Shown: positions 1 to 64,000 of the stretch, one piece after another
Numbering within the stretch: position 1 is the first letter of the stretch
How the letters are laid out: each line of letters starts with the position of its first letter
NCBI GenBank assembly: GCA_963920575.1
Contig: OY986965.1
Location: 6,961,134 to 7,025,133, forward strand
DNA: 64,000 nt
Origin: Narthecium ossifragum
Taxonomy: Eukaryota > Streptophyta > Magnoliopsida > Dioscoreales > Nartheciaceae
Direction of reading: 5' to 3'
Notes under the pieces: generated by a model
The model's input: only the letters and a program-made list of their open reading frames with translations
Database searches by the model: none
What the model was told of the DNA's origin: nothing
Made by a program: the position numbers and the translations under genes

Positions 1-1
1 C

Positions 2-1530
2 TCCGGCGTCCTCTCCCCCTTCAACTTCTCAAGAAGGCATGCACTAGTTTTTTCTCGTTGGCAAGCAATATTAAACTTCTTCTCTTCCATAAATATTGAG
101 TACTTATTTTGCTGGTGTGATCAATCAGAGCCACTGGAGACAATGATATCACCTTGAAGATACTCTACTGTGGAATATGCCACTCAGACCTCCACACCAT
201 CAAGAATGAGTGGAAACACACCGTCTATCCTGTTGTTCCCGGGTATGTTCATGATCTACACTTTATATACTGCCATTTATCAATCAAAATTTCAAGTCGA
301 TATACATATATTGGCATGCAGTGAACATTTCATAATTGATTTGTTCCTAATATATAGGCATGAGATTGTGGGCATTGTAACCGAAGTTGGGCGCGAGGTG
401 ACAAAATTCAAGGCCGGAGACAAGGTTGGTGTTGGTTGCCTGGTTGGCTCCTGCCAATCCTGCGAGAGTTGCGAGCAGGGCTTCGAGAACTACTGCCCCA
501 AGCAATTGCAAACCTACAATTCCATCTACCATGATGGGACCATGACCTACGGAGGATACTCTGACATGGTGGTGGTCGACGAGCATTTCGTCGTGCGTTT
601 CCCGGAGAACATGCCTCTCGACAAGGGCGCGCCGCTGCTCTGCGCCGGGGTCACTGTTTACAGCCCCATGAAGTACTCCGGACTGAATGAGCCAGGGAAA
701 CATCTCGGTGTGGTTGGTCTCGGAGGGCTCGGTCATGTGGCTGTCAAGTTTGGTAAGGCCTTTGGACTGAAGGTCACAGTCATCAGCTCATCCCCTAAGA
801 AGGAGAAAGAGGCTCTTGAACGACTAGGGGCCGATGCATTCCTTGTCAGCACCAATCCAGAGCAAATGCAGGTACATAAACCATGCCGTGATTGTTTAGA
901 TTCTATGAGAACTCTTTGCTCTTCATGTCTATATATTCTTAGACTATATTAATATAAACTCACATTCACTTATTGATTAAAGTTTTTAAGTCGAGTGATT
1001 AGAGTTCTTTCATCTATTGCTACCGAACCAATATGCCAATTCTCTTTGTCTGTTAGGCCGCCATGGGCACCATGGATGGTATCATCGATACAGTCTCTGC
1101 TATCCACCAACTGACACCTCTGATCTCGCTGCTTAAAGTTCATGGAAAGATGATAATGGTGGGAGGTCCCGAAAAGCCATTAGAGCTTCATGTTTTCCCT
1201 TTAATCATGGGTAAGCATAATATGTCTAACACGTACCATAAAACTATACGTAATGTTTAAACTTTGTTTCTGTCAAATGATATTGTTAATTAGAACTTGT
1301 CGATCATGTCTTTTGCTGCAGGTGGAAAGATTTTGGCAGGCAGTCTAATCGGAGGAATGAGGGATACTCAAGAGATGATAGATTTTGCTGCGAAGCACGG
1401 CATTACAGCAGATATTGAGCTCATTCGCTTTGATTATGTGAACAAAGCCATGGAGAGGCTTGCCAAAGCAGATGTGAGATATCGGTTCGTGATTGATGTG
1501 GAAAACTCCTTGACCATTAATGGCCAATAA
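2..1530 (+). CDS. Cinnamyl/mannitol alcohol dehydrogenase-like gene (3' part, five coding blocks)
   Basis: Zinc-dependent, NADP(H)-type medium-chain alcohol dehydrogenase of the CAD/mannitol-dehydrogenase-like family; the classical CAD reaction reduces hydroxycinnamaldehydes to monolignols in the cytosol, but substrates of this clade vary. Coding blocks with matching phase are 2-36, 129-242, 358-871, 1057-1210 and 1322-1530, about 341 codons. The family is about 360 aa, so roughly 20 N-terminal residues lie left of the window. Visible in order: catalytic-zinc GICHSD and PGHE; structural-zinc lobe [17 protein letters not shown]; the Cys of [11 protein letters not shown] (third zinc ligand); Rossmann [13 protein letters not shown] followed by SSSPKK (Ser typical of NADP preference); a conserved C-terminal block ending in TAA at 1528. 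Introns are 92, 115, 185 and 111 bp. Three are GT-AG and the first reads GC-AG. No stop or frameshift, so probably functional. Confidence 0.93.
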
Positions 1531-1657
1531 ATCAAGATGGCACAACAAATTGCTTCCAACGGTCGAGCCGAATTTTTTTAAAATTATGTTGGGTTGTTTT
1601 CTTGGAGGGGCATGACAGTTTTAATTAGAGTGTTAATTTATGTATATGGATATGTGA
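1531..1657. other. 3' flank of the alcohol dehydrogenase gene
   Basis: AT-rich sequence after the stop codon, presumably 3' UTR. No clear polyadenylation signal is resolved and no ORF is present. Confidence 0.5.
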
Positions 1658-1898
1658 CATGTGTAATGCATATGTTACCTATCGGTAGCTCACTGTCGAT
1701 TGTTGATCTAGTCCATCTGTAGCGAACTACTAATGGCTTAGAGCAAGCCATCGGTATCTCACTACTGAATTACTGATGGATTAGATCTATCGATTGGTAG
1801 CCCACTACTGATAGGCACCTATCGGTAGCTCACTACCGATTGTTTGATCTAGACCATCGATAATGGGTTACCGATAGGTGGCATGTGCATTACACATG
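1658..1898. repeat. Foldback/MITE-like element with about 30-bp terminal inverted repeats
   Basis: 1658-1687 (CATGTGTAATGCATATG, then TTACCTATCGGTA) pairs with 1869-1898 (TACCGATAGG, then TGCATTACACATG) with only a few mismatches. Inside, the box ATCGGTAGCTCACTACCGAT recurs in decayed form near 1680, 1750, 1795 and 1820. There is no ORF. Superfamily is uncertain and no clear target duplication is seen. Confidence 0.65.
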
Positions 1899-3019
1899 CC
1901 AACCTATCCATGCACACAAATCTTTTTTGTTTTAATTATAGTTAGCTGGAGAAAATTGAGGCATATATAATTGTACGGCTTCTGGCTTTTTATATCTTCC
2001 ACTGTACTCTTAAGTTATTGATAAAGGATTTGAGAAACTCTTGTATACTTAACCTTAGTCACTTGTGCTTGATATATAGAAATGATTCCCATATCGTGGT
2101 CTTTGGGTACTTTGAGTTGTTGTTGTCGTTCAAAATTCCAAAGGGCAACCGTCACATCAAACCACGCCGCCCGAGGAGGTTCATGACGTCGCGATGGTTG
2201 ATGACCGCCAGGTCACACTTCCAACGGTTGAATAGGAAGCGACGTGACGCCTGATATTCATCGCATAGATTTAATGATAGCGCCACCCATGTGGTCTAAC
2301 CACAAGATGGAGTCGAAAAGGTGCCAAGTACCACTAGTGTGGGAGAGAGTACGTTGATCCGCCGTTATTAATGAGATGGGACATGTGAGCATAGTCCCAA
2401 TGACAGTGATGATGATATCGGGATTGAATGCGACAACTATAACCCATTGACTAGTAACCCATCGCCTGCAAGAGACAAAACTTGGTCGTCGACGAAACAA
2501 ATTCATCGACATACAGGAGGTTGTTTCATGGGTACGTCAACGGGGCCAAGGCTTCCTCATCGATCGATGAAGGAAGTCAAAAAGCTCGAATCTGCTCGTC
2601 GATGCATAGACCATGAAGGTATAGGCGGAGTTGGGCACTTATATAACAAGTGCACGTCGACGTCGAGGGGAAGGGCCCGATGGACCTTTCATCATGTTAA
2701 ACTTAAGAAATCAAGGTGGACAAAATGTAAGGTTTAATGAGACACTTCGTGATTCACTCGAGTCGAGTTGACTAGACTCAACCGTTAGAAATGGAGTGGA
2801 AACCACGTAATGTAACAAATCTTATCGAACTTAGAGGCGTGGGAGTTCACCCAAAGAAGTAGATGCCACCGTTCCCCACCACGACATCCATGACGCCCAA
2901 AAGGATCACTCGGAGAAAGGGGAGGCCTCCGTTTCCCATGATGACGCCTGTGAGGCCCGCTGGGTCTATCGTGGGACAAGATGCCTGCGCCTGGAGGGCG
3001 GGGCTGAGTCGGGTAGCCG
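1899..3019. other. Intergenic stretch without recognisable genes
   Basis: Only short ORFs under 100 codons without recognisable motifs. The sequence from about 2140 is more GC-rich than the gene flank and may be a decayed repeat, but I could not match it to any element in this window. Confidence 0.4.
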
Positions 3020-3281
3020 AGTAAGCAATCCCACAACGCCTGGGTATGGTCCGGGGTTCGATATAAGTATATAGTAAGCCCTTAATAGACACAACGCGTT
3101 TTAAAGCCGTGCTGGCAGTGATCCGTCAGAAAAACTCCATAGTTAAGCGTGCTCGACCTGGAGTAGTCACGGGATGGGTGACCTACTGGAAAGTTTTCCC
3201 AGATTTCTGCAGTGAGCCAAAAGCGGACAATATAGTGTCGGGAGCCCGAGGCCGGGGCCCAGTGGAGGGCCGGGGCGTTAC
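3020..3281 (+). mobile_element. Cassandra-type (5S rRNA-bearing) LTR
   Basis: A 262-bp segment beginning near GTAAGCAATCCCACA and ending GGGGCGTTACA, terminal features typical of Cassandra TRIM LTRs. It has a TATA-like stretch (TATAAGTATATAG near 3062) and a 5S-derived core. No protein is encoded, as expected of this non-autonomous class. Only one LTR is seen, with no paired copy or internal PBS nearby, so it is probably a solo or truncated LTR. The left boundary is approximate. Confidence 0.72.
3118..3200 (+). other. 5S rRNA-derived segment inside the Cassandra LTR
   Basis: AGTTAAGCGTGCT (A-box region) and GATGGGTGACC (C-box region) are intact matches to the plant 5S rRNA internal promoter, with diverged sequence between. 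It is a 5S-like module within an LTR, not a functional 5S gene. Confidence 0.8.
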
Positions 3282-3412
3282 AACGCCCATGAAACAAACT
3301 ATGACTAGATTTCTGCGGTGAGCCAAAAGCGGACAATATTGTGTCGGGAGCCCGAGGCCGGGTCCCAGTGGAGGGCCGGGGCGTTACAACGCCCATGAAA
3401 CAAACTATGACT
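3201..3412 (+). repeat. Two tandem 106-bp units (Cassandra LTR tail plus flank)
   Basis: 3201-3306 and 3307-3412 are near-identical (about five differences). Each runs from AGATTTCTGC through the LTR end GGGGCGTTACA and 25 bp of flank (ACGCCCATGAAACAAAC...). The duplication therefore includes non-LTR flanking DNA and happened after insertion. Confidence 0.9.
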
Positions 3413-3957
3413 GCACGATCCCCATGTTGTGCACATTAACAGGAAGAGTTCTGCTAGCGGCACGTGGAAGGATTCCGTCAAATTATAAAAGGAATGGAGG
3501 GAGAATCAGAAGGGGCGATAAAAAAATCATTCGGCTACTATTATCGATCATTGAACTAGCTCTAGTTCCATTAGACTTGTTTGTTTGTTTTGATGTAATC
3601 GACTCTTTGGCGAGGTTGTAATTCATCAGTTGCGACATTAATCTAAGTAAGTAGCTGCTTATTGTAGTTATTTGATTTTATATTTCTTATGAATAGCATA
3701 ATTTGCGTTTTATTAATAGTTGTTATTTCACTTCGAAAATAGAAGTAGAACTTCGTTTAGGGCAAAAGTAACCTAATTAAATTAGCGGTCTCATGTTAGC
3801 TTAATTAGTTGTAATCTCAGTTAAATTCCCTTCGATTTTACAATTGAATATTGGTAGCTAGGTTGGGATCTAGGAACAAGCGTATAACACCCAAAAGTTC
3901 TCTTAAATTGAGGCACGGTAGAACCCCACCATTTTGACCTTCACGCCGGTTGACGCA

Positions 3958-5491
3958 TGATTATGCCCAAAAAGATATTACAACAGTCACAACAATATAG
4001 CCTAAGAGGGCGGTCGTATCCACAAAGAGACAGTGGCTAGGATTACACAATTATGAGAGGATAAAAGTAAAATAGTAAAAAATCGATTATGTTTGAACCA
4101 AAAACAAGCAAAGGTTGGATGTTTTTAGAGAAGTTTCTTAAAGATTAATGTGGCATGGCATTGGAGATCTCTCACTTGAACTCGAGTATTTCTCTCACCC
4201 TCTATCCTGTTAGATACACAATTGGTGGATTCATATCCCAATCTCGCCAGTCTGAATATATTGAACTACAAATCATAGCGAGCAACAATAATAACTCTCA
4301 TGGATCATTCTCCCTTTATGAATCATGCAACTATCACATTGTTCAATTAGATTCAAAGACAACGATATATTTCAGCGATAACGCATCAAAGATATTAAAC
4401 CCTAAGACGATGATATGCTTAAACAATAACGCAACAGAAAATCTGATTAACAAAGGAACAACAAATTAAACCATGCCCAAGAACATCACTGATTATATAT
4501 GAGAAGAATCAAATCCCAACTCAGGCACATTCAAAAGATCTAAAACAAATGGGAAAATAGATCCATACGAGAGTTGTATCAACAATAAAATCAAAACAGG
4601 ATTTCAGATGAGGAGAAAAACTCTTATTCAAGCTTGATCACCCCTCCGCCTTGCCAAAATGATCTACTCATCCATGGATGATGAAGAAATCTCCAAAAGG
4701 TCTCCAAGAAGTCTTCCAAAAGTCCCCAAAAAGCCTCATTTGAATAACCCTAAGTTTCCTATTTATAGGCTCCAAAGGTCTTCAGCTCGGATTAGATTTG
4801 CACCCTTGATTTTGCTTAACTGCTATAAAATGATCGATCATTTAGGGATGATGATCGATCATTTTATCCCGTAGAACTGTTATGCCCCAAGGATGATTGA
4901 TCATTTTAAAGAAGATGATCGATCATTTGTATCGTTGATTTTCTCAATCTTCTCAGCTGTGAAGATGATCGATCGTTTCAAAGAAAATGATCGATCCGGT
5001 TAAACATGGTTCTCTATCATCTCTGACTGCATAAAATGATCAATCATTACAGGGGATGAAGATCGATCATTTGTCCTATGTATTTTCTCTTTTGCCATTC
5101 AGACTGTACCATTGGTACTAAAAATGCCGTAACTTCATCTAGGAAACTCGGAATCATGAATTGTAAAATTTTATAGAAACTAGACTTCAAGAGCGTTCCA
5201 ACCATATGTGACACATCATCTGATTCTTCATGAGCATGTACAGTTTAATCTTTCAAGTTGACCCATGTAATCTTTTCAGCTTCTTTTAGCTCCAATTTTC
5301 TGCATTATTCAAACAACTATGTGAAGTAACATATAAATATAAAACTGGTAATAAAGATGTTGATTAAGGATAATAATCTAGCAATTGAGATTGTTATAAG
5401 ACTGTTCAGAGTGCACTTTCATGCACTTATCAACGAACCTAACGCGTCTAGCAACATGGTACTAATCCCGGGTACGTACAATTTTTGAGCA
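3958..5491 (-). mobile_element. Solo LTR, Athila-like, antisense
   Basis: A 1534-bp LTR, TG...CA on the minus strand, flanked by ACGCA (3953-3957) and ACACA (5492-5496), a 4/5 target duplication. It sits exactly at the LTR/PBS junction of element C. Segments around 5090-5260 match the LTRs of element A (for example GACTTCAAGAGCGTTCC against GACTTCCAGAGCTTTCC at 24966). It has a minus-strand TATA box at 4759-4768 and six GATCGATC boxes (4832-5068), all flanked T...A or close to it. No internal region remains, so it is the product of LTR-LTR recombination. Confidence 0.75.
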
Positions 5492-5536
5492 ACACATTTT
5501 TTGGTTACCACAGCAGGAGACCAAAAATACCAGCTA

Positions 5537-7729
5537 TGTGAGGACCCGTTCCTCAAACCTGGCTCGACTGTGTTTGTCGAGGGTCGTTTCACACTCGCGC
5601 TGTGCACACAAGACCTTGGGATGATGTCTTTGTTTGATTAGAACCCTTAGGTGTGACCTGGATCGAAGATCTGGGTTCGGGCATGAGTGTTTGCCCATTT
5701 GCCACTTTTCAGTATGAGAAGATCGATCTTTTAGGGATAGAGGATTGATCTCCTTGTGCATGGAAAGTCTTCGCCTTGTCACGAGATCCATCTTCATGGG
5801 GGGTGAAGATCGATTTCCCTGGTTGTGACTGGTCGTATAAGTAGGACCTGTCTCTTTCCTTTGGATTTCTTTTGGAAATCCTTGGACGGGCTCAAATTAG
5901 GTGGCTTGGGGAGGATCGTTTGGACGATCCAAAGCTTGTTGAGATGGATTTGGAGCCTTCCATTTGTTCTAGGTAGGGATCTCTACCCAGATCTTAAGAT
6001 TTGACAGTTTAGGGTTTGTTTTGTTCTCTTTAGCTTAGATCTTTGTGTTTAGCTGTTGGTTTTCTATTTTCTTGGTGTTTTTGGACTCCCCTAGTCCTAC
6101 GCTTTTCGATTCCTGAGTTTTGTGAAGTTTAGTTTGGTATTTTGTGAGTTTTTCGGCGTTTTCTCCGATGGGTTTCCGGCGAGGCATAAGAAGGATCGAT
6201 CTTCTTGAGAAGAAGATCGATCTCTCTTGTGATCTCACGCCTAGCCTGTGAAGGATTGATCTTAATGTGTATGAATATCGGTCTCTTGCTTGACTAGGGC
6301 GGTGTTGTGCTGGCCTGAGGAAGATCGATCTTCATTGGAGGTGAAGGTCGATCCTTTCCTTGGCAGTGGACCTGTGTGAAAAAGATCGATCTTCATTGGA
6401 GATGAAGATCGATTTTCATTGGAGGTGAAGATCGATCTCCTTGTGTAGTAAGCTGATTGGTTTGGTTTTCATTGGTTTTGATTTCAAATCAACTCAGTTT
6501 TCTTTTATGTCCTTCCTATTGTTAGAATTAGGACATCATGATGTTTTAATCGTAATTTCACGATTTTCTTTCGAGTTTTACGATGATTTGTGTTCCGGAT
6601 CGTTTTACCGACTTTTGTGGATTTTAATCGGTTTTTCGATAAGCATGTGATAGTTGTAGTTGCGTTTATTTATTATGCTTTATTTAGTTGTAACTTGTGA
6701 TAATTAGATCCTTATTGCTTTGTGGTTGAACCAAGGGGGTAAGGTCCCTTGGGATGTATAGATAATGTAACTTATTATTTGTTGATGTGCCATATAGAGA
6801 CAAATAAGTCAGATGCTTGCATAGATGCATGCATTTGATTGCATTAGGTGCATTCTAGGTTAGGACGTGGGTGATGGGTTGATCGTCGATCCAAGGCTCT
6901 CGGGTCTAGCTCTAGGGCCATAGTTGGATAGCCAGGTCTATGGCGAGATTGTTGTACTACTTGGTTTACCACATCATAGTTCTTGAGGTGTAGAGGTCGT
7001 GTTGTTCTGCCTTGCCAAGGTTAAAGTGTGGGTGTGCTTTACTTACCTGTTTTTGAGTTAGGGATGCACTCGAGGTGCTCTGAAATCCATGGTCACCTCG
7101 TTTACGTTTGGGGAGCGCTAAACCCGTGTGATCCCCGGCGTGGTTCGCGATTGAGGAGTGCCTACAGCCAGCGTGATCCCCGTCATGGGTGTATGGCGAT
7201 TGGGGAGAGTCCAGAGCCGGCGTGATCCCCATCATATTTTCATGCTTGTAGTTAGTTGCGCCTTTGGCTTGGCAAGGAGACGGTTCAGTTTCAGTTTCCC
7301 CTTCCTTGAGTGTGACGTAGAGTAGAACCCTACTGGGCTTTGCTACTCACTCCTACCGGGGCTGCGTTTGCAGGTGTAGACACCAGTGCTTTCGTAGCTC
7401 TCAGTAGATCAGCTTTTGGCGGCGCGTTGACTTCTGGAGGGCTTTGAGGTGATTAATGATCTGATCGTACAGTTTGACAATTTTGTATACAGTATCCCTT
7501 GAGCATCAGTTTATATGTATAATTTTCGTCTTTACGTAATTTTGATTTAAATCTGTACAACTTTGATGTTAATGGAATAGTATGTTTTTAGATTACAATT
7601 ATGCCATAAGAAGTCAAATGTTTAAATTATTGTGGTAATTGTTGTATCGCGCCAGATTGGAAGTGAATAGGTGTAGCTCCCTCCCCTCACATTCCGTGGT
7701 CGGGATTGGTGTATCCCGAGGTGGGGCAT
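5537..7729 (+). mobile_element. Tekay/Del-like solo LTR B (left part; ends at 14266-14269)
   Basis: Starts TGTGAGGACC, as do the other Tekay-like LTRs here when read in their own sense. It contains the shared segment around 7290-7380 (TAGAACCCTACTGGGCTTTG...) and is cut at 7729 by element A. The last bases of the LTR (GACA, 14266-14269) lie beyond the insertion. Flanks AGCTA (5532-5536) and ACCTA (14270-14274) give a 4/5 target duplication, so it was a solo LTR of about 2.2 kb inside element C. Dyad boxes lie at 5721-5728 and 6190-6440; a TATAAG candidate is at 5836. Confidence 0.75.
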
Positions 7730-9386
7730 TGATGAGACGTGAAAAATACACAAGTTAACCCCTTAATTTACCTTTATTAGTCTTCGAGCAAGGTATTTCT
7801 AATAATCTTCATGGTATTTCAGGTACAAGAGCCTTCAATAGAAGTTAGATCAACTTTGGAGCGTAAACGAGCCTATTCGAGTACATTTAGGTACATGGGT
7901 CAACTTCAAAGATTAAACTGTACCTTCTCAGGAAGAACCAGATAATGTACCATATATCATTGGAAAGGTCTGGAAGTCTAGTTTCAGAAGAATTTTACGG
8001 TTCATGATTCCGAGTTTCCTAGATGAAGTTATGGCATTTTTCGTACCAATGCGCAGAGCTGAATGGCAAAAGAGATAATATGCGAAAAAGAAGATCGATC
8101 CTCACTATGGGAAGGATCGATCCCTTTTGCACATTTTCCAGTGACAGGTTGCAACATTCTCTAGGATCGATCCTTATCTACTGAAGGATCGATCCTCATC
8201 GGGGCGTAGCCAGAACTCAAGAGGAGGATCGATCCTTTACCCTATAAGGATCGATCCTTTTGTGCCAGCCGAACAAAATCAATGGTCCAGATCTAATCCG
8301 AGTGGGGGATGCTTGGAGGCTATAAATAGACCCCTTTTGGGGGATTTTGGGGATTCCTTTGGACAAGAAAAGGCTAAGGAAAGGGGCAACCCCCTTGGGC
8401 AAGGAAGGGAGCTCTCATCCAAGAGGGAGGAGATTGATGAAGAAGAGGATCCATCTCTTCTCCATGGCTTCTCCATCAAAGATGAGTAGCTAATCTATTT
8501 ACCTAGTGGAATACCATGATGTTTTAGGTTTTTATTTGTAGTTTTCTTTGGATTTGGATATTGTAATCCTTATGAGATAAGATTGTATGGATTTTTTCTT
8601 CATTTCTATACCTTTGTAGTTGGATTCTAATGTTGGATGGATGCATCTTTTTATATGCATAAGCTAGAACCTTATGCCCAATAGGTGTTTGTTGATATTC
8701 CCCAATGAGTAGGTTGTGCTAGAACCATGACCACTTGTGTTGAAGGGAGTCTTGGCTCTAGGTTCGGGACTTGGTTGTGCTAGAACCACTCCAATCCACA
8801 TCTAACCTAGCATCTATCCTATCTTTTGTAGTGTATTGGATGCGATGTGCTAGAACCACCTCGATCCATTACCGTACTCCATACAACCCGATTCCTTGCG
8901 ACGAGATGATCCTAACCCGACTTCTGGTTGGCGATGATTGTAGCTAATCCCTCGATCGTCGACTTTCTAGCATACACCTAGTGCGACGGATAGTCTTTAA
9001 CTAGTTATTCGTTAGCGACGACCTTTGTTAGCCACAAGGTAGTCGATATTGTAGTGTCTCGATAGGATTGCGCATCTTGATTCATTAGAAAGCTATGATT
9101 GAGCCTAATCCGGATTGGGATTCCCTAGGACCTCTCTCTATCCATTGAGTCATTTACATGCTTTCTTAGTTTCCTTATCATAAAACCCAAAAACCATTTC
9201 TTTTATTATCCTTTATAGGAACACTTAGATTGAGGTAAGTAATTTAATTGTTTCCTTATGCATTCCCTGTGGATTCGACTCGGACTCACCGCTTGCTACC
9301 CCAAAAGGTAGTTAGTTAGGAGTTCGATTATAAATTTGTAATTTTGATCGGGCGCGTTAAGCCGCAACACTTTTCACGTCCCATCA
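7730..9386 (+). repeat. 5' LTR of element A
   Basis: TGATGAGACG ... CGTCCCATCA, 1657 bp. U3 holds six GATCGATC boxes (8093-8256), all but the first in the form GGATCGATCC. A TATA box TATAAATAGA lies at 8321-8330, 65 bp after the last box. Confidence 0.93.
8093..8256 (+). promoter_or_regulatory. Array of six GATCGATC dyad boxes upstream of TATA (5' LTR of A)
   Basis: Boxes at 8093, 8115, 8165, 8187, 8227 and 8249 (starts), arranged as three pairs 22 bp apart. The same array is at 12967-13130 in the 3' LTR, with TATA at 13195. Position directly upstream of the core promoter suggests regulatory binding sites; function is inferred. Confidence 0.6.
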
Positions 9387-9392
9387 AAATTT

Positions 9393-9410
9393 TGGCGCCG
9401 TTGCCGGGGA
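9393..9410 (+). other. Primer-binding site of element A (tRNA-Asp type)
   Basis: TGGCGCCGTTGCCGGGGA, 6 bp after the 5' LTR end. It complements the 3' end of plant tRNA-Asp. Confidence 0.85.
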
Positions 9411-9667
9411 GTGCTATCGGAAATGATTGAAGTGCTTTGCTTAATCTAGTGTTTCTTGTAAATATCTTCAATTTTAAATTTTGTTTCATATCTTTAAAAA
9501 AAAAGAGAGAGTTGTACTTACAATTGCTATATCTTTGTGTTGATAGGAGACGTCTCCGGCAAGACTTCGACGATCAAGATTGGCGACGGACGTCTCGTGC
9601 TTGGACCGGCCCATTGTAAAATATTTCTACCTTTTGGCTTGGTCTTTGTTTATGTGATTGTTTATAC

Positions 9668-11089
9668 ATGGCCGATAAGTATATGCCACCGGGTGCCACA
9701 TTGAACAATTATTTTCTACCACCTAATTATGCATCCGCTTATGTTAACGATACATATGGTTTCTCAAACTCGACATATGATTTGCATTCATACACCTATG
9801 ATGCGGATTTGAGTAATCATCCATACTCTTATTGGCAACCCCAAGGTCAATACCCTCTTGATGTTCAACCACAAAACATGAGCTCACCCGACCAATATTT
9901 TGCACTTAGCTCTACATCGCCCTATCTTTCTCAAACACAATACCCCCCACCCCAACATTGGTACGAGCCCTCCATTTCCTTTGAACCACAAGCACAAATA
10001 GATCCATCTTTAGATGAAAGGATCCTTAAAGCTCTAGAGACATTTGAAGCACAAAACCAACTTATACATTCCCACTCACAATCATTAGCCAATATAGAAG
10101 TCCAAATTGGACAACTAGCTTCCTTGATCGATTCATATTATGATGAGGTTGATGGTTGTGTGAGTGAGGTAGTGCCTTCTAATTTTAATGATGATGCGTG
10201 TAATACTTATCTTACCAATGTTAGTGATACATGCAAATGCAACTATGAGGTTCCTAATGAGGCTTCGCTCGTTCATGATAGTTTGAATGATGTTTTGCCG
10301 GTGCGTGATGATACTATTGACGATGTTTTGTCGGTATATGTTGATTTTGTGAATGAGCCAAAGCCTCCGATTTTTGTTAATCTTGACATTGATGAGAAGG
10401 ATGAATGCATGCATGATTTTATACCTCCTATTTGTCAGGATATTGTTTCTAATGTTTATCCATTCGTTGGTTGTGATGCATGCGAGGGGAAGATTGCTAA
10501 GAGAGTTTGTAATGATGATCTTATGCATGTTTGTGATAAGTTGGATGATGATTTACTTATGTTAGTTAAGTATGATACTTTTGATCATCATTGTGAGATC
10601 TCCTTACGGAGACCTCAAATTGAGTGTCAAGCTTTTCCATCATCCATGCTTGTTGAACATTGTGAGATGACGAACCTTGTTTTTCCATCTTTCTTAAGCC
10701 ATGCCGAATATGATTGTAATTTCATCAAAGACTCTTGCAAGACTTCCCGTCTTTCAAGCATCTTGTTTCCTAAGGACCTAATCTTTTTCTTTGATGAAGA
10801 TTGTTTGCATGGCTTTATTTCTCTTCGGCTCATGTATTATTTCACCTTGAATCATTGGCCACCAAAAGTTGACTTAAGGATGGCTCCATTTGATGAAGTA
10901 CATGGATCGAAGGCTAGTGAATGGCTAGTGCATAAACCTTCGTATAAATTGGACCCTCCTTTCTTCTTTGATAAATCATGTTTGCACGTCCTCTCTATTC
11001 TTCAATCCATGTATTTCTTTACGTGGAACCATCGGCCACCCAAATTCAATTGTGTTGTACATAGCATAACGTCGGGCAGAAGACGGTAA
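9668..11089 (+). CDS. Unrecognised 473-aa protein of non-autonomous element A
   Basis: The only long ORF of element A, starting MADKYMPPGATLNNYF. Residues 1-125 are rich in Tyr, Pro, Gln and Ser, without charge clusters. Residues about 128-160 hold a short predicted helix/coil with SLANIEVQIGQLASLI, reminiscent of the NLEVQIGQLA segment downstream of gag in many Ty3/gypsy elements. Residues about 165-300 are strongly acidic with scattered Cys. The C-terminal third contains two related blocks (FFFDEDCLHGFISLRLMYYF and FFFDKSCLHVLSILQSMYFF), each followed by NHWPPK/NHRPPK, an internal repeat. No zinc knuckle, protease or RT motifs. Conserved length and an open frame suggest it is, or recently was, expressed. 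Possibly a diverged gag-related accessory protein; function unknown. Confidence 0.7.
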   Translation: MADKYMPPGATLNNYFLPPNYASAYVNDTYGFSNSTYDLHSYTYDADLSNHPYSYWQPQGQYPLDVQPQNMSSPDQYFALSSTSPYLSQTQYPPPQHWYEPSISFEPQAQIDPSLDERILKALETFEAQNQLIHSHSQSLANIEVQIGQLASLIDSYYDEVDGCVSEVVPSNFNDDACNTYLTNVSDTCKCNYEVPNEASLVHDSLNDVLPVRDDTIDDVLSVYVDFVNEPKPPIFVNLDIDEKDECMHDFIPPICQDIVSNVYPFVGCDACEGKIAKRVCNDDLMHVCDKLDDDLLMLVKYDTFDHHCEISLRRPQIECQAFPSSMLVEHCEMTNLVFPSFLSHAEYDCNFIKDSCKTSRLSSILFPKDLIFFFDEDCLHGFISLRLMYYFTLNHWPPKVDLRMAPFDEVHGSKASEWLVHKPSYKLDPPFFFDKSCLHVLSILQSMYFFTWNHRPPKFNCVVHSITSGRRR

Positions 11090-11820
11090 AATGAGCGCTT
11101 GTTGGGAGGCAACCCAACATTTCCATGCTTCTTTGATTGTTTACTTGCTTTCTTGCATGCTTGATTGTTTTGTTTTTATTTTGGCATGTTTACTTAGTTC
11201 CAATGAGTGTTTTCATGCATCCGGTACGTGAGTTTTGGCCTTGGTATGTTTAGATCTTTGTACGATGTTAGGCCAAGACGATGATGTTTGTACTCTTGCT
11301 TTTATTGGACTAACCCTTTGTTATATTTCATATCTTCTTTGCATTTGGCCAAGGATACCTTCACATGGATGCTTTGAAGCACATCAGGTTATCTCTTCCC
11401 TTTTACCCTTCATATGTGCTTGAGGACAACCACATTTAAGTTGGGGGGTACATTTGCATGTTCGATAACCTGTATATCTTCACTTAATTTGTCAATTTAC
11501 TTGCATTGATGACTATGTGAAATTATTTTTGTCTTAGATGCTTGTCTTAGAGAACCATTGCACGGATTTTCTTGATTTTCATGTCTGATAAAAAGTTATG
11601 AATTATTGGATAAATGACATTTTTCTTTTACTTCAATTCGGCTTAACACATTGTAAGGCGAATTGAGCGGTCCAAATCACCTGCGCACATGCACTTGTAT
11701 GAAGGGTTGAGTGATTATCTTGAGTAGGGACCTTGATAGATTGAGATTCTGGAGCATATTCATGATCAATTGATGTGACTTATAGTTGTGTTAGAAAATT
11801 TTCGTTGACTAGCCTTAATT

Positions 11821-12152
11821 CGTAGCCTTCTAGGTTCGGGTAATTAAGTCTGTGGGGTGTTTTACACCTAATGCCCTAAAGCCGCATAGCTTGGGAGTCA
11901 TTGACCCAATACTCACTACATGGACCTAGTAGAAAGCTTAAGGGATCAATGCACTGCACAGTCACGCTAGTTGAATAAAAGCATAATGGTCATTAGTTGT
12001 GATTCGTGGCCTTCTAGGTTCGGGAGATTAAGCCTAAGGGGTGCTTTTACACCTAGTGCCCGAAAACCATCTGGTTTGGGAGTCACTGGCCTAAATCCTG
12101 TTACATGGACCTAGTAGAAAGCTTAAGGGATCATGACATTGCACAACCACAT
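11821..12152 (+). repeat. Imperfect direct repeat in the 3' untranslated part of element A
   Basis: About 150-bp units starting at 11821 and 12005 (CGTAGCCTTCTAGGTTCGGG and CGTGGCCTTCTAGGTTCGGG), both running to ATGGACCTAGTAGAAAGC and TTAAGGGATCA. Confidence 0.85.
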
Positions 12153-12590
12153 GCTCTATTACTCGAAAACAAATAAAGAGAGAAAAGAAAAGAAAAAAAT
12201 ATGATTAGTGTTGAATAAAACATGTCACATGTTCAATTGATTTGAATTGCTAAGGATGATTGATCTTGATTGACTCCCTACTTAGATGATTACAAGACCC
12301 CGATTACTTGGTTGCTCCTTTCACGACACGGGATTGTTCAATTAGATCTTAATTGTGTTAAGTGCTTTGAAGTCTTGGAACTATATCATTTATATTCTTA
12401 TTCATTTGCTTTTTACTTGGCCATGACTTGAGAGATAAAATTCGTGTATGGAAATCTACTTTGAGCATCGGAGTTGAGAATTGATTGCATATGAATCAAT
12501 GCATTATATTTTGACAAATTAGTGGTTTTGGTTGTTTGTTTGTTTGTGTGTTTCTTTCTTTTTGGCTTTGCTCGAGGACGAGCAAAGTGT

Positions 12591-12603
12591 AAGTTGGGGG
12601 GTG
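12591..12603 (+). other. Polypurine tract of element A
   Basis: AAGTTGGGGGGTG immediately before the 3' LTR; a second copy of TTAAGTTGGGGGG lies at about 11438. Duplicated polypurine-like tracts are common in Athila elements. Confidence 0.8.
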
Positions 12604-14260
12604 TGATGAGACGTAAAAAGTACACAAGTTAACCCCTTAATTTACCTTTATTAGTCTTCGAGCAAGGTATTTCTAATAATCTTCATGGTATTTCAGGTAC
12701 AAGAGCCTTCAATAGAAGTTAGATCAACTTTGGAGCGTAAACGAGCCTATTCGAGTACATTTAGGTACATGGGTCAACTTCAAAGATTAAACTGTACCTT
12801 CTCAGGAAGAACCAGATAATGTACCATATATCATTGGAAAGCTCTAGAAGTCTAGTTTCAGAAGAATTTTACGGTTCATGATTCCGAGTTTCCTAGATGA
12901 AGTTATGGCATTTTTCGTACCAATGCGCAGTGCTGAATGGCAAAAGAGATAATATGCAGAAAAGAAGATCGATCCACACTATGGGAAGGATCGATCCCTT
13001 TTGCACATTTTTCAGTGATAGAACGCAACATTCTCTAGGATCGATCCTTATCTACTGAAGGATCGATCCTCATCGGGGCGCAGCCAGAACTCAAGAGGAG
13101 GATCGATCCTTTACCCTATAAGGATCGATCCTTTTGTGCCAGCCGAGCAAAATCAATGGTCCAGATCTAATCCGAGTGGGGGATGCTTGGAGGCTATAAA
13201 TAGACCCCTTTTGGGGGATTTTGGGGATTCCTTTGGACAAGAAAAGGCTAAGGAAAGGGGCAACCCCCTTGGGCAAGGAAGGGAGCTCTCATCCAAGAGG
13301 GAGGAGATTGATGAAGAAGAGGATCCATCTCTTCTCCATGGCTTCTCCATCAAAGATGAGTAGCTAATCTATTTACCTAGTGGAATACCATGATATTTTA
13401 GGTTTTTATTTGTAGTTTTCTTTGGATTTGGATATTGTAATCCTTATGAGACAAGATTGTATGGATTTTTTCTTCATTTCTATACCTTTGTAGTTGGATT
13501 CTAATGTTGGATGGATGAATCTTTTGGTATGCATAAGTTAGAACCTTGTGCCCAATAGGTGTTTGTTGATATTCCCCAATGAGTAGGTTGTGCTAGAACC
13601 ATGGCCACTTGTGTTGAAGGGAGTCTTGCCTCTAGGTTAGGGACTTGGTTGTGCTAGAACCACTCCAATCCACATCTAACATAACATCTATCCTATCTTT
13701 TGTAGTGTATTGGATGCGATGTGCTAGAACCACCTCGATCCATTACCGTACTCCATACAACCCGATTCCTTGCGACGAGATGATCCTAACCCGACTTCTC
13801 GTTGACGATGATTGTAGCTAATCCCTCGATCGTCGACTTTCTAGCATACACCTAGTGCGACGAATAGACTTTAACTAGTTATTCGTTAGCGACGACTGTT
13901 GTTAGCCACAAGGTAGTCGATATTGTAGTGTCTCGATAGGATTGCGCATCTTGATTCATTAGAAAGTTATGATTGAGCCTAATCCGGATTGGGATTCCCT
14001 AGGACCTCTCTCTATCCATTGAGTCATTTACATGCTTTCTTAGTTTCCTTATCATAAAATCCAAAAACCATTTCTTTTATTATTCTTTATAGGAACACTT
14101 AGATTGAGGTAAGTAATTTAATTGTTTCCTTACGCATTCCCTGTGGATTCGACTCGGACTCACCGCTTGCTACCCCAAAAGGTAGTTAATTAGAAGTTCG
14201 ATTATAAATTTGTAATTTTGATCGGGCGCGTTAAGCCGCGACACTTTTCACGTCCCATCA
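12604..14260 (+). repeat. 3' LTR of element A
   Basis: Same length (1657 bp) and near-identical to 7730-9386, with scattered substitutions (for example GTGAAAAATAC against GTAAAAAGTAC at the start). Confidence 0.93.
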
Positions 14261-14274
14261 GGCATGACAACCTA

Positions 14275-15951
14275 GGTCCAAAGCCTCAGCTAGCCAAAGC
14301 ACTGGGCAAGTTGAGAACCCTATCAAGGGTGAAGTACCAGAGACAACCAACATCCCGGTCAACAATCCCCAAGGTGAGCCAGGGTTAGACATCAACACTC
14401 GGCTCACCAAGGTGGTGGAGGAGCTTAGGAACATCATCGCCGATGAGTTGTCAAGGTCGCAAGTAGTGACACTTGAAGTTGTCACTAATGTCTCAGATGA
14501 ACTTGCAGGAAAAGTTGATGGAGCCATAGGAATGCAAAAGCAGTCCTCAGAAAAAATTAAACATACCATCAACTAGATTGGTGCGTTTGTGGCCAATAAG
14601 GCTAGCTCACAGGCCAATCATGTGATCAGTGACGTCACCCACTTATTGAGTGAGACCATGACCCCGATAGCTAAGCAGGTAGTTAAAGAGGTGATGTTGA
14701 GCTTCGAAACTATCATGAACAAACACACCAAAGGCCTCTGTAGGCTTAATGAGGAATTTCATAAATCAAACACCACCTCCACACGGGGTTGGGGGGCATC
14801 AAACTCCACGGACGTCGGACACCCGGTCCCCCCCCTCCCAACAATGGAGATTTAAGGACTGATGTGGGTGCGAGTCCTAATGTACCCGACCCATACCCAA
14901 CCCAAGTGGTTCGAACGCGCCTCCCTTCAACCCAACGGGCCCTAGAGGCTATTCTGAACCAGGGTCTTCTAACGGGTACATACCATGTAACATCGGACCT
15001 CAATTTCCAGTCGACCAATGGTCTTTTCCACCTAACCCACCCAATAACCTAGGGCCCAGGCCTCAAGTGAACCTCACCCCTCTTGTGTTCACTTCGACGA
15101 CCCGAGGATACCTTCAATACAGTGAACCAAAAGCGACGGGCTACGCTAGTGATCACAATGGAGAATGGATACCACCCTATCCCTCTTGACCCCCTCGACC
15201 TCCTCCTAACCAAGCCCTATATGGGGGTGAACCACCAAGACTCGACGCAGAGTACCTCGCTCAGTTAATCGAGCAAATGCATGGCCCTAGGGTCCCATGA
15301 ATAGAACGCCCTATATTTAAAAAACCCTATCCTGATTATATCGATATGAAGTATCCTCTAGCCATAAACTTTAGAATGCCAGAATTCACCCTCTTTTCAG
15401 AGGAGAATGACATGTCGGCACTAGAACATATCATCATGTTTGCATGCCAGTGTCGAGAGTATGGGGACGATGGCTTCCTCAAACTCAAGATCTTCCATAT
15501 GTCTCTCATTGGATCGGCATTCACCTGGTACGTGAACCTACCTGCAAACTCGATCTTCTCTTGGGGAGATTTGCAGAGCCAGTTCCAAGCTCATTTCTCT
15601 AAGACTGATCCTGGAATCTCGAAGGCAGACTTGGCACGTATCAGACAAAAAACAGTGGAGTCTGCGGAACAATTCATTTCTCGTTTCCGTTGAGCTAAGA
15701 TCAGATGTAAAACTCCTCTCCTTGCGTCAGAATTTGTGAAACTGGCTCAGGACGGGCTTGACTTCGAGTTCAAAAAGAAGTTCGAGGGAATGATCTTTAA
15801 TGATCTCTTCAAACTTTCAGAGAGGGTATCGAGGTATGAGCGCATGCTGCGAGAGAAAACCTTTCGCAAAGGGAAGTGGCACAGTACCTATCATCAAGAG
15901 ATAGATGGTCCTGAGGTTGACGTCGCCGAGTTCATAAATGATGTCCCATGA
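14275..15951 (+). pseudogene. Gag region of Tat-like element C
   Basis: Retrotransposon gag (structural capsid) remains in two frames with stops. 14589-14855 is an N-terminal helical stretch. 15346-15693 and 15736-15951 form the gag core (MPEFTLFSEENDMSALEHI, then GSAFTWYVNLPANSIFSW, ARIRQKTVESAEQFISRFR, then FVKLAQDGLDFEFKKKFEG). The corresponding stretch of element D (45300-45775) is similar, which is the basis for the Tat-like call. The two core pieces are separated by an in-frame TGA at about 15691. Nonfunctional. Confidence 0.8.
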
Positions 15952-16890
15952 AATCGCCTATCAACCACTACCTCATAGAAACGTGGAAGCTCCTAAAACT
16001 CTCAAGGGAGACACTAGGAAATATTCCTTTGACATCATAGAGGCGAATAAGATATTTGACTGGCTCCTAGCCAACAAACGCCTCAGACTTCGAGATAAAC
16101 ATCAACTACCTGACCCCTGAGAGGCTCAAAAGTAAGCAATTCTGTAAATGGCTCAATGTTTACACACACTCTACTAATAATTATGTAGTGTTTAGAAACT
16201 TGATTTAAGACCGGATCAAAGTGGATGAACTCAAATTTGCTGATCCGAAATCCATGCATGTTGACGAGAACCCCTTCGGGTCTTCTCATGTCGAAGTTAA
16301 TACTATCAAACTGGCTAACCACATGTAATCCTGTAGGGATCGAAGGGGTCGAAGCGCAATGCTCACTAATTCCAGGTTGCTAACGAGCTCTTCAAACAGC
16401 TCATATTAGCAAAGTGGCTTCTCGCCCCTTGCCTGTTTGAAGACCAATACGAAGGCAAGTACAGGTGGCACATATCAGATAACCATGCCACGGACTCTTG
16501 CCATATCTTTCGCTCTTTTGTGTCCTCCCTGATCACCCAAGGGAAGATCACCATCACTACTGAGCAAAGTCTGGTGCTGAGGGTTGCCAAGAACAGGTAC
16601 ATGCTTCCAAAGACGTCAACGAAGCCATCAACCTGTCGCCCTACACCTCTGAGGTCTATCCCATTGTGGGAAGGTTCCCAAGCTCTCCTCAATGCTTCGG
16701 GGTTTGTCCCTCCCCCGCCATCGAACACCATGCCGTTCATGGGCGCCTTGGCATCGAACCTCGAGGGACTCCGGGGAGAGATGTGCTACCAATGCTCGAT
16801 GGCACTCCACATCGAGCTCGTGAATCAAGGCTTGGTGTCACATGATAACATCGTTGAAGATCTCAAGGATGATCCTATTCCTTGATCCTA
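15952..16890 (+). pseudogene. Region downstream of gag in element C
   Basis: Broken frames (notably 16520-16885) with MHVDENPFGSSHVEVNTIKL, comparable to VDTNPFLKNVEAAMVL in element D (46225-46290). The order therefore matches, but protease motifs are not visible. Ends shortly before the truncation of element C. Confidence 0.55.
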
Positions 16891-16945
16891 TTTTTCAAGA
16901 GGTGTCAGGAAACAAGTCCGATGAGGTTGGTGTCACACACACACG

Positions 16946-16990
16946 CTAGGGTATCCCGTGTAAATTACATGATTTTTCTTGTTATTCTAT
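16946..16990 (-). mobile_element. Decayed Helitron-like 3' terminus
   Basis: The minus strand reads GTAATTTACACGGGATACCCTAG, a decayed version of the terminus at 25589 (hairpin plus GGGAATCCACTAG). The next base is C rather than the expected T, so this is weak. Confidence 0.35.
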
Positions 16991-17306
16991 GATCCCATTG
17001 GAATATTATTTTAATTAAATATGTATTTGAGTTTCAAAATTAAAAAAGAGAGATAAAATTGGTTATAGGACCAATTAATTGACAACTGGACTGCCAATTA
17101 ATTAAGTAATAGCCTGATTCTTGAAATATGATTTTTTAACCATACATTACACTAACCTATGTGGTTGCTCAGTGTTAAATATATAAGGTTATTTAAATCC
17201 ATCTTATGAGGCAATCTTAGTTTGATTTGACTCCATTAAGAACTTATCATAACGATTTATAGACGTTAGTTTCTTAGTTTAACGTTGGGGCTCTTATGAA
17301 TTAATG

Positions 17307-17335
17307 TGTGTGTGTGTGTGAGAGAGAGAGAGAGT
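17307..17335 (+). repeat. Microsatellite (TG)n(AG)n
   Basis: Simple dinucleotide runs; AT runs also occur at 17475-17494, 23473-23506 and 25549-25588. Confidence 0.9.
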
Positions 17336-17949
17336 CCGATTAAAAAATCCCATATGTCACGCTCGCCCACGATCTAAACTTCTCTCTACGCCTAACCTCC
17401 TAGGTACTCCTAGGTAACCTCCACGATAAACCTTGTCACGAACAAATGCGATGGTTAATAACTTATAACAATCATGTTATATATATATATATATACTAGG
17501 GAATGTCCGTGCCTACAGTTTTTTCAAAAAATTTTGATAAGACCTCACCTGTACCGAGGCAAACCTTATAAGTGCAACATTATCCCTCAAATACAACATT
17601 ATCCCTCACAAACTTTGTCCCCGGGGCAAACCTTGTCCCCACAAACTTTACAAACCATAGTATCCTCAAATACAACATTATCCCTCACAAACCACAACTT
17701 CAAAGAAAAAACAAAAATACAAATATTCTAATTTCACAATAATCCAACTCCAGGGCTAGCAAAATCTAACCGTTGGTTTTTTCTCTTTTTAACTCTAGCT
17801 CCAAGCATTCCCACAACACCACCACCACTTCACTGATGCATGGCCCTGGATCAGAAAATCCAACAGTTAGATGATTACCATCGTCAATCCAAAATCTTAA
17901 CAGAATAAGCTTTGATAACATGTAAAAATCTAGTTCTCTAGGGATAACT

Positions 17950-18215
17950 TATTCCTCCTTCTCCGGTGAAGCTGCGGCCACCCACGGCAACCCCCCTCCC
18001 CCTCTCCACTCCACCGATGCGCGGCCACCCGATGCGCGGCCACCCCCGACGTCTCTCCACTCCACCGACCCCCTCCCCCTCTCCACTCCACCAACGCGCG
18101 GCCACCCCGACGTCTCTCCACTCCACCGACGTGCGGCCACCCCCGACGTCTCTCCAATCCAATGACCCCGTCCCCCTCTCCACTCCACCGACGCGCGGCC
18201 ACCCCCGACGTCCCC
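17950..18215. repeat. GC-rich minisatellite
   Basis: Repeated combinations of CTCTCCACTCCACCGAC, GCGCGGCCACC and CCCCGACGT in imperfect units of about 30-60 bp. Open frames on both strands here are a composition artefact. Confidence 0.85.
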
Positions 18216-18349
18216 TGCACTACCCAACTCCAGATCTGACGCCCTCTATCCACCGCAACCCTCCTTCGACCGTTTCCTGGCCAGATCCGCCCGCAGAGCG
18301 CCACCTCCATCCTTAGGCCGAGGCAGTCGTCGTCTCCGACAGGCTGACA

Positions 18350-18531
18350 TTAAACGAGTAAATGGGTTAACCCGTCTAACCCATGGGTCAACCCGACCCG
18401 ACCCATTTAATCACGGGTCATAAACGGGTCGACCATTCATGACCCGAACCCGATAACACTAAACCCAAACCCGTTTATTTCGAGTTGGGTCGGGTCAGGT
18501 TCGCGGGTTGTGACCCGGATTGCCACCCCTA
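18350..18531. mobile_element. hAT-like non-autonomous remnant
   Basis: Strings of GGGTCGGGTC, ACCCGACCC and GGGTTAACCCG end in TTGCCACCCCTA, the terminus commonly seen in plant hAT-type short elements. The opposite terminus (TAGGGGTGGCAA) is missing. Confidence 0.5.
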
Positions 18532-19019
18532 CTCTCATCTAATAGGAATAACTGAATGACCTGACATAGTATGACCTGTAATGGAATTACCCTGACACAG
18601 TATGACCTGTAATTCATGGAATCACACAATATTATTCAGACGAACCAAACAAACTGCCAAAGTGCCTCAAGATATTTTTTCCTTAATTGATAGAAATAGC
18701 AATCAGCTCAATCTATAAGAAGGCATACACAAAAGACCTACCAAAAATTTGATATTATAGGTGGACAACTTTTCACAGTGAACTTACACTTGTAAATCTC
18801 ACAACATCATAATTACTGAGGATGATGATAATTTAGCCAGATTTATGGAAAGAATCAACCATTGAAGACAGCAATGTTAAGTTTGTTCTGCATGCAAGCT
18901 CAATTCATCATTAAACTAAGCAAATGAAGTTCTAACTGATGCTTACTTAAGGACTATTTTCTTCAATTTTGCTAAGTTGTTCCTCTTTAAGATATATATG
19001 TGTAGAAGATAAAGGAGTT

Positions 19020-19384
19020 CTATTTACAACGCACCAAAGGCCACTCAGCCCTTGAACAGGAACTGGTTGTGATGTTGGCTATGTATCCCCACGCCAACAA
19101 TGTTCCGTCCTCTAGAAGGGCCAAATTATGAAATGCTCCCACATCAATCAGCCTCACCTTTTCAAGGCCTTGCACTCGTACAGGAATAGATATTTGTTTA
19201 CTAACAAAGCAATTGAACATTTAGCAGATACACCAGGAAATCAAGTAATTTAGCAAACAAAAAGATATACTAAGAGAATAGCAGGAAAAGCTAATTACAT
19301 GTCTCCAGGAGGCCAGGGTTGGCCCCAAGTCAAAACATGACCACCTGTGGTAAGCACCACAAAGTGTTTGCCTCCTGCAGCTGC
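19020..19384 (-). pseudogene. RCC1-repeat (UVR8-like/RCC1 family) gene fragment
   Basis: Two exons on the minus strand: 19384-19299 (AAGGKHFVVLTTGGHVLTWGQPWPPGD) and from 19200 leftwards (KQISIPVRVQGLEKVRL, then GAFHNLALLEDGTLLAWG). The flanking AG and GT sites join them in frame across a 98-bp intron. Both match consecutive RCC1 beta-propeller blades of plant RCC1-family proteins. After AWG the reading frame is lost and about ten residues are missing before QPVPVQGLSGL, so the copy is broken. No other blades were found within 1.5 kb. This is a fragment inside a Helitron candidate, consistent with gene capture, not a working gene. Confidence 0.8.
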
Positions 19385-20639
19385 CTAAAATATAAGAAGC
19401 ATTCAGCTATTAGTTTTCAACTATTGTTGACTGCCTTACTGACACAAATTAATGAGCATTACATAGATTATGTTTATGTGAGCAATGAGCATGTATAAGA
19501 AGCATTCAGTTAAATTAGTTTGCTCAATGAGAGCAATGAGCAAGTCCAGTTAGTAGAAACTATGATTATTTGGAATAGACGAAATTTTCCAGTCATAGAT
19601 GTGAAGCATAAAATAAAATAACTGAACATGTTTGCAGAAACTTGCTGACCTGCCCAAAATTAAGAATTCCATAGCAACGGCTCAACTCAATGTTTCCATA
19701 ATGACTGATATCGCCATTTTTAAATTTCTCGTCTCAAGAACCCCTCATCACATACATGTAGTCGGTTTGCATGAGTTTAAAGCTAAGTTGATCCCAATTC
19801 ACATCAACAATGTCTTCCTCATTCCTATGCTTTCCATGAATGCCATTCTTACACAATTAAACTTACATCAAAGAGATGTAAAAGTTTCAAATCAAGTGAA
19901 AGGGCGTTGTGGACATTAATAGTAGGAATTCGATGCAGATGCTTAACGGAGAAGAGCAATGATACAAAATACACAGTGTTAAAATGATCAATAAATGAGG
20001 ATACAGGGGAATCCTGAATCTGATTGTACCAATATACACTGGAAACAGAAAGAATATCCTACCCTAAAATTGCAGATTTGCACAAAAAAAAAGGAAATCA
20101 TCACAATCTATCGGGAGAAAGACAAATAAACAAACACACAGTATGCAAAGAAATATGAGGTTATATCTAATTTCAAGTTTGTATCATAATTGACATGCAA
20201 AAGATTACAAAAACGTAAGCAGATTGCAGAGACACATACGTGTCCGCTGAATCGATGATCGCGTGAACAGAGGACGCTGACCGGGATGCAAATGGAGAAC
20301 AGCTTCCAACCAATTATAACAAACATGAAATCAAAACCATAAAATTTGAAAAAAGAACCCACATCACATGCATCAATCAGAGATTTAAAGAAACAGAGAC
20401 ATACCATCGCCGGGGGTTTGGATGCTCGGAGATCGCCCGCAAGACCATGTTGGCTGGAGTCGAGCTTGCTACCAAAAAAAAAAAATCAAAACTTTCGATC
20501 AACAGAAGAATAAAGACATCGGCCAAGATCCAAATCCAAACTTTCGGAAAACTTAGAATCATCAGGTATCTCAAAGTATGACCGCAGATATCCAAAACCC
20601 AGTGGCCCTAGTAGAGTAGGAACCGTGAGATCGACAAAA

Positions 20640-21890
20640 TAATTCATAAAGCCTATATTCCTCCCTCCTCCTCTGATGGTTCTCCCCCGTCGGCTTTCTT
20701 CTACCGCCACCGGAACCCTCTTCACCGCCGGTTCCCTTTCCCCTCACCGACGGTTTTTTCCTTCAACGCCGGGCGCCGGTCTTAGGAGGACGAAGGCTGC
20801 AGAAAAAAGAAAGGAAAAAAAAAGAAGGAAGAGGAGGGAGCCGCTCGCCTGACTCGAGCCGGGCCCCTTCTTCTACCCCGTCGTTGTCATCGCCCAAAGC
20901 CCCGGACAGTTCTTCTCCTTGTCCAACAAAGAACTCGACGGAGAGGGTGCTAAAAGAGGAAAAAAAGAGAGAAAGAAGAAAAAATAGAAGAGGAGAAGAG
21001 GGAGACGTCGTGATGCTTACCTTCACTGCCGCCAAGCCCGAGGGTCCTCGCCGTCGACTCGCCGGCCTTTCTCCTCCCCCGTCAGCTTTCTTTCCGAGAA
21101 ACGATCCGAGAAGCTCAAAGGCTCGGAGTAGAGCCGGTCCGAGAGGCTTCCCAGGGAGGGGTTAGTGGCTGGGATCGTCACCGGGAGACTCGAGCTCTGG
21201 GAGGGAAGAGATAGTGAGAAAGGGGGTGGGAGATGGGAGATGGCTCGGAGAGGGGGATGGGATACATACCGTAGATCGAGGAGATCGATGGTGGCGCCGG
21301 GACGATGATCGGAGTAGAGGCTCGATGGCTCGAAGTAGAGGCGATCCGAGAAGCTCGATGGCTCGGAGCAGAGGCAGTCCGAGAGGCGGTGCCGAGACGA
21401 TGATCAAGGAGCTCGATGGCATCGGGACGATGATCGAGGAGCTCGATGGAAGTACCTCTACTACTCACCGTCACACTCAAGCTCAAGTCGCGGTCTCCTC
21501 CGGCCACGGTCCCCGCCGTGATCTCTCCTGTGGCCGCGGTCTCCCTCTCTTCCCTGATCGGGTCGCCGCTCTCCTCTCGTCTCCTCACGATCTCTCTCTC
21601 CAGTCACCCTCTCGACGCCTCGGAGAAGAACGGGGTGAATGAGCGGAAGGGCCAAGGGGCCGGAGACGGGAAGAGCGGGGAGGTTAGAGCTGGTAGAGGG
21701 GAAGTGGGGGCGTGGCCGACGGACGACGGACGATGGAGCCGGTAGATGTGAGAAGAGAGGGAGATGGGAGAAGAGAGAAGAGAGGGGGATGTGAGTAGAG
21801 AGGGCGATGGGAGATCAGAGAAGAGAGAGGGGGATGAGGCGGATGGGATAGCCGGTCACATCCCATCCCATCCTGTCTCCTCTTTCTCTC
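20640..21890. other. GC-rich, purine/pyrimidine-skewed block with local repeats
   Basis: Many overlapping short ORFs on both strands without recognisable domains. 21290-21450 contains repeated AGCTCGATGGCTCGGAG and GGGACGATGATCGAGGAGC units. It could be captured 5' gene sequence (GC-rich first exon/promoter) or low-complexity DNA. Confidence 0.45.
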
Positions 21891-22063
21891 AGTTTAAGTG
21901 TAGGTTGAGAATTTTGACGGGAAGTCTAAATTTTCACTACGGATCATAAAGCTGATCATGGAATCACAGCCATTGAATGTGTTTATATGTAAATCCTGAC
22001 CACTCTTTAAGTTTTATAGGGGGACATTTTAAAAAATATCCTTCCTTATATAATAGATATATA

Positions 22064-22450
22064 TCAACCTTATAAGGAGCAATAACGGTTAACCTGCATT
22101 AATTCATATCCCCTAAGTTTCTTTATATATATATTCTCTAAGTTTGCTTTATACAAAACAGCATTAATTCATATCAACCTAAGTTTTATTAATATTATCT
22201 TATACGATATACAAAGATTTATATTTATTTTATATACCCTAAGTTAAACTTATAATATTTTATTTTATATTTTATTATTTTATTAGTTATGTTTTATGGT
22301 GGCAGTGAACAAAAAGCTATGACCAACCTTCGAACCCTGGACCACCTACGGGTCAACACAGCCGTCTAACCAGACAAACTATATGGAGTTTGTTAAAATT
22401 TTATATTAACAATAACTAAAAACTGTGTCAGGGACACAGGTGAGTACTAG
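22064..22450 (+). mobile_element. Non-autonomous Helitron (387 bp)
   Basis: 5' A|TCAACCTTATAAGGAGC at 22064. 3' hairpin CTGTGTC-AGG-GACACAG (22423-22439), 7 bp, then CTAG at 22447-22450 followed by T. The 5' terminus is shared with the element at 25589-25881. Confidence 0.75.
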
Positions 22451-22460
22451 TATATATATA

Positions 22461-23470
22461 TTAGCGGAATCCCATGCCCCTTGGCACGATTAGTTTTAAA
22501 AAATAACCAAAATATCTTTTCCTCCACTTAAATGAACTTAAAAGACATGCAAATGGGAAAAAATTGTAGCATAGTCCAACAGCTTGATGCAAATCGGAGA
22601 AAATTGTAATTTAAATGGTCTACATGATGCTCATAGGTAGAAGATAAATGGTAGACGAAGTCATGAACGCATTCAGAGCATGGCTGATGACATGAAATAT
22701 ACTCATTCACCATATAAACACAAAATTACAAATAACACAGCAAAACGGAGGAGGGGAAGAGAACAAGCTATCATAGATATCATGAGATGGATCCTGTAAC
22801 ATCCAAACATATGAATTAGATCAAGCGACGTGGGTTTTCGTTAAAACGATAACTGGATCAATAAATCCCATAATTGGATCGATACATGGTTCATTTGTGC
22901 AAAATTTAAATGCAACAAATAAAATCACATGCCATTAATTAAACTTTGTTCATCATTGGTAGAAGAGATCCGGTATCACCCAATTAGCCATCGGCCAGTG
23001 ATAACTTTCATTGTCGTTGCACTTGAAGGTGCAGCAGACTCTCTCTTCCCCCTTACCGTCCTCACCTTGAACCATAACGGCATAACTGTATCAAACTCTC
23101 CGTCTCAGTCTGTGTAGACACGCGCTCCCGGCAAGCCGTGTTCCCTCGCCGGTAATGAGATCGTCACATCCTCTCCCAAAAATAGCACCCGCCTTCCTCA
23201 ATGCTACTCGACATCACCACACTGTTTGCTCTGGAGGAGAAGAGAGGCTCTGATGTCCCCTTCTGAAACCACCATAACATGGATTAAGCGTATAACCGCA
23301 GGAGGATGGCTGGAAGCGGAGTGGTGGGATCAATTCGTTACCCGAGACATCGTCTCTTATAACTATCCACGTCTCTCTCTATCGAACAACTCCTGGGGTT
23401 AATCCTTATCATCAGGTTAAACTCTCCACGCCGTTGGATATAAAAAACCAAGGTTAACCTCTAACCATTG

Positions 23471-23473
<3 letters not shown>
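22461..23473 (-). mobile_element. Non-autonomous Helitron, about 1 kb
   Basis: Minus-strand 3' end GGGATTCCGCTAA at 22461 followed by T, preceded by a short hairpin GTGCC-AAGG-GGCAT. The 5' region resembles the 5' region of the copies at 25347 and 25548 (ATATAG, then ATGGTTA and GTTAACC), but the terminal TC has been lost into an AT microsatellite. The interior 22930-23420 is of moderate GC with no recognised gene. Confidence 0.55.
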
Positions 23474-23506
<33 letters not shown>

Positions 23507-23507
<1 letters not shown>

Positions 23508-25347
23508 TAGTTTGCCCCCTACCACTGGTAGGGTAACCATTCACTCTCCCCACCCCCTTCCCCCTGGTGGGACGTGGAAAGTGTCGCGGCTTAATGCGCC
23601 CGATCAAAATTACAAATTTATAATCAAACTCTTAACTAACTACCTTTTGGGGATAGCTAGCGGTGAGTCCGAGTCGAATCCACAGGGAATGCGTATGGAA
23701 ACAATTAAACTACCAAGCTCAATCTAAGTGTTCCTACAAGGATAATAAAAGAAATGGTTTTTGGGTTTTATGATAAGAAAACTAAGAAAGCAAGTAAATG
23801 ATCCAATGGATAGAAAGAGGTCCTAGGGAATCCCAATCCGGATTAGGCTCAATCATAGCTTTCTAATGGATCAAGATGTGCAATCCTATCGAGACACTAC
23901 AATATCGACTACCTTGTGACTAACAAAGGTCGTCACTAACGAATAACCGGATAAGGACTATCCGTCGCAAAAGGTGTATGCTAGAATGTCGACGATCGAG
24001 GGATTAGCTACGATCATCACTAACGAGAAGTCGGGTTAGGATCATCTCGTCGCAAGGAATTGGGTTATATAGAATATGGTAATGGATCGAGGTGGTTCTA
24101 GCATCTCGAATCCAAAACACTATAAAAGATAGGATAGATGCTAGGTTAGATGTGGATTGGAGTAGTTCTAGCACAACCAAGTCCCTAACCTAGAGCCAAG
24201 ACTCCCTTCAACACAAGTGGTCATGGTTCTAGCACAACCTACTCATTGGGGAATATCAACAAACACCTATTGGGCACAAGGTTCTAGCTTATGCAAACTA
24301 AAGAATTCATCCATCCAACATTAGAATCCAACTACAAAGATGATAAATGAAGTATATATCCATACAATCTTGTCTCAATAGGGTTTACAACATCTAAAAA
24401 TCCAAAGAAAACTATAAAGAAAACCTAAAACATCATGGTATTCCACTAGGTAAATAGATTAGCTACTCATCTTCGATGGAGAAGCCATGGAGAAGAGATG
24501 GATCCTCTTCTTCATCAATCTCCTCCCTCTTGGATGAGAGCTCCCTTCCTTGCCCAAGGGGATTGCCCTTTTCCTTAGCCTCTTCTTCTCCAAAAGAATC
24601 CCCAATAAGAGCCCAAAGTTTGGTATTTATAGCCCTCAAGCTTCTCCCCTTCGGATTACATCTGAGCCCTTCATTTTGCTTAACTGGCAATTAAAGATCG
24701 ATCTTCTAGGGGTGAAGATCGATCTTTTTATCCCGTAAAACTGACTGCGCCCGCAGAAGATCGATCTTCTATAGGGAGAAGATCGATCTTTTGAATTATT
24801 GCTCTCTGCTACAGTACAAGGATCGATCTGTTATACACAGAAGATCGATCTTCTTTTCTGCATATTATCTCTTTTGTCATTCAGCACTGCGCATTGGTAC
24901 GAAAAATGCCATAACTTCATCTAGAAAATTCAGAATCATGAACCGTAAAATTTTCCAGAAACTAGACTTCCAGAGCTTTCCAATCATATATGACACATTA
25001 TCTGGTTTTTTCTGAGAAGGTACAATTTAATCTTTGAAGTTGACCCATGTACCTAAATGTGCTTGAATAGGCTCGTTTACGCTCCAAAGTTGATCTAACT
25101 TCTGTTGAGGGTTCTTGTACCTGAAATACCATGAAGATTATTAGAAAAGCCTTACTCGAAGACTAATAAAGGTAAATTAAGAGGTTAATTTGTGTACTTT
25201 TCACGTCTCATCACCCCCCCATTAACTTCCCACGTCTCTCACTAACTCCCCTTCACATAGGCTCCACCTAGGATAATCCATGCCATGTAGGACGCCACCT
25301 AGGACAACCAAAGGTTAACTTATAACCATCCTACTATATAAGAATGA
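23507..25347 (-). mobile_element. Non-autonomous Helitron (about 190 bp) split by a solo LTR
   Basis: Minus-strand 5' A|TCATTCTTATATAGTAGG at 25347. 3' hairpin CCCTACC-AGT-GGTAGGG (23517-23533), then CTAG at 23507 followed by T. Removing the LTR and one target duplication leaves about 187 bp, close to its neighbour at 25350-25548 (199 bp). Confidence 0.75.
23565..25213 (-). mobile_element. Solo LTR of element A family, antisense
   Basis: A 1649-bp LTR (minus strand TGATGAGACG ... GTCCCACCA), clearly homologous to the LTRs of element A. Flanked by CCCCC (23560-23564 and 25214-25218), though this lies in a C-rich stretch so the duplication is less informative. Minus-strand TATA at 24623-24632. 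Six GATCGATC boxes at 24696-24850, mostly as AGATCGATCT rather than the GGATCGATCC of element A. Confidence 0.85.
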
Positions 25348-25349
25348 TA

Positions 25350-25545
25350 CTAGTGTTGTCCCCTACCACTTGGTAGGGTAACTACCAACCCCACTCTAAT
25401 AACCACCCCATAACTTCCTTCCACTAAACCCCCTCAACTTAAAGATTATCATGCCACATAGGCGCCACATAAGCTCCACCTAGGACATTCTCCCGCCACG
25501 TAGGACAACAAAAGTTTCACTTATAACCATGCTGCTATATAAGGA

Positions 25546-25548
<3 letters not shown>
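25350..25548 (-). mobile_element. Non-autonomous Helitron (199 bp), tandem with its neighbour
   Basis: Minus-strand 5' A|TCATCCTTATATAGCAGC at 25548. 3' hairpin CCCTACCA-AG-TGGTAGGG (8-bp perfect stem, 25361-25378), then CTAG at 25350 followed by T. Only 2 bp separate its 3' end from the 5' end of the next copy. Confidence 0.82.
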
Positions 25549-25588
<40 letters not shown>

Positions 25589-25589
<1 letters not shown>

Positions 25590-25881
25590 TAGTGGATTCC
25601 CGTGCAAATTGCACGGTTTTACCGAGGAGAAAGCATGAGTCGTGGCTATGGTTATTTGTTGAACCTTATAATATAACTGATGGTTATACAGAGTTAGATT
25701 AGATTACTATTCTATTAGGATTTATATTAGTAACATAATCCCACCTTTAAATATAACACATGGGTTTTAGTTTCTTAATGTATATTATATTAATCTTATC
25801 AAACTTTACACTAATTTGTTATATATTAACCTTATAAGGGGGTCGGTTATGCATAACCGTTTTTGCTCCTTATAAGGTTGA
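25589..25881 (-). mobile_element. Non-autonomous Helitron (293 bp)
   Basis: Minus-strand 5' A|TCAACCTTATAAGGAGC at 25881. 3' hairpin CCGTGC-AATTT-GCACGG (25600-25616), then GGAATCCACTAG ending at 25589, followed by T. Canonical Helitron architecture without coding capacity. Confidence 0.85.
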
Positions 25882-25948
25882 TATATATATACACTATGTG
25901 GGCCCCACGTGCCACCTGGCATGGGTAAGCACCCACCCCCACTACCCC

Positions 25949-26185
25949 TCTATCTTTATATATGACTCAGATGTCACGTCATAAAACCATACTATATTTA
26001 TATATATATGGTGTGTTTTATCATATGGTTCTAAATGTATCTAATAAGTTATATTAAGTTGATGCAGATAGATCTGGTGATCGAGAATGAAGACACGTGG
26101 CAATAACGAGTTGTTGGGGGGTTAGTAGGGGGGGAGAGAGGGTGGTCCGGTTACATGCCATGTAACACGGGGGGGGGCCTACTAG
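25949..26185 (+). mobile_element. Possible plus-strand Helitron terminus
   Basis: Hairpin GTTACATG-C-CATGTAAC (26150-26166), then a G-run and CTAG at 26182-26185 followed by T. The 5' end near TCTTTATATATGACTC is only a guess. Confidence 0.45.
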
Positions 26186-26228
26186 TTACATCAATCATAT
26201 ATATATATATATATGATTGATGTAACTA
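26183..26228. repeat. 46-bp perfect palindrome
   Basis: TAGTTACATCAATCAT, then alternating AT, then ATGATTGATGTAACTA; centre at 26205/26206. Confidence 0.95.
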
Positions 26229-26296
26229 CACAAGCTTTGAACACACACACAATATATATATATATATATCGACTTTAGATCTAAAAATCCGATTTT

Positions 26297-26437
26297 TTAG
26301 ATATCCCTGTTAGGAACATCGGGGATTGCCCAGTTATTAAGAGCTTCTAATTCAGAAGAGAATTCTGCCAATTGGGCATTCTTTAATTTCTTAACCTTTT
26401 TAGAATTAATTTTCCTTAAGGCAGTGGATGTAGCCAT
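26297..26437 (-). pseudogene. Start of the first caulimovirid ORF (46 codons)
   Basis: Begins MATSTALRKINSKKVKKLK on the minus strand, after the leader that follows the primer-binding site, and stops at 26297-26299. Basic N-terminus, then an acidic stretch. Position suggests the first ORF of the viral genome, truncated here. Function unknown. Confidence 0.55.
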
Positions 26438-26772
26438 AAAACTAGTGGTATGCAGATATGGTCGATAAGAAAGATGTAATCAAAAGAAAATAAGTTTTAT
26501 ATTTTTCTATCTATTATAGTTCTCAGAACACAAATCAGTTAATGATTTAATTCAATCTCATTCCAGTTTCTGATCTTTAGATTTTGAAGTTTCTTCTGCT
26601 CGTCTGCCAACGATTTAAAGGACTTATCCTAACGCCTATCCATCTGCTAATGGTGCCAAACGCGGCTTGGGTGACGAACCACAGAATAGATTCAAAAGTA
26701 AAAATCAAAGACTAAAACCAGAGAAACACGACTATGATTAAACATTCAAGAACTATAAGAGAAAGAACATAT

Positions 26773-26818
26773 ATAAAACAAACTTTTTAAGACTACATAG
26801 TTTTATCGAACAAATCTA
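26773..26818. repeat. 46-bp direct repeat, copy 1 (viral leader)
   Basis: One mismatch to 30073-30118. The two copies flank a displaced coat-protein/protease fragment. Confidence 0.9.
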
Positions 26819-26872
26819 ACAGTTTTCTCTTGTCGTCTTCGTATTACTTCGGCAAGACGATAGGTATGATCT

Positions 26873-29288
26873 TGTCGCGCCCCGACCCGCGGAAGCCCAA
26901 CCGGGCCGGGCGACGCGAACCGAAAACTAACTAAATGCGGAAATAAAGGCGAGGGGTTCCCCCAATTTACTGATTTCACAATTCAATTCATAAGCACCCT
27001 GAATATTACAACAAATTTAAACCCCAATAGATATAATATAATAATCCAAAACCTCAAGGGGTTACAACAGTTTATACATCATACTCCCGTAGGAGGCTAA
27101 CTATAACAAAGAGATGTAGAAAGATAATCACCGAACCTCAGACCCCGCCAGACGCCGCCGCGCCACCAAACACCTGCCCGGTAGGGGCTACTGAAGAAGA
27201 GCTGGCGCCTGCGCCTGCAAAACGCAGCCCGGGTAGGAGTGAGCATAAAGCTCAGTAGGGTTCTACACTACGTCACACAGAAGGAAGGGGAACACAAAAG
27301 TGTCGCCCTCAAGTAAGACCTGGGTGTACACAGGGGTCCCATAACCCCACCGCGTGTCCCTGAGGCCCACGATCATGGTCTTCCAGCCGAGCTGGTCACA
27401 TGTCTGGTCGCACTCAGTAGCAGGAAACAACACTGCTGGCCCACAAGCTGGTACCGGCACTGCAGGCGGGAAACTGCACCGCTAAGTAGGCAACCCCTCT
27501 ACTCAAGGGTCAACACAGTGGAACACCGGCTACACCTCAGCATCCGACTTAAGGCCGACACGACCTCTATAATCACCAAGCAACATGTGTACCAGTCATC
27601 TAAGCCTATCATCAAGTTTGACTGGACATCACAATTCGAACCTGGACCAAGCTACCCAACCCCGGTCCTACGGCTAAATCCGAGCTTCCAGCCTCGGGAC
27701 GACGATCCACAAATCACCCACGCCCTAACCATGCAACTAATGCACAACAGAGAATGCATGCAATGAACATACACAGATAAGAGAAATAAGGCATGCAACA
27801 GTATGATCAGGCAACATACAAGTCTAACAGGATCGCTGCAGCGGTACTACCAACCGCTGCCAGCCGATCCGCAGCGGGTCCCGGCATTACGACGGTACTA
27901 CGACCGTCAACCGCGGACTCCTGCAACGGGAAGCAACCCCGAAAACTTTGATGAACAGTAAAAAAAAAATATTATTATAATCCGAGCTTATAATAACTTA
28001 TTCAAAAGATCAAAAAGTTCTCTACAAGCAGCCAGTTGACCCCGTCGATCGGACGTCCAAACGACGTCGGATTCAAGATCCAACTTGGATACCAGTAGAC
28101 TTATATGCATGGATCAACATATCCAAAATTCAGGATCATCCAACGGCTGGATTCACGGGAAACCATTACTCAAAACGGCTAATCAAAACTCCATAAAACT
28201 CCATCAGCCAGCCATAGAATCGATCCTGGGGTAGTAGGATCGATCCTATGCTCATACCGGTTTCAGCCCAGCTTCGTCGCATGTCACGAGAAAAATCACC
28301 AAAATTCGTAGGAAAATCGTAAAAATACAAACTAAGATTGCATGGAAAGATAACGAAGAGATCTACAACTCTTATGTTTAGCAAAAGCCAAGATCATACA
28401 CATACAAGCCGAAAAATCCGCCGCAAGCCGGCTGTTCTTCAAGAACAGCAGAAAACCGGAAATTTCGAGATTAATCATGCATAAAACCTACTCAAATCTC
28501 AACTGATTAACATGAAACTTAAATCAGTTATTCTAATAGATAAGATACATCCCACATCACAATTTCATCAAGATCTAACGGCTAGATCTAACTAAACCCA
28601 TTAATTAACTCATGTAGGTAGAACACCTACCTAGCAGCGCTTTCCTCGGCTGATTCCCCACGAGTTGAGCACCAACAAGGTTCCAAACCACTTCAGGGGT
28701 CTTCCTCTCGTCGCCACGGATCCAATGAGCTTTAGAACGCCCAAAACGGTGGCCGGAGGAGGGAAAACAGAGCATACCAGAACCGGGAAAAAGAGAGAAA
28801 GAAGGGAGAAGAAGAGAAGGAAGAAGAGGAAGAGAAGAGAAGGAGAAGGTAGGGGAAGGCCGGGGAAGGTGGGGGAAGGTCGGGGAAGGTGGGGGAGAAG
28901 ACCTCTCCTCTGACAAAGGAGAGCTACGGCCACGACGGCCGTCCTCGCAAACCCAACTGCCCTGACTTGCTGGAAGAGGAGGATCGATCCTTTGCTCAAA
29001 GAGGATCGATCTTCTTAACAGAAAGATCGATCTTCTTCTCAAGGAGATCGATCCCCTTTGCCAAGAAGGCAAAACTTGGGCTAAAACGCAAGCCCAAGCT
29101 CGGATCTTCCGATCCCGGGTCCACCTAGCCATTCTAATCAAACACTAACACAAACAAGGTCAGTGTGTGCATACGCGGGTGTGAAACAAACCGACAAGGC
29201 GCAATTTACCAAATTGCCCTTGTGGTCCACAACGAGCCACGGCCTGACCCAGGCGGTCGACCCAGGAATGGAGGGATAGGTCCTCACA
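26873..29288 (-). mobile_element. Tekay/Del-like solo LTR in the minus-strand viral block
   Basis: A 2416-bp LTR, minus strand TGTGAGGACC ... GGGGCGCGACA, with perfect target duplication GATCT (26868-26872, 29289-29293). It interrupts the protease-RT reading frame, which resumes in register on the other side by comparison with 36775-36830. It contains GATCGATC boxes at 28210-28250 and 28980-29055 and a GC-rich purine stretch (28780-28900). Confidence 0.92.
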
Positions 29289-29593
29289 GATCTACCTTTG
29301 GAGCTTCGACCCTTTGTTCTCCTTTAAGACAGATCTCAATTAATTGCGATTTTAATTCAGAAGATATATTTTCTTCTGTAAGTAATTTTGCTAAAATGCT
29401 CTTATCAAGAGACAACATGTTAATGGATAACCCATTCATTTCAACAATGGCTTTCCAATAATCAGAATTCTCCTTAGTAGTACAATTATTAATTGTACAA
29501 GAGCATTCCTTTTCATCTTCTGTTGATTCAGAAGAATAATTTTCATTAGATTCTGAGTCAGTATTACTGATCATGACTTTAAATAAAGATTTT
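29284..29593 (-). pseudogene. N-terminal piece of caulimovirid protease-RT ORF (second copy)
   Basis: Minus-strand copy of the start of the ORF at 36510 (MISNTDSES...), differing at few positions. It continues beyond the solo LTR at 26819-26872 and ends there, before the protease active site. Confidence 0.85.
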
Positions 29594-29594
29594 T

Positions 29595-30072
29595 TTAACC
29601 CTTCATCTTCGATCTCGTTGATCTTTTTTTTTTGGTATAACAACGATTGGTATAATGACCAATTTTTCCACATTTAAAGCATTTAGCTTTAGATTTGTCA
29701 ACTTTAGGCTTCTTTTGAGTATTACTCTTCTGAGAATCATATTTCTTTTTTCTTCTTTTGTAGAAAGATTTATCTTCTTTCTTTTCCTTCTTAAGTTTAT
29801 TTTGCTTAATAGGTTCATCAAAAGCAAATTGTTGACAAAATTCTCCCAATTATTTTTTCTCAATAAGTCTATGAGACTTCAATTGGTTTTTAAGCTTAAG
29901 ATCATTACACAGGCTTAATCCTTCATGGATAGATGCATTTATTAATGCCCCGTAAGTGTAAGAATTATAAGAGATGGTACCACTATCAGGTTCTCTTAAA
30001 TAATTTCTAACTCGTTCAGCAAAGAGATTAGGTAAACCGTCTATAAATTTAGACTTCCAATGAGTACTATTG
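29595..30072 (-). pseudogene. Coat-protein C-terminal part with zinc knuckle
   Basis: Nucleocapsid-like C-terminus with a CX2CX4HX4C knuckle (CFKCGKIGHYTNRC) in a lysine-rich context, the nucleic-acid-binding signature of caulimovirid coat proteins. The upstream part matches the coat-protein fragment at 32390-32730. A stop interrupts the frame near 29850. This copy keeps the knuckle that the plus-strand copy lacks. Confidence 0.85.
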
Positions 30073-30118
30073 ATAAAACAAACTTTTTAAGACTACATAG
30101 TTCTATCGAACAAATCTA
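30073..30118. repeat. 46-bp direct repeat, copy 2 (next to the primer-binding site)
   Basis: Lies about 20 bp downstream, in the viral sense, of the primer-binding site at 30141-30156. Confidence 0.9.
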
Positions 30119-30140
30119 CACAACTCCACTACTCACACAT

Positions 30141-30156
30141 CCTGGCTCTGATACCA
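30141..30156 (-). other. Caulimovirid primer-binding site (tRNA-Met)
   Basis: Minus strand TGGTATCAGAGCCAGG. The first 12 bases complement the 3' end of initiator tRNA-Met, the conserved start of minus-strand DNA synthesis in Caulimoviridae. Confidence 0.85.
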
Positions 30157-30460
30157 GAAAGGCGAAAGAAAGGAGGTATTGATTAGAAATCAATATCTAG
30201 AGGAGACTGGCGCTCGATTCAACCGATCTGTTTGACGAGATTGGAAGGTAGAACTGAACGTTTCAACGTTCCAGCCTTTAGATATTACTTCTAAAAAATA
30301 TCTCTAAACAAAATACAGAATTTAAAGGACTTACTCAAGAGAGATGTAGCATAAACTGAAAGCTTTAATTCCACTGGCAAGGGTTACAATGGTAGTAGGA
30401 AGGTTACAAGAGAAGAGAAGGGGTGAAAACCAGTGTGTCGAATTCAGAGGAGTTCTTCCC

Positions 30461-30470
30461 CTTATATAGA
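30461..30470 (-). promoter_or_regulatory. TATA box of the pregenomic RNA promoter
   Basis: Minus strand TCTATATAAGGGGAAG, between the end of the late ORF (30707) and the primer-binding site, about 305 bp upstream of the latter. This is where a 35S-type promoter is expected. Confidence 0.75.
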
Positions 30471-30706
30471 TCTCGGGGATGCCTTAGAGGCAAAGGATTC
30501 TATCTGGCATCGAACAATAATTGTGAGGGTACAATAATTGAGAGGGAATATATTCCCTTACCAACATGTCGGCCAGTGGATTACCACTTTTCTTTGTCTG
30601 CCATGTGCAAGTGGGCCAGCCACTACGTGTGCTGGATAAGGTGCAGTCGGTTGAGTGGCCTTTATTCCCTGCTTATGGCCTGTAAAGGAGATTTATTCTG
30701 CCTCCT

Positions 30707-32016
30707 TTAGCTAGTGGATGCTCCACTAGTAGTTGGTGCGTCTTTTGATGGCCTTTTTCCTTGTGCTTTTCCTGCCACCAACTGATCCCATAAGGCTTCT
30801 TGCTCATCCCTATCATAAGGGTCTTGAGCATCTTGCATGGGATCATCAGATCCAATGGATATTTTATCTGATCCAGAGAACATATTATTGAATTGATTTT
30901 TCATATAATCATAGCAATGTTGAGCAATTTGCTCATCAGTGGCTTTAGGAAATCTTCTTTCAAAGGCTCTTTTTACTCAAGCCATGTGATTGTCCATGGG
31001 GACTTCACGAACCACATTCTGGTTAAGGGCATGCTCATTCATGCTTATGATCTCTAATAATTCAGAGACTTTAGTAGTTACATCTAGACCTTTCCACCAT
31101 TTAAGTCATCAGTTCCGGTGATACAGAACCATTTCCAGATCCATGGGATTTCAACTTCAGCAAAGAAGTACAGAGGGCACATTCCCTCTAAAATATCGTC
31201 ATCTTTCTTTGTATGGAGAACAGGATGGTTAGAGACACATTTCTCATATAGAGCAGCAATTGGTTCTGGCAAAATATCCAGTTCGGCACCATATTTGTGC
31301 CACCAGTCGTAGATCCAGGCTGGAATTCCCTTTTGAAGGATCTCAGGACATTGCTTAATAAACCATGTATGTTTCAAATTTTCGTTCTCGCATAAGAATG
31401 AAAGATAAAAGGCATCTTTATAATCCCAGTAGTTGAAACTATAAGTTTCTTTCTCAATTTTGAAGGGAAATGGCTTATGAGTGCTAAAGCCCCAATCCTT
31501 GGGAGTCATCACATTTTTGATTGTGCACTTGCTATAAGCAGGTGGCTTTCGATCATCAGAATTTTTATAAAAGTGCTCAAAATGAACGTCTCTCTGTGAT
31601 AACAGAGCCTCCATCCATTTTCTCGGTTTATATACCGAAGTAGGATATTGACAATTATCAAGATATTTCTGTCTCAATTTTTCTGGATTATCAAAGTAAC
31701 ACATGTCTTTTGGTTCAATATGAACCATCAGCTCGTGAGCTGGTTTTGTGATCAATAAAGGATCATTATCCTTGACCACTTCTGCAAAGGATTCCTTTGT
31801 TTCTGAGGTATTACCTTGAGAAGTATATTTACTTGGCATATCTTGTGTAGCTGTATTACGAACAATATTTGGATAGGAAGTATTACTTCCTCTGCGAATC
31901 GTTCTCCAACTATTACCAGATGCAGATGACTGTGAGGTGGTGGGGTAAATAGGAGGAGTATTTCCCCTGTTACCCATTCCTCTCCCACCTCTCCCCCCCC
32001 CAATGAGGGGGAGCAT
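30707..32016 (-). pseudogene. Late caulimovirid ORF of unknown function
   Basis: Minus-strand frame 32016-31084 (310 codons) plus, after a frameshift near 31084 and one in-frame stop near 30975, a tail to 30707. The N-terminus is Gly/Arg-rich and Ser/Thr-rich (MLPLIGGGRGGRGMGNRG). The middle is Trp/Tyr-rich (KPRKWMEALLSQRDVHFEHF; WIYDWWHKYG; FFAEVEIPWIWKWF) and the tail is acidic. It precedes the promoter, so in the circular genome it is the last ORF. No enzyme motif is visible. A transactivator or virion-associated role is possible but not shown. Confidence 0.6.
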
Positions 32017-32032
32017 TCCTTCGCATGAGTAC

Positions 32033-32731
32033 CCTGCAAAAATTCACGGGTTAAGAAATCAGGGAGAAATCAATTTGCTTCTAAATTTCCTGAACTATGT
32101 TAACATTGCTGCTTATTTGACCTGCGGTTTTACCGGTAGTCTTAAGAGATGTTGGGATAATTATCTCACACCTGATCAGCGGACAGAAATCCTTTCTGCC
32201 GTAAAAATTGAAAATAATAGTCAACAACATACTGATGCTGTTTGCACTTTAATTTTGACTATTGTTGAACATTTTACTGGCAATTTAACAAATCAGGGGG
32301 AGAAGACCAGGACTCTGCTTCAAAATTTAAGATGTCCTACTCTTACCCATTTTCGTTGGTACAAAGATACCTTTCTCAATAGAGTTATGCAACTCAATGA
32401 TGCTAATAGTACTCATTGGAAGTCTAAATTTATAGACGGTTTACCTAATCTCTTTGCTGAACGAGTTAGATGTTATTTAAGAGAACCTGATAGTGGTACC
32501 ATCTCTTATAATTCTTACACTTACGGGGCATTAATAAATGCATGTATCCATGAAGGATTAAGCCTGTGTAAAATGATCTTAAGCTTAAAAACCAATTGAA
32601 GTCTCATAGACTTACTGAGAAAAAACAATTGGGAGAATTTTGTCAACAATTTGCTTTTGATGAACCTATTAAGCAAAATAAGCTTAAGAAGGAAAAGAAA
32701 GAAGATAAATCTTTCTACAAAAGAAGAAAAA
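32033..32731 (+). pseudogene. Coat-protein central region, displaced upstream of the movement protein
   Basis: Helical gag/coat-like frame to 32599, then a frameshift and continuation to about 32731 (EFCQQFAFDEPI, then Lys/Glu-rich). It ends at an A-run before the zinc knuckle and fuses to the movement-protein start at 32732. In the related minus-strand block the same sequence instead runs through the knuckle into the protease-RT ORF. So it is out of its genomic order here. Confidence 0.75.
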
Positions 32732-35618
32732 ATGGATAAATATAATTACATCCACATAGGATTAATTCAAGTGGCATATAAACCACTGACCTTACAAGGT
32801 TTAAATGCCTCTATTCTCTCTTGTCTGAGAGATGCTCGTTGTTTGAATTGGCCTCAATCCCTTATGGGAATTATGGAAACCAGTCTTAGTCGTGGACCGG
32901 TTTATTTTAATGTTTACCCAAACCTCAGTTTATCCTTGACTGATCCGAAAATTCTTGAAGCCACTAGTCTTAACATTAAGACTCATGGTTATGAATTCTT
33001 ACCTCAATCTGAGACTATAGCTATCGTCTATAGAATTCATTACAAGGTCCTTAGTACCTTAGCTCCTAAAACTAAGCAATTTACTCCTCCGGGAAAAACA
33101 GTTTTAATTGAAACTAATCTCCTGTCTTCTAGAATTGCTACTAATAGACAGATTAAATGGGAAGAAGTTAATTTTCCTGATAACTGGGTCATAGCTAATG
33201 CTGTATGTCGCGCCCCGACCCGCAGAGCGCAACCGGGCCGGGGACGCGAGGGGGAAACAACCTACAACTACTAGCCTCAACTGGCGGAAACAGTTGAGAC
33301 TACAAGACAGCTGGCGGAAACAGCTGCCAAGAGGCACAAGCGGAAGCAAGCTAAACAACAACTATTAACACTTATTACAAACCAGCAATAAAAAGTTAAC
33401 ATGGTTTAGAACAACAAGCTACAAGGGATCACAGTCCCCAAAAAGAAGCCACACCACCCACCGGGATCTCCGCGAACGCACAGACAAACCCATCCTGACC
33501 CTTAGACATGGTCAGGATCCGGAGCGCTGCCACGAGACGACCGTGGGGGTAACACTGGGACAGAGCGGCCACCTGCACCTGCAACAAACATAGTCCAGGT
33601 AGGCATGAGCAACAGCTCAGCAGGGTCCTACTCTATAACTCCCACACACACAAGGGTAAAGCAACCGTACACACTCTGATGCCAAATACCGAGGCTTGCC
33701 AAGGATCCCACAATCCCATCAATAACCCGAAGGGTTCCTGTCCTAGGTGCGTATCTCCGATAACGCCACTGCTCAGGGGTGGGCAACTCCGACATTCCCT
33801 GACGCAGGGTGGACACGACGCAACCAGTAGGACCCCCTTCTCTAAGCGGGATCTCCGCACTTGGCGGAACAACCGAAGTTAAGACTACCATCACTCGGTA
33901 CTCCAAGCAGCAGAGCCAACACCCACCCAACCTACCCTAGCATGCCTAATGCACAGGAAAACAGGGCATGATAGCTATGATAAAGCTGTAAACAACCAAC
34001 ACAGCAAGGGCACACCTTCGGCCCATTTATACTAAACACTCCCGAGGGTCATGACTCCCCCGGTTCACCACAAAGCGGTAAGGGCATACTGTCAGCACAT
34101 TTATTCTATACAACCCGAGAGACATCACTCTCTCGGTTCAACCACAAAGCGGTAAGCATTCATGCATGATCCATAACAGGACAAGCCCCGAGGGCAAAAC
34201 CGTAAAAACCACTTGCATGCGAAGCCCCGCGGGCAAAACAGCATTTAAACAAGTACAAACCCTCCCTTCACTGAAGGAGATCGATCTCCAATAGCAGTGA
34301 GATCGATCTTCCTCGAGGCGAGCACCAGTCTAGGTCACCCCCACGAGATCGATCTCCACCCATATAAAGATCGATCTTGTGGTGACGTGGACGCAAACCG
34401 CACAGGCACCAGCCGCGAAGAGATCGATCTCCCTCCCAGGGAGATCGCTCTCGCTCGGGCGGGCTGGTCCACCCCGACCAAGATCGATCTCATCCCGTGA
34501 GATCGATCATGCTTGGGTCGCGCCGGCGGCCGGACGGCGAGGAACACCGTCGCAAACCGCCACCATACCTCACCAAACTAGGTGGGCTGGTAGATCTCAG
34601 TGCCACGAAGCTACTCAAGGCTTCCAAACCAAAAACCAACATCTATACACGGAGATCTAAGGAAAACAAATCCGGATCTCAAAACCCAAAGGCAACCGGA
34701 GTCTTAGAAGAAGAACCCTACCTCTTCAACGCAGCTTCGATCCACAAGTCCTACCCCAGGACCTTCCTCGCCTTGCCACGAACCCAACGAGCCTTCAAGC
34801 TCCCGGAGAGGTGGCCGGAGGAGGAAGAACGGCGAGCGAAAGCTCTCAGCCGGAACAGGGGAAAGCAGAGCCGCGAGGAAGAAGAAGAGAAGAAGAAGAA
34901 GAAGGGAAGGGGGAAAGGGGCAGGTAAGGCCGGGGGAAAGCCGGCTAAAGCGGGGAAAAACTGGGAGAGGGGAGGGAAAGTCTTCCCTCCCCTGACAGGG
35001 GAAGCGACGGCCACCGCGGTGGCCGTCCTTCGAAAGCCACCGACAGAGACTTCCAGGCACAGGGAGATCGATCTTCATGGACATGGAGATCGATCTTCCT
35101 CGCCCAGAACGGCGACCACTAGGCACAGAGAGATCAATCTTCATGGCCATGGAGATCGATCTCCCTTGCCCAAAACGGCAACCTTGGGCTGAGCCATAAG
35201 CCCAAGCACAGGACTACCGAACCAGGGTCCACCCAACCTTTCTAACAACACAAGCACCAAACAAGGTCTGTGTGTGCACACCCAGTGCGAAACGACCACC
35301 AAGGCGCAATTTCCCAAATTGCCCTTGGGGCAAACAGCAAGCCACAGGGATGGAGGGGCAGGTCCTCACACTGTACCTCCTAGACAAATTGTTAATCAGC
35401 AAATTGATCAGATTTCTCAAACTGATGATGGTGAAGTCACTATAACTTTTGATCCTAATAGGACAATAAAATTTACTGATATTACTACTTCATCTAGAAA
35501 ATCTATGTCTAGAGCTAGAACCCCGGTTCAAGCTATCAGAATCTCTGAATCTCAAATTTCTCATGGAATATATGATAAGGAGTCTAATACAGATTCTGAA
35601 ATGAGTGTCCATCTTTAA
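32732..35618 (+). pseudogene. Movement protein (30K superfamily), split by a solo LTR
   Basis: Frame 32732-33205 (158 codons) continuing at 35376-35618 (80 codons and stop). The segment YIHIGLIQVAYKPL, then SLMGIMETSLSRGPVYF and YPNLSLSLTD are typical of the caulimovirid cell-to-cell movement protein (plasmodesmal transport). The interruption is a 2165-bp LTR plus one target-duplication copy. Apart from that the frame is open, so the viral sequence decayed little before the LTR arrived. The C-terminal part is Ser/Thr/Arg-rich. Confidence 0.82.
33206..35370 (-). mobile_element. Tekay/Del-like solo LTR in the movement-protein gene
   Basis: A 2165-bp LTR, minus strand TGTGAGGACC ... GGGGCGCGACA, with perfect target duplication CTGTA (33201-33205, 35371-35375). 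GATCGATC boxes lie at 34270-34510 and 35060-35165. Confidence 0.93.
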
Positions 35619-36479
35619 ATGGATTTTAAACCTAATAGTCCCCTCAGGAAATACCTTAATAAGAAATTTCAAGAGCTTTATAACAAACAATTTCGTGATT
35701 GGTTCTTCTCAACATTTAATGAAGATCAACGTAATAATTATAAAGAATTATATTATAGTGAATTAGAAGCCAAGAATCAAATTTAATTCTTTGCTCCTTG
35801 GTTTTTAAATCATTATGTTGATGAAAAAGAAACAGAAATTACTGAAATTATTAATCAAATAATTGAGGAAAATAGTCCTGCGAGTATTAATGTGCTTGAA
35901 GAACATTTTAAGTTCTGGAGAACAAGCAGCGGTACTCAAAAGAGATCTCTTTATCCTCCAATAGAACCTCTTAAACTAGAAGGAGTTTCTACTTCAAATT
36001 TGGAAGCAACAGCTTTTATAAAGCCTATTGAAACTACTCATGAAATTTTAAAAGTGATTAATAGACTCTTTAAACAAAATAATTATTCAAATGTCTATTT
36101 ACAAGTTCTTGGTCAACAATTATCTCGTGTTGAGCAAGCAGTTGAAAAACTTGTTAATAAGTTAGAAGATATTATTCCAAATCTTTATATAGTTAAAGAA
36201 AAGGCTATAAAGGATTCTAAACCATTTATCAAACCAAGTCCAGAAATTTCTGGGTTTAAACTAGAAAAAGAATTCAAAGAAGAGATAATTGAATCTCTTA
36301 GTAAACAACTAAATCAAACTTGTATTCAAGTCTTTAATAAGGATAAAGGTCCAATTGATACTGAGATTGACTCTTCTGATAATCAATCAAAAGCTGAATC
36401 TATAAATCAGATTCTTGAAACTGAACAACAGTTTCAACATATTAATAAGATTAAGCATAGACCTCGAAATCTTGAGTAA
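35619..36479 (+). pseudogene. Caulimovirid ORF between movement protein and protease-RT (coiled-coil rich)
   Basis: ATG directly abuts the movement-protein stop (TAAATG). 286 codons with one in-frame TAA near 35783. Rich in Glu/Lys/Asn with a heptad-like stretch (VLGQQLSRVEQAVEKLVNKL) around residues 155-190. By position it is either the N-terminal part of the coat protein or a virion-associated protein. It ends in Lys/Arg-rich sequence followed by an A-run. Confidence 0.65.
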
Positions 36480-36509
36480 AAACAAAAAAAAAAAACTTTA
36501 TTTAAAGTC

Positions 36510-38581
36510 ATGATCAGTAATACTGACTCAGAATCTGATGAAAATTATTCTTCTGAATCAACAGAAATGAAAAGGAATGCTCTTAATAATTGTACTACTA
36601 AGGATAATTTTGATTATTGGAAAGCCATTGTTGAAATGAATGGGTTATCCATTAACATGTTGTCTCTTGATAAGAGCATTTTAGCAAAATTACTTACAGA
36701 AGAAAATATATCTTCTGAATTAAAATCGCAATTAATTGAGATCTGTCTTAAAGGAGAACAAAGGGTTGAAGCTCCAAAGGTAGATCATACCTATCGTCTT
36801 GCCGAAGTAATACGAAGACGACAAGAGAAAACTGTTAAAACTCTATCTTTATCAGAGTTAAACAGAGAAGTTAATAATCTTAAAGAAGAAGTTAAACTTC
36901 TTAGAGAAGAAAATAGATATATATTTTCTTTAATTGAAGAAAAGGATCTTTCTTTAGGAGAATTTCCTCCTATACCTGATAAAGGTAAGCATGTGGAAAC
37001 AGGACAATGTTTTGAAATTCCAAATGAATTTTTAATCCAAATGTTGCAGCAAATCACTGCTAAAAAATGGTATATTGAGATTACTATAGTTATGCCTGAC
37101 CAAGTTGTTATACCACATCTTATAGCTCTCATAGATAGCGGTGCTGATTTAAATTGTATTTGTGAAGGAATTGTACCTTCTAAATATTTTGAAAAAACCA
37201 CGCAAGCCCTTAGTGGCGCTAGTGGTAATAGACTTGAAGTTAATTATAAACTTCCTAAAGCGCTAGTTTGTATACAAGAAATTTGTATACCAACTCCTTT
37301 TGTGCTTGTTAACAATCTTTCACAACATATTATTTTGGGAACACCTTTCCTGCATAAAATTATGCCTTTAGATAGAGTTGACTCCTCTAGGATTAATGCC
37401 AGATATAAAGGAGAACCTATTACATTACAGTTTGTAACTGAACCTCATACAAAAATTCTTAATGAGGTTAAGAATCTTCTCTTAAAAGAAAATCAAATTC
37501 ATTTTCTTAAAGAAGAAATTTCTTTTGTTCAAATTAATGAACAATTAAAGAAACCTGCTGTTAAAGACTTGATAGATCATATAGATAAGCAGTCTCAGTC
37601 TACTGTGTGTGGCACGGTTCCAAATGCCTTCTGGAATCGTAAGCAACATATAGTTGAGCTACCTTATGTTGAATCCTTTAATGAAAAGGATATCCCTACT
37701 CGTGCTCGACCTTGCCAAATGAATCAAGAATATCTTGATCTTTGCAAAAAGGAGATTGCTTCTCTTATAGAGAAAAAACTTATTCGTAAATCTTACTCCC
37801 CTTGGAGTTGTACATCATTCTATGTTAATAATGGTGCTGAAAGAGAACGAGGAGTTCCTCGTCTTGTTATTAATTTTAAGCCTCTTAATAAGGTGCTTAA
37901 ATGGATTAGATATCTTATCCCTAATAAAAGGGATCTGCTTAATAGAATTTATAGAGCTAAGGTCTTTTCTAAATTTGATCTTAAATCTGGATACTGGCAG
38001 ATCCAGATTGCTGAGAAAGAACGTTATAAGACGGCCTTCACCGTTCCCTTTGGACATTACGAATGGAACATTATGCCTTTTGATTTAAAAAATGCTCCTT
38101 CAGAATTTCAAAATATTATGAATGAAATCTTCATTCCTTATACTAATTTCATTTTGTCTTATATTGATGATATATTAATATTTTCTGAAAATATTGATCA
38201 GCATGTTAAACATTTAGATGTTTTCAGACATTTAACTATAAAAAACGGATTAGTTATATCTGCTCCAAAAATGAAATTATTTCAAACTGAAATTAGATTT
38301 CTTGGCCATAATATTGGTAAAGGAACTATAGTTCCTATAGATAGAAGTATTGAATTTGCTTCTAAATTTCCTGATATAATTACAGACACAAATCAATTGC
38401 AAAGGTTCTTAGGAGCTTTAAATTATGTGTCTGATTATTATAAAGATTGGGCTAAGGATACAGCTCTTCTCTATAATCGTTTAAAAAAGAATCCTGATCC
38501 TTGGACTCAGACCCATACTGATGTTGTTAGACTAATTAAGTCTAAAGTAAAAAATCTTCCTTGCACTAATTTGCTTAAACC
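36510..38581 (+). pseudogene. Caulimovirid protease-reverse transcriptase (RNase H end lost)
   Basis: Open for about 690 codons. Order: acidic leader (MISNTDSES); helical region; aspartic protease with DSGADLNCI near residue 208; RT with LVINFKPLNKVLKWIRY, KFDLKSGYWQIQI, the catalytic YIDDILIF and FLGHNIGKG. The frame runs into an antisense LTR at 38582, before the RNase H active site, so the enzyme is incomplete. The last part of the ORF (to 38750) is LTR sequence. The absence of stops over 2 kb suggests a young integration. Confidence 0.88.
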
Positions 38582-41256
38582 TGTGGCGCGCCCCGACCCG
38601 CAGAGCGCAACCGGGCCGGGGACGCGAGGGGAAAAAAAATCTACAACCACTAGCCTCAACTGGCGGAAACAGCTGAGACTACGGCCAGCTGGCGGAAACA
38701 GCTGCCAACAGTCACAAGCGGAAGCAAAGGTACTAAACAACAGCTATTAACATTTATTACAAAACAGTAATAAAAGAGTTAATAGGGTTCTAGTACAACA
38801 CGCTACAAGGGATCAACAGTCCCCAAAAAGAAGCTACACCACCCACCGGGGTCTCCGCGAACGCACAAACGAACTCATCCTGACCCTCAGACATGGTCAG
38901 GATCTGGCACGCTGCCACGAGACGACCGAGGGGGTAACACAGGAACAGAGCGGCCACCTGCACCTGCAACAAACACAGTCCAGGTAGGCATGAGCAACAG
39001 CTCAGCAGGGTCCTACTCTACCACTCTCGCTAAGAAGGCAAAACCCAAAAGAACCAAACCCTGAGGCCAAGTACCGAGGCTTGCCAAGGATCCCATAAAT
39101 CCCGTCAATAACCCGAAGGGTTCCTGTCCTAGGTGCATGTCTCCGATAACGCCACTGCTCAGAGGTGGGCAACTCCGACATTCCCTGACGCAGGGTGGAC
39201 ACGACGCAACCAGTAGGACCCCCTTCTCCAAGTGGAATCTCCGCACTTGGCGGAACAACCGAGGTTAAGACTACCATCACTCGGTACTCTAAGCAGCAGA
39301 GTCAACACCAACCCAACCTACCCTAGCATGCCTAATGCACAGGAACACAGGGCAGGATAAGTATGATAAAGCTGTAAACAACCAACACAGCAAGGGCACA
39401 CCTTCGGCCCATTTATACTAAACACTCCCGAGGGTCATGACTCCCTCGGTTCACCACAAAGCGGTAAGGGCATACCGTCAACCCATTTATTCTACTCACC
39501 CCTAGAGACATCACCCTCTCGGTTCAACCACAAAGCGATAAACATTCAAGCATGATCCATAACAGGACAAACCCCAAGGGTAAAAACGTAAAAACCACAT
39601 ACATGCGAAGCCCCGCGGGCAAAACTCTTGAAAACCCTCTCTGCTACTGAAGGATCGATCCTCACCAAGGGAAGGATCGATCATCCAAGCAACAGTGAGC
39701 TTCCCTCACTGTCGAGCCAAAGAAGATCGATCATTCCTCCCAGGAAGATCGATCTTTTTGGTGACAGAGGGCACCCTTCCAGTCGCACCAAGGAAGATCG
39801 ATCCTTCCTCCCAGGAAGATCGATCATTCTCGGGATGAAGGGTAACCATGCTTACCCAGGCCCCATGATCGATCTCCTCTCATAAGAAGATTGATCATGT
39901 GCTGGGCGCAGCAAGCCAACACCAGAGGACCGATCCTTCCTCCCAGAAGGATCGATCACCCAAAAATGGGTTCCGGCGTGCTTCCGGCCGGAGAACCGCC
40001 GGAAGACAGAACCAAACCTCACCAAACTTGGTGGGTTGGTAGATCTGAGTACCACGAGGCTACTCAAGGCCTCAAAACGGGGAAACAACAACTCCACAAG
40101 GAGATTAATCAAGAAAACAAAACCGGATTTTAAACCCTCAAAGCTAGCCGGAGTTTGGAGTGGGAACCCTACCTCCTCAGAGCAGCTTCGATCCACGAAG
40201 CCTAGCTAAGGATCTTCCTCGCGCCGTCACGGTTCCAACGAGCCTTCAAGCTCCAAGAACGGTGGCCGGAGGAGGGAGAACGGAGGAGGAGAAGGAGCGG
40301 TCTGAACAGGGGAAGAAACAGAGTTCTCGCGGGGGAAGAAGAAGAAGAGAGGAAGAAAAGAAGAGGGGAAAGGGCGGTTAAGGCCGGGGGAAAGCCGGCG
40401 AAGGCGGGGAAAAGCTGGGGGAGGGGAGGGAAAGTCTTCCCTCCCCTGACAGGGGAAGCGACGGCCACCGCGGTGGCCGTCCTTCGAAAGCCACCGACAA
40501 AGACTTCTAGGCACAGGCAGGATCGATCCTCCACGACCAAAGGATCGATCCTCCCTGCCCAGAAGTGCAAACTTGGGCTGGAAAACGGGCCCAAGCCCAG
40601 AACTCCCAAGGCCGGACGGATCTTCGCCTGAATCCATGGCATGAGGGGAAGCAAGCTTCCCCCGGCATGAGAAAACGCCCAAACAGGGCTCGGAGAGATG
40701 CCCCGGACCACGGGGGTCCTTCTCCGGCGCTGCAATCGCCGAGGGAGGTCCCCGACGTCGTCCACGACATCTTCCCCGGCGACCCCTCGCCGGTTACCGC
40801 GAAGCCCCTCAAATACTCACCGGAAAAGCCCACAAAAAGAAGAGATCGGAGGGGAAAAGAAGAGATGAGCTCACCTGAGCCAAGAAGGAGACGAAATCCG
40901 GCGGACACCTCGCCAGATCTATCCTTTTTCCGGCGATCTCCACCTCTCCTCTTGGTTTTCTTGCTCCTTCCTTTCTTTCTCCGGCGCCGGTGATCCCTCT
41001 TCCTCCTCCCACTCCCTCTCCCTTCCCCTTTCTCTCTCTCCTGATCTCTCTTTGGATCTCTCTCTCTCTCTCTCTCGGTCCGGCCGGGTGAGTTGAGATG
41101 AGGATGAGAGAGAGAAAAATATCAGGGAGAAGAGAAGGTTTGGTGGAGTGGGTGGAAAGTTTTGCAGAACACCCCTGTAAAACTCTAAATTACACGAAAA
41201 CTCCTCTAATTTAGATAAAAACCTGAAAAATTTACACTTAGGCCCTTATATTTACA
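38582..41256 (-). mobile_element. Chimeric Tekay-like LTR, antisense, abutting the viral RT
   Basis: 38582 to about 40600 is homologous to the LTR at 33206-35370 (same GGCGCGCCCCGACCCGCAG end and internal blocks). 40600-41256 instead matches 46507-47162 in reverse. No target duplication is found at the two ends. GATCGATC-type boxes occur at 39650-39960 and 40520-40550. Confidence 0.75.
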
Positions 41257-41588
41257 ATAAGATATTATATTATTGTGACGAATATTTTTGCCACCGTATA
41301 TTTATATATAAGTTTACTGTGACAATATTATTTTGACGATATAATTTTTGTCACTATATAATTATTCACACCTTATTGTGACAATCTATTGTAACATTAG
41401 CATAGTTTGTCACAATTACTAACTTATTACAACAAACTATTGTGATGAAATTACAAGTAGTTGCAATTACATCATTAGACATGTATTATTGTGACGAAAC
41501 TGATATTGGTTGCAATATGTGTGTTTTTGTGACAAATTTGCATTTATCACAATCAATTTTGTCACTATATATCATATTTGTTATAGTG
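41257..41588. mobile_element. Truncated CACTA (En/Spm) transposon terminus
   Basis: Right end reads, on the minus strand, CACTATAACAAATATG, a CACTA-type terminal repeat. Inside are many direct and inverted TTGTGAC/GTCACAA boxes, as expected of subterminal transposase sites. The left end is missing and no transposase is encoded. Confidence 0.7.
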
Positions 41589-42780
41589 ATTCTCTGCAGC
41601 TTATACTTGGAGGAGGAACGGTCAATGACACTCAGAGTGCTAGCCAGAAAGCTACATTGGGCTCTCGGATCAATGAACTCAAACTTGAAGGGATGGAGGA
41701 ACTACAAGCAGTACTGACAAATGAGATGGTCCGTTTGATCGAAACAGCAACTGTTCGAATCTTGGCAGTGGATATCAATGGGCTCATAAATGGTTGGAAT
41801 ATGAAGATTGCTGAATTGACGGGCCTGTCCGCAGATCAAGCTATTGGTAAGCATTTGCTTACCCTTATCGAGGAGACATCTATAAAAGAGCTCAAGAAGA
41901 TGCTTTACTTGGCACTGCAGGGTATGTTTTTGCATCTCTCACTAGTTGCTTACTATTAGTTCATTGTGTTCTTTCTTTGAAAGTGATTGTTTCTATTTTA
42001 TGATCTAGTTGTTGGCTTTTATAATAGTTTAGTTCCTTGCTTATATTTATGGGGCCGGTCTATTCCTTTATGATGATCCCATCCTGCTTCTGAATTCATT
42101 TGGTTGGCATGTTTTTTTCGCAACCCATGTTTGTGGTGTTGGTCTAGCACAAATGTTGGTGGGAAAATGAAAATGATTCTTCTGTTCAGATATGATCAAG
42201 AAAAGAAGTTTGAGATATTAGCTTCTTTCTTTTTGAACCTGATATGCTAAGAGAAAACCCCCAGCGTGCTAGCCTTCTGACGGTAAAAGGCTATGTTATG
42301 TTAAATTCTGATATTCATTTTGTTTATGCTCAGGTAAAGAGGAGCATAATTTTAGGATCTAGAAGAGAGGAGGAAGAAGAAGCAAGCAAACACAGACACA
42401 AGATTTACGTGGTTCACCCCAGAATAGGGCTACGTCCACGGAGTCGCTGGAGGTTTTTTTCACTATCTCAGAGACAAAGAGCCAATTACATGTTACAATG
42501 ACGGCCGCCCATACACACCCTCATATCCTAGGGTTTCGGCACATAGGTCGATCCCCGCTGGGGCGCTGCCCCGGACCCCGTCAACTCTGCGTAGTGGGTC
42601 ATGGTCGGGTCCGGAATGATCAGGCTCCACAAACTCAACACATAATGTGCAGTTCCAGATGAAGACACATGGCATTCGAAGAGATGATGGTCCTGTCATC
42701 TTAATTGTAAACGCATGTGCCAGCCGTGACATAAATGAACTAGTTGTGGGTGTTTGGTTTGTAGCCCAAGATACGACTGG
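41589..42780 (+). pseudogene. Phytochrome PAS-domain exons (gene fragment)
   Basis: Exon 41589-41921 encodes [12 protein letters not shown], then [20 protein letters not shown] and [20 protein letters not shown], the phytochrome region entering the C-terminal PAS repeats. GT at 41922 and AG at 42333 give a 412-bp intron. The next exon (42334-42780) encodes GKEEHN, then after a 290-bp insertion VQFQMKTHG and [15 protein letters not shown] up to VAQDTTG, where element D starts. The PHYA/PHYE type is closest in my reading. The 5' side is cut by the CACTA end. The rest of the gene is not in the window. Photoreceptor function is lost. Confidence 0.85.
42351..42640 (-). mobile_element. 290-bp TRIM/LTR-like insertion in a phytochrome exon
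   Basis: Flanked by CATAAT (42345-42350, 42641-42646). Removing it restores the exon reading frame exactly. It contains TTTACGTGGTTCACCCC and GGGCTACGTCCACGG, a motif often seen in short plant LTRs. The minus strand starts TGTTGAG. Confidence 0.75.
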
Positions 42781-43842
42781 TGTTAGCCAAAATAATGGCA
42801 TTTGGGTTAACCAATCAATGATTGACATGTCAGTCTAATAAATATAATCGACAGTCTTTTTAATTTAATTGGACGATGTTGTTCTAACATAAGCAAAAGA
42901 TCATCAACCAAAAGAAGGAAGCTATCATCTAAGGACGATGATAATCTTTGCATAAAGAAGCCATCACCCAAGGGCGATGATGATCTAAAGACAAGAAAGT
43001 TATCAACTAAGAACGATGAAAATATGTACAAGAAGAGAGTATCGGCCAAAAAGGATGATATTGCAATATGGGAAAGCTCATCAACCAGTTGCAACCATCA
43101 TCGGCCAAACCATAATGTGGAGAAACGAGGAAACATCGGAGAACATGAGACACACAGCTTATCAAGAGTGAAAGATGGAAGATAATAGAGAACGTGCTGA
43201 GTGGAAGTTATCAAACCGCTTTAATATAAATAGTATTCTCTTTCACCGTGTAATCTCTCTCGCAAAATCTATCACAGAGCCTACGCGCCTGAGTTCTTTC
43301 TTTCAGAATGTTTTCTGTTCATGTAAGTTAATTTTGTTTAATGAAATGATTACGTTTCTTCCATCTTGAGTTTCTCTTTCCTGCATAATGTAGTTTAAAT
43401 TTCTGTTCTTAGATAGTTTATGTAGAATCAAATCTTTAAAAAGCTTTCTTTATCGTTTTCCTTAGAAACTTTCTTTACTGTTTTCTTTAGATTAGTTTAA
43501 TTTATGAGCTTTAATATTTTAATCTAGATTAAGTTAAGCAATAGATTTAAATTCATCTTTACTTTGATTTAGTAATTTAGGATGATTTTACTAATTCCTA
43601 GTTAATTTAGCAGTTTTATATAATATTCATGTTTTCAATAGATTAATTTAAGTTTAATCCAGATAATTAGTCTTTATTAAATTATTAAGTTAGGTGCAAT
43701 CCACGTTTCCAATTAACTTGATACCTCTGTTCGAACTAAGTTTGAAGGAGTTGGACTGTATCATAATTCCTGATTTCTTGAGTGTTTGGTAAATTTGACT
43801 TTGACCATTTGACTAGTCATTGGTTAAATTTTCAAGCTGACA
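42781..43842 (+). repeat. 5' LTR of element D
   Basis: TGTTAGCC ... GCTGACA, 1062 bp. TATA box TATAAATAG at 43225. U3 contains four imperfect units of about 45 bp (42891-43075) built on CATCACCCAAGG and GCGATGATGATC. Unlike the other LTRs it lacks GATCGATC arrays. Confidence 0.8.
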
Positions 43843-43847
43843 TTTTT

Positions 43848-43865
43848 TGGCACGCCCAGTGGGAC
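43848..43865 (+). other. Primer-binding site of element D
   Basis: TGGCACGCCCAGTGGGAC, 5 bp after the LTR end. A PBS of this form is common in Tat-lineage elements. Confidence 0.65.
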
Positions 43866-43881
43866 TTTGTGTCAAGTTTTT

Positions 43882-46506
43882 ATGGAAATCGATCAAGTTG
43901 TACCTGATGATATTGTGGTCACTCGGACTGGGCTAGATACTAATAGTGGTGGAGAAACATCGATCATGGCAATGGTCAACCTATTGTAAATGTTAGTAGA
44001 AGTGAACAAGTTAACCCACCGCTCTTAGAACAACCACACGTAGAATATCGTGAAAGGTGGTTTATCGCTATGTGGAGTGGGAAAATACATCGGCCAGAGA
44101 TGGCTCTGAGTATGAAGTCATAACTTCTAGGGCTGCCCATACTATGGTTGATGAAGCTTTGCATGCTAGCAATCAACAAATGGCCAATCATATCACTTTA
44201 GCTCTAAGGCCTTTGATAGATACCATGCAAAATTTTATAAAGGTGGTTTATCGCTATGTGGAGTGGGGAAATACATCGGCCAGAGATGGCCCTGAGTATG
44301 AAGTCATAACTTCTAGGGCTGCCCATACTATGGTTGATGAAGCTTTGCATGCTAACAATCAACAAATGGCCAATCATATCACTTTAGCTCTAAGGCCTTT
44401 GATAGATACCATGCAAAATTTTATGAATGGCTCTTTACCTTATACAACTCCTGGGCAAAATATTGTTAGACCGACTGTACCAATTATTCCCAATATCGGT
44501 CAAAATGCGATTCAAAACAATCGTATGTTTCCATCTAACACTATTATTGGGCCTGAGAACAATACAAGTTATGTTCTTTTGCAAAACCCATTGAACAGTC
44601 GAACCACATCGGTCAAAATAGCCAAATTGGTCAGACTAGTTCAACTCATCATCGACCATCGATGAATAATGACAATGGCCAAAGACTTAGTCTAATTGGC
44701 CAAACATCTGGATCATTTGTATCGCCAACTCAAGTACCTCTACAAGGTGAAGTATTTACCCCGATAGGGATACCAAACAGAGGTGTGCCTCATACTTAAG
44801 GGATACAAAACGGTGGTATTCCTCCTACTCAGGGAATACCAAACAGTGGTGGGCCTCTTACTCGGGATATCAAATAGTGGAATACCTTTTAACCTAGGCA
44901 ACCCTGTTCCTCCTAATGGCCAAAATAATAATTTCTCCTTCAATAGCCAAAACGTCGTCCAGAACAATAATATGGGTGGTCAAGGCCAATGGTTTGGACA
45001 AAATAACTTTGGCCAATTAGGTGACCAGAATAATCGGCCAGTAGGAAACAATTTTTATAGCCAGAGAATGGGCGATATCCCTTATTAGAACAATTATCGA
45101 CCATATGAAGCACCTCCATATTATGCTCGACCACAAAGCGAGCAATATGATCAAGCGTATTATAACCCTATTTATAACCCGATCGATGTTCTACAAGAGC
45201 AAGTGGCTGAAATATTACAAGAACAAATAGGTTTAGGACGACCAGCTACTCGTCCAACTTCTAAGAAACCTTATCCTGATTGGGTCGATCAGATGTATCC
45301 ATTCCCTAGGAACTATAAAGTTCCAGAGTTCACTATGTTCTCTAGTGTGGATGAGATGTCAACTATTGAACACATAGGAAAGTTCTCCATGCAATGTGGA
45401 GAAGTGAACGATTTTGTAAAATTAAGGTTATTCTCGAACTCTTTGTCAGGAGTAGCTTATTCATGGTTCATTAAGTTGCCGTCCAATTCTATACAAAATT
45501 GGCAACAAATGGAACATGCTTTCCATTCATAATTTTATAAGACAGAACCAGTTATCACAATGGGCGATTTAGCTCAACTAAGGCAACGACCAGATGAGGA
45601 TGCGGAGTCATTCTTACAAAGGTTTAAGAGAGCGAGGAGTAGGTGTTTTATTCCCTTGCCCGAGAGGGAATTTGTAAAAATCGCCCAAAGTGGATTAGCC
45701 TTTGAACTTAAGAAGAAATTCCAAGAAATTGACTTTATCGATATCTTTCAATTGCAAACTAGCGCCATACGCTAGAAGATCAAATGAAATGGTCCTCACG
45801 AGGAACCTATTATAAGGACTTGAACTATGAAGTTAATCAGGTTGATGAAGTTGATGAGGAGTGTTTCAGTATGAACAATGTTTGTTTAGCTGAATTGTTA
45901 AAGGGTAAACCCTATATATGTAAAGCACTTTCGAGGCTTGAGCGAGACCTTAAGGGTAACGGAGTAGTAAAAGACGGTAAACGTCAAGTAAGAAAGTTTT
46001 CATTTGATATTTCAAAGGTCGATCAAATATTTGATTAATTGTTGAAGGATAAACAAATCAAACTGACTGATGGACATGCTATGCCAAGCCTTGATCAAAT
46101 TTGGGGTAAAAGATATTGAAAGTGGCATAATGCTTCGTCACATCATACTAATAGTTCTTTGATTTTATGTAATGTGTTGCAGGATGCCATTGATTTCGGC
46201 AGGATCAGTTTTTCTGCTAAAGATAAATGTAATCGAGTTGACACCAATCCTTTCCTAAAGAATGTGGAGGCTGCGATGGTGTTGACTGACGTTGCCAATC
46301 TTAAGCTACCAAAGTTTAAGATCGTAATTGATGATGCTCAGGACTATGAGCGTCCTCCAGTGTTCACCAGACTTAGCCAGGACAAGGGCAAAAGGTCTAT
46401 TGAAATTGGACAGCATGGACTATGTCCGAGATGTCAGCAGGGCGTTAATCGTCCAATGGCTCCAAAGGTCGGCCAGCAGTTTTATCGGCCATCTATGTAT
46501 GATCGT
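43882..46506 (+). pseudogene. Gag of element D
   Basis: Begins MEIDQVVPDDIVV at 43882, then frameshifts. 44057-44665 contains the tandem duplication. 44780-45090 is Asn/Gly/Gln-rich. 45203-45532 and 45560-45775 are the gag core (YPDWVDQMYPFPRNYKVPEF, then FSNSLSGVAYSWFIKLPSNS, FLQRFKRARSRCF). 45784-46506 is the downstream region. Several stops; nonfunctional. Confidence 0.8.
44056..44427 (+). repeat. In-frame tandem duplication (two 186-bp units) in gag of D
   Basis: 44056-44241 and 44242-44427 are almost identical. 186 bp is 62 codons, so the reading frame is kept. Confidence 0.92.
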
Positions 46507-47162
46507 GTAAGGACCTATTTTCATATAAGGACTTTTCTGTAAGATTTAGAGGACTTTTCGTGCAATTTTGGGTTTTGCAGGGGGTTTTGTGCAAAAACCC
46601 CCCCTACCTTTCTAGAGAAATCGAGTCTTCTCCTTCCCCTTTTTGGTTGCCAACCCGAGAGAGAGAGAGAGAGAGGGAGATCGGGAGAGAGAGATAGAGA
46701 GAGATCGTGAGAGAGATTGGGAGAGAGATTGAGAGAGAGATCGGGAGGACTGGGACGACGAAGAGGGATCGCCGGCGCTGGAGAAGAAAGAAAGGGGGGA
46801 GGAAAGGGGGAAGAAAACCGGGAGAAGGAGAGGAGGAGATTGCCGGAAATCGGGTAGATCTGGTGAGGTTCATGTCGGATTTCGTCTCCCTCTTGGCTCA
46901 GGTGAGCTCCCATCTTCTTTCGCCCTCTAATCTCTTCCTTTCGTGTGTTTTCCGTTGGGTTTTGGGGAGCTTCGCGGTTCTCCGGCGATGGGTCGCCGGA
47001 GAAGATGTTGTGGACGGCGTTGGGGACCTCCCTCGGCGACTGCAGCGCCGGGGAAGGACCCCCGTGGTCCAGGGCATCTCTCCAGACCCTGTTTGGGTGT
47101 TTTCCCATGTCGGCTAAAGCTTGCTTCCTCTCCCTGCCATGGTTTTCGGTGAGATTTCCGGC
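46507..47162 (+). repeat. LTR fragment with GA-rich stretch, shared with 40600-41256
   Basis: Starts TGTAAGGACC. (GA)n-rich 46655-46750. 46980-47150 matches 40640-40800 in reverse (GACCCCCGTGGTCC, CCTCCCTCGGCGACTGCAG). It differs from the 3' LTR at 59690. Confidence 0.7.
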
Positions 47163-48226
47163 CGGCCTGGCTAACGACGCACCAGCAGCGTTCATTGATC
47201 TCATGCAGAGGATCTTCCGGCCTTTCCTAGATGAGTTCGTGGTGGTGTTCGTCGACGACATCCTGATGTACTCACAGTCAGAGGTGGAGCACGAGCGACA
47301 CTTGGCGACAGTGTTGCAGCTACTTCAGGAGCATCGACTTTATGCCAAGGCTTCCAAGTGTGAGTTCTGGCTTGCATATGTGGGATTCCTTGGGCACGTG
47401 GTGTCGGCAGCAGGGATCTCAGTTGACCCAGCCAAGGTCGAGGTAGTGGTACAGTGGAAGAGACCGAGGACAGTGTTCGAAGTCAGCTATTTCTTGGGCC
47501 TGGCGGGTTACTACAGGCGGTTCGTGCGGGACTTCTCCAGAGTTACCGGACCGTTGACCAGACTAACACAGAAGGCCGTCCCGTTCCTGTGGGATGATGG
47601 TTGTGAGCGAGCCTTCGTGGAGCTGAGGACGAGGTTGACCAATGCGCCGGTGCTGATCGTCCTCGAGCGAGGTGTTGGTTATAGTGTCTACTGCGACGCC
47701 AGCGGTGAGGGTTTGGGGTGTGTCCTCATGCAGGAGGGGCACGTAGTTTTCTATGGTTCTCGTCAGCTGAAGAACCATAAGAGGAACTACTCTACTGACG
47801 ACTTGGAGCTAGCAGCGGTGGTCTTCGCCCTGAAGACCTGGCGTCATTACCTCTATGGCGAGAAGTTCTCTGTCTTCTCGGACTATAAGAGCTTGAGGCA
47901 AGTTTTCACCCAACGTGATCTCAACCTGAGGCAGCGACGCTGGATGGAGCTATTGGAGGACTATGACTTTGAGTTGCATTACCATCCTGGTAAGGCAAAC
48001 GTCGTAGCAAACACGCTAAGCAGATAGGTGAGAGACACCAGAGTAGCAGTTGCAGGGTTGTCAGCGCGGCAGTGGCAGGCTCTAGAGACAGCGGGCCAGT
48101 TGGGGCTCGAGTTTGAGGATAGGGGATCCAGCAGCTTCCTCTACGCAGTACAGAGTATGCCAGCAGTTCTAGCCAGAGTGTTAGAGGCACAACAAAGTGA
48201 CCCAGTGACGCGCCTTGAAATGTATC
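47163..48226 (+). pseudogene. Chromovirus RT (3' part) and RNase H
   Basis: RT from [20 protein letters not shown] through the catalytic FVDDILMYS and [12 protein letters not shown], then RNase H ([15 protein letters not shown], then [32 protein letters not shown]), open to a TAG at 48025. A further stretch continues to 48226. The N-terminal half of RT is missing, replaced by LTR sequence, so it is inactive. Confidence 0.88.
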
Positions 48227-48929
48227 GTTAATTATATCAAAGATGGACAAAACAAATTACCGGACTACTACTTAACTACAACGTAGTTAATGGGAGTACG
48301 GGTCATTACATCAAGTAATCACATGTAAAACAAGGGATTCAACCATTCAATAATGGAATTCATTAAAGAAATGTAGAATTACATGAGAATTCATACAAAA
48401 ACCATCTCACAAGAGTCATTACATCAAGAATCAAAAGAGAAATCTAAGAGAAAGCCCTAATACATAATGAAATTCCTAAGGAGAAGGGATTTAGCTACTC
48501 ATCTTGGGTAGGAGATCCATGGAGGAGGAGGGTTTACCCATCTTCACCATCAAAATCCAACCCTTGATGCCCTAAATCTCCCTCTCACTCTAAGGGGGAA
48601 GAAGGCTGGAGAGAGCATGAAAAAGATGGGAGAAAAGATCCTAAAATAAGAGCCAAAACCTCTATTTATAGGGCCCAAGTCGTGGACCCTCGGATCAGAT
48701 CAGAACCGTCCATTTATACCCGTTAGGCGGTCTTGGATCGATCCCAAATAGGTTTGGATCGATCCAAGATGTCAAACTTTGGGTTTCTAACGGCTTGGAT
48801 CGATCCAATATGAGTTTGGATCGATCCAAGATGTAACAGAGAGTGATGGCTCTATGGGAAGGGCTTCTGGATCGATCCAATATGAGTTTGGATCGATCCA
48901 CATATTCTGGATCGATCCAATATGAGTTT
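48227..48929 (-). mobile_element. Athila-like LTR fragment, antisense
   Basis: Shares the segment TTAGCTACTCATCTT (48490) with the antisense LTR at 24460, and minus-strand TATAAATAGA at 48661-48670. Seven GATCGATC boxes (48736-48917), mostly TTGGATCGATCCAA. It is truncated where chromovirus sequence resumes after the copia element. Confidence 0.7.
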
Positions 48930-50088
48930 TGTTGATCCTAACCTTATTTTGATGATGCCAATATACATTAAATGATAAAATATATGTTTAATATTTATTA
49001 CCCCTTTAATTGGAGATATTAAATTCAATATTCAAGTTATTTTGTACTGACGGTCGATGCAATGATCGACCGTGGGAATGGGACGGTCGATCCATGGATC
49101 GACCGTGATGAATGCTTCATACTTGGCTATATGAGTATTGACGTGACGGTCGATCGGTGCATCGACCGTCGGAAGCGTTTTTCTTGATAGAGGCTCATAG
49201 ACGATGCGACGGTTATGTGGCGGTCGACCGTGGCGCATCAATAAAGAAAGTGGAGACGCGACGGTCGATCGGTGCATCGACCGTCCGAAGCGTTTTTCTT
49301 GACAGAGGCTCACGGACGATGCGACGGTCGATGCGGCGGTCGACCGTGGCGCATATATGAAGAAAAGTCAAGGAGCGGCGGTCGATCGGAGCATCGACCC
49401 TGGGAAGCGACTTTCTCAACAGAGGCTCACGGACGATGTGACGGTCGATCGTGAGAGCGACGGACGATGCGTGGATCGACCGTCGACCAAAGAGGCTGAG
49501 TTTTTTTATACGTGATGGACGATGGACGGATCGACCGCCAGGAGCGCGCAGAGTAAAAAAACTAGCCGTTGGAGAGTTGTAGGGAGCCGTTGGGGCTTCT
49601 TGTTGAGCAGGTTGAAGCCCATCTATAAGTAGTCTCTTCATGTAAACTTGCCACAACTTTAATCACTATTATTGAGATCATTTGAGCAAGTTCTAGGAAA
49701 GATTTCTACTTATTCTCCTTGAGCTAAAACCTTTGTAAATCTTCTTCAAGTGTGAAGAAGTATCTTGAGAGTTGTTCAACAGCAAGTGGCTGTGATTGTA
49801 AGGTCACAAAGCACCAGGAAGCTTAGAGGAAAAGCTTGTAAGGGATTTGCAAGTAGTGGAACCTCAAGGAGAGCCTTGAGAGAAGTGGTCGTAGACCAAG
49901 AGTTGGGTCGAACCACTATAAATCGGTGTCATCTCTCTTACCCTTCTTTCAGTTAATGCTTGCATACTATTATAGTTAAGGTTTATTTTGTTTACAAGCA
50001 TTCTAGCTGTTAGATTCTTTTCTATCTGAATTTTCCATCAATCTAGTTTTTCGAAAAGAGTCCAATTCACCCCCCTCTTGAACCTTCA
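48930..50088 (+). repeat. 5' LTR of the Sirevirus
   Basis: TGTTGATCC ... GAACCTTCA. 49045-49545 holds about a dozen dyad boxes of ACGGTCGATC/GATCGACCGT type, including a 24-bp perfect palindrome at 49083-49106. TATA candidate TATAAG at 49624. Confidence 0.93.
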
Positions 50089-50090
50089 AT

Positions 50091-50106
50091 TGGTATCAGA
50101 GCTAGG
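50091..50106 (+). other. Primer-binding site of the Sirevirus
   Basis: TGGTATCAGAGCTAGG, tRNA-Met type, 2 bp after the LTR. Confidence 0.9.
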
Positions 50107-50152
50107 TCTCTAATTTAGTGGTGTAACAACCCTTAGAGGATCCTATCTAGAT

Positions 50153-51901
50153 ATGGAAAACATAGAGGGACAAGCTATCAATAGGCCACCATACTTCAAT
50201 GGTTCAAACTACAATTATTGGAAAACAAAGATGGAAATCTTTGTTCAATCCATGGACTATGAGGTATGGTTGGTTATAGAGGATGGACCTTATGTCCCTA
50301 CCAAAATTGTTGATGGGAAAGATGTCCCAAAGACAAAGAGTGACTACACCCCAATTGACCTCAAAAACCTTCAAACTAATGCCAAGGCCAAAAGCTTTCT
50401 ATTTTGTGCCCTTAGCCCTAGTGAATTTAATAGGGTCTCCACATGCAAATCAGCAAAGGAGATATGGGATAAGCTTGAGGTTACATATGAGGGAACTAGC
50501 CAGGTTAAAGAGTCAAAGATAAGTATGCTAGTACATGAGTATGAATTATTTTGCATGAAGAATGATGAGACTATTAGTGAGATGTTTACACGTTTTAATA
50601 ATATATTAAATATGCTTGAATCTCTTGGAAGAATTTATGCAAATGATGAGATTGTGAGGAAGATCCTTAGGTGTCTACCTAAGTCGTGGGATCCCAAAGT
50701 GACAGCGATAGAAGAAGCCAAGGATCTATCCAAATTGTCACTAGATGAGCTCATGGGTTCCCTCATGACCTATGAGATGAACTTGAAGAGGAGCAACGAA
50801 GAGGGAGACAAAAAGAAGAAGACGGTTGCCTTCAAGTCATCTAGCAAAGACTCATCCGATTCAAGCGAAGGAGATGACGATGAGTAGTTGGCGATGATAT
50901 CAAGGAGAATACAAAAGATCTTCAAACGCCAAGGAGAAAAGAAATTCTTCAAGAAGAAATTCTTCAAAGGTGAAAGGTATAATCCTACTTCTTCTAACTC
51001 AAATGAAATCATATGTTATGAGTGTAGGAAGCCCGGACACATCAAGCTTGAATATCCTCAACTCAAGAAGCCTTCAAGGAAGGAGTTCAATAGTAGGAAT
51101 GCAATGGTGGCTACTTGGGGAGAAAGCGATGTGGAGACTTCATCCGATGAAGAAGAACAAGAGGTAGCCAACATATGCTTAATGGCACATGGAGATGAGG
51201 AAGAAGAGGAAAATGAGGTAGAGGATGAGCTTGCATTTGAAGAACTCTTTGATGCTTATCATGCTTTAGCAAATGATTTCAAATTCCTGAAAAAGAAATA
51301 CTATGCTAATTGTAAGGACTTGAAGAAAGTAGAAGAAGAAAAAGTAGATGCCATGCATAGGATTGAAGCTTTAGAAAAAGAAAACAAATGCATGCTAGAG
51401 AACAAGTCTTGTGACACAAATGACACACTTAAGGATGAACTCAAGGACACTCAATATGAGCTCACCATATTGAAGAATACAAATTATGATATGCAAAGAG
51501 AACTTATCTTCTTGAGGAAATCCAAGAGAGATCTCACTCTTGAGGTTAATGACCTAAAAATTACTATAGCTAAATTTGTGAAGAGTAGAGATAAGCTAGA
51601 TGTGATCCTTGATAACCAAAGGAACTCCTTAAACAAGGAAGGAATTGGCTACAACCCTAGGAAGATGAACAACCAAAAGAAGACTAACTTTGTTAAAGCT
51701 TCTTCTCATTCTCCTAAGGTAACACAAGCACCTACATGTCATTATTGTTGCAAAGTAGGTCACATTGCACCTAGTTGCTATCTCATGAAGAATGCTAATG
51801 CTAAGAAAATTTGGTCACCTAGATACTCATCTTCTTCTCTTATGCATAGTACTAATGCAAATGGACCCAAAAAGATTTGGGTACCAAAAATCAAGGTTTG
51901 A
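50153..51901 (+). CDS. Sirevirus gag (one in-frame stop)
   Basis: Capsid part 50153-50887 (MENIEGQAINRPPYFNGSN; copia gag helices through IEEAKDLSKLSLDELMGSL), ending at TAG 50885. The same frame continues 50888-51901 with two zinc knuckles (CYECRKPGHIKLEYP, where the last Cys is Tyr; CHYCCKVGHIAPSC, complete), flanking a long Glu/Lys coiled-coil region. The TAG may be a recent mutation or a programmed stop. The coiled coil between knuckles fits the extended gag of Sireviruses. Ends TGA at 51899. Confidence 0.85.
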
Positions 51902-51921
51902 TCTCCTATTTGTAGGATTGC

Positions 51922-53271
51922 ATGAGATCCAAGATCAAGACCAACACAAAGGCTAAAAGATGGTACATTGATAGTGGATGCTCAAAGCATATGACGGGTG
52001 AAAGGAGCATGTTCTCAACCCTTCAATCTAAAGATGGAGGAATGGTGACTTTTGGAGATAATGGAAAAGGAAAAATTATTGGCATTGACAATATTGGTAA
52101 AACCTCTTCCATTATTATTGAAAATGTTCTCTTAGTTGAAGGTTTGAAACATAACTTGCTTAGCATTAGTCAATTATGTGATAGAGGTAACAAAGTTATT
52201 TTTGAAGATTCAAAATGCTATGTTAAGAATGCTCTTAATGATAAAATCTTGCTAGTAGGTCATCGTGATGGTAATGTATACACATTTTATCTAAATGATC
52301 TTGTTTGCCATGATGATCTATGTCTAAGTGCTTTAAATGAAAATTCTTGGTTATGGCATAGAAGGCTTGGACATGCTCACATGGATTTAATATCCAAACT
52401 TTCTCGAAAAGACCTTGTTCTTGGACTTCCCAAGATCAAATTTGAGAAAGACAAGATTTGTGATGCATATCAAAGAGGAAAACAAGTAAAATCCTCTTTC
52501 AAGCCTAAAGATGTAGTTTCTACCACAAGAGCACTAGAACTCATTCATATGGATCTTTTTGGGCCTACTAAACCAACTAGTTTAGGTGGTAGCTCATATG
52601 GATTTGTTTTAGTAGATGACTACACTAGATTCACATGGGTGATTTTCCTTGCACACAAAGATGAAGTCTTTGAGGAATTCACCAACTTTTGTAGAAGAGT
52701 CCAAAATGAGAAAGGTATTCTCATTACATGCATTAGAAGTGATAATGGAGGAGAATTCAAGAATTCCCTTCTAGAAAAGTTTTGTAATGACAACGGGATT
52801 TCACATAACTTCTCTTCACCTAGAACCCCTCAACAAAATGGTGTTGTGGAAAGGAAAAATAGAACCCTACAAGACATGGCTAGAACTTTATTATGTGAAA
52901 ATAATCTTCCTAAGTACTTTTGGGCCGAAGCAATCAATACCTCTTGCCATGTGATAAATAGAGTAACCTTGAGACCCATTTTGAAGAAAACCCCTTATGA
53001 GCTTTGGAAAGGAAGAATTCCAAATATTGGGTACTTTAGAGCTTTTGGTTGCAAATGTTTTATCTTGAACAATGGCAATGATACTCTTGGAAAATTTGAT
53101 GCTAGATCCGATGAAGGAGTCTTTCTTGGATATTCGGGAAGAAGTAAAAGTTATAGAGTCTTCAATAAAAGGACTTTGGTGGTTGAAGAATCAATGCATG
53201 TGACATTTGATAAAATGATTTTAATTCCTAATAGAATTGATAATGGTATAATCAAAAGACTTATTGGATGA
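51922..53271 (+). CDS. Sirevirus protease and integrase
   Basis: Different frame from gag, 20 bp after its stop. Protease WYIDSGCSKHMTG near residue 15. GAG-pre-integrase LWHRRLGHAHMDLISKLS. The zinc finger reads CDAYQRGKQ where CDAC is usual, so one ligand is lost. DDE core: IHMDLFGPTK, IRSDNGGEF, and the Glu in QQNGVVERKNRTL. Ends RLIG at a TGA next to a frameshift at about 53250; the +1 frame continues the protein. Probably inactive as it stands. Confidence 0.88.
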   Translation: MRSKIKTNTKAKRWYIDSGCSKHMTGERSMFSTLQSKDGGMVTFGDNGKGKIIGIDNIGKTSSIIIENVLLVEGLKHNLLSISQLCDRGNKVIFEDSKCYVKNALNDKILLVGHRDGNVYTFYLNDLVCHDDLCLSALNENSWLWHRRLGHAHMDLISKLSRKDLVLGLPKIKFEKDKICDAYQRGKQVKSSFKPKDVVSTTRALELIHMDLFGPTKPTSLGGSSYGFVLVDDYTRFTWVIFLAHKDEVFEEFTNFCRRVQNEKGILITCIRSDNGGEFKNSLLEKFCNDNGISHNFSSPRTPQQNGVVERKNRTLQDMARTLLCENNLPKYFWAEAINTSCHVINRVTLRPILKKTPYELWKGRIPNIGYFRAFGCKCFILNNGNDTLGKFDARSDEGVFLGYSGRSKSYRVFNKRTLVVEESMHVTFDKMILIPNRIDNGIIKRLIG

Positions 53272-53392
53272 AACCCAAAATGATGTTGAAGAATTGAATG
53301 TTAGATTTGAGGAATCCCTTGAGATTATACCTAGTGATCAACATCATGAGTTGCCAAAGGATTAGAAGTATGCATCTTCGCACCCAAAGGAA

Positions 53393-55009
53393 TTGATAAT
53401 TGGTGAACCATCAAGAGGAATCCAAACTAGATCTTCTTTGAATACTTGTGCAAATCTAGCTTTCCTATCTCAAATTGAGCCTAAAACGATAGAGGAAGCA
53501 CTAGAGGATGATCATTGGATCCTAGCAATGCAAGAAGAATTGAATCAATTTGAAAGAAATGAAGTTTGGAATTTGGTACCTAGACCTCATGATCATCCCG
53601 TTATAGGTACTAAATGGGTGTTTAGAAACAAAATGGATGAATCGGGAACAATAACAAGGAATAAAGCTAGACTAGTTGCAAAAGGTTTCAATCAAGAAGA
53701 AGGAATTGATTTTGATGAGACTTTTGCACCGGTAGCTAGACTTGAGGCAATAAGACTACTTCTAGCTTTTGCATCTTACAAAGATTTCAAATTATATCAA
53801 ATGGATGTTAAGAGTGCCTTCTTGAATGGTTTACTAAAAGAAGAAGTCTATGTTGAGCAACCCCCCGGTTTTGAAGACTATAAATTGAGAGATCATGTAT
53901 TCAAACTCACTAAAGCCTTATATGGATTAAAACAAGCTTCTAGAGCTTGGTATGAAAGGGTTAGCAAATTCTTGATGGATAATGATTTTTGTAGAGGAAA
54001 AATTGATACTACATTGTTTACCAAATCAAAAGGCAAAGATTTGCTCTTGGTTCAAATTTATGTTGATGACATTATTTTTGGTTCTACAAATGATAAACTA
54101 TATGAAGAATTTGCCACATGTATGCAAAGTGAGTTTGAGATGAGTTTAATGGGTGAACTAAATTACTTTCTTGGTTTACAAATCATGCAAACTCGAGGAG
54201 GGATCTTTATTAATCAAGCTAAATACACTAGAGACCTACTCAAGAAATATGATTTTGTAGAATTCAAAATTTATAGAACCCCCATGTGTACAACACTAAA
54301 GCTAGACAAGGATGAAGATGGGAAACCCGTTGAACAAACACTTTATAGAGGGATGATTGGTTCTTTACTCTATTTGACCGCTAGTAGACCGGACATCATG
54401 TTTAGTGTTTGCCTTTGTGCTAGATATCAATCTTGTCCTAAGGAATCTCATTTGGTTGCGGTCAAGAGGATCTTTAGATATCTAATAGGAACCCAAAATT
54501 ATGGTTTGTGGTATCCTAGAAGATCATCTTTTGATCTAATTGGCTACTCCGATGAGGACTTTGCCGGATGTAGACTTGATAGAAAAAGCACAAGTGGTAC
54601 ATGTCACTTTCTTGGTCATGCACTTGTTTCTTGGTTCTCCAAGAAGCAAAATTCAGTTGCTTTATCCACCGCAGAAGCGGAATATATCGCGGCGGGTAGT
54701 TGTTGTGCACAATTGCTTTGGATGAAAATGCAATTGGAAGATTATGACATACATATAGGCAAAATGCCCATTAGATGTGACAACACTAGTGGCATAAACT
54801 TATCTAAAAATCCCATCTTGCATTCTAGAACAAAGCACATAGAAATTAGACATCATTTCCTTCGTGATCATGCACAAAAAGGAGATATTGCACTTGAGTT
54901 TGTTAGCACCGAACATCAAATTGCAAATATTCTAACTAAACCCTTAAGTGAAGACAGAATTACTTATCTACTAAGGGAGCTTGGGATATCCAATGGATGT
55001 CCAAAATAA
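53393..55009 (+). CDS. Sirevirus reverse transcriptase and RNase H
   Basis: Starts after a TAG at about 53363, in the gag frame. RT motifs: [37 protein letters not shown], catalytic YVDDIIFGS. RNase [11 protein letters not shown] (DAD is usual), [36 protein letters not shown]. Open for 538 codons, close to full length for this region. It is the best preserved polymerase in the window. Confidence 0.92.
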
Positions 55010-55216
55010 AGGAGCTAAAAGGAAAAGGTATGGTCACCTCTTTAACTGCTTTTCATACCATATTCTACTTGAATGCTAAATTTTGGTAAATTAAGTCAAT
55101 ATCATGATTAATGAGTGATTTTTGTCTCATAATATTTAGTTACACGTGCTTACAAAGATTTGTGATGTTTTGATTTATAAATAATTTTAAATTGAATTTC
55201 AAAACTCACTTTCTGG

Positions 55217-55484
55217 GGATGACGGTCGATCCAGCCTTCTTGACGGTCGACCGTGCGTACCTTCGCACTGGACGGTCGACCGCCAACCTCCTCGGATCGA
55301 CCGTGGGATGTAACTTTTAAACCCATTGTGTGCCACGGTCAACCGCCAACCTTGTTGGATCAACCGTGCGACAAAATGTGTGTGACGGTCGACCGCCAAG
55401 TCTTCGGATCGACCGTGCGACGCTTTTTTTTACACACAATGCTCGCGACGGTCGACCGCCAAGTTCCTACGGTCGACCGCCACG
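55217..55484 (+). promoter_or_regulatory. Internal dyad-box array ahead of the envelope-like ORF
   Basis: Repeated ACGGTCGACCG/GGATCGACCGT boxes (for example at 55221, 55261, 55384 and 55471), like those of the LTR. The last full box ends at 55478, 63 bp before TATAAC at 55541, and the ORF starts at 55675. Confidence 0.6.
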
Positions 55485-55674
55485 GACCGTGTGACAACTT
55501 AAGTCGGGGCTTTTTCGTCTTTTCCACTCAAATCTCCCTTTATAACTCCCGATCAACCCCTTCACTCCTCACTGGTTCGACCATGCCCTAGTCCTCAAAA
55601 CGTCCGCAGCTCCTCCTCCTCTCTCTCTCAAGCCGATCTCCTTCCCACTCAAAACCCTAACCAGCTGGTGGATA

Positions 55675-56904
55675 ATGGTTCGCACCAAGAATGTTGGTCC
55701 TCCTTCACTTGAGGAACCAAGTGCAGCTGGGAAACGGAAGAAGGCAGTCTCAAAGAAGCCATTCGGAGGAAAGAAAGCCAAAGGAGCTCAAGGAGGTTCT
55801 TCATCCAATCCTCAACCTACCCCCTCCTACGACGAGTACTTCTTCCTAGACATGGAGAGATATAAAACCTGGCCTGATTTTAAGGACAAGTTTGTAGTCT
55901 CGGGTAGAGCTTTACAACTGCCTTTAAACAAAAAACACGTAGTAGAGCAATACTTCACTGATATGGGATGGAACAAATTCTTAGAAATGCCTCAACACAT
56001 CTATCCCGAAATGATTAGGTATTTTTATTGCAATATGAGTGAGGATATAGATGATGAGGGATATGTAGCTATTACTAGCTATGTTTATGGTAATGAAATC
56101 AAAATTACCATAGAATGGTTGAATGAGCTACTTAATGCACCTAATTCAGGAGAGTGCATTTACTTTACTTCCCACGAGGATTTAAATAGAGCTGATCATG
56201 ATAAACTAGGGAGAAAGGCTATCCTCAAGCCTCTACAAGTTGAGAAAATCCCTATAGAACTAAATAGCCTCAACCAACAATTTAGGGAGCTTGCCCACTT
56301 CCTAGGAACAAACCTATTTCCTAAGCTTGGCCATCATGATAATTTGAAACCTATCCATGCCTATGTTCTTTCTTGCATGGTTAGGAGAAAACCTCTTAAC
56401 CTAGGCTATCTAATTATCAAGGAAATGCTAAATCTAAATGCTCGGCAATCACTTCCTTTTGGGGGGCTCATAACAAACATTTTCAAAGCCCTCACCCTAA
56501 ACCTAGCCGATGATGAACGCAAACCCCTTTCTCAACCCTTCAACAAATCCACCTACAAGAGGATGAAGGCCGCCAAACGAGCTTTAGGCCTTGGTTGGCC
56601 TCAGCTCAGTGCCGATGAGGATGATGAGCCTCAAGAAGAGCATGGAGAAGAAAATATAGGGGGAGAGCCTTTGCTTGAAGAGCATCAAGGAGAAGCATCT
56701 AGTAGCCGAGTTCGTCGCACCACGGCACAAAGGCTTGATGATCTCGAAGCTAGAATGGGAAGAATGGAAGTGAGTCTCGATGACATCAAGACTTCCCAAG
56801 CAAACATCACCGGAGATCAAGTCAAGATGTCTCAGCAACTTGATGAGATTTTCACCTACATCAAGAATGAATTTCCACCTAGCACTCCTTCAGCAAGCCT
56901 CTAG
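55675..56904 (+). CDS. Sirevirus envelope-like ORF
   Basis: 409 codons, start MVRTKNVGPPSLEEPSAAGK (lysine-rich, possible nuclear localisation signal KKPFGGKKAK). The central domain (YFFLDMERYKTWPDF, then GYVAITSYVYGNEIKITIEW, LKPIHAYVLSCMVRRKPLNL) matches the putative plant transposon protein family found as the third ORF of Sireviruses. The acidic linker is followed by a C-terminal coiled coil (RLDDLEARMGRMEVSLDDIK). No clear transmembrane segment or signal peptide is visible, so true envelope function is doubtful. The frame is intact. Confidence 0.85.
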   Translation: MVRTKNVGPPSLEEPSAAGKRKKAVSKKPFGGKKAKGAQGGSSSNPQPTPSYDEYFFLDMERYKTWPDFKDKFVVSGRALQLPLNKKHVVEQYFTDMGWNKFLEMPQHIYPEMIRYFYCNMSEDIDDEGYVAITSYVYGNEIKITIEWLNELLNAPNSGECIYFTSHEDLNRADHDKLGRKAILKPLQVEKIPIELNSLNQQFRELAHFLGTNLFPKLGHHDNLKPIHAYVLSCMVRRKPLNLGYLIIKEMLNLNARQSLPFGGLITNIFKALTLNLADDERKPLSQPFNKSTYKRMKAAKRALGLGWPQLSADEDDEPQEEHGEENIGGEPLLEEHQGEASSSRVRRTTAQRLDDLEARMGRMEVSLDDIKTSQANITGDQVKMSQQLDEIFTYIKNEFPPSTPSASL

Positions 56905-57429
56905 TGATTGATCCTAATTCTCCACCCTCCTTACCTCTTTTTGATAATGCCAAAGGGGGAGAAAAGTGTGATGAGTGTGATGAATGTGAAAGCCCTACAT
57001 TTCTTACTTTTGCCCTACATTTCTTACTTTTGTATTTTGAAAAACTTTGTTTTGAATTGAAAGTCTTGTAAGTTCAAAGTTTTCCAAATGATTTTGAATG
57101 GAAATATTGTATGGAAATGTTGGGATCCTTTGAATGAAATGCAAATGTGTTTGGATATTGCCTTGATGTATTAATACTGTCATAATTCAATATGAAATCA
57201 CTTCATGAAAGCATAAATGTTATTATTGAAAAGAAGTGAACATGCTAAAATCCAAACCATTATGTCAACATATCTTGAATGGAACTTTTAATATCATTTT
57301 AAAGATATATGACTTGTGTGCATCTTGAAAACTGACTTTAGAACATATTTTTTTTGAATGAAAAGGATGCATTGATTAAGGGGGAGTCAAGATATTTTAT
57401 CATCACATTTAAAAGGATTGTCATCATCA

Positions 57430-57442
57430 AAAAGGGGGAGAT
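57430..57442 (+). other. Polypurine tract of the Sirevirus
   Basis: AAAAAGGGGGAGA directly before the 3' LTR. Similar purine runs at 56954 (CCAAAGGGGGAGAAAAG) and 57379 (AAGGGGGAG) fit the multiple polypurine tracts of Sireviruses. Confidence 0.85.
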
Positions 57443-58613
57443 TGTTGATCCTAACCTTGTTTTGATGATGCCAATATACATTAAATGATAAAATATATGT
57501 TTAATATTTATTACCCCTTTAATTGGAGATATTAAATTAAATATTCAAGTTATTTTGTACTGACGGTCGATGTAAGGATCGACCGTGGGAATGGGACGGT
57601 CGATCCATGGATCGACCGTGATGAATGGTTCTTACTTGACTATATGAGTATTGACGCGACGGTCGATCGGTGCATCGACCGTCGGAAGCGTTTTTCTTGA
57701 CAGAGGCTCACGGACGATGCGACGGTCGATGTGGCGGTCGACCGTGGCGCATCAATGAAGAAAGTGGAGACGCGACGGTCGATCGATGCATCGACCGTCC
57801 GAAGCGTTTTTCTTGACAGAGGCTCACGGACGATGCGACGGTCGATGCGGCGGTCGACCGTGGCGCATATATGAAGAAAAGTCAAGGAGCGACGGTCGAT
57901 CGGAGCATCGACCCTGGGAAGCGACTTTCTCAACAGAGGCTCACGGACGATGTGACGGTCGATGTCACGGTCGACCGTGAGAGCGACGGACGATGCGTGG
58001 ATCGACCATCGACCAAAGAGGCTGAGTTTTTTATACGTGACGGACGATGGACGGATCGACCGCCAGGAGCGCGCAGAGTAAAAAAACTAGCCGTTGGAGA
58101 GTTGTAGGGAGCCGTTGGGGCTTCTTGTTGAGCTGGTTGAAGCCCATCTATAAGTAGTCTCTTCATGTAAACTTGCCACAACTTTAATCACTATTATTGA
58201 GATCATTTGAGCAAGTTCTAGGAAAGATTTCTACTTATTCTCCTTGAGCTAAAACCTTTGTAAATCTTCTTCAAGTGTGAAGAAGTATCTTGAGAGTTGT
58301 TCAACAGCAAGTGGCTGTGATTGTAAGGTCACCAAGCACCAGGAAGCTTGGAGGAAAAGCTTGTAAGGGATTTGCAAGTAGTGGAACCTCAAGGAGAGCC
58401 TTGAGAGAAGTGGACGTAGACCAAGAGTTGGGTCGAACCACTATAAATCGGTGTCATCTCTCTTACCCTTCTTTCAGTTAATGCTTGCATGCTATTATAG
58501 TTAAGGTTTATTTTGTTTACAAGCATTCTAGCTGTTAGATTCTTTTCTATCTGAATTTTCCATCAATCTATTTTTTCGAAAAGAGTCCAATTCACCCCCC
58601 TCTTGGACCTTCA
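57443..58613 (+). repeat. 3' LTR of the Sirevirus
   Basis: 1171 bp against 1159 bp for the 5' LTR. The main difference is an extra box near 57963. TATA candidate at 58149. Confidence 0.93.
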
Positions 58614-59615
58614 AGTTTGACCAAATTGGCGCACTTCGTGCCTATGCGGACGACATACTCGACGGACAGGTTGGGCAGTTTGTACGACAGAGAGGTGGTC
58701 AGACTACATGGAGTTCCAGTTTCTATAGTGTCAGATCGTGACCCCAGGTTCACCAGCAGGTTCTGGCGAGGCTTTCAGGAGGCAGTTGGCACACTCCTGA
58801 CTTTCAGTACGACGTTCCATCCGTAGATCGACGTGCAGTCAGAGCGGACGATCCAGATCTTAGAGGACATGCTGAGAGCATGTGTCCTTGACGCCGGAGG
58901 CAGCTAGGAGGAGCACGTTCCCTTGGGGGAGTTCGCCTACAACAACATCTACCAGTCCAGTCTTGGAGTAGCACCTTTCGAGGCGTTGTACGGTAGGCCG
59001 TGTCGTTCCCCAGTGTGATGGACAGAGGTTGGAGAGGCTTCACTCACCGGTCCAGACCTCGTCAGGCGGTCTTCCGAGAGGTTAGTGCAGATCAGGCAGA
59101 GACTTCTGACGGCTCAAAGTCGGCGGAAGAGTTATGCATATAAGAGGCGATGACCGTTGGAGTGTGCAGTAGGCGACTGAGTGTTCTTGCGAGCATCGCC
59201 GTACAGAGGTTATGTCAGGTTTGGCAGAGGTGGTAAGTTGGCGCCGAGGTTTGTCGGGCCGTTCGAGATCCTAGAGAGGGTCGGCGAGGTAGCTTACCGC
59301 CTGGATCTTCCTCATCACATGTCAGCTGTGCACCCGACTTTTCACGTGTCGTTGCTGAGGAAGTATCACCCAGACCCGTCTCATGTCATCAGGGTGGATG
59401 ACATTGAGCTTGAGGCAGACACGGGCTTTGTTGAGTAGCCGGTTTGAGTAATTGATCGGAGGGATCGGGTCTTGCGGGGCAAGACGATTCCCTAGGTCAA
59501 GGTACTGTGGAGGCACAGAGGCACCGAGGAAATGACATGGGAGCTCGAGGCGCGCATGCGGCAGGAGTTTCTGCAGTTGTTTTCTTCTCGAGGTACCTTT
59601 TGTCCAGTCTTCTAG
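58614..59615 (+). pseudogene. Chromovirus integrase C-terminal half and chromodomain remains
   Basis: LTKLAHFVPMRTTYSTDRLG, VSIVSDRDPRFTSRFW, EFAYNN, then [20 protein letters not shown] and [20 protein letters not shown]; the tail KVLWRHRGTEEMTWELEARM is the Tekay chromodomain end. Frame broken by at least seven stops (58825, 58905, 59018, 59148 and others). The first catalytic region is missing. Confidence 0.85.
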
Positions 59616-59689
59616 TGTAGCTATTTCGTTGTTTTCGAGCCCTACCCTTATCGAATCTCGGGACGAGATTTCCTTTAAGGGTAATAGGA

Positions 59690-60008
59690 TGTGAGGACCT
59701 GCCCCTCTACTCTTGTGGCTCATTGTAGACCGCAAGGGCAATTTGGTAAATTACGCATTGTTGGTTTGTTTCACAACCGCTTGTGCACACACTGACCATG
59801 TTTGTATTAATGTTTGATTAGAAAGGTTAGGTGGACCCGGGATCGAAAGATCCGGGCTTGAGCTTAAGTTTTAGCCTAAATCTAGCTTTCTGCGCCTAAA
59901 GGATTGATCTTCTAATGTCAGAAAGTCGAGGTGTGATCGTCAGGAAGGATCGATCCTTCCTCTTTCATAGGTCGGTTCACTAGTCATAGATCGATCCTTC
60001 CTATGCCG
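59690..60008 (+). repeat. Truncated 3' LTR of the chromovirus
   Basis: TGTGAGGACCTGCCCC, preceded by TCTCGGGACGAGATTTCC and a purine stretch, as usual in Tekay/Del elements. Homologous to the minus strand of 29288-28970. Cut at about 60008 where element D resumes. Two GATCGATC boxes lie near 59948 and 59990. Confidence 0.8.
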
Positions 60009-60009
60009 T

Positions 60010-61534
60010 CAATAGACAATTTGGTCGATTCAACCACTGGACATGAAATTTATTCTTTTATGGACAGGTATTCAGGGTAAAATTAAATCTATATCGCCGA
60101 GAAAGACGTCCATAAAATAGCATTTAGATGTCCAGGAGCGATTGGTTGCTATGAATGGGCCGTTATGACTTTTGAATTAAAAAATGCTGGTGCTACTTAT
60201 CAAAGAGCGATGAACATGATCTTTCATGATATGATTGGCCAATTTATGAAAGTTTATGTTGAGGATATTGTGATTAAATCACCGGTTGTGGCCGATCATT
60301 TTCGTCAATTAGTTAATACCTTTGAACGAATGAAAGAGTACCAGTTAAAATTAAATCCCTTAAAGTGTGCATTTGGGGTGCAAGCAGGGAACTTTCTTGG
60401 TTTTTTGGTTCATCAACGTGGCATTGAACTCGACCAAAATAAAGCAAAATGTATTATTGATGCCAAGCCTCCAAAAACTAAGAAAGAACTGCAAACGTTA
60501 CTCGGTCAAGTGAACTTTTTAAGAAGATTTATTTCTAACTGTACAGGAAAAACTCAAGTGTTCTCATCGCTCTTACGATTGAAGAATGAAGACGACTTCG
60601 TCTGGGAAGAAAAGCATCGGCAAGCATTTGAATGTTTGAAGAATTATTTAGCAACGCCACCAGTTATGGCATCGCCAAGAGTGAATGATCCCATGAAGCT
60701 TTACATCGCTGCAGCAGACCGATCCATAGGAGGTCTCTTAGCGCAAGATGTCAAGGATGGAGTAGAGAGAGCAGTTTATTATCTAAGTAGACAGTTATTA
60801 TCTTATGAGCAAAAGTACTCGGCCATAGAGAAGTTATGTTTGGCCTTGTATTTTATGTGTACCAAGTTGAGAGCTTATTTAAAGCCTGTAACTGTTTACT
60901 TGATATCTAAGTATAATGTAATGAAATTTTTGTTCTCTCGACCAATTTTATATCAACGAATTGTTTATTGGATACTAACTCTAGCTAAGTTTGACATTAA
61001 GTTTGTTTCTCAAAAGGCTGTTAAAGGCCAAGTATTGGCCGTTCTTTTAGCCGACCATCCTTGCACAGATGTACCAAAAGAATTAGAACGAGAAATTAAC
61101 ATCATATCAATCACTCCATGGACGATGTACTTTGATGGTTCTAAAACTATCAACGGGCTAGCCTTGGAATTTCAATTCTATCGCCTATTGGCCACCAGTA
61201 TAAATTTATATATACAATAGAGCAATTATGCACCAATAATTAGGCTGAGTATGAAGCACTGATCATCGGCCTAGAAATATTATTAGATTTAGGAGTGTCT
61301 AATGTGCAAATCAAAGGTGACTCACAATTGGTGATAAATCATGTACTTTGTCATTATAAGTGCCAGAGCGATTTGCTAATTCCATTTCATCAAATCGCTC
61401 TGCAATTATTAAATCGATTTCACGATTTTGAACTACCTTTTATACCAAGGTTGCAGAACGATGAGGCCAATACCCTAGCCCAAATAGCATCAAGCTATAA
61501 AGTGTTAAAACAATTGGGGCATGGCCAATTTTAA
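60010..61534 (+). pseudogene. Element D RT, RNase H and second RNase H
   Basis: RT resumes mid-domain with stops at about 60080. 60165-61220 is open: LKNAGATYQRAMNMIFHDMI, catalytic motif YVEDIVIK (YVDD usual, so one catalytic Asp is Glu), GFLVHQRGIELD, then RNase H (PMKLYIAAADRSIGGLLAQD, LSYEQKYSAIEKLCLAL). The second RNase H begins TPWTMYFDGSK and continues, after stops, with IKGDSQLVINHVL and NDEANTLAQIA. This archaeal-type domain marks the Tat lineage. Confidence 0.87.
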
Positions 61535-62867
61535 GTATGGTACGATTCGGTCCGTTGTAGAGCGTTCTCATCGCCCAATGGAGATCGATCAGATAAATGG
61601 CCAACAAGATTGGCGCAACCCAATTGTTACCTTTTTGCAAAATCCATCACTTAAGACTGATAGAAAGGTCCGCTTTAAAGCAATACATTGTTTTCTACAA
61701 AACGACGTCTTATATAAACGTCGCCCAGATGGTATTTTGTTAAGATGTTTATGTCCTGATGAAGCTAAAATAACAATGGGCGAGATACATAATGGTGTTT
61801 GTGGTGCACACCAATCTGGAGTTAAGATGCGATGGTTAATCATACGTAGTGGCTATTATTGGCCGCGCATGGGCGAAGTGTGTGTTCAATATGCAAAAGG
61901 ATGTGAGTCGTGCCAAAGACATGACCAATTGCATAGAGCACCATCCAGTGATATGTCAATCATAATTAAATCATGGCCATTTAGATGTTGGGCGATCGAC
62001 ATTAAATGAAAGATATACACTCCATCGTCCATGTTGCACAGGTTTGTTATTGTGGCAATATATTATTTCACTATGTGGGTAGAGGCTATCCCGTTGAAAA
62101 CAGTGTCTGATGACCAAGTGATAAACTTTATGTGGGAAAACATCATATGTAGATTCAGCATTCCACAAACAGTAGTGTCCGATCAATGGACAATGTTTGT
62201 AAGTACAAAGGTCAAGAATTTTTTGACCGAGTATGGAATTAACATGGTCAATTCGACACCATATTATGCCCAATCTAATGGACAAGCTGAAGTGCCCAAT
62301 AAAACAATTAAGTCAATCATAAGAAAGATGATGGACGACAACCCAAGATAATGACATGAAGGGTTATTGAGAGCCTTATGGGCACATAGGACTACACCTA
62401 AGTCCAGTACTAAGGTCACTCATTACCAATTAGCATATGGTCAAGAGGCAGTTCTACCTGCTGAGATAAATGTTCTATCACCCAGAGTTTTAGAACAAGA
62501 TCGCTTAACTGATGAAGAATATCAAGAGGCATTAATGTATAATCTTTTGGAGCTCGATGAGCAACGAGCTATTGCCTTAGAAAATATTGAAACACAAAAA
62601 TTGAAAGTGGCCGATATCTATAACAAAAGGGTAGTGTCAAAAAGCTTTCAAGAAGGGGTCTTAGTATGGAAAATGATTTTGCCTATAGATCAAAATGACC
62701 CAAAATATGGAAAGTGGTCATCCAATTGGGAAGGACCATTCTTGGTTGATCAAGAGTTGCTGAATGGGTCATATCAACTAAGGACTATCGATGGTGGGTT
62801 ACATCGATCAATGATAAATGATCGATACCTTAAAAATACTACCCATCAATGTAAAGCAAATTTATAG
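61521..62867 (+). pseudogene. Element D integrase
   Basis: Zinc-binding HHCC (GVCGAHQSGVKMRW, then YYWPRMGEVC, CESCQRHDQ). Catalytic core from CWAIDIK; VSDQWTMF where VSDNGTQF is usual; QSNGQAEVPNKTIK. The C-terminal part 62367-62867 is open (AYGQEAVLPAEINVLSPRVL to GPFLVDQELLNGSYQLRTID). Interrupted by stops at 62007 and 62349. Confidence 0.87.
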
Positions 62868-63021
62868 CCGTAGAAGGGACGTCCACATAATGGATGATGG
62901 TAATTAAAAAAAGATATACTACAAAGTTATCATGTTATCGGCCAACAACTATGAAAATTACAAAGCTATTTCCTCATAGAGAGATGTTGAGATATGCGAG
63001 CGATGTCTTCTCTAATCTCTT
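62868..63021 (+). other. 3' end of element D before the next LTR
   Basis: Contains AATTAAAAAAAG, a poor polypurine candidate. The expected 3' LTR starting TGTTAGCC is absent. Confidence 0.5.
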
Positions 63022-64000
63022 TGTTTCACACCCCGACCTAGAAAACTCATCCGGTCCGGGGCGTGAGGGTCCTAAACTCTAAAAACAAACGGCGAGAGCC
63101 TCCCCTGTAAATATCACTTTAAATCCTGGTGCAGAATTATAATATTCACAAATTATTTAAACTATCCTATCATCAAATGATAACAAAAATAAACTGCTAC
63201 AATACTCAATAACATTAAAAAGATACAATAATGATTCAAGTCTTCTAAATACAGCAATCTCTGATCAATTTACATCAAATTGGAATACAAATACATTTCT
63301 CCTTCATATTACAATTTATACATTCAAAGTTGTACATCAATTGAATAAGATAAATTGATGATATCCTCGATTTATACATCATAATATAAACTATAACAAA
63401 ACGGTGTAAAACTCCTCGAAGCTCCATGTCTTCGATTACCTTGACATGTCGCTCCTTCTTCTAGAAGAACACCTGAAAGAAGGAACTGCATCGACCTGCA
63501 TCGCCGATGCACCCCAGGTAGAATGAGCAACAATACCTAGTAGAGTTCTACTCTATATCACACAGAAAGGAAGGGAAACTGCAACTGTGTCGTTCTCCAC
63601 CTAAGTCTAAGATATGCCAAGGGGCTCCATAATCCCGTCGATTCCCGAGAGCTCCTGTCCAGGTCCCACCCTCACCCAAGAACAAACGAGAGGAAACAAA
63701 GACTGCGGGCTCTTGTTCAGGTACCACCCTGTCATGTCGGACCATCTCTCGCGGGGACACACAAGTCAGGGACATCGACATCCATTCTTAGCACTTGGCC
63801 TTGGAGACTCAACACAACCTCTACACCTCAAATACAAGAATAATGCATAGTCGACTATAACAATAACCTCAAATGTTAGCAAATATGATCATTCGATGAC
63901 AATCACATCCTAATCCTCAACTAACCAAACCCCGGTCCTAGGGCTAGATCCGGGCTACCCGAGAACCCCGAATCAGCGATCGAACCCATCGCTTACCACC
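63022..64000 (-). mobile_element. Tekay-related LTR, antisense, running off the window
   Basis: Begins TGTTTCACACCCCGACC (compare TGTCGCGCCCCGACCCG of the other antisense LTRs). Shares the block around 63540 (AGTAGAGTTCTACTCTATATCACACAGAAAGG) with 27255-27295. The other end is outside the window. Confidence 0.7.

Follow-up and report, generated by a model that had tools for sequence, protein, structure and literature searches.

Helically spaced arrays of the palindromic box GATCGATC as probable regulatory sequences of Ty3 LTRs in Narthecium ossifragum

The stretch of Narthecium ossifragum DNA analysed here (the window, 64,000 nt) carries Athila-like, Tekay-like and Sirevirus LTR retrotransposon sequences, and the 8-mer core GATCGATC, hereafter called the box, recurs in it. 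The box was found 65 times, against a mean of 0.94 and a largest count of 4 in 100 shuffles, and ranked first among all 8-mers of the window by (count minus expectation)/root expectation. Except for one at 61583, every box (64 of 65) fell inside an LTR segment or right next to one, where the LTRs that start at 5537, 38584 and 59690 and the stretch near 48736 are taken without a delimited far end. Equal density of the 8-mer outside LTRs, which the initial annotation had said would speak against its proposal, was thus not found within the window. A systematic sample of 200 kb from beyond the window yielded 84 boxes against 9 copies of the reversed 8-mer, and arrays of at least two boxes held 71 of these 84, LTR and non-LTR sequence being pooled. 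Across the 379-Mb genome, pairs of boxes with 10-16 bp between them occurred at 77,693 places and the reversed pattern at 17, so that the strongly non-random occurrence of the box was confirmed both in the window and in the genome.

The Athila-like sequences were as follows, the class of a box being given by its ±1 pair:
7730..14260, plus strand: Athila-like element, LTRs at 7730-9386 and 12604-14260, internal part of about 3.2 kb
8093..8256, plus strand: box array of the 5' LTR of this element, 6 boxes, 5 of 6 in class G.C
8320..8329, plus strand: TATA box CTATAAATAG, 65 bp past the last box of array 8093..8256
12967..13130, plus strand: array of 6 boxes in the 3' LTR of this element, followed by TATA at 13195
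24696..24850, minus strand: Athila-like LTR array, 6 boxes, 5 of 6 in class A.T, TATA at 24631
4832..5068, minus strand: array of an Athila-like LTR fragment, 6 intact and 2 CpG-decayed boxes, TATA at 4767
48736..48917, minus strand: Athila-like stretch, 7 boxes, all in class G.C (TTGGATCGATCCAA type), TATA at 48670

The two LTRs of the element at 7730-14260 are 97.6% identical, and the element has the PBS TGGCGCCGTTGCCGGGG at 9393 and the TSD GGCAT. Neither a Pfam domain nor, at E 1e-3, a homologue was found for the 473-aa ORF of this element. In array 4832..5068, class T.A accounts for three of the six boxes. Arrays in general held 2-13 intact boxes and the Athila-like arrays of the window 6-7 (6, 6, 6, 6 and 7), in agreement with the six or seven reported at first.

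A fixed distance of 64-66 bp between the nearest box and the TATA box had been claimed for five Athila-like cases and, more broadly, for unrelated LTR retrotransposons. The distances themselves stood (65, 65, 65, 65 and 66 bp) and for Athila-like LTRs held beyond the window: 64-66 bp was found in 21 of 23 arrays, the 23 being those among 55 arrays that have a TATA-like octamer no more than 160 bp away. The five cases, however, represent four elements, because 8256 and 13130 belong to the two LTRs of one element. Nor are Athila-like cases independent, since they share a diverged core promoter consisting of a AGATCTAATCCGAG-like element and TATAAATA, and the spacing is kept by descent. The broader claim was not supported, as the fixed distance holds for Athila-like LTRs only.

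Tekay-like LTRs were also found to bear boxes, as had been stated:
5721..5816, plus strand: first box group of the Tekay-like LTR starting at 5537, with one intact GATCGATC, one decayed box and one ATCGAT
6194..6437, plus strand: second box group of this LTR, downstream of the TATA-like GTATAAGTAGG
26873..29288, minus strand: Tekay-like solo LTR, TSD GATCT, ladder at 28982-29053 (22, 21 and 21 bp), box at 28238
33206..35370, minus strand: Tekay-like solo LTR, TSD CTGTA, arrays at 35066-35161 and 34279-34508
39653..39957, minus strand: array of the Tekay-like LTR starting at 38584, 8 boxes of mixed flank class, spaced in a 22/50-bp rhythm
40521..40550, minus strand: box pair of the LTR starting at 38584, class G.C
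59902..59996, plus strand: 2 intact boxes and 1 CpG-decayed box beside the Tekay-like LTR fragment starting at 59690

The arrays of the solo LTR at 33206-35370 are mostly of class A.T. The start of the LTR at 59690 aligns with the Tekay-like solo LTRs, and upstream of it SH3_Tf2-1 (E 3e-12) and Chromo (E 0.025, below its cut-off) were detected. None of the 28 Tekay-like arrays (clusters 1, 2, 3 and 7) had one of the listed TATA octamers 160 bp or less away; the first box group of LTR 5537, with its one intact box, is not counted among them. In that LTR the TATA-like GTATAAGTAGG lies at 5835, after the first box group and before the second. Athila-like arrays lie upstream of TATA. The Tat-like LTR at 42781-43842 contained neither intact nor CpG-decayed boxes, as first described.

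The third lineage is represented by one element:
48930..58613, plus strand: Sirevirus, TSD AGTTT
49050..49537, plus strand: repeated motifs of its 5' LTR, 17 CGGTCGA half-motifs on either strand
55222..55479, plus strand: repeated motifs before the ORF at 55675-56904, 13 half-motifs (counted over 55009-55675)
57563..58062, plus strand: repeated motifs of its 3' LTR, 19 half-motifs

An RVT_2 domain (E 1e-75) together with copia-type gag and rve domains places this element in Ty1/copia. It has the PBS TATCAGAGC at 50094 and AGGGGGAG tracts at 56658, 56954, 57379 and 57433, the last beside the 3' LTR; such a PBS and multiple AGGGGGAG tracts ending beside the 3' LTR are described as Sirevirus features (Bousios et al. 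2010, PMC2829016). The ORF at 55675-56904 matches PF20167 and is ENV-like by position. Palindromic motifs with the CGG-CCG signature occur both in the LTRs and before this ORF, the unit forming a stem of 9 bp and a loop of 6 nt, and the distance from the last motif to the TATA-like TATAAGTAG is about 87 bp. As for the earlier statement that the Sirevirus LTRs also carry boxes, 20 of the 24 copies of GGTCGATC in the window are inside the Sirevirus, but the palindrome differs from GATCGATC and is the known CGG-CCG repeated motif (Bousios et al. 2010).

The initial annotation mentioned neither a spacing ladder nor concerted changes of the box flanks. Among 332 boxes, a set partly picked for close pairs, 143 gaps measured 19-23 bp, 88 of them exactly 22 bp; gaps of 19-23 bp also made up 28 of the 57 gaps up to 150 bp in the systematic sample alone and 24 of the 44 gaps up to 100 bp in the window, so that 21-22 bp emerges as the spacing of box pairs. 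Longer gaps, which were not picked for, clustered near 41, 49-50, 61 and 71-72 bp. When distinct gaps of 25-110 bp were taken once per sequence cluster, C-to-T decayed boxes included (50 gaps, 9 clusters), the best period was 10.0 bp (R 0.437), a value reached by 2 of 5000 jittered nulls. The same period of 10.0 bp was highest, in the range of 5-20 bp, for all 119 gaps of 25-110 bp; with the data grouped in other ways, the best period came out at 9.6, 9.9, 10.2 or 10.5 bp. The ladder is blurred by Tekay-like arrays, to which all gaps of 44-46 and 53-57 bp belong. Genome-wide, 20,786 places with a spacing of 61-63 bp indicate enrichment, not phase.

The symmetry of the boxes extends beyond the core, with Watson-Crick pairing in 65% of cases at ±1 (33% expected) and 66% at ±2 (35% expected), and all four symmetric states occur at ±1 in the 332 boxes (A.T 90, G.C 87, T.A 23 and C.G 17). 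Two boxes of one array had the same ±1 pair with a probability of 0.49, against 0.18 after shuffling, and in 13 of 22 Athila-type arrays one class accounted for two thirds or more of the boxes. In eight comparisons of homologous LTRs between classes, the compared LTRs being few and related, the ±1 position differed in 65 of 74 columns and the ±2 position in 6 of 74, while 564 of 1656 columns outside boxes and flanks differed; within a class, ±1 differed in 2 of 20 columns. The change is not confined to ±1, as 117 of 222 columns at ±3 to ±5 also differed between classes, above the rest. Several flank pairs are mixed in five Tekay-like arrays (39653 in the window, L146, L164, L157 and L142), symmetry is weaker in Tekay-like and unassigned arrays (0.61 against 0.44 expected), and about half of the boxes in C.G-class LTRs are asymmetric (G..G).

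Several known systems resemble these arrays. Sirevirus repeated motifs are likewise high-copy palindromes in the upper LTR half, shortly upstream of TATA and with one version per element; at least eight copies per element and arrays that form CpG islands belong to their description, and the motifs are called Sirevirus-specific relative to classic Ty1/copia elements (Bousios et al. 2010, PMC2829016). Palindromes clustered in the LTR upstream of TATA were found in Athila-like arrays, but not in the 28 Tekay-like ones. The Vitis Sirevirus motif CGGTCGACCG matches the Sirevirus of the window, and the Tnd-1 motif ACAATCGATTGT, a published exception to the CGG-CCG signature, has the same ATCGAT centre as the GATCGATC boxes (PMC2829016). 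Unlike the described motifs with a CGG-CCG core (PMC2829016), the arrays here have a GATCGATC core in Ty3 LTRs, a helical ladder and concerted flanks. C.G at ±1 is confined to 17 of 332 boxes, and in the window the carriers of GATCGATC arrays are not Sireviruses, having a presumably Athila-type PBS or lying beside SH3_Tf2-1/Chromo remnants. Palindrome arrays in the regulatory part of the LTR, with strong predicted RNA structure, are also described for maize copia elements in a 2016 study (PMC10760457, PMC5311732), again in contrast to the Ty3 LTRs here. QuinCent of RLG_Quinta is similar as an LTR segment thought to be common to gypsy and copia, but it is a 162-bp motif linked to nucleosome placement and not a palindrome array (PMC11302176). 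On the best reading, GATCGATC arrays would do in Ty3 LTRs what the repeated motifs do in Sireviruses.

Judged from sequence, the arrays probably serve the Ty3 LTRs of both the Athila-like and the Tekay-like group as enhancer-like cis-regulatory DNA made of helically phased sites for a dimeric protein. A dimer of a DNA-binding protein would probably occupy each palindromic box, the spacing in steps of roughly one helix turn would place the bound proteins on one face of the DNA, and in Athila-like LTRs the array would adjoin the core promoter. The protein would be expected to activate rather than repress, the boxes to be methylated when silenced, and the flank classes may reflect different binding preferences. 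The concerted flank change in many arrays points to a protein reading the array. More tentatively, the ±1 pair might be a specificity address, with many LTR subfamilies bearing a single symmetric class (A.T, G.C, T.A or C.G) at most boxes of their array and switching class in concert as the contact of the reading protein differs, and this protein may be a host paralogue or be supplied by the element. A common host factor had been suggested for both superfamilies; a trans-acting factor is indeed the best reading for the Ty3 elements, but one factor for Athila-like, Tekay-like and Sirevirus elements alike is only weakly suggested, because the 28 Tekay-like arrays have no such TATA nearby and the Sirevirus palindrome differs, its symmetric form, GGTCGACC, containing no GATC.

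The main rival to reading by a protein is that RNA or single-strand structure was selected. The palindromes would pair in U3 RNA at the transcript 3' end and might serve dimerisation or packaging or give rise to hairpin-derived small RNAs, a role put forward for the palindromes of maize Sireviruses. For the GATCGATC arrays we regard this rival as rather unlikely. The arrays do fold very stably as RNA, folding z-scores of -8.4, -9.4 and -10.2 were obtained, the Sirevirus unit is itself a stem-loop, and small RNAs map in excess to Sirevirus palindrome clusters (PMC10760457). Concerted flank change would also be expected of hairpins, because the boxes must pair with each other, and in 24 window pairs the facing flanks of neighbouring boxes were complementary at ±1 in 0.88. 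The outer flanks of the same pairs, however, were complementary in 0.58, against 0.73 within a box, maize Ty3 elements are reported to be without an obvious structure peak (PMC10760457), and pairing leaves unexplained the 10-bp ladder of long gaps, the 64-66 bp to TATA and the constancy of the GATCGATC core beside a pair that varies. Reading of the two GATC words of each box by a plant GATA protein, as in the enhancer that Voichek et al. (2024) describe for GATC, appears unlikely. The GATC core is shared, the effect of that motif rises with copy number, and its six strongest 6-mers in that study include AGATCG (half of an A.T-class box) and gatcCA (contained in the TGGATCGATCCA box) (PMC11525189); once boxes were masked, lone GATC showed 1.76-fold enrichment in array regions, compared with 1.16-fold elsewhere, and AGATCT lies inside the core-promoter element of several LTRs. 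The motif is nevertheless described as single YVGATCBR words downstream of gene start sites, it requires C or T at -2, its reported effect is very small on the upstream side of the start site, where Athila-like arrays sit, and flank classes or a spacing ladder are not part of its description there (PMC11525189). Judged on -2/+2 alone, 101 of 332 boxes could match YVGATCBR in one or both halves, and 231 miss on both.

A functionless array could also result if box-bearing units had multiplied by tandem duplication and by template switching while the element was reverse-transcribed, homogenisation then giving the shared flank and regular spacing. Units of about 71 bp in L146 and of 41 bp in L151 look duplicated, and relatives differ in box number. 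Such processes should carry the spacers along, however, whereas the spacers remain alignable while ±1 changes (65/74) and ±2 hardly does (6/74), and the same rungs of the ladder are common to different clusters; we consider this origin distinctly unlikely. Very improbable is the movement of a promoter module among Athila-like, Tekay-like and Sirevirus elements by recombination, the other option of the initial annotation, even though an einkorn gypsy element has been proposed to have taken the LTR motif of another retrotransposon and a homologous sequence is reported in a copia LTR (PMC11302176). Both the sequence and the unit layout of the Sirevirus motif are different, and comparison of Athila-type with other array interiors (boxes masked) gave four cross hits, all to L163 at 448, an array which itself belongs to an Athila-like cluster, so that no recent transfer was seen.

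For the proposed protein-read arrays, the ladder and the concerted flanks constitute evolutionary evidence of reading by a protein. Among Ty1/copia elements, high-copy palindrome arrays had been described as peculiar to Sireviruses; here such arrays fill Ty3 LTRs, with a box pair on average about every 5 kb of the 379-Mb genome. The arrays offer a natural experiment in how a repeated regulatory site changes its specificity at many boxes at once, and in tens of thousands of copies they are potential regulatory DNA for nearby host genes. If the flank pair were indeed read as an address, retrotransposon families that inhabit a single genome would each evolve a helically phased promoter code of their own.

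The palindromic 8-mer GATCGATC (hereafter the box) was found 65 times in the window against a mean of 0.94 after shuffling, and it was the top-scoring word when all 8-mers of the window were ranked. In the surrounding assembly (379,400,290 bp), where genome-wide repeat counts are lower bounds, the pair pattern GATCGATC-N10-16-GATCGATC was located at 77,693 places, compared with 17 for the reversed control pattern; pairs separated by N53-55 numbered 20,786 versus 8 reversed, which reflects enrichment and not phase. A systematic sample of twenty 10-kb stretches (200 kb) at round coordinates of C1-C6 contained 84 boxes and 9 reversed 8-mers. This sample was enlarged with twenty stretches around known pairs (first 2.07 Mb of C1) and with locus L121, the two-LTR Athila-like element in the window being represented by its first LTR because the second is a duplicate, giving 55 arrays of at least two boxes with 314 boxes, or 332 when single ones are included. 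Since the added stretches were picked for pairs 18-24 bp apart, close gaps are favoured in this set, while long gaps and flanks were no selection criterion; the array analysis covers one genome and few families. A scan of viral_contigs gave box pairs at no fewer than 80 loci (one pair place each among the matches listed), and Rfam gave no match at the gathering score. No description of GATCGATC arrays in LTRs was found among the matches listed in the open-licence literature; in a Hevea paper containing GATCGATC, the word was a library junction.

The boxes are carried by two groups of Ty3 LTRs, Athila-like and Tekay-like, whose members in the window are listed below together with one further ORF.

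7730-14260, Athila-like element with two LTRs 97.6% identical, PBS TGGCGCCGTTGCCGGGG, TSD GGCAT
23563-25221, minus strand, Athila-like LTR
4748-5269, Athila-like fragment
around 48736, Athila-like stretch
26873-29288, Tekay-like solo LTR, TSD GATCT
33206-35370, Tekay-like solo LTR, TSD CTGTA
38584, 5537 and 59690, start positions of Tekay-like LTRs
170-952, alcohol-dehydrogenase ORF

The Athila label was presumed from the PBS. The Tekay label is suggested by matches to SH3_Tf2-1 and, weakly, to Chromo immediately ahead of the LTR starting at 59690, and by the resemblance of the start of this LTR to the solo LTRs. A solitary box at 61583 falls inside an ORF that encodes an integrase zinc-binding domain. 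A protein search with the alcohol-dehydrogenase ORF placed the plant broadly: among 7998 hits, the 120 listed had 63-82% identity, and the named ones came from a wide range of angiosperms, the best including monocots. The Athila-like element at 7730-14260 is probably non-autonomous: its LTRs enclose only some 3.2 kb (9387-12603), with one 473-aa ORF for which there was no Pfam match and no homologue at E 1e-3 in a protein search. Remains of an endogenous caulimovirid (coat domain, movement protein, protease and reverse transcriptase) occupy 32003-38750 and are interrupted by the solo LTR with TSD CTGTA, with related pieces in inverted orientation at 29289-30071. A perfect 22-bp palindrome, GACGGCCACCGCGGTGGCCGTC, is present in two Tekay-like LTRs (35006-35027 and 40460-40481), about 60 bp or less from box pairs. 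Another perfect palindrome, of 46 bp with an AT-repeat centre (26183-26228), is perhaps a small inverted-repeat element.

Among neighbouring boxes of the 332-box set, there were 143 gaps of 19-23 bp, 88 of them exactly 22 bp. With the picked stretches set aside, such gaps accounted for 28 of 57 in the systematic sample (gaps of at most 150 bp) and for 24 of 44 in the window (gaps of at most 100 bp). Longer gaps clustered near 30, 41, 49-50, 61, 71-72 and 83 bp, a ladder in steps of about 10 bp. Because related arrays inflate such counts, arrays were clustered with intact boxes masked and each distinct gap was taken once per cluster. For gaps of 25-110 bp, C-to-T decayed boxes included (50 gaps, 9 clusters), the best period was 10.0 bp, with an R of 0.437 that two of the 5000 jittered nulls reached. 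An earlier, smaller set, grouped in other ways, had its best period at 9.6, 9.9, 10.2 or 10.5 bp. Gaps of 44-46 bp (all seven in Tekay-like arrays) and 53-57 bp (all four likewise) fit the ladder poorly.

A fixed distance from box to TATA box had been proposed for unrelated LTRs. A TATA-like octamer was found within 160 bp on a flank of 23 of the 55 arrays, at 64-66 bp in 21 of them and at 87 and 89 bp in the other two; the array at 48736, whose nearest octamer is at 18 bp, is counted among the 21 for TATAAATAG at 66 bp. The 28 arrays in Tekay-like clusters 1, 2, 3 and 7 all lack such an octamer over the same 160 bp, as do another four arrays, and the fixed distance does not extend to these Tekay-like arrays. 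Segments in which a box lies 55-75 bp ahead of TATAA[A/G]TA (22 in all) can be aligned and mostly share a AGATCTAATCCGAG-like element, which points to a single deep promoter lineage, and the distance looks like a spacing retained within it.

Watson-Crick symmetry extends beyond the box: in the 332 boxes it reached about twice the expectation at ±1 and ±2 and was weaker at ±3 (0.35 vs 0.28 expected) and ±4 (0.42 vs 0.31). All four symmetric classes at ±1 (A.T, G.C, T.A and C.G) are present, and for any two boxes from the same array the probability of an identical ±1 pair is 0.49 versus 0.18 shuffled (0.53 vs 0.21 in Athila-type and 0.46 vs 0.24 in other arrays); in 13 of 22 Athila-type arrays one class holds at least two thirds of the boxes. 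Ten comparisons of homologous LTRs, from two clusters and non-independent, gave ±1 differences of 10/11, 9/11, 11/12, 8/10, 6/6, 9/10, 7/8 and 5/6 between classes, and 1/10 and 1/10 within a class. Between classes, ±2 differed in 6 of 74 columns, ±3 to ±5 in 117 of 222 and other columns in 27-42%, the box core being identical by construction of box matching. The A.T to T.A change is a transversion, so methylation-driven transitions are not its source. Against concerted change stand the mixed flank pairs of several Tekay-like arrays (the window array at 39653, and L146, L164, L157 and L142 outside it) and the C.G-class LTRs at L121 (1501-1910) and L141 (6996-7390), where about half of the boxes are asymmetric G..G beside symmetric C.G. 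Within the box, across array regions in the window as well as in the 200-kb sample, the commonest one-mismatch forms were GATTGATC/GATCAATC (10) and AATCGATC/GATCGATT (7), both C-to-T changes, with 9 occurrences of all other forms together; such decay would fit methylated, silenced copies.

The spacing ladder, the constant distance to TATA, the symmetry of the flanking pairs and their concerted change would all follow from a putative protein array occupying one helix face. RNA hairpins would account for the symmetry and perhaps for the concert, and the arrays fold very stably as RNA (z -8.4, -9.4 and -10.2), with pairing within a box and between boxes not cleanly separable; however, hairpins give no account of the spacing ladder. 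Small-RNA production from palindrome arrays is reported for maize Sireviruses (PMC10760457), and by analogy box arrays may yield small RNAs alongside reading by protein. GATA proteins are obvious candidate readers, given that they bind GATC words in plants (PMC11525189). However, 231 of the 332 boxes miss the published GATC consensus on both halves, judged at -2/+2 alone, and the published effect is located downstream of the start site.

The Sirevirus at 48930-58613 had been said to share the boxes, but its palindrome is another one, of CGG-CCG type, which recurs in each LTR and ahead of the ORF that occupies the ENV position. In the published tests run, the element showed the PBS, four AGGGGGAG tracts and these palindromes, features that are already known; its reverse transcriptase had no relative in viral_contigs. 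The symmetric Sirevirus core GGTCGACC was 14-fold enriched outside arrays in the 200-kb sample and window (23 vs 1.6), with 10 of the 23 sites in the window's own Sirevirus. Although this element has a 5-bp TSD (AGTTT), its flanks are unlike, an Athila-like array on one side (48900-48930) and integrase sequence, judged chromovirus-like by eye, at the opposite end (58610-58640), so it seems inserted at an older junction. The Ty3 box arrays probably function like the Sirevirus motifs, while differing from them in carrier element and in the CGG-CCG core.
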